DNA of 64,000 nt from Pseudomonas abieticivorans. Its GTDB lineage: Bacteria; Pseudomonadota; Gammaproteobacteria; Pseudomonadales; Pseudomonadaceae. Position numbers and translations under genes: made by a program. The DNA is taken from the NCBI RefSeq assembly GCF_023509015.1, contig NZ_CP094975.1, positions 5,325,501 to 5,389,500 of the forward strand, in the 5' to 3' direction. Of this stretch, positions 1 through 64,000 are shown one piece after another (positions within the stretch are counted from its first letter, which is position 1; each line of letters begins with the position of its first letter). The notes under the pieces were generated by a model. That model worked only from the letters and a program-made list of their open reading frames with translations, did not search any database and was not told the origin of the DNA.

Positions 1-1
1 T

Positions 2-784
2 CGCACCTACGGTAACAAATACAATATTTCCGATGCTTCTGGGGTCGGCTACCAGCAAACCCAGCAAGGGATTTCCTTGGGCGCCGATGCACCCCTGCCA
101 TGGGGTGATGGGCAATGGTTGATCGGGGTATTGGGCGGCTACAGCAAGTCGGACCTAGACCTTGATCGCGGTACATCCGGAACTGTCCACAGCTATTATG
201 CAGGCCTTTATTCAACTTGGCTGGACCCAGAAAACGGTTACTACTTCGATGGCGTGGTCAAGGTTAACCGCTTCAGTAACCAGGCCGATGTCGCATTAAG
301 TGATGGCTCTATCAGTGATGGCAAATATGACAATTCCGGTGTGGGCGCCTCGGTCGAATTCGGAAGGCACATTGCACTGTCGAACCAGTACTTCATCGAA
401 CCTTTCGGGCAGGTTTCCGGCGTGGTCATCCAAGGGCGCAATTATTCTTTGGACAACGGCATGCAGGCGCAGGGAGATCGTGCGCGGTCTTTGCTGAGTA
501 AGGTTGGCTCAACGGTCGGCCGTACATACGACCTGGGCCCTGGGCGCTACCTGCAACCCTACGTGAAGGCGGCATGGGTGCATGAGTTTGCGAAAAACAA
601 CGAGGTTCAGGTCAATAACAATGTGTTCAACAATGATCTGTCAGGCTCGCGTGGTGAGCTGGGTTTCGGCGTTGCGCTGTCACTGTCCGAGCGTGCGCAA
701 GTACACGCAGACTTCGACTACAGCAATGGCAATGGGGTTGAGCAGCCTTGGGGCGGCAATATCGGGGTCAGGTTCGCCTGGTGA
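2..784 (+). CDS. Autotransporter C-terminal beta-barrel (5' end outside window)
   Basis: The frame is open from the first bases of the window, so this is the C-terminal 260 residues of a longer protein; no start was seen. The sequence is rich in alternating aromatic/small residues, with Gly-Gly turns (VLGGYSK, GELGFGVAL) and a terminal GVRFAW ending in Trp. This is the pattern of the type Va autotransporter barrel that inserts in the outer membrane and carries an N-terminal passenger to the surface. The opening residues (RTYGNKYNI) match the usual start of such barrels after the linker helix. The passenger, which would give the function, is not in the window. An adhesin or surface enzyme is equally possible. 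Confidence 0.85.
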   Translation, partial: RTYGNKYNISDASGVGYQQTQQGISLGADAPLPWGDGQWLIGVLGGYSKSDLDLDRGTSGTVHSYYAGLYSTWLDPENGYYFDGVVKVNRFSNQADVALSDGSISDGKYDNSGVGASVEFGRHIALSNQYFIEPFGQVSGVVIQGRNYSLDNGMQAQGDRARSLLSKVGSTVGRTYDLGPGRYLQPYVKAAWVHEFAKNNEVQVNNNVFNNDLSGSRGELGFGVALSLSERAQVHADFDYSNGNGVEQPWGGNIGVRFAW

Positions 785-917
785 GGCAGGCTTAACAATG
801 GGGCCGCTGTTTTAGTGGCTATAGACCGTTCGTCTTAACTGGTATTTATGACAGTTACCGAGCATCGGGCAGGGCTATTTAATGGGGTTCAATTCCCTAT
901 GAGATAGAGGCGTTATC

Positions 918-2909
918 ATGACAGATACTCCCTTCCCTGACGGCTCGGTCGGGCGCTTGCTGAGCGGGCCGGAGATCCCCGACGGCCTTGCTCCATTGAG
1001 CGGTGAAACCGCTTGGTTGCTACCTCGCCTTTTTCAAACGCAGTCTTTACGCATAACCTTGCCCAATTTTTGGGCGCCAGGCATTGCGGAATGGCACCGG
1101 ATCGAATTTTTTTGGGACGACATTTATCGAGCGCAAGTGCGCTTGCACTTGCCCCAGGCAGGGGACTTCCCGCAAACTTTCACGATTCCGGAAATCGACC
1201 TATCTCGTCCCGGGATCTTCAAGTTGCACTATGTTGTCTATCTGGAGCCTCTCCCTAACCCCGCAATTTCAGATCCGATATGGGTAAACCTTGACAAGGA
1301 AGCCCCTAACTTCGGCGCGCGTGGCGGGCCCCTCATCTTCCCTGCGCAGGTCATCGCAGGCGGCGTGACCGACGCCTACCTGGCCGCCAACAGCGACCAG
1401 GTGCAGGCACAAGTACCGCGCTGGCCAGACCTCAAGGAGCAGGATCGGGTCGAGTGCTACTGGTTCTCGCCAATCGTGTCGGCCATCGATGCAGAAACAC
1501 CGGTGACGACGCTGACCATCGAACCGCGCCACGTCAACGGTGATCCGATCATCGTGACGTTCACCGGTGACATGATCCGAGGCAAGGGTAACGGTAATTT
1601 CAACGCCACCTACGTGCTGTTTGATCGGGCGGGTAACGAGAATGACGAGTCGGTGGTCGAACGCGTTGCGGTAGCGCTGACGCAACCCCCCGCCGACCTG
1701 CTGCGCCCGCGCGTGCCGCTGGCCGACGTCGACGGTTTGATCAATCGCGCCGATGCGGCTGCGGGCGTGCGGGTATTGGTGGATGCCTATACGAGCCCGG
1801 AGCCAGGCGACGAGGTCACCGCCAGTTGGAACAGCACTGATCTGGGGACCGTGCCGGTCACGGGGGCGAGTGCCTTCCCGGTGGAGTTCAGCGTGCCGTG
1901 GAGTACGATTCGGGCCTACGGTGAGGATGCGCCCTATGGCGCCACCGTGACCTACCGGGTGCGCCGCGGCGCGAGCGAACCGCCATCCCCGGCCAATACC
2001 TTCAATGTGGATTTGCGCATCCCAGGCCCGCCCAACCCCGACCCCGATCCCATCAACCCGGCCCTGGCGCTGGTCGATGTGTATGGCGGCGGTGCGAACC
2101 CGGTGCTCAACCTCATCCGCCCGGCAGACATCAACCTGCCTGCCACGGCCACGGTGCTGCTGTATGCAAACCCCCAGCCTGACGAGGTCATGCAACTGTT
2201 CTGGGCCGGCGCGCCCGTGCCCGGTGCGCAGTACACCGTGCAGGCGGGGGATAGCGAGTTCAAGCCGATTGCGTTCATCATCCCTTGGGCGCTGATCGAC
2301 GGCGCGAGCAGCCCGGTGCCGGTGTACTACACCATCACCAATGGCACCAACCCACAGCAGTCGCGCAATACTGCGGTCGTGGTGAGGAGCGCGTTGTTGC
2401 CCAACCTGCCTATCCCGCAGTTTCCCGACCGTAGCAACAACTTCTACATCAACTGTTGCACCGCTTACCGTCCCTGGCTGGGCATCCGCGTACGCGTGCC
2501 CATGGATAGCCGGTTCGAGGTGGGCGACACCCTGGGTGTTCAGTGGAAGGGCTACCAGTCCACCAATCTGGTCCACCCCGTGGCGGGCATGGTCAACACC
2601 TTTGAAAAGGTGCTGGTTGCCGCCGACCTGACGGGGCAATACGTCGAGTTTCTGATCGAGTCCTACGACCAGTGGATCGTGCCCATCGCGACCATGCCCA
2701 AGCCTGAAATGCCGGGCAGTACCAACCCCGATGGGTCGGCCTCGGTGGTGTGCGAGCTGACCAAGACCGATGGCGGCTACGGTGTGTCCGAGCTCGATTA
2801 TGTGAAACTCTCGCTGGTGGCGCCTGGCTCGACCCAGGCGTGTAGGGAGGGTTTTAGTTGCCCATCGGACGTGGGCCCCGATGAGGCCTGGGCGCAGTTA
2901 AAGGGCTAG
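918..2909 (+). CDS. Large beta-rich protein with Ig-like repeats, unknown function
   Basis: 663 residues, ATG preceded by AGAGG. No signal peptide or membrane segment is visible. At least three related segments of about 130-150 residues recur, each with a proline-rich linker, a phrase like VLVDAYTSPEPGDEV or VLLYANPQPDEVMQLFW, then a strand ending in VPWS or IPWAL. This suggests tandem Ig-like sandwich domains. The C-terminal part (from about residue 500) differs and has a CC pair (NCCTAYRPW). It follows the autotransporter gene by 133 bases and is convergent with the DUF1345 gene. I do not recognise a named family; similar multi-domain beta proteins in Pseudomonas are uncharacterised. Base composition is more mixed at its 5' end than in neighbouring genes. 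Confidence 0.85.
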   Translation: MTDTPFPDGSVGRLLSGPEIPDGLAPLSGETAWLLPRLFQTQSLRITLPNFWAPGIAEWHRIEFFWDDIYRAQVRLHLPQAGDFPQTFTIPEIDLSRPGIFKLHYVVYLEPLPNPAISDPIWVNLDKEAPNFGARGGPLIFPAQVIAGGVTDAYLAANSDQVQAQVPRWPDLKEQDRVECYWFSPIVSAIDAETPVTTLTIEPRHVNGDPIIVTFTGDMIRGKGNGNFNATYVLFDRAGNENDESVVERVAVALTQPPADLLRPRVPLADVDGLINRADAAAGVRVLVDAYTSPEPGDEVTASWNSTDLGTVPVTGASAFPVEFSVPWSTIRAYGEDAPYGATVTYRVRRGASEPPSPANTFNVDLRIPGPPNPDPDPINPALALVDVYGGGANPVLNLIRPADINLPATATVLLYANPQPDEVMQLFWAGAPVPGAQYTVQAGDSEFKPIAFIIPWALIDGASSPVPVYYTITNGTNPQQSRNTAVVVRSALLPNLPIPQFPDRSNNFYINCCTAYRPWLGIRVRVPMDSRFEVGDTLGVQWKGYQSTNLVHPVAGMVNTFEKVLVAADLTGQYVEFLIESYDQWIVPIATMPKPEMPGSTNPDGSASVVCELTKTDGGYGVSELDYVKLSLVAPGSTQACREGFSCPSDVGPDEAWAQLKG

Positions 2910-2918
2910 GGCAAGCGC

Positions 2919-3563
2919 TCAATTGAGCAAGCCTGCGGCGATATTGATCGAAAAGCCCAATATCGCCGTATTGAACACAAAGCCGATCAGCGAATGCCCC
3001 AGCACCACCCGGCGCAATGCTCGGGAGGCCACCCCTACGTCCGAGGTTTGCACGGCCACGCTGATGGTGAACGAGAAGTACAGAAAGTCCCAGTAGTCGG
3101 GGGCTTTCTCCTCGTCGGCGAATTTCAGCGTCGGCACTTTGCCCTGATCGGTGTAAAACAGCCGGGCGTAGTGCAGAGCAAAGATGACCCCGATCAGCAG
3201 CCAGGAACTGACGATGGTGAGCCCTGTGAGCACGTAGTGCAGCGTCCGGGTGCCAGGGGGCAGGGCCTTGCTGCCGGCCAGCTCCACGCCAATGGCGGCC
3301 AGGCTGGCGATGGCGGCCAGGCACACCGTGAAAAGCACAAGCCCGGCGTTTTCGTCTTCCACCTGGGCGGTGCGTTTGACCTTGGCGGCTTTGGCGGTCA
3401 CGGTCAGCCAACCGAACAACAACAAATACAGCCAAATACCTGCGTTCCAGCCGACAAGCGTACGCATCATCGGGTCCAATGGAAGAAAAAAACCGATCAA
3501 CGCGCCAGTTATCGCGGCGCTGGTCAGTCGTGGGTGGGTGCGGGCGAGGTTCGGGAACGGCAT
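2919..3563 (-). CDS. DUF1345 family inner-membrane protein
   Basis: 214 residues with about five or six hydrophobic segments (near residues 15-28, 38-55, 78-96, 110-132, 165-180 and 190-212). The phrase [22 protein letters not shown] is the recognisable core of the DUF1345 family, which resembles the pore/filter region of small channel-like proteins. Function of the family is unknown. Its stop lies 9 bases from the stop of the convergent beta-rich gene; the shared gap holds a perfect GCTCAATTGAGC palindrome but no T-run. Confidence 0.8.
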
Positions 3564-3626
3564 TTAGGCCTTTGATTTATAAGTATTATTCAGCTATTGG
3601 GGCGAATATTTACGTGGCCGCAGGTG

Positions 3627-3655
3627 GTGAAAATAGGGGAACTCTTATTTTTCAC
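3627..3655. promoter_or_regulatory. Inverted repeat upstream of the 44-codon gene
   Basis: GTGAAAATA and TATTTTTCAC flank an 10-base centre, giving 9-10 paired positions with one bulge. It lies about 85 bases upstream of the small gene at 3739 and about 65 bases upstream of the DUF1345 start, in the divergent intergenic region. It could be an operator or a leader hairpin; no regulator is encoded next to it. Confidence 0.35.
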
Positions 3656-3738
3656 GATTGTAAACTGTCATTTCTAGCAGTTGGCAACGCAAGGTTCTTG
3701 AGGTGCAATGTACGAAAATTCCTACAAGGAGGTTCAAA

Positions 3739-3873
3739 ATGTCCGATACAAAGAAGCCTGGCGGCAATGACCGGCCCCCACTTGTCGTCTATGAGTCCGA
3801 GGTCATCATCAAAGTTGCAGCCGCCGTCGTGAAAAAACCGGCGGCCAATGACTCAGGTTTTGCACTGCGCTGA
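3739..3873 (+). CDS. Small protein of 44 residues, unknown function
   Basis: An ATG preceded by a perfect AAGGAGG six bases upstream opens a 44-codon frame starting MSDTKKPGGNDRPPL and ending SGFALR. The first third is hydrophilic and Pro/Gly-rich; the middle (LVVYESEVIIKVAAAVV) is a short beta/amphipathic stretch, too charged to be a membrane segment; there is no Cys. It stands alone, divergent from DUF1345 and ending two bases before the convergent aldo/keto reductase stop. The very strong ribosome binding site and typical codon use argue that it is real. I do not recognise the family. Candidates are a small regulatory or stress protein; a modified peptide precursor is less likely because no tailoring enzyme is adjacent. 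Confidence 0.65.
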   Translation: MSDTKKPGGNDRPPLVVYESEVIIKVAAAVVKKPAANDSGFALR

Positions 3874-3874
3874 A

Positions 3875-4882
3875 TCAGCGCACGATGCGGCCACTGACGA
3901 AATGGCTGACATCGTTGTAGCCAGCGGTGGAAGGGTGCCCCGGCGTGACCAGCGAATCGATGAACGCCTCATCCTCTGCACTGACCGACACCTGTAAGGC
4001 CTTGGCATACGTGTCCCACTGCGCTTCGGTGCGTGGGCCGACGATGGCCGAACTGACCAGCGCATTATTGAGCACCCAGGCGATGGCGAACTCGACGATG
4101 CCCACGCCCTTGCCCTCGGTGTAGGCCTGGATCTTGCGGGCGATCTCCAATGATTCTTGCCGCCATTCGGTTTCCAGGATGCGCTTGTCCTGGCGACCCG
4201 CGCGGCTGCTGCTGTCGGGGGCGACGCCAGGCGTGTACTTGCCACTCAATACGCCACGGGCCAGGGGGCTGAACGGCACCACGCCCAGGCCGTGGTAGGC
4301 GGCAGCAGTCAGCTGTTCGGTTTCCACCTGGCGGTTGACGATGTTGTACAGCGGCTGGCTGACGACGGGCAAATCCACGCCCTGTTGCTTGGCCACGTTG
4401 CAGATCTCGGCAATGCGCCAACCACGGAAGTTGGACACCCCCCAATGGCGGATCTTGCCTTGGCGCAGCAGGTCGCCGATTGCGCTCACAGTAATGTCCA
4501 GGGGGGTGTTCAGGTCATCGCGGTGCAGGTAGTAGATGTCGATGTAGTCGGTGCCCAGGCGCGTCAGGCTGGCTTCGATGGCATTGAACACATGCTTGCG
4601 CGACAGGCCTGCGCGGTTCGGCACGCCATCTACCGGGCCGAAGCCCACCTTGCTTGCCAGCACCCAATCGTGGCGGTTGCGGGCGATGCCTTCGCCGACG
4701 ATTTCTTCGCTGCGGCCGGTGTTGTACACATCGGCGGTGTCGATGAAATTGATGCCCTGGTCCCAGGCCTTGTCGATGATGTGCAGCGAGTCTTCGGTGC
4801 TGGTCTGTTCACCAAACATCATGGTGCCCAGGGTCAGGCTGGACACCTTGAGACCGCTGTTGCCGAGTGCGCGATAATTCAT
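3875..4882 (-). CDS. Aldo/keto reductase
   Basis: 335 residues, the full length of an AKR barrel enzyme that reduces aldehydes or ketones with NADPH in the cytoplasm. The catalytic tetrad is visible: D48 and Y53 (FIDTADVYN), K78 (LASKVG) and H120 (YYLHRDD). The cofactor loop near residues 275-285 (SAIVGPRTEAQ) is also conserved. The closest named groups are YajO/Tas-like reductases with broad substrates, so the physiological substrate cannot be told. It is followed by the small convergent gene and preceded by the MFS permease gene on the same strand, with a hairpin between. Confidence 0.9.
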   Translation of the reverse strand: MNYRALGNSGLKVSSLTLGTMMFGEQTSTEDSLHIIDKAWDQGINFIDTADVYNTGRSEEIVGEGIARNRHDWVLASKVGFGPVDGVPNRAGLSRKHVFNAIEASLTRLGTDYIDIYYLHRDDLNTPLDITVSAIGDLLRQGKIRHWGVSNFRGWRIAEICNVAKQQGVDLPVVSQPLYNIVNRQVETEQLTAAAYHGLGVVPFSPLARGVLSGKYTPGVAPDSSSRAGRQDKRILETEWRQESLEIARKIQAYTEGKGVGIVEFAIAWVLNNALVSSAIVGPRTEAQWDTYAKALQVSVSAEDEAFIDSLVTPGHPSTAGYNDVSHFVSGRIVR

Positions 4883-4894
4883 TGAATGACGTCC

Positions 4895-4950
4895 CTTTGC
4901 TGAACTGACGATGAAAAACCTTCAGGCTTTTTTACACAGTTCTGCAAAGG
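4895..4950 (-). terminator. Hairpin region, probable terminator of the MFS permease gene
   Basis: Outer arms CCTTTGCTGAACT (4895-4907) and AGTTCTGCAAAGG (4938-4950) pair at 12 of 13 positions. Inside is a smaller A-rich/T-rich hairpin, read on the minus strand as AAAAAAGCC-TGAA-GGTTTTT. It sits directly after the minus-strand permease stop and before the reductase start, consistent with intrinsic termination between two separately expressed genes. Confidence 0.45.
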
Positions 4951-4961
4951 GATGCCAGCCC

Positions 4962-6269
4962 TTAAACCCTGCGCGCACTGACCTTCAACGCCACCAGGCT
5001 GCCCACCACGATCAAGGCCGCCAACGCATACAGTGCCGCATCAGTGGACCCGGTCGAATCCTTGATGAAGCCGATCAGGTAAGGGCTCAAAAAGCCTGCC
5101 ATTTGCCCCACCGAGTTAATGATCGCCAACCCCCCGGCAGCCACGCCCGCGCTCAGGAAGGCGGTGGGCAGCGGCCAGAACATCGGCAGGCCGGTGAGGG
5201 CGCCCATGGTGGCGATGGTCAGGCCCAGGATGGCAATGGCTGGCGTGGTGGCGAAGTTCACCGCGATCACCAGGCCCACGGCGCCCATCAGCATCGGCAC
5301 CACCAGGTGCCAGCGGCGTTCGTTGCGCAGGTCCGCCGAGCGGCCCACCAGCAACATGAAGACGCCCGCCAGCAGGTAGGGGATGGCGCTCAGCCAACCG
5401 ATCACCAAGGCGTCGTTGAAGCCCAGGTTCTTGATGATCGACGGCAGCCAGAAGTTGATCGCGTACACGCCGCTCTGGATGCAGAAGTAGACAAAGCCCA
5501 AGGTCCAGATCAGCGGGTTGGCGAACACCGCGCCCAGCGATTCGTTGGCGTACACCGGTTTGTTGCGCGCCTCTTCTGCAAGGTCGTGTTCCACCACCTG
5601 GCGCTCGCCAGCGGTCAGCCAGGTGGCCTTGGCAAAGCTGTCACTGAGCAGGAAATACGCCAGGCAGCCAAGGATCACCGTGGGGATGCCCTGGATCAGA
5701 AACATCCACTGCCAGGCGGCCAGGCCGTGTTGGCCGACGGCGAAGTGGTTGAGAATCCAGCCGGAGAACGGGCTGCCGAGCAAGCCCGACACCGGGATGG
5801 CCGACATGAACAGGGCCATGATTCGCCCGCGGCGTGCCCCCGGGAACCACTGCGAGAGGTACAGCACGATGCCTGGGAAGAAACCGGCCTCGGCCGCGCC
5901 GGTAAACAGGCGCAGCACGTAGAACTCCATGGGCGTGGTGACGAACAGCAGGCAGGTCGACAGCAAGCCCCAACTGATCATCATGAAGGCGATCCAGCGC
6001 CTTGGCCCGAAGCGGTTCAGCGCCAGGTTGCTGGGCAGGCCGCACAGCACGTAGCCGATGAAGAAAATACCGGCGCCCAGGCCGTAGATGGTCTCGCTGA
6101 ATTTCAGCGCGTCGAGCATCTGCAACTTGGCAAACCCGACGTTCACCCGGTCCAGGTAATTGAACAGGTAGCAGATGAAGATGAAGGGGATCAGGCGCAG
6201 GGTAATGCGCCTGTACACCGCGTTCCGGGTGCTGTCGGTGCCCGTGGGGGAGGCGAGGCTTGCAGACAT
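4962..6269 (-). CDS. MFS permease, anion:cation symporter type, probable sugar acid/glycerate uptake
   Basis: 435 residues from the ATG at 6269 (MSASLASP), which follows GAGAGAAA and gives the normal family length; a longer frame extends upstream but runs into the regulatory region. Twelve membrane segments are evident. The first loop phrase YLDRVNVGFA is the signature of the ACS family that imports hexuronates, glucarate, galactarate and other organic anions. It is divergent from a CdaR-type regulator and close to glycerate kinase. By context, I infer it takes up glucarate, galactarate or glycerate. Regulation is probably by the neighbouring regulator through the 150-base shared intergenic region. 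Confidence 0.85.
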   Translation of the reverse strand: MSASLASPTGTDSTRNAVYRRITLRLIPFIFICYLFNYLDRVNVGFAKLQMLDALKFSETIYGLGAGIFFIGYVLCGLPSNLALNRFGPRRWIAFMMISWGLLSTCLLFVTTPMEFYVLRLFTGAAEAGFFPGIVLYLSQWFPGARRGRIMALFMSAIPVSGLLGSPFSGWILNHFAVGQHGLAAWQWMFLIQGIPTVILGCLAYFLLSDSFAKATWLTAGERQVVEHDLAEEARNKPVYANESLGAVFANPLIWTLGFVYFCIQSGVYAINFWLPSIIKNLGFNDALVIGWLSAIPYLLAGVFMLLVGRSADLRNERRWHLVVPMLMGAVGLVIAVNFATTPAIAILGLTIATMGALTGLPMFWPLPTAFLSAGVAAGGLAIINSVGQMAGFLSPYLIGFIKDSTGSTDAALYALAALIVVGSLVALKVSARRV

Positions 6270-6349
6270 GGGTTTCTCTCTATTTTTATGGTGTAGTGCG
6301 TGATCGTTGGTCACTACAAGAGTTTCGACCACTGTGCGCGAGCTGTCTT

Positions 6350-6363
6350 TGTGCGGTTGCACA
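6350..6363. promoter_or_regulatory. Palindrome in the permease/regulator intergenic region
   Basis: TGTGC-GGTT-GCACA is a perfect 5-4-5 inverted repeat, 57 bases before the regulator start and 81 bases before the permease start. Its location makes it a candidate binding site for the CdaR-type protein controlling both directions. Confidence 0.4.
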
Positions 6364-6419
6364 GGGCGGCGGATCCCGCGTAGTGCGACAATACAGAAAA
6401 TGCCGAGGATGCTGAGCTT

Positions 6420-7517
6420 ATGTTCGAACTGGATCATGACCTGGCGCAAGATATCGTCGACCGGGCAATGGCCATTTTGCCGTGCAACGTCAATGTGATG
6501 GACAGCCAGGGGCTGATCCTGGGCAGCGGTGAACCGGAGCGCATCAACACCCGCCACGAAGGTGCGCAACTGGTCTTGGCAAACGGGCGCAACGTGGAGA
6601 TCGACGCGCAGGCCGCCAAGTGCCTCAAAGGCGTGCAGGCCGGGGTCAACCTGCCGTTGATGCTCGACGAGCGATTGATCGGCGTGCTGGGCCTGACCGG
6701 CGACCCGGAGCAGTTGCGCACCTCGGCGCAATTGGTGCGCATGACCGCCGAAATGTTGCTGGGCCAGCGCCGCCAGCAGGTCGAACAGCAGTGGCGTCGC
6801 CAACGTTGCGACGATCTGTTGGCCTTGCTGCTGGGGTCTTCCGGCGATTCGCAGCGGCTGCTCGAAGAGGCCCGGCAACTGGGGCTCAAGCCGCAGCTGG
6901 CACGTACCCCGTGCCTGCTCGAATGGACCGGCGGGCAGGGCGGCGACAGCCTGGCCACCTGGCTGATGGGCCGCTACCCCGACAGTTGGTGCGTAAGCCC
7001 GGCGCCGGGTTCGCTGTTGTGGTGCCCGCCTGGCCCGGCGTTCGATGCGCAACGCCTGCTGGCTAAATTGGCCGGCGCAGGCTTCAGTGTGCAGCGCATG
7101 GCCTTGGCGTTGCCTGCCGACAACCTCGAGGCGCTACGCCGTGGCTATCGCTGGGTGCGCGACCTGGTGGCCTATGGTCGCGACGTGCTGCCCGCCGAGC
7201 AATGCCTGACGCTGGCCCGCTATCGGCTGCCGGCCATGCTGTGGCGCCACCGCGGCGACGACACCCTGGACGAATGGCTGCTGCCACTGCGCAGGATCAT
7301 TGCCAAAGACAGCAACGGCCAGTTGCTGGGCACCTTGCGCGCCTGGTGCGAACACGATGGGCAGAGCCAGACCTGCGCCGACGCGTTGGGTATCCACCGC
7401 AACAGCCTGCGCTACCGCATGGAGCGCATCGCCGAGTTGAGTGGCGTGGACCCCAACCGCCTGGAGGGCATGCTGACCCTGTACCTGGGCGTGCAGCTAT
7501 TGCCGGCCGCGCCCTGA
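6420..7517 (+). CDS. CdaR-family sugar-diacid responsive transcriptional regulator
   Basis: 365 residues. Residues 3 to about 135 form the putative sugar-diacid recognition domain (FELDHDLAQDIVDRAM, then PLMLDERLIGVLGLTG). The C-terminus (about 305-360) carries the PucR-type helix-turn-helix with CADALGIHRNSLRYRMERI. Length and domain order match E. coli CdaR, an activator of glucarate/galactarate/glycerate genes. It is divergent from the ACS permease and followed after 112 bases by glycerate kinase. I infer that it activates this module when a diacid or glycerate is present. Confidence 0.9.
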   Translation: MFELDHDLAQDIVDRAMAILPCNVNVMDSQGLILGSGEPERINTRHEGAQLVLANGRNVEIDAQAAKCLKGVQAGVNLPLMLDERLIGVLGLTGDPEQLRTSAQLVRMTAEMLLGQRRQQVEQQWRRQRCDDLLALLLGSSGDSQRLLEEARQLGLKPQLARTPCLLEWTGGQGGDSLATWLMGRYPDSWCVSPAPGSLLWCPPGPAFDAQRLLAKLAGAGFSVQRMALALPADNLEALRRGYRWVRDLVAYGRDVLPAEQCLTLARYRLPAMLWRHRGDDTLDEWLLPLRRIIAKDSNGQLLGTLRAWCEHDGQSQTCADALGIHRNSLRYRMERIAELSGVDPNRLEGMLTLYLGVQLLPAAP

Positions 7518-7629
7518 AAGGGCTTTGTAGGAATGAACAATAATGCCGGGCCGCCCTTGTGCAGCGGCCAGACGCCGGTCGCGGTAGTCACTGGCAACAT
7601 GGGCTACAACAAGAATCGGAGCCGTCATC

Positions 7630-8757
7630 ATGAAAATCGTCATTGCCCCAGACTCGTTCAAGGACAGCTTGAGCGCCGCAGGTGTGGCCGCGGCCATTGC
7701 CCAAGGCGTGGCGCAGGCCTTGCCAGAGGCGCAGATCGTGCAGTGCCCCATGGCCGACGGCGGTGAAGGCACCATGGACGCTATCCTGGCCGCCTGCGAT
7801 GGGCAATGCCGTAGCTTGAGCGTCGAGGGCCCACTGGGCGCGCCGGTGCTGGCGCGGTGGGGCTGGTTGGCCGACAGCGCCACGGCGATCATCGAAATGG
7901 CCGAGGCCAGTGGCCTGCAATTGCTCAAGCACGCCGAGCGTGACGCCACGTTGACCAGCACATTCGGCACTGGCCAGTTGATTGGCGCAGCGTTGGATGC
8001 CGGCGCCAAGCGCATCATCCTGGCGATCGGCGGCAGTGCCACCAACGATGCCGGTACCGGCATGCTCCGGGCCTTGGGCTTGGGGTTGTTGGACGCCCAA
8101 GACCGGCCCTTGGCCAAGGGTGGCCTGGCCTTGGCCCAGGCACGGCGCCTGTGCGTCGCGCAAATGGACCCGCGCCTGGCGCAGGTGCGTTTTGAGGTGG
8201 CGGCGGACGTCAGCAACCCCTTGTGCGGGCCTAACGGTGCTTCGCATATCTTCGGCCCGCAAAAAGGTGCCAACCCTGGTCAAGTCTTGGCACTGGACAG
8301 CGCCCTGGGGCATTTCGCCGACCTGTGCGCCCAGGCGTTGCAACACGATGTGCGTGATCAACCGGGCAGTGGCGCTGCCGGGGGCATGGGCTTTGCGGCC
8401 AAGGCCTTTTTGGGCGCCACCTTTCGACCGGGCGTGGAAGTGGTGGCCGAACTGACGGGGCTGGCCGAAGCCATGACCGGCGCCGACCTGGTGATCACCG
8501 GGGAAGGGCGCTTGGACTCGCAAACACTCAATGGCAAGACCCCCTTGGGCGTGGCCCGCGTGGCCCAGGCCCAGGGCGTGCCGGTGATCGTCATTGCCGG
8601 CACCTTGGGCGAGGGGTACGAGCACCTGTACGAGCACGGCATCCATGCGGCGTTTTCCGTCACCAGCGGGCCCATGACGTTGGAGCAGGCATGCCGCAAT
8701 GCCGCGCCCCTGTTGCGCGACCGGGCGCGGGATGTGATGCGGGTGTGGGCGCTGTAG
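7630..8757 (+). CDS. garK: Glycerate kinase
   Basis: 375 residues, opening MKIVIAPDSFKDSLSA, the hallmark of the GarK/GlxK family that phosphorylates D-glycerate to 2-phosphoglycerate. Further family blocks are CPMADGGEGTMDA, IGGSATNDAGTGML and DVSNPLCGPNGAS. The ATG has GGAG about nine bases upstream. Together with the permease and CdaR-type regulator it completes a glycerate-yielding diacid pathway end point, although the dehydratase, aldolase and reductase steps are not in the window. A REP doublet follows immediately and overlaps its last codons. The symbol is by family resemblance; glxK would be an alternative name. Confidence 0.92.
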   Translation: MKIVIAPDSFKDSLSAAGVAAAIAQGVAQALPEAQIVQCPMADGGEGTMDAILAACDGQCRSLSVEGPLGAPVLARWGWLADSATAIIEMAEASGLQLLKHAERDATLTSTFGTGQLIGAALDAGAKRIILAIGGSATNDAGTGMLRALGLGLLDAQDRPLAKGGLALAQARRLCVAQMDPRLAQVRFEVAADVSNPLCGPNGASHIFGPQKGANPGQVLALDSALGHFADLCAQALQHDVRDQPGSGAAGGMGFAAKAFLGATFRPGVEVVAELTGLAEAMTGADLVITGEGRLDSQTLNGKTPLGVARVAQAQGVPVIVIAGTLGEGYEHLYEHGIHAAFSVTSGPMTLEQACRNAAPLLRDRARDVMRVWAL

Positions 8758-8838
8758 GAGCGGATTTATCCGCGAAAGATTCACCGCATTGAATCAGGCA
8801 TACCGCAGTGCGGCCTTCGCGGATAAATCCGCTCCTAC
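8753..8838. repeat. REP doublet (inverted pair)
   Basis: Two facing arms, GTAGGAGCGGATTTATCCGC at the left and its complement at the right (ending at 8838), surround about 40 bases including ATCAGGCATACCGCAG. The left arm begins within the glycerate kinase stop region. The same family recurs at 34991, 46836 and 53716. Confidence 0.95.
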
Positions 8839-8866
8839 GGGGATCGGTGGGGCGTTGCAGGGGCGG

Positions 8867-10117
8867 TCAATCACGTTCGCGCATGAAGAACCCGGCCACG
8901 TACTTGCCAAAGGTGTCCAGGCTCTTGAAATCGGCCAGGCGCTTGAAGGTGTCGCTGCTTGGTTCCGGCCCCAGGGGCTCTTTCATCAGCGACACCGACA
9001 GCACTCGGTCGCGGTCGGAGCTGAGCACCAACTCGTCCATCACCTCGCCGCCTATCACCGGGCGGCGCATGATCACCGCCACGCCCTTGCTGGCCATCCA
9101 GTCGATCAACGACACCAGCATTTTCAGCGGTTCGCGTTCCTCGTCCCGGTAAACGGGAAACAAGTGCCCGCGCGACAATACCGGCACCGTGGCCACGTGG
9201 ACCATTTCGTAAAACTGGCTGCCGGCGGTGGTGGGTGAGTAAATGGCCAAGGCCAGCAACGGGCCGCTGGTACGGGCACCGCCCCACAGCAGGTGGTGGC
9301 CCTGGAAGTCAAAACCGTTGGCACTGCGCTCGTTGAGCACCTTGCGCGTGCGAATGTCGCTCACGCAGTCCAGCAGCAGGCCATGGCGGCGCTGCTCGCC
9401 GAAGGCCGTCGAGTCCTTGAGCCGCCCCTTGAGCATCATCATGTGCTTCATGTCGATGCGCGTTTCCAGGTAATGGCTGGCCGGTACACGCTCAACCAAG
9501 GGGTAACGCGCCGCCACGCCGCGCAGGTCGGCGAACTGCTGGGTCAGGTCTTTTTTCAGGTGCGAGGCAAACACGTTCAGCCCGCTGGCTTCGATCAGCG
9601 TCACCAGCAAGGACAGCAGGCGGTGCTGTTCCTTGCGTTGGGCAGTGCTGCCGTTGCCGGTGCTCTCGCCGTCTTGGGCTGCGCGAAAGTCACCGATCAG
9701 CCGCAGCGGCATGTCCGGTGGCAACCAGGCAGCGGGCAAGGCGTCTTGATCGTTAAGCGGTGCACCCGGGTCACGTTCATCCTTGATGAAGGGGCAGTCG
9801 GGCGCATGCTCGGCGGTGCCCGGGTTGTTCTTTAAAAACAACGTGCCGGTGCTGCTGTTGAGCGTCACGTTCATCACCGGCAATGCCTTTGGCTGGCAAT
9901 CGCACGCCAGCCACTGGCCCTGGCCACGGATTTTAAGCAGCCACTGGTTGGCCTGCAGCAGGCGGTGGCCTTCCAGTTGGCCCTGGACGAAGCCTTCCAC
10001 CAGCACCTGTTCGGCCGGGGTGAGGGTACGCACCAAGGCACCGCTCTTTTCGATGATTCGCATAGGGTTCAGGCCGTTGTACCGTTGACGGGTATGGCTG
10101 TATATATAGCCAGTCAT
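8867..10117 (-). CDS. Uncharacterised protein with Cys/His cluster
   Basis: 416 residues, or 398 if translation starts at the second Met (10063, MRIIEKSG); neither start has a clear ribosome binding site. The N-terminal third contains WLACDCQPKALP and later HAPDCPF, a CxC...HxxxC spacing that could hold zinc. The rest is mixed alpha/beta without a motif I can name; there is no signal peptide or membrane helix. It is divergent from a class II aldolase gene across 117 bases. A Pseudomonas-type conserved hypothetical of the DUF1173 kind is possible, but I cannot confirm that from sequence alone. Confidence 0.8.
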   Translation of the reverse strand: MTGYIYSHTRQRYNGLNPMRIIEKSGALVRTLTPAEQVLVEGFVQGQLEGHRLLQANQWLLKIRGQGQWLACDCQPKALPVMNVTLNSSTGTLFLKNNPGTAEHAPDCPFIKDERDPGAPLNDQDALPAAWLPPDMPLRLIGDFRAAQDGESTGNGSTAQRKEQHRLLSLLVTLIEASGLNVFASHLKKDLTQQFADLRGVAARYPLVERVPASHYLETRIDMKHMMMLKGRLKDSTAFGEQRRHGLLLDCVSDIRTRKVLNERSANGFDFQGHHLLWGGARTSGPLLALAIYSPTTAGSQFYEMVHVATVPVLSRGHLFPVYRDEEREPLKMLVSLIDWMASKGVAVIMRRPVIGGEVMDELVLSSDRDRVLSVSLMKEPLGPEPSSDTFKRLADFKSLDTFGKYVAGFFMRERD

Positions 10118-10234
10118 TCAGCAAGTCAATGGTGGCGGAGTTAAAAGGACATCGATTGACGGCGCCGGGCCGCCAGGAGGATAAAACAGGCAGACGCCAC
10201 AGAGCGCTCCCGACCCAGCCTCAGGACAACAACA

Positions 10235-10990
10235 ATGAGCAAGCCCGAAACCATCAGTGATGTCGAATGGCAGGCCCGCTGCGATTTGGCCGCGCTGTAC
10301 CGCATGATCGCGCACTTTCGCATGACCGATCTGATCGACACCCACTTGACCCTGCGTGTGCCGGGCCCCGAGCACCATTTTTTGATCAACCGCTACGGTG
10401 TGCTGTTCGAACGCATGCGTGCCAGTGACCTGGTATTGATCGACCAGCATGGCAAGGCGGTGGATGCCGCCGGGCAGGCACTTGCGGTCAACGCCGCAGG
10501 CTTCGTGATCCACTCGGCGGTGCACATGGCGCGCCCGGACCTGAACTGCGTGATCCACACCCACACGGCCGCCGGCATCGCCGTCTCTGCCCAAGAACAG
10601 GGGTTGTTGCCAATCAGCCAACACGCGCTGAAGTTTCACGGCAAGTTGGCGTATCACACCTACGAAGGCATTGCCCTGTCGCTCGATGAGCGCGAGCGGC
10701 TGATCGCCGACCTCGGCCCGCACCGGGCGATGATATTGCGCAACCACGGCCTGCTGGTGGGGGGCGGCAACGTCGCCGAGGCCTGGCACGAGATCCACTT
10801 TCTGGAGCGTGCCTGCCAGGCTCAGATCCAGGCCCTGGCCGGCGGTAGCAAACTGACCTATCCCTCGCCCCAGGTGTGCGAGCACACCGCCAAGCAGTTC
10901 GAAAGCGAGGGCATCGAGACGATCATCGCCATGGCCTGGGCGGCGGCGTTGACCTTGATCGAGGACCAGCGCGAATCGTATTGCTCTTGA
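10235..10990 (+). CDS. Class II aldolase/adducin family protein
   Basis: 251 residues with AGGA upstream of the ATG. The fold is that of fuculose-phosphate aldolase and relatives: the metal site is seen in VIHTHTAAG (about residues 106-114) and in LRNHGLLVGGG (about 167-177). The family cleaves or epimerises sugar phosphates or decarboxylates keto acids; this subgroup (opening WQARCDLAALYRMI, THLTLRVPG) is the uncharacterised adducin-like group common in proteobacteria. It stands alone, convergent with the exported hydrolase gene four bases beyond its stop. Confidence 0.87.
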   Translation: MSKPETISDVEWQARCDLAALYRMIAHFRMTDLIDTHLTLRVPGPEHHFLINRYGVLFERMRASDLVLIDQHGKAVDAAGQALAVNAAGFVIHSAVHMARPDLNCVIHTHTAAGIAVSAQEQGLLPISQHALKFHGKLAYHTYEGIALSLDERERLIADLGPHRAMILRNHGLLVGGGNVAEAWHEIHFLERACQAQIQALAGGSKLTYPSPQVCEHTAKQFESEGIETIIAMAWAAALTLIEDQRESYCS

Positions 10991-10994
10991 ATGC

Positions 10995-11951
10995 TTAGTG
11001 GCTGAAAGCGGCGCGCGCGGCAGCCGAAGGGAACACGCAGCGCACGTCGTGGGCGCAGCCGGGCACCAGGGTCAGCGGGTGGTTGGGGTCTTGCTGGGCA
11101 TAGGCCTGCCCCCGCTGCAAACGATACGGGCCTTGGGCCATGGCCGCGCAGCTGCGGTCCAGCACGCGGTTGGCGGTGCCCTTGCCGGTGCCTTGGTCTA
11201 ATTCCCCCAGCAGGTAATGTATGTCGGCCGCCGCGTACTGCGCGCGGGCCTGTTCGGCGCTGCGGCCCAGCCAGTCGGGCAATTGCGCGGTGCCGTATTT
11301 CCATTGGTTCAAGGCCGGGCAGTCCGCGCTCGGGTAGGGGCGCTGATCGCTGAAGTACAGCCAGGTGCCGGGGTCGGCGACCACGTAGCGCACCGTCACC
11401 CCCTTGGGGGCCATGGCGGCGAAGCCGATGTAGTGCTGCACCATTTGTGCCCCGGCCGAAAAGCCGGCCAGGGTAATCTGGTCGACCTGTGGCCATTGCC
11501 GATGCACCTCGGCAATCAACGCATCCATGGCCTTGAACGCGGTGACTTGGGGCGCATTGCTGGCGGGCGCCCCGGCCAGCCACGCGCCGCAAGACCACAG
11601 CAGGTCGCCGGGCTGTGCGCTCGGTTCACCTGGGCTTTGGCACTTGGCCGCTTGCGCGGCCGGCACTTGGAACAGCGGCGAAATCACCAGTGGCGAAGAC
11701 TGGGTGGCCAGCCCCGCCTCAAAGGTGCGCTGGGCATCACGCGGGTGGCCGTGCAACACGATCAGCGCGCGGCTGGCCGCAGTGCCCGGTGTCAGGGAGC
11801 TGTAGTAATGCAGCGTACCGTGGCCGGGCAGGGGCTCCACGCTTAGAAATTGCGCTGCCTGGGCGCCCAGGCTCACACACACGGTCAGCGACAGGGCCAT
11901 GGCGCACCGGTGCAACGTGCTGCTGGTTGAGCGGGGCAGGGGGACGGACAT
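10995..11951 (-). CDS. Exported alpha/beta-hydrolase-like protein
   Basis: 318 residues from the ATG at 11951; a longer frame reaches 12023, but this start places a signal peptide first (RCAMALSLTVCVSLGAQA). The mature part has LIVLHGHPRD near its beginning and the nucleophile elbow GFSAGAQ near the middle. A possible Asp (GELDQGTGKG) and a late His (PGCAHDVRC) would complete a serine hydrolase triad. It has several Cys that could form disulphides in the periplasm. Substrate is unknown; a poly(3-hydroxyalkanoate) depolymerase-like or esterase role is possible. Confidence 0.75.
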   Translation of the reverse strand: MSVPLPRSTSSTLHRCAMALSLTVCVSLGAQAAQFLSVEPLPGHGTLHYYSSLTPGTAASRALIVLHGHPRDAQRTFEAGLATQSSPLVISPLFQVPAAQAAKCQSPGEPSAQPGDLLWSCGAWLAGAPASNAPQVTAFKAMDALIAEVHRQWPQVDQITLAGFSAGAQMVQHYIGFAAMAPKGVTVRYVVADPGTWLYFSDQRPYPSADCPALNQWKYGTAQLPDWLGRSAEQARAQYAAADIHYLLGELDQGTGKGTANRVLDRSCAAMAQGPYRLQRGQAYAQQDPNHPLTLVPGCAHDVRCVFPSAAARAAFSH

Positions 11952-12359
11952 CAGCACGCACGGCCTTGGAAAGAAGTGGCCTTTAGCATGGGGGCTTTTA
12001 CGGGCATTCAGCAAGCGGAGCATCGATAATATCGAAATGTTTTGTAACTTAAGGCGCCGGTATTACGAACTCATCGACGGTCGTTCGTAACACTTTAAAA
12101 ATGTTACATAATAGTAGTGTCGCGTGCCTAGAGAGTTCGTGGTGATTGGGGTAAGGTGCTGCGCGTTCGTCACTGGTAGTATTTTGAAAAACACAGAAGT
12201 TAGTCAATCGGCCGATCAAGCGTGTTCTTTGATTCAATTTAATATCCGTCCTGAACATTGAAACTCCAATACTAAACAGGGGTGAGGATACGACATCCCA
12301 TCCACAGGCGGGAACAAGGAGCGAGTCCGCTTCTTCATGAAATAGAGAGGACTGTTCCA
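11952..12359. promoter_or_regulatory. Divergent intergenic region with nested inverted repeats
   Basis: This 408-base gap separates the exported hydrolase from gltS. It is AT-rich from about 12020. TTACGAA (12063-12069) and TTCGTAA (12084-12090) form a perfect 7-base inverted repeat; overlapping it, GTAACA (12087-12092) and TGTTAC (12102-12107) form a second one. The two cannot fold at once in RNA, so either competing structures or adjacent operators are possible. No coding frame with start and ribosome binding site was found, apart from the gltS leader. Confidence 0.5.
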
Positions 12360-13571
12360 ATGCTTCAACTCGATTTGTATTCAACGTTAGTGGCCGCCTC
12401 TTTGGTACTTTTGCTTGGGCGTGGGCTAGTCGCTCGGGTCGGCTTTTTACGCACTTATAACATTCCGGAACCTGTGGCCGGTGGGCTAGTGGTCGCGATG
12501 TTGCTGTTGGCGTTACGCGTGCTTGCCGATATCGAAGTTCGATTCGACTCTTCCTTGCAGGCCCCTTTGATGTTGGCGTTTTTTGCCACCATTGGCTTGA
12601 ACGCAGACTTTGCCAGCCTCAAGAAGGGTGGGCGGGTACTGGGTATTTTCCTGCTGGTGGTAACGGCGCTGTTGTTGGTGCAGAACGCCATGGGTATCGG
12701 CTTGGCCAAGGCATTGGGGCTTGATCCGCTCATGGGGTTGTTGGCCGGCTCCATCACCTTGTCGGGCGGGCACGGCACGGGCGCTGCGTGGGGGGCGGTA
12801 TTCAGCGAGAAATATGGTGTGGCCTCGGCCTCGGAACTGGCCATTGCCTCCGCCACCTTTGGCTTGGTACTGGGTGGTTTGATTGGGGGGCCGGTGGCTC
12901 GCCTGCTCATCAAGCGCGTCCAGACACCTGGCGGTGGGCAAGTGGAGCCGCGCCTGCCAAAGGGCTTCGAACAGCCGAACCAGGAACGCATGATCACGTC
13001 GTTCTCGTTTATCGAGACCCTGGCGTTGCTCGCGATAAGCCTGCAGGTGGGTACATTCCTGAGTGGGTTTATTCAAGGCACGGCGTTTGAGTTGCCCACG
13101 TTCGTGTGTGTCTTGTTCGTCGGCGTAGTGCTGCGCAATGGCCTGTCGGCGTTGGGCTGGCATCAGGTGTTTGAACGTGAAGTGTCCGTGCTGGGCAACG
13201 TCAGTTTGTCGTTGTTCTTGGCCATAGCGTTGATGTCGCTCAAACTCTGGGACCTGGCCGCGCTTGCGTTACCGATTTTCATCCTCTTGGCGGCGCAAGC
13301 GTTGATGATGGCCCTGTTCGCTATTTTCGTGACGTTCCGGGTCATGGGGCGCAACTATGATGCGGCAGTCCTGGCCGCCGGGCACTGCGGTTTCGGGCTG
13401 GGTGCCACGCCCACCGCCATTGCCAATATGCAAGCGGTGACGCAGCGCTATGGCCCCTCGCAGATTGCCTTTCTGGTGGTGCCGATGGTGGGGGCGTTTT
13501 TCATTGATATCACCAACGCGATCGTCATCAAGCTGTACTTGGCACTGCCTTTCCTGAGTTCGGCGAGCTGA
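12360..13571 (+). CDS. gltS: Sodium/glutamate symporter
   Basis: 403 residues from the ATG at 12360 (MLQLDLYSTLVAAS), preceded by AGAGGA; this equals the usual GltS length, and the longer upstream frame is leader. About ten to twelve membrane segments. Two inverted halves are visible, each with a re-entrant Gly/Ser-rich loop: SGGHGTGAAWG near residue 135 and GHCGFGLGATPTAIANM near 345. These are the substrate-binding hallmarks of the ESS family, which imports L-glutamate with sodium. It is monocistronic. Confidence 0.93.
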   Translation: MLQLDLYSTLVAASLVLLLGRGLVARVGFLRTYNIPEPVAGGLVVAMLLLALRVLADIEVRFDSSLQAPLMLAFFATIGLNADFASLKKGGRVLGIFLLVVTALLLVQNAMGIGLAKALGLDPLMGLLAGSITLSGGHGTGAAWGAVFSEKYGVASASELAIASATFGLVLGGLIGGPVARLLIKRVQTPGGGQVEPRLPKGFEQPNQERMITSFSFIETLALLAISLQVGTFLSGFIQGTAFELPTFVCVLFVGVVLRNGLSALGWHQVFEREVSVLGNVSLSLFLAIALMSLKLWDLAALALPIFILLAAQALMMALFAIFVTFRVMGRNYDAAVLAAGHCGFGLGATPTAIANMQAVTQRYGPSQIAFLVVPMVGAFFIDITNAIVIKLYLALPFLSSAS

Positions 13572-13613
13572 GGCGTCGGGACATCCGTTCAGCGGTGCAG
13601 CACTGCAACCCCG

Positions 13614-13847
13614 TTACAGGGGAAGGGGCGACCAACTGACCTGGTCCAGCCCGATAGCCAGCGCCTGTTGTTTCATGGCGCTGGCCGTGCTGCGCTCGAA
13701 GCTCAAGCCAGTGGCCAAGCCTACGCCGGAGTGCAGCGAGGCGTAATAGACCGCATCGGCGTCACTCATCAATGAGTCCCTCTGAACAAACCGATGATGG
13801 CGACCGTGCAGGCGGTAGCGAATTTCGAAACTGTGCAATCGTTGCAT
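13614..13847 (-). CDS. Small conserved Pseudomonas protein, DUF6555-like
   Basis: 77 residues, ATG with GGAG seven bases upstream. It opens MQRLHSFEIRYRLHG and has a patch DADAVYYASLHSGVG. I believe it belongs to the small Pseudomonas family DUF6555, of unknown function, but this rests on memory of the N-terminal pattern only. No signal peptide or membrane helix. It lies alone between gltS and the MarR gene. Confidence 0.6.
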   Translation of the reverse strand: MQRLHSFEIRYRLHGRHHRFVQRDSLMSDADAVYYASLHSGVGLATGLSFERSTASAMKQQALAIGLDQVSWSPLPL

Positions 13848-13925
13848 GTCATCACTCCAAAAGATGGGGTTCTGACCGAGAGGGCAATGTGCCAGTTCCG
13901 TAAAATTTTTCGCACCCGCAAACAG

Positions 13926-14333
13926 CTAGCCGGAGAACGGCAAACGCAGGCGATTCCCCGAAGTCTTTAGTTCCTCGCGGTGTATGGCGGCCAGCTTTGC
14001 CAGCACCGCCCAACCTTTCTCGGTCAGGCTGACCTGCACTTCACGACGGTCCAGTTCGCCGCGCTGGCGTTGCACCAGGCCCTGGGCCTGGCAGCGTTTG
14101 ACCAAGGCGACGGCACCATGGGGCACCATTTGCAGGCGCTCGGCCAATTCGCCCACGGTGGCCCAGTGACGCTCGGCAAAGCCTTGGGTGTGCAGCATCA
14201 ATAGGTACTGCTGCGGGGTCACCCCATGGGCCTGGACGGCCTCTTCGCTAAAGCGCAGAAAGCGTCGCAACTGGTAGCGAAACTCCGACAGCGCTTCGAA
14301 ATCCTGCTTGTGTAGCGGGTCGGTATCGGGCAT
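13926..14333 (-). CDS. MarR-family transcriptional regulator
   Basis: 135 residues with the winged-helix pattern of MarR: VGELAERLQMVPHGAVALVKRCQAQGLVQR for the recognition helix region, then RREVQVSLTEKG for the wing. Its start is three bases from the stop of the HPP-family gene, so both are probably cotranscribed. It may control that operon through the ATCAC-ATC-GTGAT palindrome at 15099. Confidence 0.88.
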   Translation of the reverse strand: MPDTDPLHKQDFEALSEFRYQLRRFLRFSEEAVQAHGVTPQQYLLMLHTQGFAERHWATVGELAERLQMVPHGAVALVKRCQAQGLVQRQRGELDRREVQVSLTEKGWAVLAKLAAIHREELKTSGNRLRLPFSG

Positions 14334-14336
14334 GGG

Positions 14337-15071
14337 TCAGGCCGCCTTGGGCATGAGGGCATCGGTACGAGCCAGGGTCTGCTCGATAATGGTTTGCAGG
14401 TCTTCGGTATCGATGTCCAGCAACTCGTCGCGCTCCTCCAAGACTTGCTCCAGCGCTTGGCGCACGGCCTGGTGGGTGAGCCTGCCCTGGGCGGTGGCGC
14501 TCACCGCAGGCGTTGCGTGGGCGTGGGGGTAGGGGTGGCGCGTGAGTGCATGGTAAACCAGCGCGCAGCCCAGTAGGGCCAAGGAGTTGAGCAGCACCGG
14601 GTCGAACACGAAGTGGTAACCGGCGGCATGGATCGACGGGCCGCCCAGCACCGCGGTCAAGGCCACGGCGCCTGACGGTGGGTGCAGGCAACGCAGCGCC
14701 AGCATCAGTGCGATGGTGCTGCCCACAGCCACGGCAGCGGCAATCACCAGGTCGCTTATCCAGAGTGCGCAGGTAACGCCCACCAGCGCCGCCAGCAAGT
14801 TGCCGCCGATCAATGCCCACGGCTGCGCCAAGGGGCTTGCCGGGGCTGCGAACAACAGCACGGCAGAGGCGCCCATGGGCGCGATCAACAGCGGCAGGTC
14901 GGAACTCAGGCCCACGGCCCAGGTGGTGATCAGGCTGGTCAGGGCAATGCCCAGCAGTGCACCCACGCAGGCGCGCAGGCTTTCGCGGCGCGTCACGTGC
15001 AGGGAACCGGGGACGAAACTGCGCAACCAGCGCAGCAGGGAAGGGGGCAGTGATTTCAAGGGGTGTACCAA
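14337..15071 (-). CDS. HPP-family inner-membrane protein
   Basis: About 244 residues. The conserved LHPPSGAVAL near residue 130 names the family; four to five membrane helices precede and follow it (SLITTWAVGL, LLIAPMGASAVLLF, LLAALVGVTCALW, IAAAVAVGSTIALMLAL). Plant and cyanobacterial relatives have been linked to nitrite transport, but the bacterial role is open. There is no ATG near the N-terminus: TTG at 15071 or 15059 must serve, without a good ribosome binding site, so the start is uncertain. The cytoplasmic CBS domains found in longer relatives are absent; instead a short acidic C-terminal tail (EERDELLDIDTEDLQ) follows. Confidence 0.78.
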   Translation of the reverse strand: MVHPLKSLPPSLLRWLRSFVPGSLHVTRRESLRACVGALLGIALTSLITTWAVGLSSDLPLLIAPMGASAVLLFAAPASPLAQPWALIGGNLLAALVGVTCALWISDLVIAAAVAVGSTIALMLALRCLHPPSGAVALTAVLGGPSIHAAGYHFVFDPVLLNSLALLGCALVYHALTRHPYPHAHATPAVSATAQGRLTHQAVRQALEQVLEERDELLDIDTEDLQTIIEQTLARTDALMPKAA

Positions 15072-15098
15072 TGCTGGATTTTTTTGATGGCTATTTAT

Positions 15099-15111
15099 AT
15101 CACATCGTGAT
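15099..15111. promoter_or_regulatory. Candidate MarR operator
   Basis: ATCAC-ATC-GTGAT is a 5-3-5 inverted repeat in an AT-rich stretch, 28 bases upstream of the HPP start and 72 bases upstream of ligD. It lies where a repressor of the HPP-MarR operon would be expected, and could touch ligD expression too. Confidence 0.4.
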
Positions 15112-15182
15112 GTATGCCGTGTTTGTTTGAACAAGCGCGCAAGGCCAGGTTCAAAGTGTGATACCCCTGAGCGTGAGGCACG

Positions 15183-17708
15183 ATGATGACCAAGGCGCTG
15201 GACGATTACGCGCGCAAGCGCGACTTCGAGGCCACCCCGGAGCCCTCCGGTGCCAAGGCGCGGCGGCGCTCGGGCAAGACCGCCCACGCCTTGCAATTCT
15301 GCATCCAGAAGCACGACGCCTCGCACCTGCATTACGATTTTCGCCTGGAGCTGGGTGGTACCCTGAAAAGTTGGGCGGTGCCCAAGGGGCCGTCGCTGGA
15401 CCCCAAGGTTAAGCGCCTGGCCGTGCACGTGGAAGACCACCCGCTCGACTACGCGACGTTTGAGGGCAGCATTCCGGAAGGGCATTACGGGGCCGGCGAG
15501 GTGATCGTCTGGGACCGCGGCGTGTGGGTGCCCCAGGGTGACCCCGCCGACAGCTACGCCAAGGGCCGGCTCAAGTTCGAGCTGCAGGGCGAAAAGCTTG
15601 CGGGCCTGTGGAACCTGGTGCGCACGCACATGCCGGGCAAAAAGGAGCAGTGGTTCCTGATCAAGCACGGCGACGACCAAGCGCGGCCGCAGGACCAATA
15701 CGATGTGCTCCAGGCGCAGCCCGACAGCGTGCTCAGCGAGCGCACCCTGGTGCCCCGGCACAAAGCGGCGGCGCCCAAGCAAGAGGTGAAGCAACCGGCG
15801 CCGTCCCGCCCATCGCGCAGCACCCAGATCACGGGGGGGCAAAAGGCGGCGTTGTTTGCAACCCTCAAGCCGCAGTTGGCAACCCTGGTGGACCAAGCCC
15901 CCGAGGGTGATTGGCGCTACGAGATCAAGTTCGACGGCTACCGGGTGATGGCGCGGGTCGAGGGCGATCAGGTGCGCCTGTTCACCCGCAACGGCCATGA
16001 CTGGACGGCGAAAATGCCGGAACAAGCCAAGGCCCTGGCCAAACTGGGCCTGGCGTCAGCCTGGCTCGACGGCGAAATGGTGGTGGCCAACGAGCAAGGC
16101 GTGCCGGACTTCCAGGCCTTGCAAAACGCCTTCGAGGCCGGGCACAGCAGCCACATCCTCTATTACCTGTTTGACCTGCCTTACCTCAACGGTGTGGACC
16201 TGCGCCAGACACCGGTGGAGCAGCGCCGAGGCGCGCTGAAAAAATTGCTCAAGGGCTATAAGGGCCACACCTTGCGCTTCTCCGACGACTTCGACGAATC
16301 GCCCGAGTCGCTGATGAACAGCGCCTGCCAAATGCAGATGGAGGGGCTGATTGGCAAGCGCCTGGGCAGCCCTTACGTATCACGCCGCAGCAGCGACTGG
16401 ATCAAGCTCAAGTGCACGCGCCGCCAGGAGTTCGTGGTGGTGGGCTTTACCGAGCCCAAGGGCAGCCGCAGTGCGTTTGGTGCCTTGTTGCTGGGTTTGC
16501 ATGACGAAACCAACGGCCAGTTGCGCTATGCCGGCAAAGTCGGCACGGGGTTCAACGAGACCACCCTGCGCAGCATTCATGAGCAGTTGGTGGCGCTGGA
16601 GGTGAAAAAGATTCCAGTGGCCAACCCACCCAAGGGCGTCGAGGCCAAGGGCGTGCACTGGCTCAAGCCACAGTTGCTGGCCGAAGTGGCCTTCGCCGAA
16701 ATGACCCAGGAAGGTTCGGTGCGCCACGCGGTGTTTCATGGCCTGCGCACCGATAAACCGGCCCGGGCCATCACCGAGGAGAAACCCACCATGCCTGCCG
16801 CATCCGCCAGCAAAAAAGCCATCAGCCCAAGCGACGTGCGCATCACCCACCCCGACCGGGTGATCGACGCCAGCAGCGGCATCACCAAGGGCCAGTTGGC
16901 CGAGTATTACTTACGTGCCTCGGGCTGGATCCTGCCCCACCTCAAGGACCGTCCGGTGGCCTTGGTGCGCGCCCCAGATGGCATCGCCGGTGAGTTGTTC
17001 TTCCAGAAGAACGCCGAGCACCTGGCCATTCCCGGTATCACTCAAATCGACAAGGCGCAGGCCGGCCACCCGGCGATGGTCATCAACAACGTCGAGGCCT
17101 TGGTGGGGGCGGTGCAGATGAATGCCGTGGAGCTGCACACCTGGAACGCCACCACCAAGGACCTGGAGCGGCCAGACCGCTTCATTCTCGACCTGGACCC
17201 CGACCCGGCCTTGCCGTGGAAGGCCATGGTGGAGGCCACTCAACTGACCCAGACGGTGCTCGATGAGCTGGGCCTTGTGTCGTTTCTCAAAACCAGCGGC
17301 GGCAAGGGCTTGCACATCGTGGTGCCGATCACGCGCAAACAGGGCTGGGATGAGGTCAAGGCGTTCAGCCAGGCCATCGTGCAACACATCGCCAAATTGG
17401 TGCCCGAGCGTTTTTCGGCCGTCTCCGGGCCCAAGAATCGCGTGGGCAAGATCTTCATCGACTACCTGCGCAACGGGCTGGGCGCCACCACCATCTGCAC
17501 CTGGGCCGCCCGCGCCCGCGAGGGCCTGCCGGTGTCGGTGCCGATCTACCGCGAGGAGGTGGCCGAGATCAAGCAGGCCAATCGCTGGAACATCGCCAAT
17601 GTGCATGAGCGCCAGGCGCAGGTGGGCGATGCACCGTGGGCGGAGCTTACCAAGACCCGGCAGAGCATCACCGCGCAGATGCGCAAGCGCATTAAAGCCA
17701 ATGTGTAG
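15183..17708 (+). CDS. ligD: ATP-dependent DNA ligase D (end-joining ligase/polymerase/phosphoesterase)
   Basis: 841 residues with all three LigD activities in the Pseudomonas order. The 3'-phosphoesterase is at about 35-190 (HLHYDFRLELGG, VHVEDHPLDY). The ligase is at about 225-530, with the nucleotidyl-accepting K249 in EIKFDGYR. The primase/polymerase is at about 555-835, with catalytic D670 and D672 in LDLDPD and SGGKGLHIVVP. The enzyme seals double-strand breaks by non-homologous end joining together with Ku. The start follows GTGAGG. No Ku gene lies in this window, so the partner must be elsewhere. It is divergent from the HPP-MarR operon. Confidence 0.97.
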   Translation: MMTKALDDYARKRDFEATPEPSGAKARRRSGKTAHALQFCIQKHDASHLHYDFRLELGGTLKSWAVPKGPSLDPKVKRLAVHVEDHPLDYATFEGSIPEGHYGAGEVIVWDRGVWVPQGDPADSYAKGRLKFELQGEKLAGLWNLVRTHMPGKKEQWFLIKHGDDQARPQDQYDVLQAQPDSVLSERTLVPRHKAAAPKQEVKQPAPSRPSRSTQITGGQKAALFATLKPQLATLVDQAPEGDWRYEIKFDGYRVMARVEGDQVRLFTRNGHDWTAKMPEQAKALAKLGLASAWLDGEMVVANEQGVPDFQALQNAFEAGHSSHILYYLFDLPYLNGVDLRQTPVEQRRGALKKLLKGYKGHTLRFSDDFDESPESLMNSACQMQMEGLIGKRLGSPYVSRRSSDWIKLKCTRRQEFVVVGFTEPKGSRSAFGALLLGLHDETNGQLRYAGKVGTGFNETTLRSIHEQLVALEVKKIPVANPPKGVEAKGVHWLKPQLLAEVAFAEMTQEGSVRHAVFHGLRTDKPARAITEEKPTMPAASASKKAISPSDVRITHPDRVIDASSGITKGQLAEYYLRASGWILPHLKDRPVALVRAPDGIAGELFFQKNAEHLAIPGITQIDKAQAGHPAMVINNVEALVGAVQMNAVELHTWNATTKDLERPDRFILDLDPDPALPWKAMVEATQLTQTVLDELGLVSFLKTSGGKGLHIVVPITRKQGWDEVKAFSQAIVQHIAKLVPERFSAVSGPKNRVGKIFIDYLRNGLGATTICTWAARAREGLPVSVPIYREEVAEIKQANRWNIANVHERQAQVGDAPWAELTKTRQSITAQMRKRIKANV

Positions 17709-17774
17709 GCAACCCAAGGCGTTACTGGCACTATTGCTCCCATTCCCCAGCCCGTATTCCAATTGAGCCGTTCG

Positions 17775-19910
17775 ATGGACTTTTTAGCACACAACCATGG
17801 CTGTTCCGGCTGGAGCAGCGAGATGGCCGAACGGATTCGCACCTACGACTGGTCTCACACAGACCTGGGCGCGATATCGGATTGGGGCAGAAGTTTGCGT
17901 ACTGCGGTGCAGTTCCTGCTGGCCTCACCGTTGCCCGTGGTGATGCTCTGGGGCCGCGAAGGCTACATGATTTACAACGATGCCTATTCGTTGTTCGCCG
18001 GCGCTCGCCATCCTTACCTGTTGGGCAAAGCGGTGGAGATGGGCTGGCCAGAAGTGGCCGAGTTCAACCGCAACGTGGTCGACACCTGCCTGGCCGGTGG
18101 CACGCTCACCTATTTCAGCGAAGGCTTGGTGTTGCTGCGCAACGGCCGGCCCGAAGACGTCTGGATGGACCTCTACTACAGCCCCGTGGCGGGTGACGAT
18201 GAGGCGCCGGCCGGGGTGATGGCCATCGTGGTGGAAACCACTGCCCACGTGTTGTCCGAGCGCGGCCGGCAAGTGGCGGAGCAGGGCTACCGGGCCGCCG
18301 ACGAACGCCTGCAACTGGCGTTGAATGCCGGGTCGCTGCTGGGCTGTTTCGTCTGGGATATTACGGGTAATCGGGTGTCGGGCGACGAGCGTTTTGCCCG
18401 CACGTTTTCGCACCCCCTCGAGCTTTCACAGGATGGCCTGCCCATTGAGGTGGTCACCGAGGTGGTGCACCCCGACGACCTCGAACGCCTGAACCTGCTG
18501 ATAAATGCCGCCACGCAACAGGGTGGCCCGTTTCGCGCCGAGTACCGCATCAGTCGCCCAGAGGGCGGCTATATCTGGGTACTGGCCAGCGGGCGCTGCG
18601 AACTGGATGAGCACGGCCAACCCTTTCGCTTCCCCGGCGTGATTGTCGATATCCATGAGCAAAAGATGGCCGAGCAAGCGTTGATCGCCCTGTCACGGAC
18701 CCTGGAGCAACGGGTGGCGCAAGAGGTGCGTGCGCGCTCGGCCGCCGAGGATCAATTGCGTCAATCGCAAAAGCTTGAGGCCATCGGCGGCCTGACGGGT
18801 GGGATTGCCCATGACTTCAACAACCTCTTGCAGGTGATTGCCGGCAACCTGTACCTGCTGGCCCGGCAAGAAGCCAATAACCCGGTGGTGCAAAAGCGCG
18901 TGAACGCGGCGATCACCGCGGTGGACCGCGGGGCCAAGCTGTCCTCGCAACTGCTCGCATTCGCCCGGCGCCAGCCACTGACGCCAGCGGTATACACCCT
19001 GCCGGCGCTGCACGAAGGCCTGGGCGAGTTGTTGCAACGAGCGCTGGGCGAAACCATCCACCTGGAAGTGCAGATGCCGGTCGAGCCCTGGAGCCTGCGG
19101 GTCGACCGCAACCAGTTGGAGAATGCCGTGCTCAACCTGGCCCTGAATGCCCGCGACGCCATGGGCGGCGAGGGCACGATCTGGATCAGCGGTGAAAACC
19201 GAGTGCTGGACGGTGAATTTTGCCGGGGCAAGGAACTGCACCCCGGCGACCACGTTTGCCTGACCGTGACGGACGCTGGCAGCGGCATGGCGGCAGATGT
19301 GTTGTCGCGAGCCTTCGAGCCGTTCTTCACCACCAAGGCCCAGGGCCATGGCACCGGCCTTGGTCTGAGCATGGTGTTTGGCTTCGTCAAGCAGAGTGGC
19401 GGCTTTATCGACCTGACCAGCCGCGTGGGCCAAGGCACCCGGGTGCAGATGTTCTTTCCCCGCAGCCATGCCCCCCAGGCGCAGGTACACGCGCCTGTGG
19501 ACGAGGCGGTGACCGGCGGCAGCGAGACGCTACTGGTGGTGGAAGATGACGCCTTGGTGCGCAATGCCGCGGTCGAGTTGTTGCAGCAATTGGGTTACCA
19601 GGTGCACGAGGCGGCCAATGGCGACGAGGCCATGGCGTTGCTGCGGGGCGGCCTTGAGGTGGACCTGATCTTCACCGACGTGGTGATGCCGGGCGTGATC
19701 AAAAGCACAGACCTGGCCCATTGGGCACGCGCCTGTACCCCACCGGTACCGGTGTTGTTTACATCCGGGCACACCCGCGACCTGATCGCCGAAAACAATG
19801 AGTGGGGCGCCGAGATTTTGTTGCTGAGTAAGCCCTACAGCCCCGAGGCCTTGGCCAGCCGCGTGCGCGAGGCGCTCACGGAGCCGCGCCAGGGCGTGGG
19901 TAGCACATGA
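17775..19910 (+). CDS. Hybrid PAS sensor histidine kinase/response regulator
   Basis: 711 residues from the ATG at 17775; a TTG four codons upstream is possible. Domain order: PAS-like sensor (about 20-150, WSHTDLG, VMLWGREGYMIYNDAY), second PAS (about 180-300, ending FPGVIVDIHEQ), HisKA with H346 (GGIAHDFNNLL), HATPase (DAGSGMA, GTGLGLSMVFGF), and a receiver with acceptor D635 (IFTDVVMPG) and the conserved Lys (LSKPYSPE). No membrane segment, so it is a soluble cytoplasmic sensor. There is no output DNA-binding partner next to it. A second kinase of the same architecture class is at 57419. Confidence 0.92.
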   Translation: MDFLAHNHGCSGWSSEMAERIRTYDWSHTDLGAISDWGRSLRTAVQFLLASPLPVVMLWGREGYMIYNDAYSLFAGARHPYLLGKAVEMGWPEVAEFNRNVVDTCLAGGTLTYFSEGLVLLRNGRPEDVWMDLYYSPVAGDDEAPAGVMAIVVETTAHVLSERGRQVAEQGYRAADERLQLALNAGSLLGCFVWDITGNRVSGDERFARTFSHPLELSQDGLPIEVVTEVVHPDDLERLNLLINAATQQGGPFRAEYRISRPEGGYIWVLASGRCELDEHGQPFRFPGVIVDIHEQKMAEQALIALSRTLEQRVAQEVRARSAAEDQLRQSQKLEAIGGLTGGIAHDFNNLLQVIAGNLYLLARQEANNPVVQKRVNAAITAVDRGAKLSSQLLAFARRQPLTPAVYTLPALHEGLGELLQRALGETIHLEVQMPVEPWSLRVDRNQLENAVLNLALNARDAMGGEGTIWISGENRVLDGEFCRGKELHPGDHVCLTVTDAGSGMAADVLSRAFEPFFTTKAQGHGTGLGLSMVFGFVKQSGGFIDLTSRVGQGTRVQMFFPRSHAPQAQVHAPVDEAVTGGSETLLVVEDDALVRNAAVELLQQLGYQVHEAANGDEAMALLRGGLEVDLIFTDVVMPGVIKSTDLAHWARACTPPVPVLFTSGHTRDLIAENNEWGAEILLLSKPYSPEALASRVREALTEPRQGVGST

Positions 19911-20003
19911 ATAATTGCGCTGCCTGGCATATGGGCGATGAAATTTATCCGCCCCCCCGGTAGTCTCTACGGTTTGACTGCCTTCAAGGGATGACCTGCC
20001 TCA

Positions 20004-21374
20004 ATGCCCCTTTTAACTGACGGCTTGCCCAGCCAGCAACGCATACCCGCCGTGATTGCTATTTCCCTTGCCGTGGGCATGGCTACGCTGGACACCGCGA
20101 TCGTCAACACGGCCCTGCCGACCCTGGCCAGCGGCATCGGAACCGACTCGGCGTCAGTGATCTGGGTGGTCAACGCCTATCAGTTGGCGATGGTTGCCAC
20201 GGTGCTCCCGTTCGCCTCCCTGGGCGAGGTGCTGGGCCACCGCCGCGTTTACCTGGGCGGGCTGCTGGTGTTTATCGTGTCGTCACTTTTGTGCGGGCTG
20301 GCCTGGTCACTGCCCACGCTTGCGGCCATGCGCGTGGTGCAAGGCCTGGGGGCGGCGGCGATCATGAGCGTGAACACCGCCTTGCTGCGCTACATCTACC
20401 CCTCGAAGATGCTCGGGCGGGGTTTGGGCTACAACTCGCTGGTGGTCGGGCTGGCGTTCACCGCCGGGCCGACCGTGGCGTCAGCCATCCTGTCGGTCAC
20501 CACCTGGCATTGGCTGTTTCTGATCAATGTACCGCTAGGCCTGCTTGCCGTGGGCCTTGGGCTGCGTAACCTGCCGCATATAGACCGGGCGGTCCACCCG
20601 TTCGACCGCACGGCCGCAGTGCTCTGCTCCGGGCTGTTTTCGTTTTTGGTGCTGGGCCTGGGCACGGCGGTGCAGGGCGGCCATGGCGTGTTGACCGGTG
20701 TGCAATTGGCTGCGGCCCTGGCCTGCGGCGTGCTGCTGCTCAAGCGCCAAGCCGGGCACCCGGCGCCGATGCTGGCGGTGGACTTGTTCCGCCGCCCGGT
20801 GTTCGCGCTGTCCAGCGCCACGGCGATCTGCTCGTTCACCGCCCAAGGCCTGGCGTTTGTCTCCCTGCCGTTCATGCTGCAAACCGAACTGGGCCACAGT
20901 CAGGTGGCCACCGGCTTTCTGATGACGCCCTGGCCGGCCGTGGTGGCGTTGATGGCGCTGGTGGCCGGGCGTTTGTCCGACCGCGTGGCACCGGGGCTGC
21001 TGGCGGGCATCGGGCTGTTCACCATGAGCCTGGGCATGGCCGCGTTGGCGCTGCTCAGCGTGGGCGCCAGCGACCTGGACATTGCCTGGCGCATGGCCCT
21101 GTGCGGCGCCGGCTTCGGCTTTTTCCAGTCGCCGAACCTCAAGGCCATCATGACCAGCGCCCCGCCCGAGCGCAGTGGCGGGGCCAGCGGCATCGTCGCC
21201 ATCTCGCGGTTGTCGGGGCAAACCTTGGGGGCCTCCCTGGTTGCGCTGTGCTTCCACCTGTTCTACAACGGCGGGCCCCAAGTGGCTCTGTGGCTGGGCT
21301 GTGCCTTTGCCCTGGGCGGCAGCCTGGCCAGCGCCTTGCGCCTGATGCACCCGGCAGGAAGGGTGAGGGTGTAA
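20004..21374 (+). CDS. MFS drug exporter, DHA2 (14-helix) family
   Basis: 456 residues with about 14 membrane helices. The motif LDTAIVNTALPTLA in helix 1 and VVQGLGAAAIMSVNTAL in helix 4/5 mark the DHA2 family of proton-driven multidrug exporters. It is monocistronic, with no adjacent periplasmic adaptor as in EmrAB, and no regulator next to it, so the substrate is unknown. A REP-like pair follows. Confidence 0.88.
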   Translation: MPLLTDGLPSQQRIPAVIAISLAVGMATLDTAIVNTALPTLASGIGTDSASVIWVVNAYQLAMVATVLPFASLGEVLGHRRVYLGGLLVFIVSSLLCGLAWSLPTLAAMRVVQGLGAAAIMSVNTALLRYIYPSKMLGRGLGYNSLVVGLAFTAGPTVASAILSVTTWHWLFLINVPLGLLAVGLGLRNLPHIDRAVHPFDRTAAVLCSGLFSFLVLGLGTAVQGGHGVLTGVQLAAALACGVLLLKRQAGHPAPMLAVDLFRRPVFALSSATAICSFTAQGLAFVSLPFMLQTELGHSQVATGFLMTPWPAVVALMALVAGRLSDRVAPGLLAGIGLFTMSLGMAALALLSVGASDLDIAWRMALCGAGFGFFQSPNLKAIMTSAPPERSGGASGIVAISRLSGQTLGASLVALCFHLFYNGGPQVALWLGCAFALGGSLASALRLMHPAGRVRV

Positions 21375-21770
21375 CAAGGCAGGCCAAGGCATGCTGCAAT
21401 AGAGGTGGGAGCGAGCTTGCTCGCGATGCGCCGTGCGAGCGGCGCTCGATCTCAAGATTATTGGAACAAGCACTCACAAAGGTCTGCCTTGCGATCGCAA
21501 CAGGGCCAACCGGTGCATGCCTGGGGTTTTTTGCTGCCCTTCAGACCGCGCGCCGCCCACGCGGCGCATCGCGAGCAAGCTCGCTCGCACATTTGTGCTG
21601 GGCCAAAAAAAATGGCCAGCACCATGGGCGGGGGTACGCCGGTGTTGGCCATTCAAAGGGCAGTCAGGGCTTCGCGTTCCTGACAGCAGTGATGATAGGC
21701 GGGAGGTAGCTAGTTAGCTAGCTATCTTCCGGTAAATATTCATTGCGCCTCGCGCAACAATAGCCAGGCT
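21375..21770. repeat. Intergenic region with a second-type REP pair and hairpins
   Basis: This 396-base gap between two gene ends carries facing copies of GGGAGCGAGCTTGCTCGCGA extended by TGCGCCG (left 21405-21433, right 21562-21590), a REP type different from the one elsewhere in the window. The arms are 128 bases apart. Also present are a hairpin GTGCTGGGCCA/TGGCCAGCAC with an A-rich loop (21595-21622) and a TAGCTAG-rich inverted repeat near 21704-21730. None has a clear T-run, so no terminator is claimed. No gene is seen. Confidence 0.75.
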
Positions 21771-23165
21771 TCAATCCACGCGCTCGATCTTTGGCGATTT
21801 CCAACTGCCCTCCAGCAGCGCTGCCTTGGGCCAGTAATAGCGCATGGCTGCCATGAACGGCCCATTGGGGGTGGGCAGCCAGTTGGCCTCTTTGTCCTTG
21901 CCTGGGCTTTCGTGTTGCAGGTACAGGGTGAGCCCGCCATCGGCATCCATGGCCAGCCCCGGCAGCATGGGCGAGTTGATCAAGTAGCGGTTGAGCGGGT
22001 TGTCCACCAGTAGTTGGCTGGGCAGGGTGTACATCGTCAGCGACCAAAAGGCGTTGACCGGTGGCTGCTGACCCTTGGCAAAGCGCAATAGATATTTGTG
22101 CTTGCTGCCGTCTAGCGGCTGGCCCGTGGCGTCGTTGTCGTAGATAGGGTACATCGCCTCCTCGCGAGAGTTGGCACCGATCCCCATTTGCGCTCCGGTG
22201 GCGCGGGTCACGTAGTTATTCTTGAGGAAAGCGCGGGTGCCGAACAGCGTATCGGTCTTGCCACCCAGGGACTTACGCAAGGCGTCAATCTGCTTCTGGC
22301 CGTCCTCCATGCCATTTTTCAGCGCCGCCTGCTGGGCTTGCGGCAGGGCACTCAGGTCGAGCGGTTTGCCGGGCACGATGCCAATTTCAGTGAAGCGTTT
22401 GCGCAATGCCGCTTCGCTGGGGTGGGTGGGTGCGAACTGCAACAAGAAGGCCAACTGGTTGAAAAACTCAAGGTTGGTGCGCTCGTTGCTGGCGGCGATT
22501 GGCTTGATCCATTTGATGTCGGCGGGGGGCTTGGGAGGCTTACTTTTTGCAAACGCTGATAACGGCTGTACGGTGTAGCCCGCTTGCAGTTTTTTGACGT
22601 TGTCCAGGTCAGCCGGGTTGAACAACTGGGTGCGGCCTACCACCGAGACCAGGTCGGTTTCGGCCGCGATGACCTTGTCGATGCCGGCCGGTTTTTTGCC
22701 GTGCCAACGGGGCCCTGCGATCAGGTAGGTGCCACCCTGGTTGCCGGTGGTGCGGGTGCCAATGTAGTCGAAGTTGAAGGTGTAGAGGTCCATCAACTGG
22801 AACACGAAATAGCGGTTTTTTTCCATCTTAGGCACATGGATCACGATGGGCTCGGCGCGTAGGTCCAGGCCGATGAAGGAGTAAGGGGTATCGGAGTTGG
22901 GCGTGACAAATGCGGTGTCGGCTGGGGTGAACACCCGCGAGATATTCAGGATGCTGTTGAACGGGCCTTTGTATTGCGGGCTGTCCTTGTCGATGGAGAA
23001 CGCGTACATCACCCGATAAGTGTCGACCATGGGCGTGCCGAACAGATAGGCCTGCTTGGCGATTTCGCGCGTTTGCGCCGTCGTTGGGGCTGCGCTGGCG
23101 TGTAGCGCAAACGCCAGTAATACTGCGGTCGCCAGGGTGCTGGCGAACAACCATTTTTTTAACAT
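21771..23165 (-). CDS. DUF1254/DUF1214 exported protein (last gene of the large cluster)
   Basis: 464 residues with a signal peptide (LFASTLATAVLLAFALHASA). The N-terminal DUF1254 domain (about 30-170: IAKQAYLFGTPMVDTYR, TPNSDTPYSF) and the C-terminal DUF1214 domain (about 320-455: FWSLTMYTLPSQLLVDNPLNRY) are complete. Family function is unknown; members are periplasmic. It is a paralogue of the gene at 39614, sharing phrases such as VFTPADTAFVTPNSDTPYSF. It lies 40 bases after the octaheme cytochrome gene and closes the unidirectional cluster. Confidence 0.92.
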   Translation of the reverse strand: MLKKWLFASTLATAVLLAFALHASAAPTTAQTREIAKQAYLFGTPMVDTYRVMYAFSIDKDSPQYKGPFNSILNISRVFTPADTAFVTPNSDTPYSFIGLDLRAEPIVIHVPKMEKNRYFVFQLMDLYTFNFDYIGTRTTGNQGGTYLIAGPRWHGKKPAGIDKVIAAETDLVSVVGRTQLFNPADLDNVKKLQAGYTVQPLSAFAKSKPPKPPADIKWIKPIAASNERTNLEFFNQLAFLLQFAPTHPSEAALRKRFTEIGIVPGKPLDLSALPQAQQAALKNGMEDGQKQIDALRKSLGGKTDTLFGTRAFLKNNYVTRATGAQMGIGANSREEAMYPIYDNDATGQPLDGSKHKYLLRFAKGQQPPVNAFWSLTMYTLPSQLLVDNPLNRYLINSPMLPGLAMDADGGLTLYLQHESPGKDKEANWLPTPNGPFMAAMRYYWPKAALLEGSWKSPKIERVD

Positions 23166-23205
23166 GCGACGCTCTCCCTGTGTGAGTCAGGGAGAGCGTA
23201 GCCCA

Positions 23206-25557
23206 TCATTTTGGTGGGGGTTGCAACACCGGATCGTCTGGGTTGATCTGCGCCAGCGCTTGCAGAAGTTGCCGCGCCGCCTGCCCCTTGCCCTGTTCCT
23301 GGTAGTACTGCGCCAGGGTCAGGCGCAGGTCGCGGTTGGCCGGGTGGCGCGCCAGGGCGGCCTGCAGGGTGTCGTTGGCCGGTTGCAACTGGCCGCTGTC
23401 GTGCAAGGCTATGGCCAGCACGAAGCTGTATTGCACGTTGTCCGGTTCAAGCGTGGCGGCCTGGCGCAGGCTGGCGATGGCCTCGGGCATCTGTTTGGCG
23501 CGGATCAGGCGCAAGGCGCGGGTGTGCAGCAGCAACCCGGACTCGGGGTGGGCCTTGACGGCCTGATCGAGCAGCGTGGTGGCTTCGCTGCCGCGGCCAT
23601 GGTTGTCCAGCCACTGGCCCAGGGCGACGGTGGCCGGGAGGAAGTCCGGATCGCGCACAATGGCTGCGCGCAGGGCCGGTTCCACTTCGCTGGAGCGACC
23701 GCTGGCCTGGTAAAACATGGCCAGGTTGAGGTTGGCCTCGGCCCGTTCGGCCAAGGCTTTTTGCACCGCTTCGTACTCGGCGATGGCGCTGTCCCAGGCC
23801 GGTTGCGCCACACCCAGCCCGACCAGCCCGGGGTTGAGCAGATCGCGTGCGGCGGCGATGCGCACGGCGCGCACCGGATCGCTTAGCAGCGGTACCAGAT
23901 AAGCGCTGCGCTGCATCGGCTCGACCAGGGCGCTCAAGGCATGCACGGCGCTTTCACGCACTTGCGGCGCGGGGTTTTGCAGGTCGCGGCCCACCAACTT
24001 GAGCGACAGTGGCGTGGGGTAGGTGGGCACTTCGGCCAGCAGCGTGGCCCGGCGAATGGCCGGTAGGTTGTTTTGTTGCAGCAACGTGGTCAACGCCTGG
24101 GCGCCGCCGGGCTGGCCGCCACGGATCAGCCACAAGCCTTCGTCGTAGCGCGGTGGCTGGGGTTTGTCGACGCCGTACCACAGGCGAAATTGTTCGCTGA
24201 CCTTGCTGGCGGCCGTGTCCTGGTGGCAACCGAGGCAGGCATCGGGGGTGCCGAGCTTTTGCGCCCGCGGGGGGTTGGGCAGGCTGAAACCGTGGTCATG
24301 GCGGTAGTCGTTGACCATGTACAGCTTGCCGGGCATGTGGCAATCCACGCACTGGGAACCGGGTTGGCCGGGCTGGTGATGGGTGTGCTCGGGCGAGTCG
24401 TAGTTCTTGGCCTGCAAGCCGCGCCCGTCGACCGTGTCATAAGGCGTTTTGCCGGCGGTGTTGTGGCACTGCAGGCACACGCCATTGCCGCTGGCCTTCA
24501 GTTCGCTGCTGTGGGGGTTGTGGCAGTTGCTGCAGCGCACGCCCTTGTCGAACATCTTGCTTTGCTTGAACGAGCCGTCCTCGAACACCTCCTCCTTGAT
24601 CTTGCCGTCCAGGGCATACAACTCGCGGGTCAGGGTGGCGGGCAGGTAGTCGTCCATCAGCCGATTTTTATTGGCGTAGCCGTCGTCCAGTGGCGCGCGG
24701 CGGGCGTGGCAGCGGGCGCAGGTCTCGATTTCGCTGGTGGCGTCCTTGGCCGCCAGGTTTACCTCAAAGCCCGCGTTGGCCACGGGTGACTGCTTGGCCG
24801 CCCAGGCCAGGTGATTGGACGCAGGCCCATGGCAGGCCTGGCAGCCCACGCCCAGGCTGTTCCAATGGCTGGCAAAGGTGTTGCTGGCGGCATCGAAGTT
24901 GCGTTTGAAACCGGTGGTGTGGCATTCCACGCACATGAAGTTGGCGTTTTGCGAAGGCTTGCTCCAGTGCAGTGGGTTCTTGAAGTTCACGCCTTGGCCG
25001 GGGTACAGGTGGAACCAGCGCTTGTGTTCGGTATCCCAGGCCACGCCCAAGGCCTGCAGGCGGCCGCCTTCGGCCTCCAGCAAATACTGCTGCAACGGCG
25101 CCACGCCAAAGGTATAGGCCACCTTGAAGTCGGCAGGCTGGCCATTGGCGCCGGGTGTATTGACCCAGAACGCCTGGTCTTTTTCAAAGAAACGCACGGC
25201 TTCCTTGTCGCCCTTGAACGTCACGTCCTTGAAGTCGCCGAGCACGGTGGCGGGGGTGGCCGCCTGCATCGCCATCTGGTGGTGCGAGCCTTGCCAGTCC
25301 TTGACCTGTTGCACGTGGCAGCCCTGGCAGGTGCTTTCGTCCACCCACTGTGCCGCAGGTGGCGGCACCGGGCGGGCGGCGGCTGCTGGCGGGCTGGCCT
25401 TGACGACCACGGGGGCTGGGGGCGGTGCCTGGATAAACCACCACAAGCCGATCACCGCCACCACGGCGAGGCCGGCGATCAGGCTGTAGATGAGGTTGTG
25501 CGAAGTGCGGTGAGGGCTGGAATCGGTGCGGCCTGGGTGTTGTTTTTTTGTGGGCAT
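23206..25557 (-). CDS. Octaheme c-type cytochrome with HEAT-like and TPR repeats
   Basis: 783 residues from the ATG at 25557 (another Met is four codons upstream). An N-terminal membrane anchor (about 22-44) and a Pro/Ala linker lead to eight CXXCH haem sites: CQGCH, CVECH, CQACH, CARCH, CSNCH, CLQCH, CVDCH and CLGCH, all in residues 77 to about 440. The rest is a HEAT-like segment and about four TPRs (LALGQWLDNHGRGSEATTLLDQA and later), ending near residue 780. The haem part would sit in the periplasm and move electrons; related multihaem proteins act on nitrogen or sulphur compounds, but the substrate here is unknown. It pairs with the upstream MFS-spermidine-synthase gene. Confidence 0.93.
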   Translation of the reverse strand: MPTKKQHPGRTDSSPHRTSHNLIYSLIAGLAVVAVIGLWWFIQAPPPAPVVVKASPPAAAARPVPPPAAQWVDESTCQGCHVQQVKDWQGSHHQMAMQAATPATVLGDFKDVTFKGDKEAVRFFEKDQAFWVNTPGANGQPADFKVAYTFGVAPLQQYLLEAEGGRLQALGVAWDTEHKRWFHLYPGQGVNFKNPLHWSKPSQNANFMCVECHTTGFKRNFDAASNTFASHWNSLGVGCQACHGPASNHLAWAAKQSPVANAGFEVNLAAKDATSEIETCARCHARRAPLDDGYANKNRLMDDYLPATLTRELYALDGKIKEEVFEDGSFKQSKMFDKGVRCSNCHNPHSSELKASGNGVCLQCHNTAGKTPYDTVDGRGLQAKNYDSPEHTHHQPGQPGSQCVDCHMPGKLYMVNDYRHDHGFSLPNPPRAQKLGTPDACLGCHQDTAASKVSEQFRLWYGVDKPQPPRYDEGLWLIRGGQPGGAQALTTLLQQNNLPAIRRATLLAEVPTYPTPLSLKLVGRDLQNPAPQVRESAVHALSALVEPMQRSAYLVPLLSDPVRAVRIAAARDLLNPGLVGLGVAQPAWDSAIAEYEAVQKALAERAEANLNLAMFYQASGRSSEVEPALRAAIVRDPDFLPATVALGQWLDNHGRGSEATTLLDQAVKAHPESGLLLHTRALRLIRAKQMPEAIASLRQAATLEPDNVQYSFVLAIALHDSGQLQPANDTLQAALARHPANRDLRLTLAQYYQEQGKGQAARQLLQALAQINPDDPVLQPPPK

Positions 25558-25631
25558 AGCGACTTCCAATGTCTGTGAACTGCCTGAATCACCCAGGCAG
25601 CTTTGTCGCGTGCGCGGTGCCTGTCAAGCCT

Positions 25632-28142
25632 TCAACGCGCATTGCCCATGAACCAGTCGAAGTAGGGGTTGGTGCGGTCCTCTTCCAGCACCGCCTGCAT
25701 GTCCCGGGCCCAGGCGCTGCGTTCGCCCTGGTAGGCGTGCAGGCTGGCGCGATAAAACAGCCTGAGGCGCTGGGTATGGGTGGCCAGGCGTTCATTGAAC
25801 ATCGGGTTTGCATTGTTGATCGGCGGCGGCTGGTACAGGCCGAGCAGCGCCGGCAGGGTGCGGGTGATCTCGCCCGGGCGCACCCAGGGCGCGTATTCGA
25901 TGTGCGGGCGATCGTCGGTCACCGCCGGGGCATCGCCGGCAAAGCGTTCCAGGCCCTGGCGATCGGTCAGCCAGGTGGCCAGCAACGCGGGTGCAGAACT
26001 GATGCCCACGGCCTGCAAGGCGTCGCGCACGCTCGGTTGGTTGAAGCGCGCGGTGATGATGTCGGCGTCCAGGGTGATCGGGGCCAGCGAGCCCACCAGC
26101 AGGGTTTCGTGGAACTCGCTGGTCCACAACGTGGCGTAGGGGAACACGTCGAGGAAACTGCGCACCAGCGAGCGGCTCTCCTCCAGGTTCTGGGTAGGCA
26201 GGGGCAGCCATTGGGCGACCAGCCCGTTGGGCTCCAGGCGCCGTGCGGCCAATTGGTAGAAGTCCCGTGAATACAGGTTGACCACGCCTGCGGCGGAGGG
26301 CGGCGGCGGCTCCAGGGTGATCAAGTCGTAGGCCTGGGGGTTGCCGAGCAGTTCGCGGCGGCCATCGCGTAGGCGCACCTCCAGGGCCGGATCGCTGCCA
26401 GCGCCGAAATTACCCTTGAACAGCGGCGCGGCTTGCACCACGCCGGGCAGCAATTCGGCCACTACCCGGCGCTCAAGGCCTGGGTATTGCAGCAGCGCAC
26501 CGGCAGTGATGCCGGTGCCAAAGCCGATCACCAGCGCCGATTTAGGCTCGCCGGTATGGATCAACAACGGCAGCAACGCCTGGATGCGCATGTAGCGTAG
26601 CGACGGCATGGCATCCCCCGTGTTGCTGACACCCTGGATGTACAGGCGGTTGAAGGTACGCGCGGCGTTGCCTTGGGTGACCACCGCGACGGTGCCGCCA
26701 CGGCCCTCCTGGTAGAACGCCAGGTGGCCAGTGCGGGCGCCGGACAGCAGCCCGGCGAGCTTGTCCACTGGCGCCAGCACGGCAACGCCCAGGGACACCA
26801 GGGCCAGCGCCACCACGGCCTGGCGGCGGCCCTTGGCAACGCTGGCGCGGTTCCACACGGCAACCACGCCGATCAGCGCGGCGATAATCGCCAGCGCCCC
26901 CAGGCTGCGCACCAGACCCAGCCAGGGCGCCAGCACCAGGCCGCTGAGCAGCACGCCGACGATACCGCCCAGGGTATTGAGCGCCAGCACCGCGCCCACG
27001 TCGCGGCCCACGTGCCCTGGGCTAACGCTCAGGCGCAAGGCCAGCGGGAAGGCGGCGCCCAGTAGCAGGGTGGGCAGGAATACCACGCCTAGGGCTGCCA
27101 CCGTGAAACGCGAGAGCATGCCGGCCATCTCGTCGCCGCCCAGCAGGGTGACGAAGGCTTCGGCCTGGGTTTGCAGCACCACCAGCCAGCGGCCCAGCAG
27201 GGCGATCTCGACCAGCGCGATCAACCCGGCCCCGGCGATCAGCAGGGCAAACAGACCCCAGGGGTCACGCACCTGAGCGCTGCGCCGGGCCACCAGGGCA
27301 CTGCCCAGCACCAACCCCAGCAGGTAGGTGGCCAGCACCACGGCGAAGGCGTAGGTGCGGGTGCTCATGAACTGCACGATGGACTGCGACCACACCACTT
27401 CATAGCCCAGTGCCACGCCGCCGGCGATGGCGTACAGCAGCAATGCCAGGCGCGCCTCGACGCTGCGCGGCTGGGCCTGCCCGCTCACCACCGGTACCGC
27501 TGCTTGGCGTAGCAATGCCAGGGCCAGGCCTGCGGCGATCAGGTTGAGCACGGCGGCCGCCAGGGCGCTGCCACGGATACCCAGCAGCGGGATCAACACA
27601 AAGGCGGCGAGCAGGGTGCCGACGATCGCCCCGGCGGTGTTGGCGGCGTATAACAGGCCGCCTGCGCGGGCGGTGGTTTGCAGCGCCAAGGCCAGCGCGC
27701 GGATCAGCACCGGCAGGGTGCCGCCCATCAGAAACGCCGGCACGCCGACCAGGGCAAAGGGCAGCAGCCAGGCGAGCAAACCGGCCTGGGCCTGCAGCCG
27801 CACGAACCATTCGGCCGCCGGTGTCAACAACCAGGTGCAGGCTACGCCCAGCACTGCCACGGCCACCTCCAGCCCGGCATACAGGGCCACGGGGCGGGCC
27901 AGGCGATCTGCCCAGCGGCCAAAATAATAACCACCCAGGCCCAGGCCTGCGAAAAACGCGCTGATGCCGGTGGTAATCGCGTACACCTCCACGCCCACCA
28001 CCAGTGACAGTTGCTTGATCCACAGCACCTGGTACACCAGCGCGGCGCAGCCGGACACCAGCAGCACCAGGGCCGACAAGGTGATTCCATTCACGGGGGT
28101 TGCAACGGCACTGCGGCGGGCGTTTGCGGGAGTAGAGGTCAT
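25632..28142 (-). CDS. Fused MFS-like membrane domain and spermidine-synthase-like domain
   Basis: 836 residues. Residues 20 to about 440 hold some 12-14 membrane helices with a repeated MFS-like phrase (GLGLGGYYFGRWADRL, ANTAGAIVGTLLAAFVL, LNTLGGIVGVLLSGLVLAPWLGL). The C-terminal half (about 480-800) has the SAM/decarboxy-SAM binding fold of spermidine synthases (LVIGFGTGITAGALL, DLITLEPPPPSAAGVVNLYS). The usual acidic catalytic residues are hard to place, so aminopropyl transfer is not assured. Proteins of this fused type often sit next to multihaem/TPR cytochromes, as here (62-74 bases downstream), suggesting joint function in the envelope. Confidence 0.85.
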   Translation of the reverse strand: MTSTPANARRSAVATPVNGITLSALVLLVSGCAALVYQVLWIKQLSLVVGVEVYAITTGISAFFAGLGLGGYYFGRWADRLARPVALYAGLEVAVAVLGVACTWLLTPAAEWFVRLQAQAGLLAWLLPFALVGVPAFLMGGTLPVLIRALALALQTTARAGGLLYAANTAGAIVGTLLAAFVLIPLLGIRGSALAAAVLNLIAAGLALALLRQAAVPVVSGQAQPRSVEARLALLLYAIAGGVALGYEVVWSQSIVQFMSTRTYAFAVVLATYLLGLVLGSALVARRSAQVRDPWGLFALLIAGAGLIALVEIALLGRWLVVLQTQAEAFVTLLGGDEMAGMLSRFTVAALGVVFLPTLLLGAAFPLALRLSVSPGHVGRDVGAVLALNTLGGIVGVLLSGLVLAPWLGLVRSLGALAIIAALIGVVAVWNRASVAKGRRQAVVALALVSLGVAVLAPVDKLAGLLSGARTGHLAFYQEGRGGTVAVVTQGNAARTFNRLYIQGVSNTGDAMPSLRYMRIQALLPLLIHTGEPKSALVIGFGTGITAGALLQYPGLERRVVAELLPGVVQAAPLFKGNFGAGSDPALEVRLRDGRRELLGNPQAYDLITLEPPPPSAAGVVNLYSRDFYQLAARRLEPNGLVAQWLPLPTQNLEESRSLVRSFLDVFPYATLWTSEFHETLLVGSLAPITLDADIITARFNQPSVRDALQAVGISSAPALLATWLTDRQGLERFAGDAPAVTDDRPHIEYAPWVRPGEITRTLPALLGLYQPPPINNANPMFNERLATHTQRLRLFYRASLHAYQGERSAWARDMQAVLEEDRTNPYFDWFMGNAR

Positions 28143-28199
28143 GCGATGCCTTAAATTCTGAATAAAGCGGGTACATGTGCAGGGGGCAGGCTTGCCCGT

Positions 28200-28222
28200 G
28201 ATGGGGCCCTGAAGGCCCCATC
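28200..28222. repeat. Perfect 9-bp intergenic hairpin
   Basis: GATGGGGCC and GGCCCCATC flank a 5-base loop. It lies between the sulfatase stop and the spermidine-synthase-like start within the cluster, just after the sulfatase gene. There is no T-run on the minus strand, so it is more likely an mRNA processing, stability or partial-attenuation structure than a full terminator. Confidence 0.55.
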
Positions 28223-28234
28223 CCGGTAAAGCGC

Positions 28235-29827
28235 TTATTGCTTGGTGCCTTGCTCTTTCATTTTCTGTTCGATCTTGGCGTCAACCTGCTTGCGCACCTG
28301 GTCGATGCTGAAGCTCGCCGGGTGTTGGCTCGGCGGGTACTCAACGAAGGTCTGCAGGAATATCGAGGCCTTCATGGTCGCGATACCGGTCAGGTAAACG
28401 TTTTTCGCCAACCAGTCGTTGTACTGGTCAGAGACAACGTCGGCGCGCTCATACGGGTCCATGCGCAGGTTGAAGATTTTCGGCACCCGCAGGCACACGA
28501 AGGGGTCTTGCCAGACTTCGAAACCGCCCGGTTTGCGCTGTTCGCAGAACACCGCTTTCCAGTCACCCCAACGCATGGCCACCAGGTCGCCGTCGTCGTT
28601 GAAGTAGTAGAACTCGTCGCGTGCGCCCTTAGGTTGCTGGCCGGTGATGTAAGGCAATTGGTTGTAGCCGTCCAGGTGCACCTTGAAGCTCTTGCCGCCG
28701 GTGCTTGGCGACCAGCCCTTGAGCAGCTTGTTTTTCACGTCCGGATCGCCAGCGGCGGCCAGCAGGGTAGGGAACCAGTCCATCCCGGAGAACATCTCGG
28801 TGCCGACGGTGTTGGGCTTGATTTTGCCCGGCCAGCGAATCATTGCCGGCACCCGGAACGCACCTTCCCAGTTCGAATCTTTCTCGCTACGGAAAGGCGT
28901 GGTCGCCGCGTCCGGCCACGAGAACTGGTTGGGCCCGTTGTCGGTGGTGTAGACGACGATGGTGTTGTCGGCGATTTTCAAGTCGTCGATGGTTTGCAAG
29001 AGCTTGCCGACGTCACCGTCGTGCTCCAGCATGCCGTCGGCGTATTCGTTGCCGGGCATGCCGCTCTGGCCCTTCATCGAATCACGCACGTGGGTGAACA
29101 CGTGCATGCGCGTGGTGTTCATCCACACGAAGAACGGCTTGTCGGCCGCCACTTGTTTCTTCATGAACTCCTGGGCGGCGCCGGTGGTTTCGTCGTCGAT
29201 GGTTTCCATGCGCTTTTTGTTCAGCGCGCCGGTGTCTTCGATCTTGCCATCGGCGAACGAGTGAATGACTCCGCGTGGGCTGAAGTTCTTGACGTAAGGG
29301 TCGTTAGGGTCCTGTGGCCAGTACGGGCGCTCGGGTTCTTCTTCGGCATTGAGGTGGTACAGGTTGCCGAAGAATTCGTCAAAGCCATGCTTGGTGGGCA
29401 GGTACTCGTCCTTGTCACCCAAGTGGTTCTTGCCGAATTGGCCCGTGGCGTACCCCAGGCCCTTGAGTGCCTGGGCGATGGTGATGTCACGGTCCTGCAG
29501 GCCCACCGGTGCTCCGGGGGCGCCTACTTTAGACAGCCCGGTGCGCAGCACCGACTGGCCGGTGATAAAGCTTGAACGCCCGGCGGTGCAGCTGTTTTCC
29601 GCGTAGTAGTCGGTGAACAGCATGCCTTCGTGGGCGATGCGGTCGATGTTCGGCGTCTTGTAGCCCACCACTCCTTGCCCGTAGGCACTGATGTTGGTCT
29701 GGCCGATGTCATCCCCGAATATCACCAGAATATTGGGCTTCTCGGCCGCCCCGGCCGCTGCTGCCAACCCCATGACCGAAGCCGCCACCACGGCGAGTTT
29801 CGGTAGCCACTTGCGTATGCGAGTCAT
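28235..29827 (-). CDS. Exported arylsulfatase with CTAGR active-site motif
   Basis: 530 residues from the ATG at 29827, chosen because GGGAGG lies just upstream and a signal peptide follows (LPKLAVVAASVMGLAAAAGA). Metal ligands D39/D40 (FGDDIG), the modified residue in NSCTAGRSS (C80, R84), GKNHLGD and YTTDNGPNQ are all in place, so the type I sulfatase fold is complete. The motif is CxAxR, not the aerobic standard CxPxR read by formylglycine-generating enzyme. No sulfatase-maturing enzyme is encoded in the window. It hydrolyses a sulfate ester or, less likely, a phosphonate ester in the periplasm. It follows the exported HAD gene by 80 bases. Confidence 0.93.
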   Translation of the reverse strand: MTRIRKWLPKLAVVAASVMGLAAAAGAAEKPNILVIFGDDIGQTNISAYGQGVVGYKTPNIDRIAHEGMLFTDYYAENSCTAGRSSFITGQSVLRTGLSKVGAPGAPVGLQDRDITIAQALKGLGYATGQFGKNHLGDKDEYLPTKHGFDEFFGNLYHLNAEEEPERPYWPQDPNDPYVKNFSPRGVIHSFADGKIEDTGALNKKRMETIDDETTGAAQEFMKKQVAADKPFFVWMNTTRMHVFTHVRDSMKGQSGMPGNEYADGMLEHDGDVGKLLQTIDDLKIADNTIVVYTTDNGPNQFSWPDAATTPFRSEKDSNWEGAFRVPAMIRWPGKIKPNTVGTEMFSGMDWFPTLLAAAGDPDVKNKLLKGWSPSTGGKSFKVHLDGYNQLPYITGQQPKGARDEFYYFNDDGDLVAMRWGDWKAVFCEQRKPGGFEVWQDPFVCLRVPKIFNLRMDPYERADVVSDQYNDWLAKNVYLTGIATMKASIFLQTFVEYPPSQHPASFSIDQVRKQVDAKIEQKMKEQGTKQ

Positions 29828-29907
29828 ATGACTTGCCTCCCTTTCGCGATATGAGCCGCCCGTAGGCGACGTTCTTGTCTGCATCACTGCTTTAACGCTC
29901 GGTACAC

Positions 29908-30927
29908 TCATTGCACGTGCTCATCTGCGGGGGCATCGAAGGGGTACACCCTGCGCCACTCGGCCGCCATGTCTACGATAGTCCAGCTTTGTTGTTTCGC
30001 TTGATCAAGGGCTTTGTCCAGGCGCCCGATGCTGGATTGGCGGTCATAGGCCCACTCGCGCTTGGCATCGGTGTGGTGCACCAGGCCGACGAATCGCTTG
30101 CCACTGCCGGCGGCGGTCCACTGCAGCATCTGCAGGTCACCGTCGGAGTTGCCAAAGGCCAGCAACGGGCGGCGGCCGATGATGCTGTCGATGCTTTCCG
30201 GTTTGCCGGGGCCATCGTCGTTGTGCGCAAGCTTGGGCGTGCGCAAGATCGACGGCGTTGCGCCCGGTTGCCAGGCGGTGACGAAGGTGGTGCCGATCAC
30301 CTGCTCCGGTGGGATGCCGTAGACCTTCTCGGCGAAGGCGCGCATGAAGGTCACTTCGCCGCCCGAGACGATGTAGGTCTTGAAGTCTTCCTGGCGCAGG
30401 TAGTCCAGCAATTCGAGCATTGGCTGGTAGATCATCTCGGTGTAGGGCCGCCCGGTTTTCGGGTGCCGCGCGCTGGCCAGCCAGGCCTTGGCGTTTTTCA
30501 TGAAAGCTTCGGTGCTGATGCCGGTGTGGGTGGCGCCGACTATTTTCATCAGCCCGTCCATGCCGGTCGCACTCAGGGCCTTGTGGTCGTTTTCCAGCAC
30601 CGCCTTGAACGGTTGCGTGGTTTTCCATTCCGGGTGCTGCGGGGCCATGCGCTTGACCTCGTCGAAGGCGAACAGGATCTGGAAGTAGGCCGGCTGTTCG
30701 CTCCACAAAGTACCGTCGTTGTCGAACACGGCGATGCGTTCGGCCGGCGCCACGTAGTCGGGCGAGCCCTTGTCGGTCACGGCCTTGACGAAGGTTTCGA
30801 TGGCGCTCTTGGACGGGCCGTCGCGCCAGGAGGGCAAGGGCTCTGCGGCCAGTAGCGAGAGCGGCCAGAGCAGGGTCAGCAGGCAGGCCAGGGCCAGTTG
30901 TTGTCGACGGTTAGCGAGGCGTCTCAT
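29908..30927 (-). CDS. Exported HAD-superfamily phosphatase-like protein
   Basis: 339 residues with a signal peptide (LACLLTLLWPLSLLAA). The HAD motif I is intact: D69 and D71 in AVFDNDGTLW. Motif II is in TYIVSGGEV and the late acidic motif in AFGNSDGDLQML. It resembles the phosphoserine-phosphatase-like branch, but is secreted, so it would act in the periplasm. Its start overlaps the BatD stop by four bases (ATGA), so it belongs to the same transcript as the Bat machine. Substrate is unknown. Confidence 0.88.
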   Translation of the reverse strand: MRRLANRRQQLALACLLTLLWPLSLLAAEPLPSWRDGPSKSAIETFVKAVTDKGSPDYVAPAERIAVFDNDGTLWSEQPAYFQILFAFDEVKRMAPQHPEWKTTQPFKAVLENDHKALSATGMDGLMKIVGATHTGISTEAFMKNAKAWLASARHPKTGRPYTEMIYQPMLELLDYLRQEDFKTYIVSGGEVTFMRAFAEKVYGIPPEQVIGTTFVTAWQPGATPSILRTPKLAHNDDGPGKPESIDSIIGRRPLLAFGNSDGDLQMLQWTAAGSGKRFVGLVHHTDAKREWAYDRQSSIGRLDKALDQAKQQSWTIVDMAAEWRRVYPFDAPADEHVQ

Positions 30928-31988
30928 GGGTATTCCTTGTCGAGTCGAGGGTTGAGCGGGCGTAACTCACGGGGCGCCAGGGCCTTGCGCAGTGCCCGGT
31001 AGTGCAGGCGCGCCTGTTGCCGACAGTGCGCGGCATGGGGCATGAAGGCGCGGGCGGCGCACACCAGCGCAGCGACCAGGGCCAGCAGGCTGGCCAGCGC
31101 CAGCCAATAGCGCGCCAGGTGCAAGCGCGCGCCACTGCCTAATTGCTTGAGGTCTTCGCGGATGGAAAACACCGGTGGTGCGCTCGTGGCGGCGGCGGCC
31201 TGGAACGCGACGGCGGGCAGCTGCGCGGTCGCCATCTGCTGGCTGGCAACGTTCCACCAGGCGAGGTTGATGGCGGGCAATTCAAAGCGCCCGGCCTGGT
31301 CGATACGGTAGGTCACGCTGTCGATGCGCTGGCCGCCACGCACGTGGCCACGGCCGTCGTCCAGGGCCAGCACCTGCGGGGTTTTCAGGTAACGGCTCAA
31401 GCCGTTGACTTCGGCCAGCGTGGGCGTGGGCAACGACAGGCTCAGGGCGCCCTCGGCCTGTAAGGTCAAGGTGCGGGTCACGCTGTCGCCGGCCTTGGGC
31501 GGCGTGGCGCTGTAGCTGATTTGCTGGGTGAAGGTCAGGGCCTGGGCCACCAGCAGCGGTTTGCCGACCGGTGCGCCGGCAGGCAGGCTTACCTCAAGTT
31601 GCAGCGGCGGGCTGCGCGCGCTCAACGGCGCACTGGCCTGGCCGGGCGTGGCCTGTATGGTCAACGCCGGGATGCGCAGGGCCTGCGCTTGCTGCGGGGT
31701 GATGCGCCAGGTGTAGCGCATGCCGAACAGGGTTTTGCCATCGACCTTTAGCGTCAGGTGCTGGGCCTGGTCGTCGGGGGGCAGCACCCGTGCGCCGGGC
31801 AGGTCCAGGGTGGGCAGCTGCGGGGCGCTGCTGAACCAGGTGTCGGTCAGCACATCCACTTGCAGTGCCACGGTCTGGCCGACCACGACGCCGGTCGCCG
31901 GCACCAGGTGCGCCTGTACCTGCAGCAGCGGTTCGGCGCAGGCAAAGCGGGCCAGCAGGCACAGGCCCAGCAGCAACAATGGCTTCAT
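30924..31988 (-). CDS. BatD-like protein
   Basis: 354 residues from the ATG at 31988, which overlaps the preceding stop (ATGA) and begins a signal peptide (KPLLLLGLCLLARFACA). The periplasmic body is beta-rich with repeated oxygen-tolerance-type strands (VGQTVALQVDVLTDTW, GDSVTRTLTLQAEGA, IDSVTYRIDQAGRFELP). A C-terminal membrane helix near 295-318 (YWLALASLLALVAALVCAA) is followed by a short cytoplasmic tail. This is the arrangement of BatD, the partner of MoxR/VWA systems. It is the last of the six genes of the Bat set. Confidence 0.82.
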   Translation of the reverse strand: MKPLLLLGLCLLARFACAEPLLQVQAHLVPATGVVVGQTVALQVDVLTDTWFSSAPQLPTLDLPGARVLPPDDQAQHLTLKVDGKTLFGMRYTWRITPQQAQALRIPALTIQATPGQASAPLSARSPPLQLEVSLPAGAPVGKPLLVAQALTFTQQISYSATPPKAGDSVTRTLTLQAEGALSLSLPTPTLAEVNGLSRYLKTPQVLALDDGRGHVRGGQRIDSVTYRIDQAGRFELPAINLAWWNVASQQMATAQLPAVAFQAAAATSAPPVFSIREDLKQLGSGARLHLARYWLALASLLALVAALVCAARAFMPHAAHCRQQARLHYRALRKALAPRELRPLNPRLDKEYP

Positions 31989-33565
31989 GGCGTGGCCCCT
32001 TGCGTGGCCAGGTCCTGCAGGGCGAACTTGTGCTTGAGAAAGCGTGCCGGCGAGGTGGTCAGGTTCTCCAGCCATTGGGCGTCGCTGGCGGCCTGCTGGG
32101 TTTGCACCGTCTGGCTCTTGCCTTTGTCCTGGGTATTGTCGAATTTCACCGCGTCGGCCTTGGTGTCTGGAGCGTTCTGTTGCGCCGAGTCGGTGTCTTT
32201 TTGCAAGGCGATGGCCAGGGCCAGGTTGGCCTGGGCCTCGGGGAAGTCGGGTTGCAGCTTGAGTGCCTGCTGGTAGGCGGCGATGGCCGGGTCGAACTTA
32301 TAGCGGCGGGTGTAGATGTTGCCCAGGTAGAAGTACGCTTGCGGCGTATCCAGCCTGGCGAAACTGGCCAGGGCCAAGTCGTAGTCCACCGCCTGGTAGG
32401 CGGCGACGCCTTTCCAGTAAGGGTCGTTGAAATGGGCGGCGGCGGCCGGGTAGTGGCCGTGGTCGAAGGCCCAGCGGCCTTGCTGGTCGGGCGTCATGAA
32501 GGCATCGGCCAGGGCGCCGGCCTGGGCCGGGCTGGGCGCCAGGCTCACCGCCAGCACCAGGCCGGCCACCCAGTTCAGGCTCCAGCCTTTGCGCACGCTG
32601 AAAAAGGCGATCAGCAGCAGCGGCCAGCACAGCCAGTAACCGGCGTCCTTCCAGGCCAACTGATGGTCGGGGTCGCTGGCGGCCTGAAAGTGCTGTTGGG
32701 CATGGCCTTCGATCCAGTCCAGGTCGCTGTCGTCCAGCGTCAGGCTGCCCAGGGGGGCATCCAGGGCCTTGGCCAATTGCTCAAGGCCAGCCTTGTCGAA
32801 GGCGCCCAATTGCGGGCGGCCGTTGTCGTCGGTGCGCGGCTGGCCATCGGCATTGCGGATGATGCCGCCGTTGGCGCTGCCGGCAGCCAGCACCAGCACT
32901 TGCAGCGGCGCATCGCCCAGTGCCTTGGGTAAGGCGTCGAACTGGCTGTTGTCAGCGCCGTCGGTGATCAGCACCAGGGTGGCCGGGGTCTTTTCGACAT
33001 CGATCAATTGCCGGGCCTGGCTGATCACCGCCAGCACGTTCTTGCCGGGTTTGGCGATCAGGTCGGTGGAAAGGGCCTGCACGAAGGTGTCGAGCAGTGC
33101 CGGGTCATCGGTGGGTGGCAGCACCAAGTGGGCGCTGCCGGCGTAGGCGAGCAAGGCGGTGCGCGCGCCGCCGCGGCGTTCGATCAGGTTGTGCACCTTG
33201 TGCTTGGCGGCTTCCAGGCGGCTGGGGGCCAGGTCGGTGGCGTCCATGGAGGGCGACAGGTCGAAGGCAAAAATCAGCGGCGCGCGGTTGTCGACGAACG
33301 CCGGGCGGTCCTGCTCCCAGGTCGGCCCGGCGGCAGCCAGGGCGCCGATGATCAACAGGGCGGCGAGCAGGTGCACCGGGCGCACCCGTTGCTGCTCGTG
33401 GGTCTTGATGATCAGGTGCGCCAGCAGGTGCGGGGCGATGTTGCCGCGCAGCCGCCGTTGCAGGTCATGGTGGTTACGCCACGCCAGGGGCAGCAGGATG
33501 CCAGGCACTATCAGCAGCAGCCAATAGGGGCGCAGTAAGTGCAGGGCGTTCAGGTCGATGTCCAT
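31985..33565 (-). CDS. VWA-TPR fusion protein (BatB/BatC type)
   Basis: 526 residues from the ATG at 33565, which overlaps the end of the preceding VWA gene by 16 bases. An N-terminal membrane pair (about 10-25, 60-75) precedes a von Willebrand A domain with an intact metal site (FAFDLSPSM, about residue 92) and a late membrane segment near 310-340. From about 375 there are TPRs (YDLALASFARLDTPQAYFYLGN, AIAAYQQALKLQPDFPEAQANLALAI). In classical bat operons BatB (VWA) and BatC (TPR) are separate genes; here they are one polypeptide. The C-terminus is hydrophilic. Confidence 0.88.
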   Translation of the reverse strand: MDIDLNALHLLRPYWLLLIVPGILLPLAWRNHHDLQRRLRGNIAPHLLAHLIIKTHEQQRVRPVHLLAALLIIGALAAAGPTWEQDRPAFVDNRAPLIFAFDLSPSMDATDLAPSRLEAAKHKVHNLIERRGGARTALLAYAGSAHLVLPPTDDPALLDTFVQALSTDLIAKPGKNVLAVISQARQLIDVEKTPATLVLITDGADNSQFDALPKALGDAPLQVLVLAAGSANGGIIRNADGQPRTDDNGRPQLGAFDKAGLEQLAKALDAPLGSLTLDDSDLDWIEGHAQQHFQAASDPDHQLAWKDAGYWLCWPLLLIAFFSVRKGWSLNWVAGLVLAVSLAPSPAQAGALADAFMTPDQQGRWAFDHGHYPAAAAHFNDPYWKGVAAYQAVDYDLALASFARLDTPQAYFYLGNIYTRRYKFDPAIAAYQQALKLQPDFPEAQANLALAIALQKDTDSAQQNAPDTKADAVKFDNTQDKGKSQTVQTQQAASDAQWLENLTTSPARFLKHKFALQDLATQGATP

Positions 33566-34542
33566 CGTGCCCCCGCTTGCCAGCGGCTGCCCAACAGGGC
33601 GCCCAAGTGGTACAGGGTCAGCAGCACCAGCGCGGCGCCCAGCGGCCAATAGAACAGCTCGCGCTTGGGCTGGTGGCTCAAGGTGTTGACCTGGTGCGGG
33701 GTGATGGCGTCCAGCGTGGCATAGACCTGGCTCAGGGCATCGCGGCTGTCGGCGCGAAAGAAGCGCCCACCGGTGGCACTGCTGATTTTTTGCAGGGCGT
33801 CGAGGTCGACCTTCGCTTCGCCTTCGGCCGAGGGGTCACCGATGCCGATGGTGTGAATGACCACGCCCTTGCCTGCGGCCATTTCGGCGGCATGGGTGGG
33901 GGTGATGGCGCTGCTGGTGTCGTTGCCGTCGGTGAGCAGGATCAGCACTTTCTGTTGTTCGTGGGCCTGGTCCAGCAACTTCAGGCTCAGGCCGATGGCG
34001 TCGCCGATGGCGGTGTTGGGCCCGGCCATGCCGATGCCGGTCTGCGCCAGCAGCAGCGACAGGCTGGCGTGGTCCAGGGTCAAGGGCGCTTGCGGATAGG
34101 CGGCGCTGCCAAACACCACAAGGCCCAGGCGGTCTTCCTTGCGCTGCTCGATAAAACCCTGCACCACCTGTTTCACGGCGCTCAGGCGATCGATCTGCTG
34201 CCCGGCGGCGTTCTTGAAATCAGTGGTTTGCATGGACTGCGACAGGTCGATGGCCAGCATCAGGTCGCGCACCGGCTGGTGTTGCTCGATGGGCTTTTGC
34301 ACGTACACCGGGCGGGCCACGGCCAGTACCAATAGGGCCCAGGCCAGCAGGTTGAGCAGTTGTTGCCAGCGGTTGCTGCGAAGGCCTGGCGCGCTGGGGC
34401 GCTGGCCGATGGCGCGGCTCATGGCGGCGAAAAAGGGTACGCGCACGGCGCTGCGCGCCTCGCGGTATTCGGGCAGGTAGCGGTAGCCCAGCCAGGCGGC
34501 GGGCAGTAGTAATAGCAGCCACGGGGCTTCAAGTTGCCACAT
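33550..34542 (-). CDS. VWA-domain membrane protein (BatA type)
   Basis: 330 residues from the ATG at 34542 (MWQLEAPWLLLLL); the frame extends upstream in a shadow of the DUF4381 gene. An N-terminal helix pair (about 5-20 and 55-75), a VWA domain with the metal site LAIDLSQSM, TDGND in the middle, and a C-terminal helix (YWPLGAALVLLTLYHLGALL) are the BatA layout. The start overlaps the DUF4381 stop by 14 bases and its end overlaps the next VWA gene by 16, so coupled translation is likely. Confidence 0.9.
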   Translation of the reverse strand: MWQLEAPWLLLLLPAAWLGYRYLPEYREARSAVRVPFFAAMSRAIGQRPSAPGLRSNRWQQLLNLLAWALLVLAVARPVYVQKPIEQHQPVRDLMLAIDLSQSMQTTDFKNAAGQQIDRLSAVKQVVQGFIEQRKEDRLGLVVFGSAAYPQAPLTLDHASLSLLLAQTGIGMAGPNTAIGDAIGLSLKLLDQAHEQQKVLILLTDGNDTSSAITPTHAAEMAAGKGVVIHTIGIGDPSAEGEAKVDLDALQKISSATGGRFFRADSRDALSQVYATLDAITPHQVNTLSHQPKRELFYWPLGAALVLLTLYHLGALLGSRWQAGARWTST

Positions 34543-35401
34543 GGTGGCCCTCCACCCATTGGCGGCTGTGCTGCAACAGTTGGCGGGTGGCCAGATCGGC
34601 CGGCAGCGGTGCGTAGGCCAATTGGGCCAGTTGCTGGCTGAAGTCGGCTGGCAGCGGTTGTTTGCTGTGGGCCTGCAGAAACTGCTGCCAGGCCTCGCCC
34701 TGCAAGGTGGCCACGGCCGGGTTGCCGGGCATGGACAGGGCGACGCGCTTGAGCAGCTCAGGCAGTTCGCGCAGGGCCCCGGTGGTGCCGGCGCGTTCGA
34801 TTTGCGCCAGGCGCAGCAGGGCGTCACGGCGGTACTGGTTTTGCCGCCACTGCCACAGGCGCCAGGCGGCGTAGGCGATGAGCGCGATGATCAACAGCAC
34901 GGCCACAGCGGCCCAACCCCAAGTCTGGGGGGTGTAGCTGATGGCGGGCGGCAGGGCCATTTCCCGCAGTTGTTCAATGTCAGGCCGCTGTGTAGGAGCG
35001 GATTTATCCGCGAAGGCCGTGCCGCCGTACATCAGGCATACCGCAGCGATTTTTTCGCGGATGAATCCGCTCCTACAGGGGGGCGGGGGTGCGGCTGTAG
35101 GAGCGGATTTATCCGCGAAGGCCGCGCCGCCGTACATCAGGCATACCGCAGCGATTTTTTCGCGGATGAATCCGCTCCTACAGGGGGGCGAGGGTGCGGC
35201 TGTAGGAGCGGATTTATCCGCGAAAGCCGCGCTGCGGTACATCAGGTACGGCGCAGTAATTTTTTCGCGGATGAATCCGCTCCTACAGGGCGTCGGGGGT
35301 GCGGCTGTAGGAGCGGATTTATCCGCGAAGGCCGCGCTGCGGTACATCAGGTACGGCGCGGTAATTTTTTCGCGGATAAATCCGCTCCTGCAGGGGTTCA
35401 T
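34529..35401 (-). CDS. DUF4381 protein with four REP units translated in its N-terminus
   Basis: 290 residues if read from the ATG at 35401. That start overlaps the DUF58 stop as ATGA, the coupling used throughout the operon, and gives MNP. Four copies of a 35-residue REP-encoded unit follow (CRSGFIREK...FADKSAPT), then the normal protein resumes at QRPDIEQLREMALPPAISYTP. One membrane helix (about 158-182, WGWAAVAVLLIIALIAY) and a cytoplasmic helical domain complete the DUF4381 family, which always sits in MoxR/DUF58/VWA operons. Without the repeats the protein would be about 150 residues, the usual size. An internal start (for example at REMALPP) is possible, but no good ribosome binding site is seen there. 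Confidence 0.8.
   Translation of the reverse strand: MNPCRSGFIREKITAPYLMYRSAAFADKSAPTAAPPTPCRSGFIREKITAPYLMYRSAAFADKSAPTAAPSPPCRSGFIREKIAAVCLMYGGAAFADKSAPTAAPPPPCRSGFIREKIAAVCLMYGGTAFADKSAPTQRPDIEQLREMALPPAISYTPQTWGWAAVAVLLIIALIAYAAWRLWQWRQNQYRRDALLRLAQIERAGTTGALRELPELLKRVALSMPGNPAVATLQGEAWQQFLQAHSKQPLPADFSQQLAQLAYAPLPADLATRQLLQHSRQWVEGHHVAT
34991..35395. repeat. Tandem array of four 105-bp REP doublet units inside a gene
   Basis: Each unit starts with TGTAGGAGCGGATTTATCC and contains the facing arm GCGGATGAATCCGCTCCTAC; starts are at 34991, 35096, 35201 and 35306, exactly 105 bases apart. The spacers differ slightly between the first two and last two units (GTACATCAGGCATACCGCAG versus GTACATCAGGTACGGCGC), so they fall into two pairs. 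Because 105 is a multiple of three and the minus-strand frame has no stop, the DUF4381 frame stays open. The plus strand is open as well, but that is a by-product. Confidence 0.97.
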
Positions 35402-36336
35402 TGTTGCCTCCCCAATTCCGAACGTAGTTGTTCCAGGGCCGGGAACTCGGTGCTGAACATCAGCAGCGGCACCTGGCTGCGGCGCAACAGGCTGGCGACT
35501 TCCTGCAGCCGCCCGCCGAGGAACTCGCCCAGGGGTTTGTGCACCTGGCGTTTGCCGACGGCCAGCTCGATCTGCAGTTGCCCCTGGGTAACCAGCAACC
35601 GCCCCTTGTCGGGTACGTTCAGGGCGATGGGGTCATACACCTGCAAGGCCAGCACATCGTTGTGCGCGCGCAATTGGCGAAGCAGTTGCAAGGTGCGCGG
35701 GGTGGCACCGGCAAAATCGCTGATCAGGCAAATCAAATGGTCGTGCCCGGCCAAGGCCAGGCAACGCTGCAGCACGTTGTCCAGTTGCTGTTCGCCCTCG
35801 CTGTCGGGATTGCTGGCCGACAGTTGCTGATTGTGTTGGACCAGGTGCGCGCACAACGCCTGCACCCGGGCGCGGCTGCGCAAGGGGGCGACACTGTCGA
35901 TGCGCTGGTCGTTGAACACCAGCCCGCCAACCCGGTCGCCACTGTTGAATACCATCCACGCCGCAAGCGCACCCAGCTCGGCCGCCAAGGCCGACTTGAA
36001 GCTGCGTCTGGAGCCGAAAAACATCGACATGCGCTGGTCCACCACGATCAAGGCCGGGCGGTCGCGCTCTTCGGTGAAGCTGCGCACCACGGCTTTTCCG
36101 GTGCGTAGCGAGGCGCGCCAGTCCAGGTGGCGCAGGTCATCGCCCGGCTGGTAGCGGCGCAGTTCGTCAAAGTTCAGGCCGCGCCCGCGCAAGCGCGAAG
36201 CATGGTTGCCGGCCAACAGGCTGTGGCGCGGCTGGCGGGCCAAAAAGCTCAAGCCACGGCTTTGCTCGGCCAAGCCCATCAACTGGCTCAGCGAAATATA
36301 GACCAGCCCGTCTACCGCCTGCTCGGGCACCTGCAT
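35398..36336 (-). CDS. DUF58 domain protein
   Basis: 312 residues from the ATG at 36336, eight bases after GAGGAG. The DUF58 signature is GRGLNFDELRRYQPGDDLRHLDWRASLRTG (about 50-80), followed by a degenerate VWA fold: LIVVDQRMSMFFGS replaces the usual DxSxS metal site. No membrane segment. In MoxR operons DUF58 proteins bridge the AAA+ ATPase and membrane VWA proteins. It lies 10 bases after the MoxR stop and is coupled to DUF4381. Confidence 0.92.
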   Translation of the reverse strand: MQVPEQAVDGLVYISLSQLMGLAEQSRGLSFLARQPRHSLLAGNHASRLRGRGLNFDELRRYQPGDDLRHLDWRASLRTGKAVVRSFTEERDRPALIVVDQRMSMFFGSRRSFKSALAAELGALAAWMVFNSGDRVGGLVFNDQRIDSVAPLRSRARVQALCAHLVQHNQQLSASNPDSEGEQQLDNVLQRCLALAGHDHLICLISDFAGATPRTLQLLRQLRAHNDVLALQVYDPIALNVPDKGRLLVTQGQLQIELAVGKRQVHKPLGEFLGGRLQEVASLLRRSQVPLLMFSTEFPALEQLRSELGRQQ

Positions 36337-36346
36337 CACGCACTCC

Positions 36347-37315
36347 TCAGGCCGGCAGGGCCACTTTTTCCTGAAGCCGATCCAGCACGGCGTCGGCACT
36401 GATGCCGTCGGCCACCGCGTCGTAGCTCAACTGCAGGCGGTGGCGCAGCACCGGGTGCAGCACCGCGCGCACGTTGTCGGGCGTGACAAAGGTTTGGCCC
36501 TTGAGCCAGGCATCGGCGCGGGCGCAGCGGTCCAGGCCGATGCCGCCGCGAGGGCTGGCTCCTATGTTGATCCAGCGGCCCAGGTCGGCGTCGTAGTCGG
36601 CGGGGTGGCGGGTGGCGTTGATCAGGTCGATCAGGTAACGGTCGATGGCCGGTGCCACGCTGATCGCCGCGACCTCCTCGCGCGCCGCAAAAATCACTTG
36701 CTGGCCCAACTTGAACGCTGACGCCAGCTCGGCGGCCTGCTCTTCGTTGCGCAATAGGCGCAGCACTTGGGCTTCATCTTCAGGCTTGGGGTAGTCGAGC
36801 AGTACCTTCATCAAAAAGCGGTCCATCTGCGCCTCCGGCAGCGGGTAGGTGCCTTCCTGTTCGATGGGGTTTTGCGTGGCGATCACGATGAACAGCGGCG
36901 GCAACACATGGCTCTTGCCGGCCACGGTGATCTGCCGTTCTTCCATGGCTTCCAGCAACGCGGCCTGGACCTTGGCCGGGGCGCGGTTGATCTCGTCGGC
37001 CAGGATCAGGTTGCCGAACAAGGGCCCTGGCTGGAACTGGATCTGGTTCTGCCCGTTGGCCTGGTGCAGCACTTCGGCGCCGGTGATGTCCGAAGGCAGC
37101 AGGTCAGGGGTGAACTGGATGCGGCTCATCTGGGCATCCAGGTGCCGGGCCAGTGCCTTGACCGTGCGGGTCTTGGCCAGCCCCGGCAGGCTCTCCAGCA
37201 ACAGGTGCCCATTGGCCAATAGGCCCAGCAGCACCTGGCGGATCACCGCGTCCTGGCCCAGCACGCCTTCGGCGACGCTTGCGTGCAAGGCCTTGATGTC
37301 ATCGAGTGTGCTCAT
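36347..37315 (-). CDS. MoxR-family AAA+ ATPase
   Basis: 322 residues from the ATG at 37315. Walker A is the MoxR variant LPGLAKTR near residue 46, Walker B is LILADEINRAP near 110, and sensor 1 is IATQNPIEQEG. The C-terminal lid with ISVAPAIDRYLIDLINATR is conserved. MoxR ATPases work with VWA proteins as metal- or cofactor-inserting chaperones (the founding member is needed for methanol dehydrogenase). Its position ahead of DUF58, DUF4381 and two VWA genes completes the machine. The frame extending upstream into the Pro/His-rich gene is an artefact. Confidence 0.94.
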   Translation of the reverse strand: MSTLDDIKALHASVAEGVLGQDAVIRQVLLGLLANGHLLLESLPGLAKTRTVKALARHLDAQMSRIQFTPDLLPSDITGAEVLHQANGQNQIQFQPGPLFGNLILADEINRAPAKVQAALLEAMEERQITVAGKSHVLPPLFIVIATQNPIEQEGTYPLPEAQMDRFLMKVLLDYPKPEDEAQVLRLLRNEEQAAELASAFKLGQQVIFAAREEVAAISVAPAIDRYLIDLINATRHPADYDADLGRWINIGASPRGGIGLDRCARADAWLKGQTFVTPDNVRAVLHPVLRHRLQLSYDAVADGISADAVLDRLQEKVALPA

Positions 37316-37319
37316 AGGG

Positions 37320-37913
37320 TCACCATGGCGAATGCACGACAATGAATTGCACGCTGCTGCCCACGTATTGCGGCTGGTACCAGGTGGGCCCGCAGTGCTG
37401 GTAGGCCACGCCATTGGCCACCACCGACACGCAATCGGCCGGGATGGTGGTGACCCGGGTGCCCACGGCGATAATGGCTGCCGTGGTGCCGGCCACGACG
37501 GCGGCAGCGGCCCAAGGGTGGTACCAGTCATCGCCATGCGGTGGCGGCGGTGGTGGGGGCGGCGGCATCGGATGCGGGCCCGGGCCAGGTCCTGGGTAGG
37601 GGCCGGGGTGCGGACCGGGCGGCGGCATCGGGTGCGGCGCCGGGCCAGGTGGCATCGGATGCGGCTGTGGCCCCGGCATGGGATGCGGTTGCGGCGCGGG
37701 CATCGGATGTGGCTGCGGCGAAGGCATGGGGTGCGGCTGGGGTGCAGGCATTGGCCGAGGCGCGGGCGGTGGTGCGCCATGGAAGTTGCCACCATGCGGC
37801 ATCACGAAGCTGCGGCCACCGCCACCGCCGCGCATTTGCCAGGCGTTGGCGGCCAGGGGGTCAAGCAGGCTGACGATCAGGCCGGCGGTCAGCAGAAGGC
37901 GCATGGGTTTCAT
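37320..37913 (-). CDS. Exported Pro/His-rich protein, DUF6515-like C-terminus
   Basis: 197 residues with a signal peptide (LLLTAGLIVSLLDPLAANA). Residues 45-130 are Pro/His/Met-rich, built on an eight-residue unit like MPAPQPHP that is encoded by 24-bp direct repeats. The C-terminal part (about 135-195) has a hydrophobic segment (AAAVVAGTTAAIIAVGT) and CVSVVANGVAYQHCGPTWYQPQY, a two-Cys motif typical of small Pseudomonas periplasmic proteins (DUF6515-like, from memory). The His/Met content could bind copper or other metal; this is inference. It overlaps the DUF2092 stop by four bases and precedes MoxR by four. Confidence 0.82.
   Translation of the reverse strand: MKPMRLLLTAGLIVSLLDPLAANAWQMRGGGGGRSFVMPHGGNFHGAPPPAPRPMPAPQPHPMPSPQPHPMPAPQPHPMPGPQPHPMPPGPAPHPMPPPGPHPGPYPGPGPGPHPMPPPPPPPPPHGDDWYHPWAAAAVVAGTTAAIIAVGTRVTTIPADCVSVVANGVAYQHCGPTWYQPQYVGSSVQFIVVHSPW
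37651..37764. repeat. 24-bp tandem repeat coding for Pro/His units
   Basis: Four full units of 24 bases start at 37651, 37675, 37699 and 37723, each beginning GGCATCGGATGCGGCTG or close, with a partial fifth. They lie inside the Pro/His-rich gene and keep its frame, so unit number could vary between strains without breaking the protein. Confidence 0.85.
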
Positions 37914-38674
37914 GGCTGCTCTCCTGCAGGCGCTGGCACGGGCGCTTGAATCACCCGCAGGGGCACCTGCTGCGCCTTGGCCGGCGGGATGAAGGTGAAG
38001 GTATTGGCCGGGATCTGGGCCTTCAGGTCCCAGTTGAAGTCGACACTGTGGCGCGGCAGCTCAGGGGTGTCACGGCGGGTGATGACCAGGCGGCAGGGCA
38101 GCGGGTCGGGACCGGTGCGCACCCACAGCTGCCAGTCGATGTCGGGCTGACGGTAGGCGTAATGGGTGCAGGTGTAGGCGCCCAGGCGCTCGTCGCCAAT
38201 CACCAACGCTTCACTGATGCCCACGTCCTTGGCCGTGGTCGGCCCCCAGCGGAACAGGTCCGACAGTGGCAGTTCGATGCCGTAGCGGTCGGCAATGTCA
38301 TCGAGCAACGCATCGATGGTCGCTGGCGCCGGGCCGTTGGTGTAGTAGCCGTAATGGCCGTCGTACAAGGTGAAGCTTTTGCCGTCATAAAAGAACTGCC
38401 GTGCCGACGTGCCCTGGTCGACGCTGACGTGCAGTTTGTCCGGGTGCACGGTGAGCACGTCGGTGCGGTGATGGAACTCCACCACCTGGCCGGTCTCCAG
38501 GGTCTGGTCGGTGGCGCTCTCGGCGCTCAAGGCGTAATGGGGCAGGGCGTGCAGGTAGCGGCCCATGGTCTCAAGTACGCCCAGGGCGCGGCTATCCATT
38601 TCTGCTGGTGCCTGGGCATGGGCGCTGCCGGCCAGGCACAGGCCCAGCAGCAACGCGATACGGGTGTAGTTCAT
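37910..38674 (-). CDS. DUF2092 exported protein
   Basis: 254 residues with a clear signal peptide (RIALLLGLCLAGSAHA). The body is a beta-sheet shell of the lipoprotein-carrier type: VEFHHRTDVLTVHPDKLHVSV, FFYDGKSFTLYDGHYGYY, and late ITRRDTPELPRHSVDFNW, the DUF2092 pattern. Such LolA/LppX-like folds bind hydrophobic ligands in the periplasm. Function in this family is unknown. It is coupled to the following gene by a four-base overlap and lies 13 bases after the MetA-type gene. Confidence 0.85.
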   Translation of the reverse strand: MNYTRIALLLGLCLAGSAHAQAPAEMDSRALGVLETMGRYLHALPHYALSAESATDQTLETGQVVEFHHRTDVLTVHPDKLHVSVDQGTSARQFFYDGKSFTLYDGHYGYYTNGPAPATIDALLDDIADRYGIELPLSDLFRWGPTTAKDVGISEALVIGDERLGAYTCTHYAYRQPDIDWQLWVRTGPDPLPCRLVITRRDTPELPRHSVDFNWDLKAQIPANTFTFIPPAKAQQVPLRVIQAPVPAPAGEQP

Positions 38675-38687
38675 GGTGCGCTCCCGG

Positions 38688-39593
38688 TTACCAGACGTAT
38701 TGCAGGCGGAACGTCCACACGTTCACGTCAGGCGAGCCTTCGCGCTCCGACACCGTGTCGGAATAGGCCACCAATCCGCCGAACTGGGGTGACAACATGA
38801 AGCCCAGGCTGGCGCCGGCCAGGGAGTTTTCCTTCTTGTTGTCTTGCCAGTCGCCGTTGATGCGGGTTTCGCCGCCGACGTTGTAGGTGGCGTCCAGCGA
38901 TACCCACAGGGCGCGGTTAATGGTGTAGCTGTAGTGTCCTTCCACGGCGTACAGGGGTTTTTGCTCAAGCTTGTTGTTGCCCAGGTAGTCATCGTTGTCG
39001 CCGTACAGCGAGACATAGGTGTTGAACTCAAGCCAAGTAGGGCCAATGGGGGTGCCGAAGGCGATCTCCGGCTTGAACACCCATCGGTTGGCGCCGATGT
39101 TGATGACTTTTTTCTTGTCGTAGTCACCGGTGGGCACGGTCAGCCAGGCGGCGCCGGACAGGAAGGTCTCGGGCTTCCAGTTCATGAACTCCTCGGCGCT
39201 CAGGGCCGGGCCACCGAAAAAGTTGTGGGCCAGTACCACCTGGCTGTCGCCCATGCCGCTGTTGTGCTTGGTGCCGCTGAAAAACTGCGCATTGTCGAAC
39301 GAGGCACTGAGGTCGGCGTAGGGCTGCAGGAACTGGATGGCGGTATTGCGCCCGTCTACCGAGAACGAGCGGGCATAACGAAAAATGTACACGTCGGCAT
39401 TCAGCGACAGGCCGTCCAATGGCACCGAGGTGTCGATCGGGGTGTTGGTGTCCACCAATGCGTAATAACCGAACACCATGTTCAGGTCAGTGGGCGTGTT
39501 TTGCCAGTCGCGGGCGTTGTCGGCCTGGCTCACCAACGGTGTGGCGGCCAGGGTGAGGGCGGTCAGTCGACCCAAATGCGTACGGTACCCCAT
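38688..39593 (-). CDS. Outer-membrane protein of the MetA/phenol-degradation family
   Basis: 301 residues with a short signal peptide (LTALTLAATPLVSQA). Alternating strands ending in aromatic residues and a terminal FRLQYVW are those of an outer-membrane barrel. The phrases FLQPYADLSASF, GMGDSQVVLAHNFFGGP and WLTVPTGDYD are typical of the MetA-pathway group, thought to admit hydrophobic aromatic compounds. It lies 20 bases after the DUF1254 gene. The ligand here is unknown. Confidence 0.85.
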   Translation of the reverse strand: MGYRTHLGRLTALTLAATPLVSQADNARDWQNTPTDLNMVFGYYALVDTNTPIDTSVPLDGLSLNADVYIFRYARSFSVDGRNTAIQFLQPYADLSASFDNAQFFSGTKHNSGMGDSQVVLAHNFFGGPALSAEEFMNWKPETFLSGAAWLTVPTGDYDKKKVINIGANRWVFKPEIAFGTPIGPTWLEFNTYVSLYGDNDDYLGNNKLEQKPLYAVEGHYSYTINRALWVSLDATYNVGGETRINGDWQDNKKENSLAGASLGFMLSPQFGGLVAYSDTVSEREGSPDVNVWTFRLQYVW

Positions 39594-39613
39594 GGTTTTG
39601 CTCCTTCAAAAAT

Positions 39614-41014
39614 CTAGCGGGCAGTCGGGATCAGCAGCGGCAGTTTCCATTGGCCATTGGCCAATGTCGGCCCGGGCATGTACACGCGCAACACCCCGTA
39701 GAACGGGCCGTCCGGTGCCGGCAACCAGTTGCTTACCTTGTCTGTTCCGGGCGAGTCGTGCTGCACGTAAAGGGTCAGGCCGCCGTCGGCGTCCTTGTGC
39801 AGCTGGCCGAGCATGCGCGAGTTGATCAGGTAGCGATCCAGTGGGTTGTCCACCAGCAGCTTGGTCTTGGCGTCGTACATCGTCAGTGACCAGAAGGCCT
39901 TGGCAGGGGGCAGCTCGCCCTTTTTGAAATGCAGGGTGTAGTTCTGCTTGGCGGCGTTGGCCGGTTGGCCTTTGGCGTCGGTGAAGTAGCCCAGGTAATT
40001 GGCTTCGGCGGCCGAGTTGCCGAAGATGCCCATGTTGGCGCCCACGTAGCGGTACAGGTAGTTGTTCTTGAGGTGCTCACGGGTGCCGAAGAAGTCGCCG
40101 CTGGTGAGCTGGTGCGTGTCGATCTTGGTCTTCTTCAAATCGGCAAATTCGGCCTTGCCGGCTTCGATGCCGCGCTGCAAGGCAGCCAATTGCTCGGGGC
40201 TCAGGCTTTTTTCGTCAAAGGCAGCGCCTGGGCCGACATCGATTTTCGCCAGGCGCTTGAACAGCTCGGTTTCGCTGGCCACCGGTTGCGCGAAGCCGAG
40301 CATGAAATCCAGGTAGCGGAACAGCGCCGGGCTGTCGCTCATGTCGGCCTGGGGCGCTGGCCAGTCGATGGCGGGGGCGGCGGGCGGCGCGGGTTGCTTG
40401 AGGTATTCGCTGAGCGGTTGAACCTTATAGCCCTGTTGGATTTGCTGGACCTTGTCCAAGTCCTTGTCATCGAACAATTGGGTGCGATACAGGCCATAGA
40501 CGATGTCGCCTTCGCTGCGCACGACCTTGTCGACATTGGCAGGCTTGGGGCCTTTCCAATGGGGGCCGGCCACCAGGAAGTGGCCGCCTTTGTTACCGGT
40601 GGTGCGGGTGCCCAGGTAGGCGAAATTCTGCGTGTACAGGTCGATCAATTGGGTGGAGTAGTAGCGGCTGCCGTCCACCGCCGGAAGGGTCAGCACTTGC
40701 GGTTCGGCGCGCAGGTCCAGCCACACGAACGAGTAGGGCGTGTCCGAGTTGGGCGTGATGAATGCCGTGTCCTTGGGCGTGAACACCCGGGCGGTGTTGC
40801 CGATCTGGTTGAACGGTGCCTTGTAGTCGGGGCCGTCCTTATCCACCGCTTGGGCGTAGAGGGTCTTGTACATCTCCACCACCGGAAAGCCGTACAGGTA
40901 GGCTTGCTTGGCCAGTGCCTCGGCTTCGCTGGGGGTGGCGCTGAACTCGGCCAGTGCCGGTGCGCTGATCATCAAGGCCAGTGACGGGATCAACAACAGG
41001 TTCAAAGACTTCAT
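39614..41014 (-). CDS. DUF1254/DUF1214 exported protein (near start of the cluster)
   Basis: 466 residues; start chosen at 41014 with AAGGA nine bases upstream, followed by a signal peptide (LNLLLIPSLALMISAPALA). DUF1254 (about 35-170: LAKQAYLYGFPVVEMYKTLY, FITPNSDTPYSFVW) and DUF1214 (about 320-455: FWSLTMYDAKTKLLVDNPLDRY) are complete. It is closely similar to the protein at 21771, so two paralogues bracket the cluster. Periplasmic; activity unknown. Confidence 0.92.
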   Translation of the reverse strand: MKSLNLLLIPSLALMISAPALAEFSATPSEAEALAKQAYLYGFPVVEMYKTLYAQAVDKDGPDYKAPFNQIGNTARVFTPKDTAFITPNSDTPYSFVWLDLRAEPQVLTLPAVDGSRYYSTQLIDLYTQNFAYLGTRTTGNKGGHFLVAGPHWKGPKPANVDKVVRSEGDIVYGLYRTQLFDDKDLDKVQQIQQGYKVQPLSEYLKQPAPPAAPAIDWPAPQADMSDSPALFRYLDFMLGFAQPVASETELFKRLAKIDVGPGAAFDEKSLSPEQLAALQRGIEAGKAEFADLKKTKIDTHQLTSGDFFGTREHLKNNYLYRYVGANMGIFGNSAAEANYLGYFTDAKGQPANAAKQNYTLHFKKGELPPAKAFWSLTMYDAKTKLLVDNPLDRYLINSRMLGQLHKDADGGLTLYVQHDSPGTDKVSNWLPAPDGPFYGVLRVYMPGPTLANGQWKLPLLIPTAR

Positions 41015-41041
41015 GTGAACGGATCCTTGTTAACGCGACAA

Positions 41042-41833
41042 TCATTTACCGAGGGTGACGTTGATGCCCGCAAATAGCGTGAATTGCGGCACGCCTGCGC
41101 CTTCGTGTTGCACCGTCCATTGGGGCTCGACATAGGCGTTGAAAATATTGACGCCCACCTTCCAGGCCCTGCCCACGCCCAAACCGATGGGGATGTAGTG
41201 GGTGTCGTTTTTCAGATCGAACGTCCACGTGCCGGTGGAGCGCAGGTACCAACCCTTGGGCAGGTTGTGAATGACAAAGGGCTGGAAGGTGGCGGATTCG
41301 ACATGTTCGCGGTCGCTGTCGCCGGCGAACGAGCTCTGGTATTGCACCAGGGCGCCCAGCAACCCGCGCGGGGAGGCGTCGATGGCAATCGCCGCCAGGC
41401 CCGCCTGCCATTTGCCGGTGCCCAGTTCGTCGTGCGCGGCGGTGGGCGCGGTGATTTGCGGGCCGATGCCCAGTTGCACACCTTCGGTCTTGAGCAAGAA
41501 GATGTCGAACAGGTTCAGGTCGCCCATGCCCGTGCTGTAGCCGCCTTTTGGGTCGGGGCGGGTGCTGATCGGCAAGGTGGCGCGCAGTAATTGCGGCACG
41601 CCGATAAAGTCGCCCGGGGCAACTGGCAAAGTGCCACGTAATAGCGTGTCGTTAGTATGGAGGTTGCTGTTATATAACTGCGGGGTGTAATAGTCCTGCA
41701 GGTTAAGACCCGGCGCCAAGTTCAGCGGGTTATTACTTTTGTTGGCGGTATCGGCATTGTCGGCCAGGGCAAATTGGCCAGCTTGGAGGCTCAACGCCAC
41801 GCCCAGCGCGGTGCGGGTGAATAATCTGTCCAT
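41042..41833 (-). CDS. Outer-membrane-type protein, first gene of the large cluster
   Basis: 263 residues from the ATG at 41833 (a TTG four codons earlier is possible). Signal peptide TALGVALSLQAGQFALA. The body has alternating strands (GMGDLNLFDIFLLK, GPQITAPTAAHDELGTGKW, YVEPQWTVQHEG) and ends GINVTLGK, like small barrel or MetA-like channel proteins. It has no exact named family that I recognise. Being first, it marks the probable promoter side of the cluster; the 248-base gap upstream is shared with a divergent oxidoreductase gene. Confidence 0.8.
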   Translation of the reverse strand: MDRLFTRTALGVALSLQAGQFALADNADTANKSNNPLNLAPGLNLQDYYTPQLYNSNLHTNDTLLRGTLPVAPGDFIGVPQLLRATLPISTRPDPKGGYSTGMGDLNLFDIFLLKTEGVQLGIGPQITAPTAAHDELGTGKWQAGLAAIAIDASPRGLLGALVQYQSSFAGDSDREHVESATFQPFVIHNLPKGWYLRSTGTWTFDLKNDTHYIPIGLGVGRAWKVGVNIFNAYVEPQWTVQHEGAGVPQFTLFAGINVTLGK

Positions 41834-42081
41834 AGTATTCTTCAACGCCTTAATCCAATGCAGCGGCGAGGGAGAATAACCCCCAAGGAATCGCTAGTTG
41901 AAGTTAGCAGCGAATTTCGCCCTTGCAAGTTTGTGTGTGAAACATTTTTTAATCGGTGGTTGAATGATTAGCTGCCTTAGCATAAGCCGTACTGGATGGC
42001 CGGCAGACAGAAGTGATTGGCCGGATGCCACGGTGTGCAGGCCATAGACTGAACCCATCGTCAACAGCCTTAGGCACCCTC

Positions 42082-43038
42082 ATGAAAGCACTGCAATTTT
42101 CCCGTACCGGCGACCTCGCCGCCTTGGCCCTGGTCGATGTGCCAAAGCCGGTACCCGCCGCAGGTGAGATATTGGTTCAGATCAAAGCTGCCGGGCTCAA
42201 CCCCAGCGACGTGAAAAACGTGTTGGGCCGCTTTCCCTACACCACTCTGCCGCGCATCCCAGGCCGGGATTTCGCCGGCGTGGTGGTCGAAGGCCCGGCG
42301 CATTTGCTCGGGCAATCGGTATGGGGCACGGGCAAGAACCTGGGCTTCATGAACGACGGTAGCCATGCCGAGTACCTGACCGTGACGGCCGACGGGGTGG
42401 CGCTGATGCCCAAAAGCCTGAGCTTCGTGCAGGCCGCCAGCCTGGGCGTGCCGTACACTACTGCGTGGGATGCGCTGGAACGCAGCCAAGTGGCGGCGGG
42501 TACGCGCTTTCTGGTGATTGGCTCCGGTGCCGTCGGCGACGCTGCCATGGCGTTGGGCCGCGCCCGCGGTGCCGAGGTGCTGGTGGCCGTGCGCCGCCAG
42601 TCAGAGGCCGCGCGGTTGCAGGCAGCGGGCTACCGCACCCTGGTACTGGGTGCGGCAGACGCCCTGGGGGCGCAAGTGGACGCGGTGTTCAAGGGCGGTG
42701 CCGAAGTGGTCTTCGACACCACCGGCGCCTGGCTGCCGGCGGCGGTGTCGGCCTTGGCCACCTTTGGCCGGCTGGCAATCATTGCCGCACCGGTGGACGG
42801 CCTGGTGCAACTGCCTGCGCTGGCCCTCTATCGCCGTGGCGGCGTGTTGGTGGGGGTGAACTCCTTGCTGTACACCTGCGCCGAGTGCGCGCGGATGCTG
42901 GAGCATTTTGGCCAGCATTTCGATGATGGCTTGCTGCCGTTGCCGGTGGATTTACAGGCGTCGCCGTTGGTTGAAGGGGTGGCGCGGTATGCCGAAGTGA
43001 ATGGGGGCAGCAGTCAGAAGGTGATTCTGCTGCCGTAG
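42082..43038 (+). CDS. Quinone-oxidoreductase-like MDR dehydrogenase
   Basis: 318 residues from the ATG at 42082 (MKALQFSRTG). MDR fold: GroES-like N-terminal half with AGLNPSDVKNVLGRFP and PGRDFAGVV, then a Rossmann half with VIGSGAVGDAAMALGRARGAEVL. The structural zinc cysteines of true alcohol dehydrogenases are absent, so it is a zinc-free NADPH-dependent quinone or enone reductase type. Substrate unknown. It is divergent from the large cluster and followed by yceI. Confidence 0.87.
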   Translation: MKALQFSRTGDLAALALVDVPKPVPAAGEILVQIKAAGLNPSDVKNVLGRFPYTTLPRIPGRDFAGVVVEGPAHLLGQSVWGTGKNLGFMNDGSHAEYLTVTADGVALMPKSLSFVQAASLGVPYTTAWDALERSQVAAGTRFLVIGSGAVGDAAMALGRARGAEVLVAVRRQSEAARLQAAGYRTLVLGAADALGAQVDAVFKGGAEVVFDTTGAWLPAAVSALATFGRLAIIAAPVDGLVQLPALALYRRGGVLVGVNSLLYTCAECARMLEHFGQHFDDGLLPLPVDLQASPLVEGVARYAEVNGGSSQKVILLP

Positions 43039-43121
43039 CGCTTTCACGTTCCCCACGAAAAAGCCTGCGGCATGCCGCCAAACGGTGCTAAACCTAAGGT
43101 TTGTGCGCGCGGGAGAAGGTC

Positions 43122-43676
43122 ATGGGCCGAGTTTTACTGTTCGCGGGCATGCTGGCCTTCATGCCCTTTGCCCAGGCCGTGGAGTACACCCGGGTGAATA
43201 CCACGGCCAGCCAGATCGCCTTCAATTATTCGGTGATGGGCAACAGCGTATATGGCCGCTTCGCCACCTTTGAGGCGAGCCTGGATTTCGACCCTGACAA
43301 CCTGGCCACCGCCCATGCCAAGCTGATCATCCAACTGGCCAGCATCGACGCCGGCAGCCCCGAGACCAATAGCCAATTGCAGGAGTCTGCCTGGTTCAAC
43401 ACCGCTGATTACCCCGTGGCGGTGTTCGAGGCCGTCAGCACCAAAGCCTTGGGCGACAACCACTATGAAGTGACCGGCAAGTTGTCCCTCAAGGGCCAGA
43501 CGCGCGACATTACCCTGCACATGGAATTGAAACCGGGCAATGACATCGGCGTGTTCGACGGCGATTTCCTGCTTAATCGCAGCGATTTCAAGATCGGTGA
43601 GGGCGAGTGGGCCAGTTCCAGCGTGGTGTCCGATGACATCAACATCAAGTTCCGTATCGTCGCCCCCGCCCACTGA
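43122..43676 (+). CDS. YceI-family periplasmic protein
   Basis: 184 residues from the ATG at 43122, which follows GGGAGAAGG and opens a signal peptide (VLLFAGMLAFMPFAQA). YceI lipocalin-like barrel: FNYSVMGNSVYGRFATF, then KLIIQLASIDAGSPETN, FNTADYPVAVFEA and GKLSLKGQTRDITLHM. Family members bind isoprenoid or polyisoprenoid chains in the periplasm and are induced by base stress in E. coli. Convergent with ogt. Confidence 0.92.
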   Translation: MGRVLLFAGMLAFMPFAQAVEYTRVNTTASQIAFNYSVMGNSVYGRFATFEASLDFDPDNLATAHAKLIIQLASIDAGSPETNSQLQESAWFNTADYPVAVFEAVSTKALGDNHYEVTGKLSLKGQTRDITLHMELKPGNDIGVFDGDFLLNRSDFKIGEGEWASSSVVSDDINIKFRIVAPAH

Positions 43677-43679
43677 AGC

Positions 43680-44192
43680 TTACAGAAAGTTAAGCTCGCT
43701 TTGGCGCCCGGGCAAGGCCCCTTCGAGCATCAGCAAACGCTCCTTGGCCGCCAGCCCGCCGGCGAAACCGGTGAGCTGCCCACTGGCGCCGATTACCCGG
43801 TGGCAGGGCGCGATGATAGAGATGGGGTTACGCCCATTGGCCGCCCCCACTGCTCGCACGGCCTGGGGGTGGCCGATCTGCACGGCGATGTCGCTGTAGC
43901 TGCGAGTTTGGCCGAAGGGGATGGTGAGCAAGGCCTGCCAGACCTTTTTTTGAAACTCGGTGCCCTTGAAGGCAAGTGCCAGCGCGAACTGCTGGCGACT
44001 GCCGGCAAAGTATTCGTCGAGTTGCCGCGCGACCTGGCCCAACACCGGGCAGTCGGGCGCGGCCAGCAGCGGGCCCAGGCGTACGCGACCGGGCTTGTCG
44101 TTCTCCCAGAGCACGGCCACCAGGTGCGGGCCGTCGGCGACCAGGGTCAACTCGCCGACCGGGGAGGGCAGGGTCTGGCACGTCAGGCTCAT
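43680..44192 (-). CDS. ogt: Methylated-DNA--protein-cysteine methyltransferase
   Basis: 170 residues. The alkyl-acceptor site is IIAPCHRVIG; the DNA-binding helix is FGQTRSYSDIAVQIGHPQAVRAVGAANGRNP. It removes methyl groups from O6-methylguanine in a suicide reaction. It lacks the Ada regulatory N-terminus. Its start overlaps the stop of a TetR regulator (44189-44192), so the two are coexpressed. Confidence 0.95.
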   Translation of the reverse strand: MSLTCQTLPSPVGELTLVADGPHLVAVLWENDKPGRVRLGPLLAAPDCPVLGQVARQLDEYFAGSRQQFALALAFKGTEFQKKVWQALLTIPFGQTRSYSDIAVQIGHPQAVRAVGAANGRNPISIIAPCHRVIGASGQLTGFAGGLAAKERLLMLEGALPGRQSELNFL

Positions 44193-44782
44193 GTTGGGCG
44201 GTCCGTTTTCAAGAAGGCCTTGGTGGCCTTGATCAACTCATCGGCAAGCGTTGAGCCCTCGGTGGCGCGCGCCAAGGTCATGGCCCCGACCATCAGCGCG
44301 TACTCGACCAAGGCGGTTTGCCGAGTGCTGTCGGCGTCGGGATCGTCCAGGGTGCCTTGGTAGGTCGCCAGCAAGTGTTCCAGGCCCTGGACGTAGGTCT
44401 GTTGCAGGGCCGATGACTCAGGCTCGCGCGGCAGGTCGCCGCCAAAGGCAATCACCGGGCAGCTCTCGGCCTGGCGGGCACGCATGCCGTCGGACAGGTA
44501 GTGGTCGATGATGGCCTGGCGCGCCTTGCTCTTTTTACGGTGCGCGCCCACGCGCTCCTGCCAGGCTTTGGCCGACAGCTCGAAGGCCTTGGCGCAGGCT
44601 TCGTTGGCCAACGCTTCCTTGGAGTCGAAGTGGCCATAGAACCCGCCGTGGGTCAGCCCGCTGGCCTTCATCACCTCGGCCAGGCTGACGCCATTCATGC
44701 CGCGCTGGCGGAACAGCCGGCTGGCGGTTTCGGTAATGGTGGCGCGGTTCTGTTCGCTCTGCTGCTTGGAAACCCTGGGCAT
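44189..44782 (-). CDS. TetR-family transcriptional regulator
   Basis: 197 residues from the ATG at 44782, preceded by GAGG and giving the usual short N-terminus (MPRVSKQQSEQNRATI). The HTH is SLAEVMKASGLTHGGFYGHFDSKEAL. The remainder is the ligand-binding helical domain. It is divergent from the tautomerase-MFS pair across a 148-base region with two palindromes and is coupled to ogt. I infer it represses the divergent pair and itself. Confidence 0.92.
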   Translation of the reverse strand: MPRVSKQQSEQNRATITETASRLFRQRGMNGVSLAEVMKASGLTHGGFYGHFDSKEALANEACAKAFELSAKAWQERVGAHRKKSKARQAIIDHYLSDGMRARQAESCPVIAFGGDLPREPESSALQQTYVQGLEHLLATYQGTLDDPDADSTRQTALVEYALMVGAMTLARATEGSTLADELIKATKAFLKTDRPT

Positions 44783-44805
44783 GCTGACCTCGCACGGTGC
44801 TTGAA

Positions 44806-44827
44806 ATACATGACTACGATCATATAT
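44806..44827. promoter_or_regulatory. Candidate TetR operator 1
   Basis: ATACATGA-CTACGA-TCATATAT pairs at seven of eight positions per arm. It lies 24 bases upstream of the TetR start and looks like the class of operators bound by TetR dimers. Confidence 0.45.
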
Positions 44828-44859
44828 GGCGACGATTCGCCTGTCTTGCCAAGTCATAA

Positions 44860-44870
44860 TACATGATGTA
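44860..44870. promoter_or_regulatory. Candidate TetR operator 2
   Basis: TACAT-G-ATGTA is a perfect palindrome 60 bases upstream of the tautomerase start. It shares the TACATGA core with operator 1, supporting one regulator binding both. Confidence 0.4.
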
Positions 44871-44930
44871 AAACATCTATTAAATAAAGGTTGGTCGACA
44901 TCTATTTTAAGCCGCCCCAGGAGCATCACC

Positions 44931-45323
44931 ATGCCACTTGCCCGAATCGACGTCGCCGCCGATACCCCCACCCAAACCGTTGCTGCGATCAGCGACGTGG
45001 TTTACCAGGCCATGCTGGACACAGCCAATGTGCCGCCCCACGACAAATTCCAGGTGATCAACCGCCATGCCAGCGACGAACTGGTGTACCCGGCCGAGGG
45101 CTATCTGGGGCTGACCTATACGCCTGATATCGTCTTTATCCAGATCACCTGGAATGCCGGGCGCACGGTCGAGGTCAAGCAAGCCTTCTACCAGGCCGTG
45201 GCCGAAGGCATCCACGCGCGCACCGGCTTGCGTAAAGAGGACGTGTGGATCAGCCTGGTGGACGTGAAACGCGAAGACTGGTCATTCGGCAACGGCGAGA
45301 TGCAGTACGCCCCGCAAGCATAA
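44931..45323 (+). CDS. Tautomerase family protein
   Basis: 130 residues from the ATG at 44931 with AGGAG upstream. After Met removal Pro2 (MPLARIDV) would be the catalytic base, as in 4-oxalocrotonate tautomerase relatives; this is the longer two-domain type. It acts on enol/keto acids of unknown identity. It lies ten bases from the MFS gene, so the pair may import and process a small acid, probably under the divergent TetR. Confidence 0.88.
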   Translation: MPLARIDVAADTPTQTVAAISDVVYQAMLDTANVPPHDKFQVINRHASDELVYPAEGYLGLTYTPDIVFIQITWNAGRTVEVKQAFYQAVAEGIHARTGLRKEDVWISLVDVKREDWSFGNGEMQYAPQA

Positions 45324-45333
45324 GGAACGCTCC

Positions 45334-46620
45334 ATGTTGTCTACGTTGGTTGCAAGCCGCCTGGCGCGGCGCCAGGTTCACTATGGCTGGGTGGTGGCCG
45401 CCGTCACCTTCCTGACCATGCTGGTGATGGCCGGTGCCATGGGTGCGCCCGGGGTGTTCATCAAGCCGCTGGAGCAGGAGTTTGGCTGGAGCAGCGCGCA
45501 GATCTCCTCGGCCCTGGCCATCCGCTTCATGCTGTATGGCCTGATGGGCCCGTTTGCCGCGGCCTTCATGAACTACTTCGGCCTGCGTCGGGTGGTGCTG
45601 GCGGCGCTGGTGATCGTGCTGGGTGGCCTGCTCGGCTCAATGTTCATGAACAGCTTCTGGCAACTGGTATTGCTGTGGGGTGTGGTGGTGGGGATCGGCA
45701 CCGGGCTCACCGCCATGGTGCTGGGCGCCACGGTAGCCACGCGCTGGTTTTCCCACCGGCGGGGCCTGGTGGTGGGGTTGCTGTCGGCCAGTTCCGCCAC
45801 CGGGCAGTTGTTGTTCATGCCGCTGATGGCGGCGCTGACCGAGCATTATGGCTGGCGCATGGCCCTGCTGTTTATCTGCGGTGCCATGGCGCTGGTGGTG
45901 CTGGCGGTGATTGCACTGCTGCGCGACCGGCCGGTGGACATGAACCTGCCCTTGTACGGCGAGCAAGAAGTCTTGCCCGCGCCACGCAATCCGGGCGGCC
46001 TGCTGCAGATGCTGATCAGCCCGCTCAAGGTGCTGCGCGACGTGTCGGGCAGTTGGACCTTCTGGGTGCTGTTCCTGACCTTTTTCGTCTGCGGGGCCAG
46101 TACCAACGGCCTGGTGCAAACCCACTTCATCAGCATGTGCGGTGACTTCGGCCTGCTGGCCACCACCGCGGCCGGCATCTTGGCGATGATGGGCATTTTC
46201 GACTTTTTCGGCACCGTGGGCTCCGGCTGGCTGTCGGACCGCTTCGACAACCGCTGGCTGTTGTTCTGGTATTACGGCTTGCGCGGCATCGCGCTGATGC
46301 TGTTGCCGTTCACCGATTTCACCGTGTATGGCTTGTCGTTCTTCGCCGTGCTGTATGGCCTGGACTGGATCGCCACCGTGCCCCCCACGGTCAAGCTGGT
46401 GGCACAGAAGTTCGGCGGCGAGCGCGCCAACATCGTCTTCGGCTGGGTGTTCGCCGGCCACCAACTGGGCGCAGCCTTCGCCGCCTATGGCGCAGGGCTG
46501 ACCCGCACGTTGCTGGCCACCTATACGCCAGCGTTTTTCGTGGCCGGCATGCTGTGCGTGATCGCGGCGCTGATCGCCTTGTCCATCCCGGTGATGCTGA
46601 GGAAAACCGCCGCGAGCTAA
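45334..46620 (+). CDS. MFS transporter, OFA/MCT-like
   Basis: 428 residues, 12 membrane helices. It opens with HYGWVVAAVTFLTMLVMAGA and has VFIKPLEQEFGWSSAQIS, typical of the oxalate:formate/monocarboxylate type carriers. The loop after helix 2 (NYFGLRRVVLA) replaces the sugar-transporter RXGRR. It follows the tautomerase gene and is probably cotranscribed. Substrate is likely a small carboxylate. Confidence 0.88.
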   Translation: MLSTLVASRLARRQVHYGWVVAAVTFLTMLVMAGAMGAPGVFIKPLEQEFGWSSAQISSALAIRFMLYGLMGPFAAAFMNYFGLRRVVLAALVIVLGGLLGSMFMNSFWQLVLLWGVVVGIGTGLTAMVLGATVATRWFSHRRGLVVGLLSASSATGQLLFMPLMAALTEHYGWRMALLFICGAMALVVLAVIALLRDRPVDMNLPLYGEQEVLPAPRNPGGLLQMLISPLKVLRDVSGSWTFWVLFLTFFVCGASTNGLVQTHFISMCGDFGLLATTAAGILAMMGIFDFFGTVGSGWLSDRFDNRWLLFWYYGLRGIALMLLPFTDFTVYGLSFFAVLYGLDWIATVPPTVKLVAQKFGGERANIVFGWVFAGHQLGAAFAAYGAGLTRTLLATYTPAFFVAGMLCVIAALIALSIPVMLRKTAAS

Positions 46621-46626
46621 GTCATT

Positions 46627-46645
46627 GATAATGAATATCAATAGA
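46627..46645 (+). promoter_or_regulatory. Fur-box-like site
   Basis: GATAATGAATATCAATAGA matches the 19-base Fur consensus at 14 positions and overlaps a perfect inverted repeat ATTGATA-ATGAA-TATCAAT (46624-46642). It lies seven bases after the MFS stop and faces the transcript that ends at 46798. Confidence 0.6.
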
Positions 46646-46654
46646 AACGATGAC

Positions 46655-46798
46655 GGGGATCGTTAGGCGGCTGTTAGGATTGTTTCCAGTGAACAGAAGG
46701 CCGGCGATGCATGCCCTGCGTCGAAGGCCAGCTCCCTGTTTGCTCTCTTTGGTGAAATGTTTTAGCCGCTATCGCGTTTGTGATGGCGGCTTTTTTTT
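46655..46798 (+). ncRNA. Candidate Fur-controlled small RNA
   Basis: About 140 bases between the Fur-like site and a strong intrinsic terminator, with no convincing gene: the only long frame runs on through the terminator into a REP. It contains two copies of GAAGGCC and an imperfect hairpin AGTGAACAG/CTGTTTGCT. A Fur site followed by a short terminated transcript is the layout of PrrF-type iron-responsive RNAs, but I do not see the PrrF core sequence that I remember, so no name is given. The 5' end is a guess. Confidence 0.45.
46764..46798 (+). terminator. Strong intrinsic terminator
   Basis: AGCCGCTATC and GATGGCGGCT pair at all ten positions, counting one G-T wobble, around an 8-base loop, followed directly by eight T. 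Plus strand. Confidence 0.88.
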
Positions 46799-46835
46799 GC
46801 CCCGCTGGTGGCCTTCGAAACGGCCACGCACCCCC

Positions 46836-46922
46836 TGTAGGAGCGGATTTATCCGCGAAAAGGTCAGCGCGTTATTTCAGGGGAATGTGCGGGGAATGCT
46901 TCGCGGATAAATCCGCTCCTAC
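46836..46922. repeat. REP doublet
   Basis: Facing arms TGTAGGAGCGGATTTATCC (46836) and GCGGATAAATCCGCTCCTAC (to 46922) around a spacer that differs from the 8.8 kb and 35 kb copies. It follows the candidate small RNA and precedes the end of the DUF2867 gene. Confidence 0.95.
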
Positions 46923-46956
46923 ACCAGACGTCGTCGCAAGCCTTAACAAGCAACCA

Positions 46957-47478
46957 TCACCCATTGATATTCGCCAACGTGCGCGGCGCAATCACTCGAT
47001 GCATCGGCCCCACCGGCACCATGTACACCCTGCCCAACAGATTGTGCGTACGCACCACCGTCGACAACACCACGGTCCTGCTGCCATCGGCATCAATCGG
47101 CAGCCGATTGAGCACCACATACACATCCAGATGTTTGTCGCGGTCCACCATCAGCGCCTCGTCGTCGGTGCTGGACACCAGCGTGAAGATGCCGATCCGC
47201 TGGCCCGGTTGGTAGCTGGCCTCGTCGCGTTTCAAATCGATGCGTTTCAACCCGCCCAGGTCCTTCAAGCCCACCAGTTTGACCGCACGGTTGCGCAGTT
47301 TCATCAGGCTGTCGATCCAGGCCGGGGTGGCGGCCATGATGGTCAGGGCATGGCCCAGGGCGGTGCGCTGCACATCGACCACGCGCGCGCTTTGGCAGTC
47401 GACGAAGTCGGCGCCTTGGACGTATTGGTTGACGCTGGAGAGGGCTGGGACGGTGCATTTGCTGACGATGGTTTTCAT
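46957..47478 (-). CDS. DUF2867 domain protein
   Basis: 173 residues from the ATG at 47478, with GAGGG six bases before; a GTG two codons upstream is the alternative. DUF2867 core: PALSSVNQYVQGADFVDC, then WIDSLMKLRNRAVKLVGLKDLG, and later LDVYVVLNRLP and RTHNLLGRVYMVPVGPMHR. Function unknown; related sequences form the ligand-binding tail of some SDR-like proteins. Cytoplasmic, monocistronic. Confidence 0.85.
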   Translation of the reverse strand: MKTIVSKCTVPALSSVNQYVQGADFVDCQSARVVDVQRTALGHALTIMAATPAWIDSLMKLRNRAVKLVGLKDLGGLKRIDLKRDEASYQPGQRIGIFTLVSSTDDEALMVDRDKHLDVYVVLNRLPIDADGSRTVVLSTVVRTHNLLGRVYMVPVGPMHRVIAPRTLANING

Positions 47479-47539
47479 GGCCACCCTCGCGTGATTGAGC
47501 AGGGGGAAAGCCCGGCGCAGGGTGCGCCGGGCGCTCGGG

Positions 47540-48913
47540 TCAGGTCACCACGCGGTAGCACGGCACGTAGGCCGCGCCACCGGGCAGCTTCATGCGGTGC
47601 TGGTCGACGAAGGCTTTGAGCAGGTGATCCAGGGGTTGCATGATCGCCTGGTCGCCGTGGATCTCGTACGGGCCGTGCTCCTCGATCAGGCGGATGCCCT
47701 TGTCTTTCACGTTGCCGGCGACGATGCCGGAGAACGCGCGGCGCAGGTTGGCGGCCAGTTCGTGGGGCGGCAAATCGCGGCGCAGCTGCAGGCTGGCCAT
47801 GTTTTCGTGGGTGGGGTCGAAGGGGCGCTGGAAGCTTTCTTCGATTTTCAGCAGCCAGTTGAAGTGGAAGGCGTCGGCGCGCTCGCGGCGGAACTGCTTG
47901 ACCTCTTTGAGGCCCGCGGTCATTTGCCGGGCGACTTCGGCCGGGTCATCGATGATGATCTGGTAGTGGCGGTGGGCGGCCTCGCCCAGGGTCGCGCCGA
48001 CGAAGGCATGCAGTTGCTGCAGGTACGGCGCGGCACTTTTCGGGCCGGTGAGCACCACCGGGAACGGCAGTTGCGCGTTGTCCGGGTGCATGAGGATGCC
48101 CAGCAGGTAGAGGAACTCTTCGGCCGTGCCGGCGCCGCCCGGGAAGATGATGATGCCGTGGCCGACGCGCACGAAGGCTTCGAGGCGCTTCTCGATGTCG
48201 GGCAAAATCACCAGTTCATTGACGATGGGGTTGGGCGCTTCGGCGGCGATGATGCCAGGCTCGGTGAGGCCCAGGTAGCGGCTGCCACTGATGCGTTGCT
48301 TGGCGTGGGCGATGGTGGCGCCCTTCATCGGGCCCTTCATCACGCCCGGGCCGCAACCGGTGCACACGTCCAGGCGGCGCAGGCCCAGCTCGTGGCCGAC
48401 CTTTTTGGTGTACTTGTATTCTTCGCTGTTGATCGAGTGGCCGCCCCAGCACACCACCATCTTGGGCTCGACGCCCGGGCGCAGGGTGCGGGCGTTGCGC
48501 AACAGGTGGAACACGTAGTCGGTGATGCCCTGGGAGTTGCTCAGGTCGATGCGCTGGCTGTCCAGCTCGTTCTCGGTGTAGACGATGTCGCGCAGGGCGC
48601 TGAAGAGCATTTCGCGGGTGCTGGCGATCATTTCGCCATCGACGAAGGCGTCGGCGGGGGCGTTCAGCAGTTCCAGGCGCACGCCGCGGTCTTGCTGGTG
48701 GATGCGAACTTCGAAATCCTGGTAGGCCTCAAGGATGGTCTTGGCGTTGTCGATGTGGGCGCCGGTGTTGAGGATGGCCAGGGCGCACTGGCGGAACAGT
48801 GTGTAGATGCTGCCTGAGCCGGCTTCGCTCAGTTGCTGCACTTCGCGTTGGGACAGCGTCTCCAGGCTGCCTTTTGGGCTGACCGAAGCATTGATGACGT
48901 GTCTTGATGCCAT
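47540..48913 (-). CDS. ppnN: Pyrimidine/purine nucleotide 5'-monophosphate nucleosidase
   Basis: 457 residues, start after AAGGA. The LOG-family core is GPGVMKGPMKGA near the middle and the PGGAGTAEEF motif (IIIFPGGAGTAEEFLYLLG). Long N- and C-terminal extensions match PpnN (YgdH), a ppGpp-regulated enzyme that cleaves nucleoside monophosphates to base and ribose 5-phosphate. The conserved opening SPKGSLETLSQREVQQL supports the assignment. Monocistronic, with a 154-base leader region. Confidence 0.95.
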   Translation of the reverse strand: MASRHVINASVSPKGSLETLSQREVQQLSEAGSGSIYTLFRQCALAILNTGAHIDNAKTILEAYQDFEVRIHQQDRGVRLELLNAPADAFVDGEMIASTREMLFSALRDIVYTENELDSQRIDLSNSQGITDYVFHLLRNARTLRPGVEPKMVVCWGGHSINSEEYKYTKKVGHELGLRRLDVCTGCGPGVMKGPMKGATIAHAKQRISGSRYLGLTEPGIIAAEAPNPIVNELVILPDIEKRLEAFVRVGHGIIIFPGGAGTAEEFLYLLGILMHPDNAQLPFPVVLTGPKSAAPYLQQLHAFVGATLGEAAHRHYQIIIDDPAEVARQMTAGLKEVKQFRRERADAFHFNWLLKIEESFQRPFDPTHENMASLQLRRDLPPHELAANLRRAFSGIVAGNVKDKGIRLIEEHGPYEIHGDQAIMQPLDHLLKAFVDQHRMKLPGGAAYVPCYRVVT

Positions 48914-49067
48914 ACTTTATTCCTTAGGGCGTGACTCACTACCCGCTGTTAGACCGGCCGGTGGGCGCGGTGTGAAGCGCTGCAAACCGTTGAGTTGGCT
49001 CATAAAGGCGCCAAATACAGAATGAAGTCAAGCACCCCGCGCGTCAAACCCCGTGACGCCTGCGCGC

Positions 49068-49628
49068 CTATCGCCCGCGCCGTGGGCGTGACACCACCGA
49101 CTCGATGTTTTTGCGCCCGATCAACAAGGGTTTGGCCGGCGCCTGCAGCCACTTGTACATCACCAGGCAATCGACCAGGCCCAGCTGCCCATGGCGAAAG
49201 GCCCGGGGCAGGCGGCCGACGGTTTCAAAGCCCAGCTTGTGCCACAGCGCCACGGCCACTTCATTGCTGGACACCACCGAATTGAACTGCATGGCCAAAA
49301 AGCCGCTGGCCAGGGCCAGTTGCTGCGAGTGCTCGCACATCAGCCGCGCCACGCCCCGGCCCCGTGCCGCCTCGGTGACCATGTAGCCGCAATTGCACAC
49401 GTGGTTGCCGGGGCCGGCGGCATTGGCCTTGAGGTAATAGCTGCCCAGCAGCACGCCGTCTTCCTCGGCCACCAGGGTGTGCAGGGGCAGGTCCAGCCAC
49501 AGCGCCTGGGCTTGCGCCTGGGTAAGCGCCGGGTCGTAGGCGTAGGTTTGCTGGGCGCCGACCACGGCGCTGAAGGTGGGCCAGAACGCCGGGAAGTCAG
49601 CGGCGGTCATGGTGCGGATGTTGATCAT
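49068..49628 (-). CDS. GNAT-family N-acetyltransferase
   Basis: 186 residues from the ATG at 49628 (MINIRTMTAADFPAFW). Acetyl-CoA binding motif A is visible as VTEAARGRGVARLMCEHSQQLA, followed by NEVAVALWHKLGFETVGRLPRAF. This is a small-molecule or L-amino acid acetyltransferase type; the substrate is unknown. Confidence 0.9.
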   Translation of the reverse strand: MINIRTMTAADFPAFWPTFSAVVGAQQTYAYDPALTQAQAQALWLDLPLHTLVAEEDGVLLGSYYLKANAAGPGNHVCNCGYMVTEAARGRGVARLMCEHSQQLALASGFLAMQFNSVVSSNEVAVALWHKLGFETVGRLPRAFRHGQLGLVDCLVMYKWLQAPAKPLLIGRKNIESVVSRPRRGR

Positions 49629-49797
49629 GGCAGGCCTTGTGGGGCAAAAAGGACGCTGACAGTGTATCAGGCACGCCGCCGTGGTTTGGCGCCTACACTC
49701 CTCGCACCTCACGCCTTTTGCACACGCCCGTTCAATTTATGTCACGTACGCCCGTGCAAGATGGGGAAACCCTTCCATACACCCAGAGGCGCCGACC

Positions 49798-50625
49798 ATG
49801 ACTCAACCTTTTATCAACACCCCCGATGGTACCCCGTTGTTCTACAAGGACTGGGGCACTGGCCAGCCGATCGTGTTCTCCCATGGCTGGCCGCTGAGCG
49901 CTGACGCCTGGGACAGCCAGATGTTGTTCCTGGCCGGCCAGGGCTACCGTGTGATCGCCCATGACCGCCGTGGCCATGGCCGCTCGGGGCAAACCTGGGG
50001 TGGCAACGACATGGACACCTACGCCGATGACCTGGCGGCGTTGATCGAAGCCCTGGACTTGAAGGATGCGGTGCTGGTGGGGCATTCCACCGGCGGCGGC
50101 GAGGTGGCGCGCTACATCGGCCGCCATGGCACGAAGCGCGTGGCCAAGGCCGTGCTGATCAGCGCCGTGCCGCCCTTGATGCTGAAAACCGCCGGCAATC
50201 CTGGCGGCCTGTCGATCGAGGTGTTTGACGGCATTCGCAAGGGCGTGACCGATGACCGCTCGCAATTCTTCAAGGACCTGGCCATGCCGTTTTTCGGCTT
50301 CAACCGCGACGGTGCCAAGGTTTCCCAGGGCCAGATCGACTCCTTTTGGCGCCAGGGCATGCAGGGCAGCGTCAAGGGCCAATACGACTGCATCGAGCAG
50401 TTCTCGGCGGTGGACTTTACCCAAGACTTGAAGAAGTTTGACGTGCCGGCCCTGGTGCTGCACGGCGACGATGATCAGATCGTGCCGATCGATGCGTCGG
50501 GCAAGCGTTCGGCGCAGCTGATCCCGGATGCGCAGTTGCAGATCATCCCAGGGGCCTCCCATGGCATGTGCGCGGTGAATGCCGATGTGATCAACGCGGC
50601 ATTGTTGGCGTTTATCAAAGGCTGA
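49798..50625 (+). CDS. Alpha/beta hydrolase, non-haem chloroperoxidase/arylesterase type
   Basis: 275 residues from the ATG at 49798. The nucleophile is in [18 protein letters not shown]; the acid is in [10 protein letters not shown] and the His in [10 protein letters not shown]. The opening [29 protein letters not shown] is characteristic of the cofactor-free haloperoxidase/arylesterase group, which also perhydrolyses acetate. Convergent with a small Cys-rich gene. Confidence 0.93.
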
Positions 50626-50663
50626 TGCGTGGGGCACCTGGATTTCACGCCAGGTGCCCACCT

Positions 50664-50885
50664 TCAATCATCATTGGCCTGCACCCGCCGGCCCATGATC
50701 AACGCCAACTCCTTCCACGGGAACTGCGCCTGCGCAGGTTTCAAGGCACAGCCTTCGGCATGCCTGAACGGCACCCCGGCATTCCATGGCCACTGGCAAA
50801 TTGCGCACGTGGCGCATTGCAGATGATCGCCATTGAGCACCCACCGCTGGTTCCACTGGTGCATTTCGCGCGTCTGATCGGGCAT
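50664..50885 (-). CDS. Small Cys-rich, probably zinc-binding protein
   Basis: 73 residues from the ATG at 50885, with GAGG six bases upstream; the longer frame upstream is not needed. Residues 24-45 hold CATCAIC and RHAEGC, a CxxCxxC...HxxxC arrangement that could bind zinc. No known family recognised. It is divergent from the Zur-controlled transport operon across about 170 bases. Confidence 0.6.
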   Translation of the reverse strand: MPDQTREMHQWNQRWVLNGDHLQCATCAICQWPWNAGVPFRHAEGCALKPAQAQFPWKELALIMGRRVQANDD

Positions 50886-51015
50886 GGCGGCCTCTTGAAT
50901 AGGAGCTGATGCTCGAAGCGTAGCAGCAGATCTTTGCTTCGGTGTTTCGGCGCGGGCGTCTATCGCACGGTTTTGCGCGGTGCGTGCAGATTTCATGAAA
51001 TAAATAGAAACAGGA

Positions 51016-51030
51016 TGTTATAGTGTAACA
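51016..51030. promoter_or_regulatory. Zur-box-like operator
   Basis: TGTTA-TAGTG-TAACA is a perfect inverted repeat inside GATGTTATAGTGTAACAAAT, closely matching the proteobacterial Zur pattern (GTTATA...TATAAC). It lies 23 bases before the 43-codon gene and so overlaps its promoter; it would repress the zinc importer when zinc is plentiful. Confidence 0.75.
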
Positions 51031-51053
51031 AATCGCATCGAGTCACCGATCCT

Positions 51054-51185
51054 GTGAAAGCTCCCACCGTACGTTCCATTGCCGGCTCTGCGCTGGCCCT
51101 GTCTGCCGGCAAGCGCCTGCTGTTGGCTGTTGCTGTGCTTGCCCTGTTGTGGCTGGCCATCACCTGGGCGGTAGCGGTGCCATGA
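51054..51185 (+). CDS. 43-residue single-pass membrane peptide heading the zinc importer operon
   Basis: GTG opens a 43-codon frame (VKAPTVRSIAG...) with one hydrophobic helix (LLLAVAVLALLWLAITWAVAV) at the C-terminus and a basic N-terminus, so a cytoplasmic N-terminus is expected. The stop overlaps the ABC ATPase start (ATGA), which supports a translated, coupled leader gene. No good ribosome binding site precedes the GTG. Function unknown; a small accessory subunit or a translational coupling device are both possible. Confidence 0.5.
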   Translation: MKAPTVRSIAGSALALSAGKRLLLAVAVLALLWLAITWAVAVP

Positions 51186-51934
51186 GCGCGGCCATTTCCC
51201 TGGACAACCTCACCATCGCCTACGAACGCCGGCCGGCCGTGCATCACCTCAGTGGCCGTTTCGCGGCCGGCAGCCTGACGGCCATCGTCGGGCCGAACGG
51301 GGCGGGCAAATCGACCCTGATCAAGGCCATCGCTGGCACCTTGAAACCGGCTGCCGGCAAGGTTGATCGCGGCCAGTTGGCCACGCGCAAGCTCGGTTAC
51401 CTGCCGCAGGCGGCGGAGATCGATCGCAGCTTTCCGTTGAGTGTCGCCGACATCGTGGCCATGGGCGCATGGGGCAGCATCGGCGCGTTTCGCGGGCTAA
51501 GCCGTGCTCAGGCGCAGCGCACCCAGGATGCCTTGGGGGCGGTGGGGCTGGAGGGCTTCGAGGGGCGCAGCATTGGCTCGCTGTCGTCAGGGCAGTTCCA
51601 GCGGGTGTTGTTCGCCCGCTTGCTGCTGCAGGACGCCCAAGTGATTTTGCTGGATGAACCTTTCACCGCCATCGATGCACGCACCACCCAGGATTTGCTC
51701 GAGCTGGTGCGCGTGTGGCACGGCCAGGGGCGCACGGTGATCGCCGTGTTGCATGAGTTGGAGCAAGTGCGCCAGCACTTCCCGCAGACCTTGCTGATGG
51801 CCCGCGAGGTGATCGCCTGGGGGGCGACCGGCGAGGTGCTGAGCGTGGATAACCTGCGCCGCGCGCGCAACATGGCCGAGTTCTGGAGTGCCGACGCCGA
51901 GTTGTGCGCGCTCGACCAGGGGGCGCAGTCATGA
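51182..51934 (+). CDS. Metal ABC transporter ATP-binding protein (zinc type)
   Basis: 250 residues from the ATG at 51182. Walker A is VGPNGAGKSTLIKAI, the ABC signature LSSGQFQRVLFAR, Walker B VILLDEPFTAID, and the switch His is in AVLHELEQVRQ. The clade is that of ZnuC/AztA/MntB. The stop overlaps the permease start. With the Zur-like box upstream, zinc is the probable substrate. Confidence 0.93.
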   Translation: MSAAISLDNLTIAYERRPAVHHLSGRFAAGSLTAIVGPNGAGKSTLIKAIAGTLKPAAGKVDRGQLATRKLGYLPQAAEIDRSFPLSVADIVAMGAWGSIGAFRGLSRAQAQRTQDALGAVGLEGFEGRSIGSLSSGQFQRVLFARLLLQDAQVILLDEPFTAIDARTTQDLLELVRVWHGQGRTVIAVLHELEQVRQHFPQTLLMAREVIAWGATGEVLSVDNLRRARNMAEFWSADAELCALDQGAQS

Positions 51935-52800
51935 TGCTTTACAGCACCTTGGTGCAACCTTTCGTGGAGTTCGGTTTCATGCGTCGCGCGCTGGTGGCCT
52001 GTCTGGCTTTGGGCATTGGTTCGGGGCCGGTGGGCGTGTTGTTGATGTTGCGGCGCATGAGCCTGGTGGGCGATGCCATGAGCCACGCGGTGCTGCCGGG
52101 GGCGGCGGTGGGCTTTTTGTTCGGTGGCCTGTCGTTGCCGGCCATGGGCTTTGGCGGGCTGATCGCCGGCCTTGCGGTGGCGTTGCTGGCCGGGCTGGTC
52201 AGCCGCCTGACGGCGCTGCGTGAAGACGCAAGCTTTGCCAGCTTCTACCTGACGTCCCTGGCCGCCGGCGTGCTGATCGTGTCGCTGCACGGCTCCAACG
52301 TCGACCTGCTGCACGTGCTGTTCGGGACCATTCTGGCCATCGACTCCACGGCCATCTACATGGTCGGCAGCATCGCCTCGTTCACCGTGCTGCTGCTGGC
52401 CTTGATCTACCGCCCGCTGGTGCTGGAGTGCTTTGACCCAGGCTTCCTGCGTGCGGTGGGCGGGCGGGGCTCGCTGTACCACGTGCTGTTTTTGTTGCTG
52501 GTGGTGCTCAACCTGGTGGCCGGCTTCCAGGCCCTGGGTACGTTGATGGCGGTGGGCATGATGATGCTGCCGGCCACCGCCGCCCGCTTCTGGGCTACCT
52601 CGCTCAGCGCGCTGATGATCATTTCCACGGTGGTGGCCACCTTGTCCGGGCTGATTGGCCTGATCATTTCGTATCACGCAGGCGTGGCATCGGGTCCCAC
52701 CATCGTGCTCACCGCCAGCGCGTTCTATGCCTTTTCGTTGATTTTCGGCCGCAGTGGAATCCTGCGCCGGCTGTTTCCCCAACCTCACTTGGCCAACTGA
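51931..52800 (+). CDS. Metal ABC transporter permease (zinc type)
   Basis: 289 residues from the ATG at 51931 (overlapping ATGA). Eight or nine helices. The family pattern is MRRALVACLALGIGSGPVGVLLMLRRMSLVGDAMSHAVLPG at the start and GTLMAVGMMMLPATAARFWA near residue 205. It forms the membrane channel with the ATPase. Confidence 0.93.
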   Translation: MMLYSTLVQPFVEFGFMRRALVACLALGIGSGPVGVLLMLRRMSLVGDAMSHAVLPGAAVGFLFGGLSLPAMGFGGLIAGLAVALLAGLVSRLTALREDASFASFYLTSLAAGVLIVSLHGSNVDLLHVLFGTILAIDSTAIYMVGSIASFTVLLLALIYRPLVLECFDPGFLRAVGGRGSLYHVLFLLLVVLNLVAGFQALGTLMAVGMMMLPATAARFWATSLSALMIISTVVATLSGLIGLIISYHAGVASGPTIVLTASAFYAFSLIFGRSGILRRLFPQPHLAN

Positions 52801-52809
52801 AGGACACTC

Positions 52810-53700
52810 ATGAACGTCACTTTGAAAGGAACACTCGCGGCACTGGCGCTGTCGGCCTTTGCCAGCCTGGCGCAGGCCAAGCCACTGGAGGCGGTGGCCT
52901 CGTTTACGGTGATCGCCGACATGGTGCATAGCGTGGGCGGCGATCGTGTGCACGTCACCTCGCTGATCGGCCCCAATGGCGACCCGCATGTGTACGAGCC
53001 TACCCCGGCCGATGCCCAGGCCTTGAAAGGCGCAGACCTGGCGTTCGTCAGTGGCCTGCACCTGGAAGGTTGGCTGGACAGGCTGATCACCGCGTCCGGT
53101 TACAAGGGCCAGCCGGTGGTGCTGTCCGACGGCATCAAGACCCGCACCATGGAGGAGGACGGCGCGCAGATCGTCGACCCGCATGCCTGGAACAGCGCGG
53201 CCAATGGCGTGATCTACGTGCGTAATATCATTGCCGCGCTGAAAAAGGCCGACCCGGCCGGCGCCAGTGTTTACCAGGCCAACGGTGACCAGTACATCGC
53301 TCAGTTGCAGGCCTTGGACAGCTATGCCCGGGCCCAGGTGCAAGCCATCCCGGCGGCGCAGCGCAAGGTGCTGACCAGCCATGATGCCTTTGGTTATTTT
53401 GGTGATGCGTACGGCGTGACGTTCTTGTCGCCGTTGGGCTTTTCCACCGAAGCCGAACCGTCGGCGGCCGATGTGTCCAAGCTGATCCGCCAGATCAAGG
53501 CCGAGCACGTCAGCGCCTACTTCTTCGAGAACTCCGGCGACCCACGCCTGGTCAAGCAGATTGCCGCGGCCAGCGGTGCGCAACCGGGTGGTGAGCTGTA
53601 TGTCGAAGCGCTGTCGCCGGCCAACGGCCCGGCGCCTACTTACCTGAAGATGTTCCGCTACAACGTCGATCAGTTGGTGGCGGCGATGCGCGGTAAATAG
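52810..53700 (+). CDS. Metal ABC transporter substrate-binding protein (zinc type)
   Basis: 296 residues with a signal peptide (LAALALSAFASLAQA). Cluster A-I fold: ligands are expected in GDPHVYEPTP, DPHAWNSA and TSHDAFGYF, with an acidic ligand late in YFFENSGDP or further on. The long His-rich loop of classical ZnuA is absent, so it is closer to AztC-type or Mn/Zn proteins. Periplasmic. Last gene of the importer operon; a degenerate REP follows. Confidence 0.92.
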   Translation: MNVTLKGTLAALALSAFASLAQAKPLEAVASFTVIADMVHSVGGDRVHVTSLIGPNGDPHVYEPTPADAQALKGADLAFVSGLHLEGWLDRLITASGYKGQPVVLSDGIKTRTMEEDGAQIVDPHAWNSAANGVIYVRNIIAALKKADPAGASVYQANGDQYIAQLQALDSYARAQVQAIPAAQRKVLTSHDAFGYFGDAYGVTFLSPLGFSTEAEPSAADVSKLIRQIKAEHVSAYFFENSGDPRLVKQIAAASGAQPGGELYVEALSPANGPAPTYLKMFRYNVDQLVAAMRGK

Positions 53701-53715
53701 CCCAAGTCGCCCGCC

Positions 53716-53800
53716 CTGTATGCAGGCGGTCCGCGAAGGCCATGTTGCGGCGCATCAGGCATACCGCGTTGACCTTTTCGCGGATGAATCCGCTCCTACA
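53716..53800. repeat. Degenerate REP doublet
   Basis: The right arm GCGGATGAATCCGCTCCTAC (ending 53800) is intact, but the left arm is decayed (TGTATGCAGGCGGTCCGCGA). The spacer GCGCATCAGGCATACCGCG matches the spacer of the 35 kb array, so they are of the same subfamily. Confidence 0.85.
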
Positions 53801-53827
53801 GTGTGAACGCAATCAGTGTGGGGGGCT

Positions 53828-54535
53828 TCAGATCACTGCATAGTACTTGCGCACATACACCGTGCTGATCCACGCCACGTCCGCGCCCTTGGGCACAAAC
53901 ACCGTGTCACCGGGGTTCACCACCAGGCCGCTGCCGTCGGGTGCCTGCAGGGTGACGCTGCCTTCCACCAGGTGCATCAGCTCGTGCAGTTTGTGCGGGC
54001 GGCCGTGGCGGCGGTAGGGGGTTGAATCCCAGACGCCGATGCGCAGCTCGTTGCTGTCTTCATACACGCCCTGGGCGCGGCACTGGGGCGTGTGGCCGAT
54101 CAGGATCGCAGGCTCCGGCGCAGCCGACGGTTGCAGCAGTGCGCGCGGGTCGAGCGCGGTCAGGCCGGGCTGGTTTTCACTGGCGGCGGTATTGGCACAG
54201 AACGCCCACAGGCTACCGGCCAGGGCTTGAATTTGCACCGCAGTGCCGCGGCCGATCACGGCACTGCTGCCAGCAGCCAGTTCCAGGCTGCCAGTCTCGC
54301 TTTGCACGGTCACGAAGCCTGCGTGCACCACCAGCATTTCCGCATAGGGGTAGGCGTCTACCACGAAGGTCCCGCTGGCCTGGACGATGCCGGCGGCTAT
54401 GCCGTCGTCGCCGTGCCAGGCCACTTTGCGCTCGCGGGCAAAGGGGTCATTGGCGCTCAGGGCCGAGGAGTGGAAAGCGGTCGGGGCCGGGCTGCCATCG
54501 GCGCAGGCCAGCAGCAGGGCGGTGGGGTTCAACAT
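53828..54535 (-). CDS. Bicupin protein
   Basis: 235 residues from the ATG at 54535, with AGGAGA upstream. Two cupin halves: an N-terminal one (about 40-115: GIVQASGTFVVDAYPYAEMLVV) and a C-terminal one (about 165-232: GRPHKLHELMHLVEGSVTLQAPDG, ending in NPGDTVFVPKG). The second half keeps His and Glu metal-ligand candidates. The type is that of DUF861-like or ethanolamine-utilisation-like cupins; activity unknown. Cytoplasmic. Confidence 0.85.
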   Translation of the reverse strand: MLNPTALLLACADGSPAPTAFHSSALSANDPFARERKVAWHGDDGIAAGIVQASGTFVVDAYPYAEMLVVHAGFVTVQSETGSLELAAGSSAVIGRGTAVQIQALAGSLWAFCANTAASENQPGLTALDPRALLQPSAAPEPAILIGHTPQCRAQGVYEDSNELRIGVWDSTPYRRHGRPHKLHELMHLVEGSVTLQAPDGSGLVVNPGDTVFVPKGADVAWISTVYVRKYYAVI

Positions 54536-54708
54536 GGGCGAAGGTCTCCTGTTGCCAGGCGGAAAATGCCCGGCGCAGGCGCTTGTATCCCACCTGCCAG
54601 GCGGCCTGGCAAGGGCGGGTGCAGCATTCGGTACAATCACCAAAACACGCTGGGCATGGCCGCATTTGCTGCTTGAAAACAGCGGTTGGCTGGCAGTAAA
54701 CGCTGGGC

Positions 54709-55971
54709 TCAATGACCTGTGATCGTCAGCGCCGCCAAAGCCCCGAACAAGGCCGGCGGCATTACCAGCACCCCCAGTTTCAGAAACGCCCAGGCACTCA
54801 CGTGCTCGCCTTCGCGGCGCACGGCAATCAACCAGAGGATCGTTGCCAGGGAGCCGGTGATCGACAGGTTGGGGCCCAGGTCCACGCCGATCAGCAGTGC
54901 ACTGGTGGTGTGCGCCGGCAGCGGCGCGATGTGCGCCACCGACCCTGCGATCAGCCCGGCAGGCAGGTTGTTGAGCAGGTTGCAGGCAAACGCCACCACC
55001 ACCCCGGCGCCCCAGGTGGCTTGCGCCGCGTTGCGCTCGGCCAGGCCTTGCAGCGCATGCGCCAGGCGGTCGATCAAGCCGGTCAGGATCAAACCCTCCA
55101 CCAGCACGAACAACCCCGCCACCAATGGCAACACGCCCCAGGACACACCCTTGAGCACCTGCAATGGGTTGGCCCGCTGGCGCAACAGTACCCCTGCGCC
55201 GGTGGCAAGGCCGGTGATGAAGGTCGGCAGGCCCAGGGGCAGGTCCAATGCCGAGACGAGCAACAGCACGCCCGCCGTCAAACCGATGCCCCATGCCGTC
55301 AACCGCGCCCCTGGGGGCAGCAGGTGCAAGGGGATGTCCAGCGCCAACGGCGCCTGCAAATGCCTGCGTTGGGTCAGGCGCAGTACGCCGTAGGTCAGGC
55401 CGATGGCCGCAATGGACGGTAGGCTAAAGCGCGCCAGCCATTCCAGCAGCGGCGGCATGTGGCTGGCGAAGATCACCAGGTTTGCCGGGTTGGAAATCGG
55501 CAGCACGAAACTCGCCGCGTTAGCGATGAACGCACAGATAAACAGGTAGGGCAGGGGCTCGGCCTTGGCCGCCCGCGCCGCCGCGTACACGGCGGGGGTT
55601 AGGACCACTGCCGTGGCATCATTGGACAGCAATACGGTCACGCCGATACCCACCATGAACACCAGGTTGAACAACCGTTGCGCCGAGCCGCGCGCATGCT
55701 GCGCGGCGCGGGTGGCCAGCCAGTCGAACAAGCCTTGCTGGCGGGCCAGTTCGGCCAGCAACATCATGCCGATCAGAAACAGGTACACGTCGCCGCCCTT
55801 GGCCACCGCGGACATGGCTGCGCCGAGCGGGATCAGCCCGGTCAGCACCAGTATCAGGGCGCCGCTCAAGGCCCAAACCCATTCGGCTACGCGCCAGGGC
55901 CGCAGGATGACGCCGGCGGTGGCCAAGGCGGCCACGCACCAGATGACAGTAGAAGGTGCCAGTAAGGGCAT
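54709..55971 (-). CDS. ArsB-family permease
   Basis: 420 residues from the ATG at 55971; a TTG two codons upstream is less likely. About 11-12 helices. The most diagnostic blocks are LSNDATAVVLTPAVYAA, ICAFIANAASFVLPISNPANLVIF and NLSITGSLATILWLIA, all as in ArsB arsenite efflux pumps. However, no arsR, arsC or arsH is adjacent, so arsenite export is not supported by context; another anion or Na+/H+ function is possible. It lies 12 bases after the MFS gene stop, and the two may be cotranscribed. Confidence 0.85.
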   Translation of the reverse strand: MPLLAPSTVIWCVAALATAGVILRPWRVAEWVWALSGALILVLTGLIPLGAAMSAVAKGGDVYLFLIGMMLLAELARQQGLFDWLATRAAQHARGSAQRLFNLVFMVGIGVTVLLSNDATAVVLTPAVYAAARAAKAEPLPYLFICAFIANAASFVLPISNPANLVIFASHMPPLLEWLARFSLPSIAAIGLTYGVLRLTQRRHLQAPLALDIPLHLLPPGARLTAWGIGLTAGVLLLVSALDLPLGLPTFITGLATGAGVLLRQRANPLQVLKGVSWGVLPLVAGLFVLVEGLILTGLIDRLAHALQGLAERNAAQATWGAGVVVAFACNLLNNLPAGLIAGSVAHIAPLPAHTTSALLIGVDLGPNLSITGSLATILWLIAVRREGEHVSAWAFLKLGVLVMPPALFGALAALTITGH

Positions 55972-55983
55972 CGGCAAGGCTCG

Positions 55984-57270
55984 TCAGGTGGCCGGGGCGG
56001 CCTGGGCGGTAGGGGAAGGTTTGAGAAAGGCGGTTTCCGGCATGGCGACCAACAGCAGCCCGAAGGCTGCGGCGGCAATCACCGCCAAGCTCAAAAAGGC
56101 CGCGCTGTAGCCGGCCTGCTGGACCACCAACCCGGCCACGCTGTTGCTTAACGCAGCGCCCAGGCCAAACACCGTGGTCAGCGCACCCAGGCTGACATTG
56201 AAGCGCCCCGTGCCGCGGGTCAAGTCATTGACCACCAGCGGGAACAGGGCGCCGAACAGGCCGGCGCCGATGCCGTCCAGGGTTTGCACGGCCACCAGCC
56301 AGTACATATCGTCGGACAGGGTGTAGAGCACCCCGCGCACCGGCAAAATCACAAAGCCGGCCAACAGCAACGGCTTGCGCCCCCAGCGATCGGCCCGGGC
56401 ACCTACCAACAGGGCCGCTGGCACCATAATCATCTGGGCCGCCACGATGCACGCCGAGGTCAGCGGGGTGGCCGCCTGCAGGTTGGTCTGCGCCAGTTTC
56501 TGGCTGACCAGGGGCAGCATCGCCGCGTTGGCCAGGTGGAACAGTGCGCAACACACGCCAAACAGCAGCAGGGGTTTGTTGTGCAGCAGCACGCTTAACC
56601 CTGAAGGCTGCTCGGGGCCGGCCACGGCGATGGGGTCCAGGCCGCGAGCGACGTCGTGGTCGATGGCCGCGGCCGACACGCATGCCAGGGCGATCAGGCT
56701 GGCGCAGGCCATGGCGGCCATCAGGTAAAACACCGCCACCGGTCCGTACAGGTAACTGAAGCCGCCGGCCAGCAAGGCCGCGACGGCGTTGCCGGCGTGG
56801 TTGAAGGTTTCATTGCGCCCGGTGCGTTGGGCGAACGCCTTGGGCCCGGTGATGCCCAGCGAAATCGCGGCGATGGCCGGGGCGAAAATAGACCCGGCGG
56901 CGGCGCTCAGCGACTGGGTCAAGGTGACCCAGGCAAAGCCACTGATAAAGGGCAGTACCAGGCAGCCCAGGGTGACGACTAGCGCGGCCGCCGCCACCAC
57001 CGCGCGTTTGCGTCGGGTGCGGTCGATCCAGGCACCCGCCGGAGTCTGGGTCAGCAGGGCGGCAATGCCGGCCAGGGTCATCACCAGGCCGATGCTGGCC
57101 GGCTCCCAGTGGTGTACCGCCAGCAGGTAGATCGCCAGGTAAGGGCCCAGGCCGTCGCGCACGTCGGCCAAAAAAAAGTTCAAGCCGTCCAGGGACAAGG
57201 CGTTCCGACGTGCAGAGGTGAGTGCCAAGATAGGGTCCCGCCAGGGCTCGAGCTGTCGCGAAAAGCGCAC
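55984..57270 (-). CDS. MFS transporter
   Basis: 428 residues from a GTG at 57270; a downstream start is possible because the first 25 residues are poorly conserved looking. Twelve helices, with loop 2-3 GAWIDRTRRKRAVV matching the MFS motif A in relaxed form, and the second half loop GARADRWGRKPLLLAG as a clear repeat of it. Substrate unknown. It precedes the ArsB-like gene and is divergent from a hybrid kinase. Confidence 0.87.
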   Translation of the reverse strand: MRFSRQLEPWRDPILALTSARRNALSLDGLNFFLADVRDGLGPYLAIYLLAVHHWEPASIGLVMTLAGIAALLTQTPAGAWIDRTRRKRAVVAAAALVVTLGCLVLPFISGFAWVTLTQSLSAAAGSIFAPAIAAISLGITGPKAFAQRTGRNETFNHAGNAVAALLAGGFSYLYGPVAVFYLMAAMACASLIALACVSAAAIDHDVARGLDPIAVAGPEQPSGLSVLLHNKPLLLFGVCCALFHLANAAMLPLVSQKLAQTNLQAATPLTSACIVAAQMIMVPAALLVGARADRWGRKPLLLAGFVILPVRGVLYTLSDDMYWLVAVQTLDGIGAGLFGALFPLVVNDLTRGTGRFNVSLGALTTVFGLGAALSNSVAGLVVQQAGYSAAFLSLAVIAAAAFGLLLVAMPETAFLKPSPTAQAAPAT

Positions 57271-57418
57271 GCGTTACGCCAGTGACCGGCGAGCTTCGTG
57301 CTAAGTTCCACGGGCCTGCGGGTGGTATTTTCAAAACCTTTGCGCTTGAGCATTGTCCAGAGATTGGACACACTGCCAACCCTTGAAAGCAACCTGATAT
57401 GCGTACGGTGATCACCCC

Positions 57419-59506
57419 TTGAGTACACGTGGCGAAGTCGCCCTGATCACCCTGGACCTGGCCGGTGACGTGATGGATATCAGCGCCGGCACCGAGCATT
57501 GGCTGGGTTGGCGCGCCGATGAACTGCGCCGCGGCCCGGCCAGCCGCGTGCTGTCGGCTGATCGGCCGTTGCCGGCGGTGTTGCAGCAGGCGCTGGCGGC
57601 AGGGCAACTGACGGTCCAGGGCTGTTGCCGGTGTGGCGACGGCCGTCAGGTGCCGGTACTGATCGAGCTGTTGGCGTGGCGCGATGGCAACGGCCTTGCC
57701 CAGGGTTTTTCCCTGTTGCTGCAGGGCTCCGGCGCGCTGCCTGTGGTGCTGCCTGCCCCGCCTGAAAACGAGCTTGGCCTGCGCCTGGCCCTGGCCGACC
57801 TGACCCACCGCATCAGCGAATCGGCCGATCCGGTGGAACTGGCCTACAACGCCTGTGAAATCATTGGCCGCGCCTTGGGGGTCAGCCGCGTCGGCTACGG
57901 GCTGATCGATCCGCTGGCCGAAACCATCACCATCGAGCGCGACTGGAATGCCCCCGGCATCAAGACCATCGCCGGCGTGCTCAATTTCCGTGAATATGGC
58001 AGCTACATCGATGACCTCAAGCGTGGCAACACGGTGTTCGTCAGTAACGCTGACCATGACCCACGCACGGCCAGCACCAGCGATTCGCTCAAGGCCATCA
58101 GCGCCCACGCCTTCATCAACATGCCAGTGCACGAGGAAGGTGGGCTGGTGGCGTTGCTGTACCTCAACCATGCCCACCCTCGCGACTGGCCCGAAGGCGA
58201 CATCGCCTTTGTCCGCGAGGTGGCGGCGCGGATTCGCACGGCGGAGGCGCGCCGGCGCGCCGAGATCAACCTGCTGGTGCTGACCGATTCCCTGGAGCAG
58301 CAGGTAGAGTCCCGCACCCAGGCCTTGATGGCCACCGAGGAGGCCTTGCGCCAGGCGCAGAAAATGGAGGCGGTGGGTCAGTTGACCGGCGGCGTGGCCC
58401 ATGACTTCAACAACCTGTTGACGGTGATCCGCTCCTCCATCGACCTGCTGGCCCGGCCCGACCTGCCCGAGGCGCGGCGCAAGCGCTACGTGGAGGCGAT
58501 TTCCAGTACCGTGTCGCGTGCCGCGCGCCTGACCGGCCAGTTGCTGGCGTTCGCCCGCCGCCAGGCCCTGCAACCGCAAGTGTTCGATGTGGCAGCCAGT
58601 GTCGCCGCCTTGCGTGAAATGATCGGCACCCTGGCCGGGTCGCGCATCAGTATCACGGTGCAAGTGCCACAGGCCCCGTGTTTCATTCTTGCCGACCCCA
58701 GCCAGTTCGACACGGCGCTGATCAACATGGCGGTCAATGCCCGCGATGCAATGAACGGGCAGGGGCGCCTGACCCTGTCGCTGTCGGCGGTCAACGGCAT
58801 CCCAAGGCACCCACTGGAAGCCGAGCGGGCCGGGGACTTCATCGCCGTGTCGGTCAGCGACACCGGCACCGGCATCGAGCCTGCCACGCTGACCAAGGTG
58901 TTCGAGCCGTTTTTCACCACCAAACCATTCGGCCAAGGCACCGGGCTTGGGTTGTCCCAGGTGTTCGGGTTTGCCAAGCAGTCCGGTGGCGACGTGTTGG
59001 TGGACAGCGACGTGGGCAGCGGCACCACCTTTACCCTGTACTTGCCCATGGCCTCGGCGCCCCAGGCACCCCTGGTGCTTGCGACAAGCGCACAGGTCGC
59101 ACCGCGACTGCCTGGCACCGCCCGCGTGCTGGTGGTGGAAGACAACTTGGACGTGGGCGCCTTTGCCAGCGAAACCCTGCAGGAATTAGGTTACACCAGC
59201 GTCTGGGTCAAGTGCGCCGCCGAAGCGTTGGCCGAATTGGCCGATAATGCCCAGCGTTACAGCGTGGTGTTTTCCGATGTGGTGATGCCGGGCATCAGCG
59301 GCCTGGAGTTGGCCAAGTCCGTTCGCGCGCTATACCCCTCGCTGCCGGTGGTGTTGACCAGCGGCTACAGCCATGTGTTGGCGCAGCAAGGCACCGGCGG
59401 CTTCGATCTGCTGCACAAGCCCTACTCGGTGGAGGAGTTGGGCAGGGTATTGGCAGCGGCCATTGCGCAGCCGCCGGTTATGCCCAGCCATGACTCCCAG
59501 GAATAA
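57419..59506 (+). CDS. GAF-domain hybrid histidine kinase/response regulator
   Basis: 695 residues from a TTG at 57419; no ATG lies nearby, so the start is uncertain. Domains: PAS-like (about 10-105), GAF (about 120-275, AYNACEIIGRALGVSRVGYG to PEGDIAFVREVA), HisKA with H328 (GGVAHDFNNLL), HATPase (DTGTGIE, GTGLGLSQVFGF), and a receiver with D620 (VFSDVVMPG) and Lys in LHKPYSVE. No membrane segment, so it senses a cytoplasmic signal. It shares its kinase half with the protein at 17775 but has a GAF in place of the second PAS. No adjacent output regulator. Confidence 0.9.
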   Translation: MSTRGEVALITLDLAGDVMDISAGTEHWLGWRADELRRGPASRVLSADRPLPAVLQQALAAGQLTVQGCCRCGDGRQVPVLIELLAWRDGNGLAQGFSLLLQGSGALPVVLPAPPENELGLRLALADLTHRISESADPVELAYNACEIIGRALGVSRVGYGLIDPLAETITIERDWNAPGIKTIAGVLNFREYGSYIDDLKRGNTVFVSNADHDPRTASTSDSLKAISAHAFINMPVHEEGGLVALLYLNHAHPRDWPEGDIAFVREVAARIRTAEARRRAEINLLVLTDSLEQQVESRTQALMATEEALRQAQKMEAVGQLTGGVAHDFNNLLTVIRSSIDLLARPDLPEARRKRYVEAISSTVSRAARLTGQLLAFARRQALQPQVFDVAASVAALREMIGTLAGSRISITVQVPQAPCFILADPSQFDTALINMAVNARDAMNGQGRLTLSLSAVNGIPRHPLEAERAGDFIAVSVSDTGTGIEPATLTKVFEPFFTTKPFGQGTGLGLSQVFGFAKQSGGDVLVDSDVGSGTTFTLYLPMASAPQAPLVLATSAQVAPRLPGTARVLVVEDNLDVGAFASETLQELGYTSVWVKCAAEALAELADNAQRYSVVFSDVVMPGISGLELAKSVRALYPSLPVVLTSGYSHVLAQQGTGGFDLLHKPYSVEELGRVLAAAIAQPPVMPSHDSQE

Positions 59507-59573
59507 ACAGGCGCATCGCGCAGTGCATGAGGCGCAAGGCCGGGTGCCAGCAGCCTTGATGGGTTGATCAGCC

Positions 59574-59978
59574 TCAGGCCCTGCCCAGCTTCTCAAGTGC
59601 CGCATCGGCCAGGAACGAGGAGCGGCTCTTGACGCTGTGGTCACGCACGAAACGGTCGATACGCTTGACCACGAAACCGGGCAAGGTCACGTTGACCTTC
59701 TCGGTTTTACCCAGGTACGGCGTAATGTCGATCTCCAGCATGCCCCAGCCCATGTTGGCCAGGTCCGGGTGGCTGCGATGCTGGGCAGCCGAGGTGGGCA
59801 TGGGCACTTCGCCGGTGTCGGCGACGATCTCTTCGAGCATGATGTGCGCCACTTCGATGGCCGCATTGTAGGCATCTTCGAAGGTATCGCCGGCGGTGAC
59901 GGCGCCAGGAATGTCGGGGATCTGGATACCGATGGCGGTACCTTCGTCGCCCCATTCGATACAGATGGGATATTGCAT
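59574..59978 (-). CDS. hicB: HicB antitoxin
   Basis: 134 residues from the ATG at 59978 with AGGAG upstream. N-terminal partial RNase-H-like HicB domain (IEWGDEGTAIGIQIPDIPGAVTAGDT...EDAYNAA), then a C-terminal ribbon-helix-helix DNA-binding domain (KVNVTLPGFVVKRIDRFVRDHSVKSRSSFLADAAL). It should neutralise HicA and repress the operon through the palindromes upstream of hicA. It follows hicA by 29 bases. Confidence 0.92.
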   Translation of the reverse strand: MQYPICIEWGDEGTAIGIQIPDIPGAVTAGDTFEDAYNAAIEVAHIMLEEIVADTGEVPMPTSAAQHRSHPDLANMGWGMLEIDITPYLGKTEKVNVTLPGFVVKRIDRFVRDHSVKSRSSFLADAALEKLGRA

Positions 59979-60007
59979 GGCGTTCTCCTGCGAGGGTGAG
60001 CGGGCGT

Positions 60008-60190
60008 TCATAGCAAACCCGCCCGGGCCTTGATGCTTTTCACCGTGCCCAAGGGTAAGTCCTTTTTGGGGTGTGGTGCCGGGAGTGAGGCTCTGTGCCA
60101 AGGGTGCTTGAAAATGTGATGGCTGCCAGTGACCCGTTTCAATACCCACCCTGCCATTTCAAGCTCCTTGATCAGTTGTCTGCTCTGCAC
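60008..60190 (-). CDS. hicA: HicA mRNA-interferase toxin
   Basis: 60 residues from the GTG at 60190, chosen because GGAG precedes it and it gives the HicA opening (QSRQLIKELEMAGWVL). The catalytic His lies in RVTGSHHIFKHP, and PHPKKDLPLGTVKSIKARAGL is the conserved second half. A dsRNA-binding-like toxin that cuts mRNA. The longer frame to 60220 would start inside the operator region. Confidence 0.92.
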   Translation of the reverse strand: MQSRQLIKELEMAGWVLKRVTGSHHIFKHPWHRASLPAPHPKKDLPLGTVKSIKARAGLL

Positions 60191-60218
60191 GTCGGACTCC
60201 TTGTCTGACAGGTTAAAC

Positions 60219-60234
60219 ATAACCCTGGGGTTAT
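60219..60234. promoter_or_regulatory. HicB operator 1
   Basis: ATAACCC-TG-GGGTTAT is a perfect palindrome, 29 bases upstream of the hicA GTG. Confidence 0.65.
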
Positions 60235-60252
60235 TTATTTTACAATAAAAAT

Positions 60253-60268
60253 ATACCTCTGGGGTTAT
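60253..60268. promoter_or_regulatory. HicB operator 2 (half conserved)
   Basis: ATACCTC-TG-GGGTTAT repeats operator 1 with two mismatches in its left arm, 34 bases further upstream. The AT-rich stretch between the two could hold the promoter elements. Confidence 0.5.
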
Positions 60269-60353
60269 GCTCTTTGTGTAGGGTAGCCATCAGGGAAGCC
60301 TTTGCTCTAGCGCTAAACTGTAAGTAACTGTCCTACCTTTGATTTGGCCAGGT

Positions 60354-60383
60354 GAAAAAAAACCCGCGTTCGCGGGCTTTTTT
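60354..60383. terminator. Bidirectional intrinsic terminator
   Basis: CCCGCG-TT-CGCGGG with eight A before and six T after, so it can end transcription on either strand. It is placed just after the minus-strand gene at 60396. Confidence 0.88.
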
Positions 60384-60395
60384 CAATGTGCTCAT

Positions 60396-60740
60396 TCACT
60401 TGCTGGCACCGCCGCCCCCTTGGGAACCGCCGGACTGCGTGCCATTGCCGACGCCGGCGCCTTCGCCCGCAGTGCCGCCGCCTGCGCCCTGGTTGCCGGA
60501 GCTGGCGTCGTTGTCGTTGGTGCTGGTATTGCCACCGGTCACGGGGCCGGTGGCGTTGTTGTCGCCCATGCTGGCCCCGCCTTGGCGGCCAGGGTCGGCA
60601 CTTTGGGTGCGGGGGTCGGCGCCTGGCGGCACGGCGGTGGAGCCGCCATTCACACCTTCACCGGTCGCGGCGAAAGCACTCAGTGAAGCGGTGGTCAGCA
60701 GGCTGGCAAGGGCCAGGGTGGTGAAGGTTTTCCTGATCAT
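60396..60740 (-). CDS. Small exported Gly/Asn/Ser-rich protein
   Basis: 114 residues with a signal peptide (FTTLALASLLTTASLSAFA). The mature part is low complexity (GGSTAVPPGADPRTQSADP, then GGGGASK at the end), without Cys. Disordered periplasmic or secreted protein; function unknown. It has its own terminator (60354). Confidence 0.75.
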   Translation of the reverse strand: MIRKTFTTLALASLLTTASLSAFAATGEGVNGGSTAVPPGADPRTQSADPGRQGGASMGDNNATGPVTGGNTSTNDNDASSGNQGAGGGTAGEGAGVGNGTQSGGSQGGGGASK

Positions 60741-60827
60741 GGTGCGTCTCCATCCAATGTGAGTCGATACTTATATTGGTGGGGCGCACCACGACGATGG
60801 TGCCGGCCGGGCGACCAATGGTCGACT

Positions 60828-60967
60828 GGCTCTGTACGAAATGTGTTCCAGCGAAGGCCAGGCAAGGCGAAAACGGGCGAGTAAGCGCAGTTGACTGGTT
60901 GTCATGAGCATTGCGAGCCTGTTTTCAACGCAGCATGGCCGAGCTGGGATACATTTCGGATAGAGCC
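60828..60967. mobile_element. MITE-like element with 22-bp inverted ends
   Basis: The left end GGCTCTGTACGAAATGTG (60828) and the right end CATTTCGGATAGAGCC (to 60967) are inverted copies, 18 of 22 positions paired over the full ends. The inside (about 96 bases) holds further complementary stretches (GCGAAAAC versus GTTTTCAAC), so the whole can fold as one long hairpin. No transposase frame inside. A target duplication is not evident. Its right end abuts the aldehyde dehydrogenase stop codon. Confidence 0.65.
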
Positions 60968-62340
60968 TAGCGGCGATCTACCCATACGGTCTGCGCATTA
61001 CAGAACTCCAGCAGACCAAAGTGCGACAGCTCGCGGCCAAAGCCGCTTTTCTTCACGCCGCCAATCGCCACGCGGGGGTCCGAGGCGCAGTAGCCGTTGA
61101 TGAACACGCCACCGGTTTCCAGGCGGGCGGCCATTTGCCGGGCCAAGGCCACGTCTGCCGTCCACACGCTGCCAGCCAGGCCGAACTCGCTGTCGTTGGC
61201 CAGGGCCACGGCATGCTCGGCGTCGCGGGCCGTGATCAGTGAGGCCACTGGGCCAAACAGCTCCTGTTTGAACGAGGTCATGTCCGGGGTCACGTCCGCC
61301 AGGATGGTGGGCTGATAGTAGTTGCCCACGCCTTCGACCTTGCCGCCGCCCAGCAGTACGCGGGCACCTTCGGCGATGGTCTGCTGCACCTGGCCGTCCA
61401 GTTCATCGCGTAGGTCGAAGCGGGCCATGGGGCCGACGTAGTTCTCGGCCACCAGCGGGTCACCGACCTTCAACGCACTGACCGCCGCGACGAACTTGCG
61501 AGTGAACTCGGCCATCACGCTGTCTTCAATGATGAAGCGCTTGGCGGCGATGCACACTTGGCCCACGTTCTGGAAACGGCCGATGGTGGCGGCCTTCACG
61601 GCTTCATCCAGGTCGGCATCGGCCAGCACGATGAACGGGTCGGAGCCGCCCAGTTCCAGCACGCATTTCTTCAAGGCGGCCCCGGCTTGGGAAGCGATGG
61701 CAGCACCGGCGCGCACGCTGCCGGTCACGGTCACGGCGGCGATGCGTGGGTCGTTGATGCTGCTGGACACCCCGTCGTTGCCCACGTTCAGCACCTCGAA
61801 GGCGCCGTCGATCAGGCCGGCATCACGCCAGGCATCGGCCAGCAACAGGGCGCAGCCCATCACGTTCGGCGCATGCTTGAGCACGTAGGTGTTGCCCGCC
61901 AGCAGGATCGGCACCGCGCCGCGCAGCACTTGCCAGATCGGGAAGTTCCACGGCATCACCGCCAGGATCGGGCCCAACGGGCGGTATTCGATGTGGGCCT
62001 TGTTGTCCGGCACCTGGGTGGCTTCAGGGGCAAGGAGGGTGGGACCTTGCTCGGCGTACCATTCGCACAGGCCGGCGCATTTCTCGACTTCAGCGCGGGC
62101 CTGGGCGATCGGCTTGCCCATTTCCAGGGTCATCATGCGCGCCATCGGCTCGCTGACGCTGCGCAGCACGGCGGCCATTTTGACCAACACGGCGGCACGT
62201 TCAGCCACGGGGGTGGTGCGCCATTGTTGGTAGGCCGTGTGGGTACGGGCCAGCGCCTGGTCCAATTGCTCGGCGGTCTGGAAGGGGTAGCGCGCCAGTT
62301 CTTCGCCAGTGGCGGGGTTCAACGACAGTGCATAAGACAT
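60967..62340 (-). CDS. NAD(P)-dependent aldehyde dehydrogenase, succinate-semialdehyde type
   Basis: 457 residues, the length of the Sad (YneI) group. The catalytic Cys is in NVGQVCIAAKR and the general base Glu in LELGGSDPF; the nucleotide-binding turn is VTGSVRAGA. Sad-type enzymes oxidise succinate semialdehyde at the end of putrescine/GABA breakdown. The divergent PtrR/YneJ-type LysR regulator strengthens this: the E. coli yneI gene is also divergent from such a regulator. The stop codon touches the MITE-like element. Confidence 0.88.
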   Translation of the reverse strand: MSYALSLNPATGEELARYPFQTAEQLDQALARTHTAYQQWRTTPVAERAAVLVKMAAVLRSVSEPMARMMTLEMGKPIAQARAEVEKCAGLCEWYAEQGPTLLAPEATQVPDNKAHIEYRPLGPILAVMPWNFPIWQVLRGAVPILLAGNTYVLKHAPNVMGCALLLADAWRDAGLIDGAFEVLNVGNDGVSSSINDPRIAAVTVTGSVRAGAAIASQAGAALKKCVLELGGSDPFIVLADADLDEAVKAATIGRFQNVGQVCIAAKRFIIEDSVMAEFTRKFVAAVSALKVGDPLVAENYVGPMARFDLRDELDGQVQQTIAEGARVLLGGGKVEGVGNYYQPTILADVTPDMTSFKQELFGPVASLITARDAEHAVALANDSEFGLAGSVWTADVALARQMAARLETGGVFINGYCASDPRVAIGGVKKSGFGRELSHFGLLEFCNAQTVWVDRR

Positions 62341-62446
62341 GATCAGTATTCCCTAGGAAGTGCAAGTAGATGGCGCCACGATAGACTGGCAGGTCTTTCC
62401 TGAATAATGAATAATAAAGACACAAATGCTCACGTTTGGAGAATGT

Positions 62447-63325
62447 ATGGACCTGACACAGCTGGAGCTGTTCAAAGCCGTGGCCGAGGAGGGCAGCATC
62501 ACTGCGGCCGCTGCCCGGGTGCACCGGGTGCCGTCCAACCTGACCACGCGCATCAAGCAACTGGAAAGTGAATTGGGTGTGGACTTGTTTATCCGCGAGA
62601 AACTGCGCCTGCGCCTGTCAGCCAACGGCTACAGTTTTTTGGACTACACCAAGCGCATCCTCGACCTGGTGGCAGAGGCCAAGCAGGCAGTGTCGGGCGG
62701 CGAGCCTGCGGGTGTGTTCACCCTGGGGTCGCTGGAAAGCACCGCCGCGGTGCGTATCCCACCGTTGCTGGCGGCCTACCACCAACGCTTTCCCAAGGTA
62801 GAGCTGGGCCTGTCCACCGGGCCTTCCGGTGAGATGATCGACGGCGTGTTGGCCGGTCGGTTTGCCGCCGCCTTCGTCGATGGCCCGCTCAACCCGTTAC
62901 TCGATGGCGTGGTGGTGTACGACGAAGAGATGTTGCTGGTTACCGCCAAGGGCCATGCCCCGGTAACTTGCGCCCGTGACGTGCACGGTGAAACCATCTA
63001 CGCCTTTCGCGCCAACTGTTCGTACCGGCGGCATTTTGAAAAATGGTTCGTGGACGACGATGCCGCGCCGGGGAAAATTTTCGAGATGGAGAGCTACCAC
63101 GGCATGCTCGCCTGCGTCAGCGCAGGTGCCGGGCTTGCGCTGATGCCGCGCAGCATGCTGGAAAGCATGCCGGGCAGTTTCAACGTGAGCGCCTGGCCGC
63201 TGAAGGAAGCGTTCCGCGGCATGCAGACGTGGCTGACGTGGCGGCGCGGGCTGCGTTCGCCTAATTTGCTGGCGATGCTGGAGTTGCTGGAAACCTTGCC
63301 GCGAACCTTGCCACCGCAAGTGTAG
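62447..63325 (+). CDS. LysR-family regulator, PtrR/YneJ-like
   Basis: 292 residues from the ATG at 62447, with GGAG five bases upstream. N-terminal [38 protein letters not shown], followed by the usual LysR effector domain ([42 protein letters not shown]). The [13 protein letters not shown] phrase is shared with the PtrR group that controls sad in putrescine utilisation. Divergent from the aldehyde dehydrogenase, so direct control is likely. Confidence 0.9.
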
Positions 63326-63346
63326 CGCCGGTCACGCTGTGGGCAT

Positions 63347-64000
63347 TCATACCTTGGGTGGAAATACCGGGATGATCGGCGTGCTGCCAACACCTTGAGC
63401 AATCCAATGCCACCACTGGCAGGTGGAAAAGTGCTGTTGGTAGTAGGCGGTTTTTTCCGCCTTGCGTTGTTGATACGTTTCATCGGTACGGCCAAACACT
63501 TCCATGGGGGTCGGTGTTTGGGTGTCGCTAAGGATGAAGTCAGGGAATATGAGGTCGGTGGCGGCGTCATACCTCAAGGGCTTTATGAAGTGGCGTTTTT
63601 GCTGAACCAACTCATCGCTTACCTGTAGTTCGAAACTGCTCGCATAGGGAATCCAGTGGGCGCTGACGGGCATGATCGCGGCATCAACGACGTTGGCAAC
63701 AACGCCCGATGCGGTTTTTTCCAGGTACGCCAGGCAGCAGAATATGGCGTGGGGTGCTTTCGCGGATCTTGCGTGGGCGGCATCCAGCGCGAGTTGTTCG
63801 CTGGGTGTAAAGGCGGGCCGATTCTCATCGTACTTTTGCTTGTTAAGGCGGACCACATCCGCGCGAGCGGCCTTTCTCGTAGCCAGTGCTGTCAACGCCT
63901 GGGCGCTAATGCCCCCAGCGACCTTCAGTGCCTTGCTCAGAGCGCTGGTCATGACCAACTGGAGTTCGAGCTGCTTGGCACCCGTGCAGGTTATTTGAGT
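63347..64000 (-). CDS. Unknown protein cut by the window edge
   Basis: The minus-strand frame runs open to base 64000, so only the C-terminal 217 residues are seen. A Met at 63952 or a TTG at 63958 could start a shorter product, but the frame before them (TCTGAKQLELQLV) reads as protein. Near the end, FPDFILSDTQTPTPMEVFG...YQQRKAEKTAYY resembles the D-x(n)-E-x-F core of PD-(D/E)xK nuclease-like folds. No family is claimed. Stop lies 21 bases from the LysR stop, convergent. Confidence 0.7.
   Translation of the reverse strand, partial: TQITCTGAKQLELQLVMTSALSKALKVAGGISAQALTALATRKAARADVVRLNKQKYDENRPAFTPSEQLALDAAHARSAKAPHAIFCCLAYLEKTASGVVANVVDAAIMPVSAHWIPYASSFELQVSDELVQQKRHFIKPLRYDAATDLIFPDFILSDTQTPTPMEVFGRTDETYQQRKAEKTAYYQQHFSTCQWWHWIAQGVGSTPIIPVFPPKV

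Follow-up and report, generated by a model that had tools for sequence, protein, structure and literature searches.

An octaheme cytochrome with a TPR superhelix as a candidate sulfatase maturase in a MoxR/Bat gene run of Pseudomonas abieticivorans

A sixteen-gene run on the minus strand

The window, a 64,000-nucleotide stretch of contig NZ_CP094975.1 from Pseudomonas abieticivorans, carries a run of sixteen open reading frames from position 41833 to 21771, all on the minus strand, as the original prediction had stated. From the upstream end, the genes and one repeat array are listed below with the basis of each assignment.

41042..41833, minus: B1, probably exported, family not assigned (first read as a barrel); open reading frame and start, no Pfam match
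39614..41014, minus: DUF1254/DUF1214 protein, copy a; Pfam, solved relatives VPA0106 (3u07) and VPA0735
38688..39593, minus: Phenol_MetA_deg-type protein, a barrel by family name; Pfam
37910..38674, minus: DUF2092 periplasmic protein; Pfam
37320..37913, minus: Pro/His-rich protein; open reading frame, no Pfam match
36347..37315, minus: MoxR AAA+ ATPase; AAA_3 at 206 bits, AAA_lid_2, start
35398..36336, minus: DUF58 protein; Pfam, start
34987..35396, no strand: REP-like inverted-repeat array between DUF58 and DUF4381, 105-base period; repeat analysis
34529..35401, minus: DUF4381 protein, conserved part from about 34987; Pfam match from residue 144
33550..34542, minus: VWA protein; VWA domain, start
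31985..33565, minus: VWA-TPR protein; VWA_2 and TPR, Leptospira BatB/BatC models below cut-off
30924..31988, minus: BatD-like protein; PF13584 at 26.5 bits against a cut-off of 24.1
29908..30927, minus: HAD protein with N-terminal export signal; Pfam, N-terminus, solved relative 4ovy (E 1e-103)
28235..29827, minus: type I sulfatase with export signal and motif CTAGR; PF00884 at 163.9 bits, motif, N-terminal hydrophobic stretch
25632..28142, minus: fused MFS/spermidine synthase-like membrane protein; NF037959 at 115.9 bits against a cut-off of 40
23206..25557, minus: CYT, a membrane-anchored octaheme cytochrome with a beta domain and a C-terminal HEAT/TPR superhelix, candidate sulfatase maturase; eight CxxCH, model, distribution
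21771..23165, minus: DUF1254/DUF1214 protein, copy b; Pfam

The families originally named were recovered for the DUF1254/DUF1214 proteins at both ends, Phenol_MetA_deg, DUF2092, MoxR, DUF58, DUF4381, VWA, VWA plus TPR, BatD (its Pfam match just above the cut-off), HAD, the sulfatase, MFS/spermidine synthase and the cytochrome. The barrel proposed for the first gene was a matter of appearance only, and Pfam profiles matched neither B1 nor the Pro/His-rich protein. Likely starts were corrected for MoxR (37315), DUF58 (36336), VWA (34542), VWA/TPR (33565), BatD (31988), the sulfatase (29827) and the cytochrome (25557). With these starts the genes are separated by short gaps or overlap, except that a space of about 410 bases divides DUF58 from the part of DUF4381 that is conserved. 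This space is an array of GTAGGAGCGGATTTATCCGCGAA-type inverted repeats with a period of 105 bases, across which the DUF4381 reading frame is unbroken. The run is bounded, because the flanking genes tested on both sides lie on the plus strand. A promoter and terminator scan gave counts close to those of shuffles.

CYT has eight CxxCH motifs, an N-terminal membrane helix and C-terminal HEAT and TPR repeats. In its model (pLDDT 87, pTM 0.86), a beta domain separates hemes 1 and 2, and the HEAT/TPR repeats form a superhelix at the C-terminus. The best structural matches of the TPR superhelix came from O-GlcNAc transferase, an enzyme that modifies proteins, and fell in its TPR parts; almost all matches listed by VIA-align for the model were TPR, with the heme and beta domains outside the fold comparison. 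By profile, the heme part matched 6i5b (E 5e-24), which we take to be OcwA, as well as 6qvm, cytochrome c554 (1bvb), NrfA chains, octaheme nitrite reductase and MccA. Five His residues outside the motifs are invariant and two nearly so, for eight hemes. NCBIfam held no protein-level family for CYT, only a doubled-CXXCH domain model just at its cut-off, and the gene is often annotated as "tetratricopeptide repeat protein".

Conservation of the run and its Bat block

A search with the HAD query gave 561 confirmed loci, and conservation was followed in the best 80 of them, 79 from Pseudomonas and one from Azomonas. Among these 80, which include near-copies and some duplicates and do not count as independent events, at least three Bat-block genes were present in 72 loci, the sulfatase in 74, the two together in 71, the MFS/spermidine synthase gene in 71, CYT in 73 and relatives of B1 in 37. 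In the window, the MoxR, DUF58, VWA and BatD genes all belong to one run. Across Pseudomonas, the core MoxR-DUF58-DUF4381-VWA-VWA/TPR-BatD-HAD-sulfatase-MFS/spermidine synthase-octaheme cytochrome was syntenic; the upstream DUF1254, MetA-type barrel, DUF2092 and Pro/His-rich genes varied between loci. In other families the Bat, HAD and sulfatase genes were still found together, in rearranged order: outside Pseudomonadaceae, 12 of 30 HAD loci (27 genomes) had three or more Bat genes, accompanied in 11 of the 12 by the sulfatase, in several gene orders. The sixteen-gene run is real and more than a product of chance.

FadL or DUF1302/DUF1329 genes adjoin some relatives. Such neighbours are at most compatible with the idea that the barrels and the DUF2092 protein act on a hydrophobic substrate.

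The claim that the Bat block belongs with the sulfatase was borne out both within and outside the family, and the link looks functional. Gene linkage gives the Bat block a candidate role. Loci in which the Bat and sulfatase/cytochrome blocks are unlinked had been named beforehand as evidence that would refute the claim, and these proved to be a minority: in five of the best 80 of 561 loci (L059, L087, L090, L114 and L125), HAD and CYT occur with neither Bat nor sulfatase genes in the stretch. The eight of these 80 loci with fewer than three Bat genes also include L070 and L131, which run into a contig end, and L099, which has a partial sulfatase match. Close sulfatases were also seen in L037, L039, L040, L053 and L054, where the examined stretch contains no Bat gene.

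Sulfatases, their known maturases and the distribution of CYT

Type I sulfatases carry an active-site Cys or Ser that is converted to formylglycine by FGE or anSME. The motif of the window sulfatase, CTAGR, fits C/S-X-P/A-X-R. Among the loci collected for the motif check, relatives of at least 40% identity had CTAGR in 132 cases, STAGR in three and no other form.

Searches of the window genome with PF03781 returned only two proteins, one presumably PvdO-like and lacking the FGE Cys pair, the other presumably EgtB/OvoA-like; the first is flanked by what we take to be dipeptidase-like and PLP-enzyme-like frames. With an FGE query, the sole match was a weak one of 45 bits that fell on the PvdO-like gene; an FGE query from a CTAGR locus gave no match at E ≤ 1e-20. 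The anSME model TIGR03942 had no match, nor did an anSME query (the L165 protein) at E ≤ 1e-8. A hidden FGE in this genome was rejected on the identity of the two PF03781 proteins. Among the 30 HAD loci outside the family, nine had a clear FGE and five an anSME; the sulfatase in distant relatives often adjoins one of these enzymes, and the window genome has CYT instead. The Bat block was rejected as an FGE substitute, since it shares loci with FGE or anSME (L139, L143, L146, L149, L151, L162, L163 and L165), as were the MFS/spermidine synthase and HAD proteins, both of which co-occur with FGE in L146, L149 and L151.

The distribution of CYT was sampled in HAD-positive genomes and Pseudomonadaceae, chosen by HAD or sulfatase matches. 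In a set of 63 genomes (sulfatase match at E ≤ 1e-60; FGE and anSME counted at ≥190 bits), 62 had a sulfatase match, and all 62 had FGE, anSME or CYT, with CYT alone in 40. Outside Pseudomonadaceae, CYT was present in all six genomes of this set without a maturase, from six different families, and in five of the 20 with one (Fisher p 0.002, with genomes taken as unrelated and no kinship correction). Family f34 contained one genome with a maturase and one without. Eleven of the 14 FGE genomes in the set lacked CYT. One genome scored as having only CYT (G252) has a short FGE fragment adjoining the HAD gene (L141).

A second set comprised 119 Pseudomonadaceae, in which the maturase comparison was made by FGE. 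Here 41 genomes had a sulfatase match at E ≤ 1e-10, a threshold picked after the matches were known, and CYT was present in 37 of them, as compared to 7 of the 78 others. Within-genus shuffles of the 96 genomes with a listed genus matched the association in 8 of 20,000 cases. The numbers of genomes with both, sulfatase only, CYT only and neither were 41/5/3/70 at E ≤ 1e-8 and 43/33/1/42 at E ≤ 1e-3, still far from chance. An exported Cys-type sulfatase was known in 38 of the 119, of which 34 had CYT and three of the other four had FGE. G003 has an exported CSPSR sulfatase, with neither CYT nor FGE found in a search for these two. No exported Cys-type sulfatase was known in 10 of the 44 CYT-bearing Pseudomonadaceae (G011, G028, G040, G049, G052, G062, G066, G095, G108 and G115).

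At no fewer than 17 of 51 places, CYT lay less than 6 kb from a sulfatase, against an expectation of 0.48. Fourteen of these at least 17 adjacent sulfatases have the motif CSPTR or CSPGR, with no Bat gene in the examined stretch, and the partners of CYT span different sulfatase families (CTAGR, CSPTR and CSPGR). The neighbours of six unlinked or distant CYT copies were unrelated to sulfatases. One CYT copy adjoins a cytochrome c and a GMC oxidoreductase.

All 85 sulfatases within 6 kb of CYT were Cys-type. This rule does not separate CYT from FGE, because the FGE-linked sulfatases were also all Cys-type (23 of 23); those linked to anSME comprised ten Ser and four Cys types. Occasional "S" assignments among CYT- or FGE-linked sulfatases were rejected as motif-search artefacts, all being CTAGR on re-check. 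A simple test found an export signal in 95 of 98 sulfatases within 9 kb of CYT, and the other three carry the signal further upstream. anSME adjoins all four Ser-type (SSATR) sulfatases of the family, two of which were known as such beforehand and two recognised in the same analysis. Mapping CYT as a label onto a tree of 62 sulfatases takes 10 changes, at least eight of them forced by starred branches; the pairing has therefore arisen or swapped repeatedly. Cytosolic-looking Cys-type sulfatases (choline-sulfatase-like CAPSR and PAS-like CSPTR) are present in genomes without FGE matches, so either another system exists or these proteins work unmodified. Such a system could serve exported sulfatases too, which counts against a maturase role for CYT.

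A proposed role for CYT and its relation to known systems

We propose, with a confidence just short of even, that this operon serves to build and activate an exported CTAGR Cys-type sulfatase, with CYT as the activating oxidase and the Bat machine presenting the sulfatase. The sulfatase would leave the cytoplasm with its cysteine unmodified, and the VWA, TPR and BatD proteins would keep it accessible at the outer face of the inner membrane, with energy from MoxR. The TPR superhelix of membrane-anchored CYT would bind the sulfatase, and CYT would draw two electrons from the active-site cysteine, turning the thiol into a thioaldehyde that would be hydrolysed to formylglycine, while the electrons would pass through the CYT hemes towards the respiratory chain. 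The HAD, DUF1254, DUF2092, barrel and MFS/spermidine synthase proteins may take part in substrate handling or assembly. The redox and formylglycine chemistry of CYT is predicted from genomics.

The original prediction cast the cytochrome as a possible client of the machine. This fits poorly with its distribution, which is that of a stand-in for FGE and anSME, and with its pairing, at loci showing no Bat gene, with quite different sulfatases; its role is probably that of a tool, not of a client. A broader proposal, which we hold slightly more tentatively, is that the octaheme-TPR protein constitutes a third system for forming formylglycine, unrelated to the other two. It would be a Cys oxidase of the periplasm, coupled to respiration, that activates exported sulfatases of the Cys type from several families, both in Pseudomonas and in other Pseudomonadota, and Bat would present the CTAGR sulfatase to it. 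Against a maturase role stand the ten CYT genomes in which no exported Cys-type sulfatase was found, the five HAD-CYT loci without a sulfatase among the best 80 of 561, G003, and the five distant genomes with both CYT and a maturase.

CYT might instead be the electron-transfer partner of a later step, such as periplasmic oxidation of the desulfated product, while another system activates the sulfatases. The relation of its heme part to multiheme redox enzymes such as cytochrome c554 and NrfA would suit such a role, as would the copies away from sulfatases, including the one by a cytochrome c and a GMC oxidoreductase. However, the products of CTAGR, CSPTR and CSPGR sulfatases should differ, and product oxidation does not predict that CYT tracks the absence of FGE and anSME. 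We consider this explanation rather unlikely. The earlier suggestion that the CTAGR sulfatase is matured by the Bat machine itself, with HAD, and that the cytochrome is a client or passenger, draws on the Bat-sulfatase linkage (11 of 30 distant HAD loci; 71 of the best 80 of 561). We think it quite doubtful, as Bat shares loci with FGE or anSME and so replaces neither. That CYT guards the exported cysteine from disulfide formation or over-oxidation, making no formylglycine, would fit the Cys-type, exported pattern of its partners, but strikes us as very improbable, since the FGE genomes without CYT (11 of 14 in the 63-genome set) indicate that protection is not generally needed. Finally, users of sulfate esters might carry both CYT and sulfatases as traits that drift together with no shared step. 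This idea would account for the ten CYT genomes and five loci cited above, but we give it the least credence in view of the adjacency (at least 17 of 51 places against 0.48 expected) and the inverse relation to maturases.

How Cys-type sulfatases are activated in bacteria that lack FGE and anSME has been a question since at least 2007. The maturase role proposed for CYT is directly testable, because it concerns one candidate gene with a sharp prediction. If true, it would represent a new chemical route to a catalytic aldehyde in proteins, of use in labelling them, and the Bat machine would gain a defined client.

Like FGE (PF03781), which adjoins the same sulfatase family in relatives, CYT is a partner of Cys-type sulfatases, and the FGE of some Pseudomonadaceae (L260-L262 and L264) carries an N-terminal anchor or signal. 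However, CYT has no FGE domain, being an octaheme c-type cytochrome with TPR. The operons of L162, L163 and L165 themselves encode an anSME (AtsB; radical SAM/SPASM), beside STAGR sulfatases, but anSME belongs to the radical SAM enzymes and serves Ser-type sulfatases as well, whereas those seen linked to CYT are all Cys-type. A 2007 title by Benjdia, cited in PMC6189696 and PMC6315715, speaks of a "third sulfatase maturation system" of E. coli. A 2015 source calls the machinery in E. coli elusive (PMC6189696). As is proposed for CYT, that system handles Cys-type sulfatases without FGE, but it acts on sulfatases expressed in E. coli, whereas CYT would be periplasmic.

Among the literature matches listed, no described Bat system was tied to sulfatases, and no paper joined MoxR/DUF1254 to sulfatases or multiheme cytochromes to sulfatase maturation. 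In MoxR-VWA conflict systems, a formylglycine-enzyme-type domain is an occasional effector, according to one source (PMC7159879). The run in the window resembles known Bat/MoxR-VWA systems in having MoxR, DUF58, VWA, VWA-TPR and BatD all present. CYT itself resembles the cytochrome c554/NrfA/OcwA type in its eight CxxCH motifs and heme-profile relation, and differs from it in having an extra beta domain and a C-terminal HEAT/TPR superhelix.

The sixteen-gene run and its conservation

The sixteen genes that the original prediction placed on a single strand, from 41833 to 21771 on the minus strand, were all present in the order given, with corrected starts; the label "barrel" for the first gene (B1) has no match in the family search behind it. 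The run is bounded on either side by a plus-strand gene, and its sole long interval, ≈410 bases from DUF58 to the conserved part of DUF4381, consists of REP-like repeats:

20004–21374, plus strand: MFS transporter, bounding the run on one side
23206–25557, minus strand: octaheme cytochrome with HEAT/TPR repeats (CYT)
34987–35396: REP-like inverted-repeat array with a 105-base period, between DUF58 and DUF4381
42013–43038, plus strand: zinc-type dehydrogenase, bounding the run on the other side

The period is a multiple of three. Since the DUF4381 frame is open through the array, either the repeats encode an extension of DUF4381 or its start lies downstream. Elsewhere, the window genome has a second CTAGR sulfatase outside the operon (L267, G000:C1:6628809-6630380), 50% identical to that of the window, and three more MoxR-like genes (C1:4603281-4604354, 3704660-3705583 and 4615571-4616428; 45–49% identity).

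GTDB genomes were scanned with the HAD protein, and the best 80 of 561 confirmed loci (79 Pseudomonas and one Azomonas, referred to in the following as the named loci) were compared by mapping the window proteins; HAD is present in 80/80 by construction. At least three Bat genes (of MoxR, DUF58, DUF4381, VWA, VWA-TPR and BatD) were found in 72/80, the sulfatase in 74/80 and both in 71/80, while CYT was present in 73/80 and the MFS/spermidine synthase in 71/80. The upstream genes were rarer: DUF1254 of some form in 46, B1 in 37, the Pro/His-rich protein in 10 and DUF2092 in 8. These counts show that the core is mostly one syntenic block with variable upstream genes. A DUF3313 gene, none of which was noted in the window, lies on the opposite strand near CYT in 44/80 named loci (e.g., L122:14006-14680), and among the first 100 mapped loci CYT is preceded by a DnaJ-domain membrane protein in 9 and a DUF3829 protein in 10 (L071, L078, L057, L059). 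At L037, L039 and L040, close CTAGR sulfatases lie beside DUF1302 and DUF1329 genes, with no Bat genes in the fetched stretch.

Within the window's own genus the HAD protein occurs patchily (20/59 sampled genomes), and across the phylum it was found in 31/349 sampled genomes. Every HAD place beyond the family was fetched, 30 in all and spread over 27 genomes; 12 had at least three Bat genes within ≈10 kb, 11 of these together with the sulfatase. The distant Bat loci have several gene orders (e.g., L139, L142, L143, L146, L149, L156, L162, L163), and that the order changed yet the company was kept argues for a function in common.

Distribution of CYT and the known maturases

The window sulfatase has the active-site motif CTAGR, and every relative with at least 40% identity in the loci examined is CTAGR or STAGR, that is, Cys-type or Ser-type. 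Two known maturases, FGE (PF03781) and anSME (radical SAM/SPASM), turn this residue into formylglycine, and neighbors in several distant loci were identified as FGE (L138, L139, L140, L143, L144, L146, L147, L149, L151) or anSME (L154, L160, L162, L163, L165). Neither was found at the named loci (0/80). Of the two PF03781 proteins encoded by the window genome, neither is a genuine FGE judged by its residues, and a search there for anSME found none.

We then queried 63 genomes (31 HAD-positive from the phylum sample, 19 further HAD-positive and 13 from the family that have a sulfatase relative) for FGE, anSME, the heme part of CYT and the sulfatase; either maturase had to score ≥190 bits to be counted. 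CYT was found in 47, 40 of them with CYT alone, FGE in 14 and anSME in 8. Only G389 had none of the three, and it was also the sole genome lacking a sulfatase at E ≤ 1e-60. Of the genomes that do not belong to Pseudomonadaceae, 26 matched the sulfatase query (G278 by no more than a 37%-identical STPGR protein), and among these CYT was present in 6/6 genomes without a maturase vs. 5/20 with one (Fisher p 0.002, ignoring kinship). In all five with both (G221, G294, G362, G427, G438), CYT lies near a Cys-type sulfatase.

Among 119 Pseudomonadaceae genomes, 44 had CYT, 41 a sulfatase match at E ≤ 1e-10 and 5 FGE. CYT was present in 37/41 genomes with a sulfatase match vs. 7/78 others, numbers that come from one sulfatase query and that missed sulfatases could lower or raise. 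Of the four sulfatase genomes without CYT, G091, G102 and G113 have FGE; G003 matched in neither the CYT nor the FGE search. Its sulfatase (L266) is an exported, lipoprotein-like CSPSR protein. Eight weaker matches that were fetched are choline-sulfatase-like CAPSR proteins, seven without a signal and one (L255) depending on the chosen start. With the count limited to genomes whose fetched loci show an exported Cys-type sulfatase, CYT was present in 34/38 vs. 10/81 others. In G011, G028, G102, G109 and G107, anSME adjoins Ser-type SSATR proteins; the SSATR sulfatases of L272 and L288–L291, ≈800 residues long, lie beside anSME. At L260, L261, L262 and L264, also in Pseudomonadaceae, exported CSPTR sulfatases adjoin FGEs that have the catalytic Cys pair and carry an anchor or signal at the N-terminus; these FGEs are apparently periplasmic.

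Linkage of CYT to Cys-type sulfatases

At least 17 of 51 CYT places in Pseudomonadaceae lie ≤6 kb from a sulfatase, with 0.48 expected at random and a maximum of 5 in 200,000 simulations. Fourteen of these have CSPTR or CSPGR sulfatases, and no Bat gene was seen at these loci. Within 6 kb, 85/85 sulfatases near CYT and 23/23 near FGE were Cys-type, while those near anSME were 10 Ser and 4 Cys; these counts are not independent, as the loci include near-copies and some named/unnamed duplicates. Across a tree built from 62 less similar sulfatases, 17 changes of partner label are needed, which is no reduction on shuffled labels (mean 17.8), and the CYT label changes at least 8 times on well supported branches, a pattern of mutual replacement rather than of one inherited neighborhood.

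Several points count against CYT as a maturase. Ten Pseudomonadaceae genomes have CYT without a known exported Cys-type sulfatase, and six scanned CYT copies with no such sulfatase, or distant from one, have unrelated neighbors. Five of the 80 named loci (L059, L087, L090, L114, L125) have HAD and CYT close together, with neither Bat genes nor a sulfatase in the fetched stretch. The exported sulfatase of G003 had no partner found, and CYT coexists with a maturase in the five distant genomes. In G252, one of the six maturase-free CYT genomes, a short FGE fragment (L141:8293-8433, 62% identity over the matched part) lies beside the HAD gene and may be left over from a lost FGE. Finally, a probable cytosolic system could do the whole activation job. 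In one Pseudomonadaceae genus, three unlinked CYT copies (L236, L239, L221) occupy a second setting where no sulfatase is seen. Their neighbors include a Band_7 protein and a T2SSE-type ATPase, identified by family for L236 and by similarity for the other two.

The CYT protein and a proposed mechanism

The original prediction, that the MoxR/Bat machine may mature or assemble the exported sulfatase, HAD protein or cytochrome encoded with it, gained partial support. It is replaced here by a narrower proposal that can be tested, in which CYT is the candidate sulfatase maturase. Making formylglycine from Cys requires a two-electron oxidation and then hydrolysis, and CYT would take the two electrons from the sulfatase Cys. 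The motif Cys of CYT-linked sulfatases fits, because serine is not oxidizable in this way; FGE-linked sulfatases are also all Cys, so the pattern separates CYT from anSME only. In the weakest step, the CTAGR sulfatase would be held or presented by the Bat block. CYT is also paired with CSPTR sulfatases where no Bat gene is in view, so Bat may be dispensable for CYT action and required by the CTAGR family only.

CYT reaches the cut-off of no protein-level NCBIfam family; the one model it does reach, and only just, is that for the doubled-CXXCH domain. Among 120 of 7966 matches listed, the names in use include tetratricopeptide repeat protein and CXXCH protein. The literature searched, with subscription papers largely outside, held no multiheme cytochrome tied to sulfatase activation; PMC6189696 describes the machinery that modifies Cys in E. 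coli as elusive.

The predicted model of CYT (pLDDT 87, pTM 0.86, 45 sequences) has an N-terminal membrane helix (residues 20–43) and a HEAT/TPR superhelix (≈470–775). There are eight CxxCH motifs, with a beta domain (97–183), including a conserved PLQQYL stretch, between hemes 1 and 2. Seven non-motif His are conserved in 93–100% of CYT sequences, leaving room among the eight hemes for one with an open or other ligand, which this residue count can only suggest. In a profile search the heme part matched cytochrome c554, NrfA and further multiheme enzymes, and by model-based structure comparison the TPR part is similar to peptide-binding superhelices. Redox function, a protein-binding tail and a periplasmic location beside exported sulfatases would be plausible features of a maturase. 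FGE works by copper and oxygen and anSME by a radical; in their place, CYT would use its hemes.
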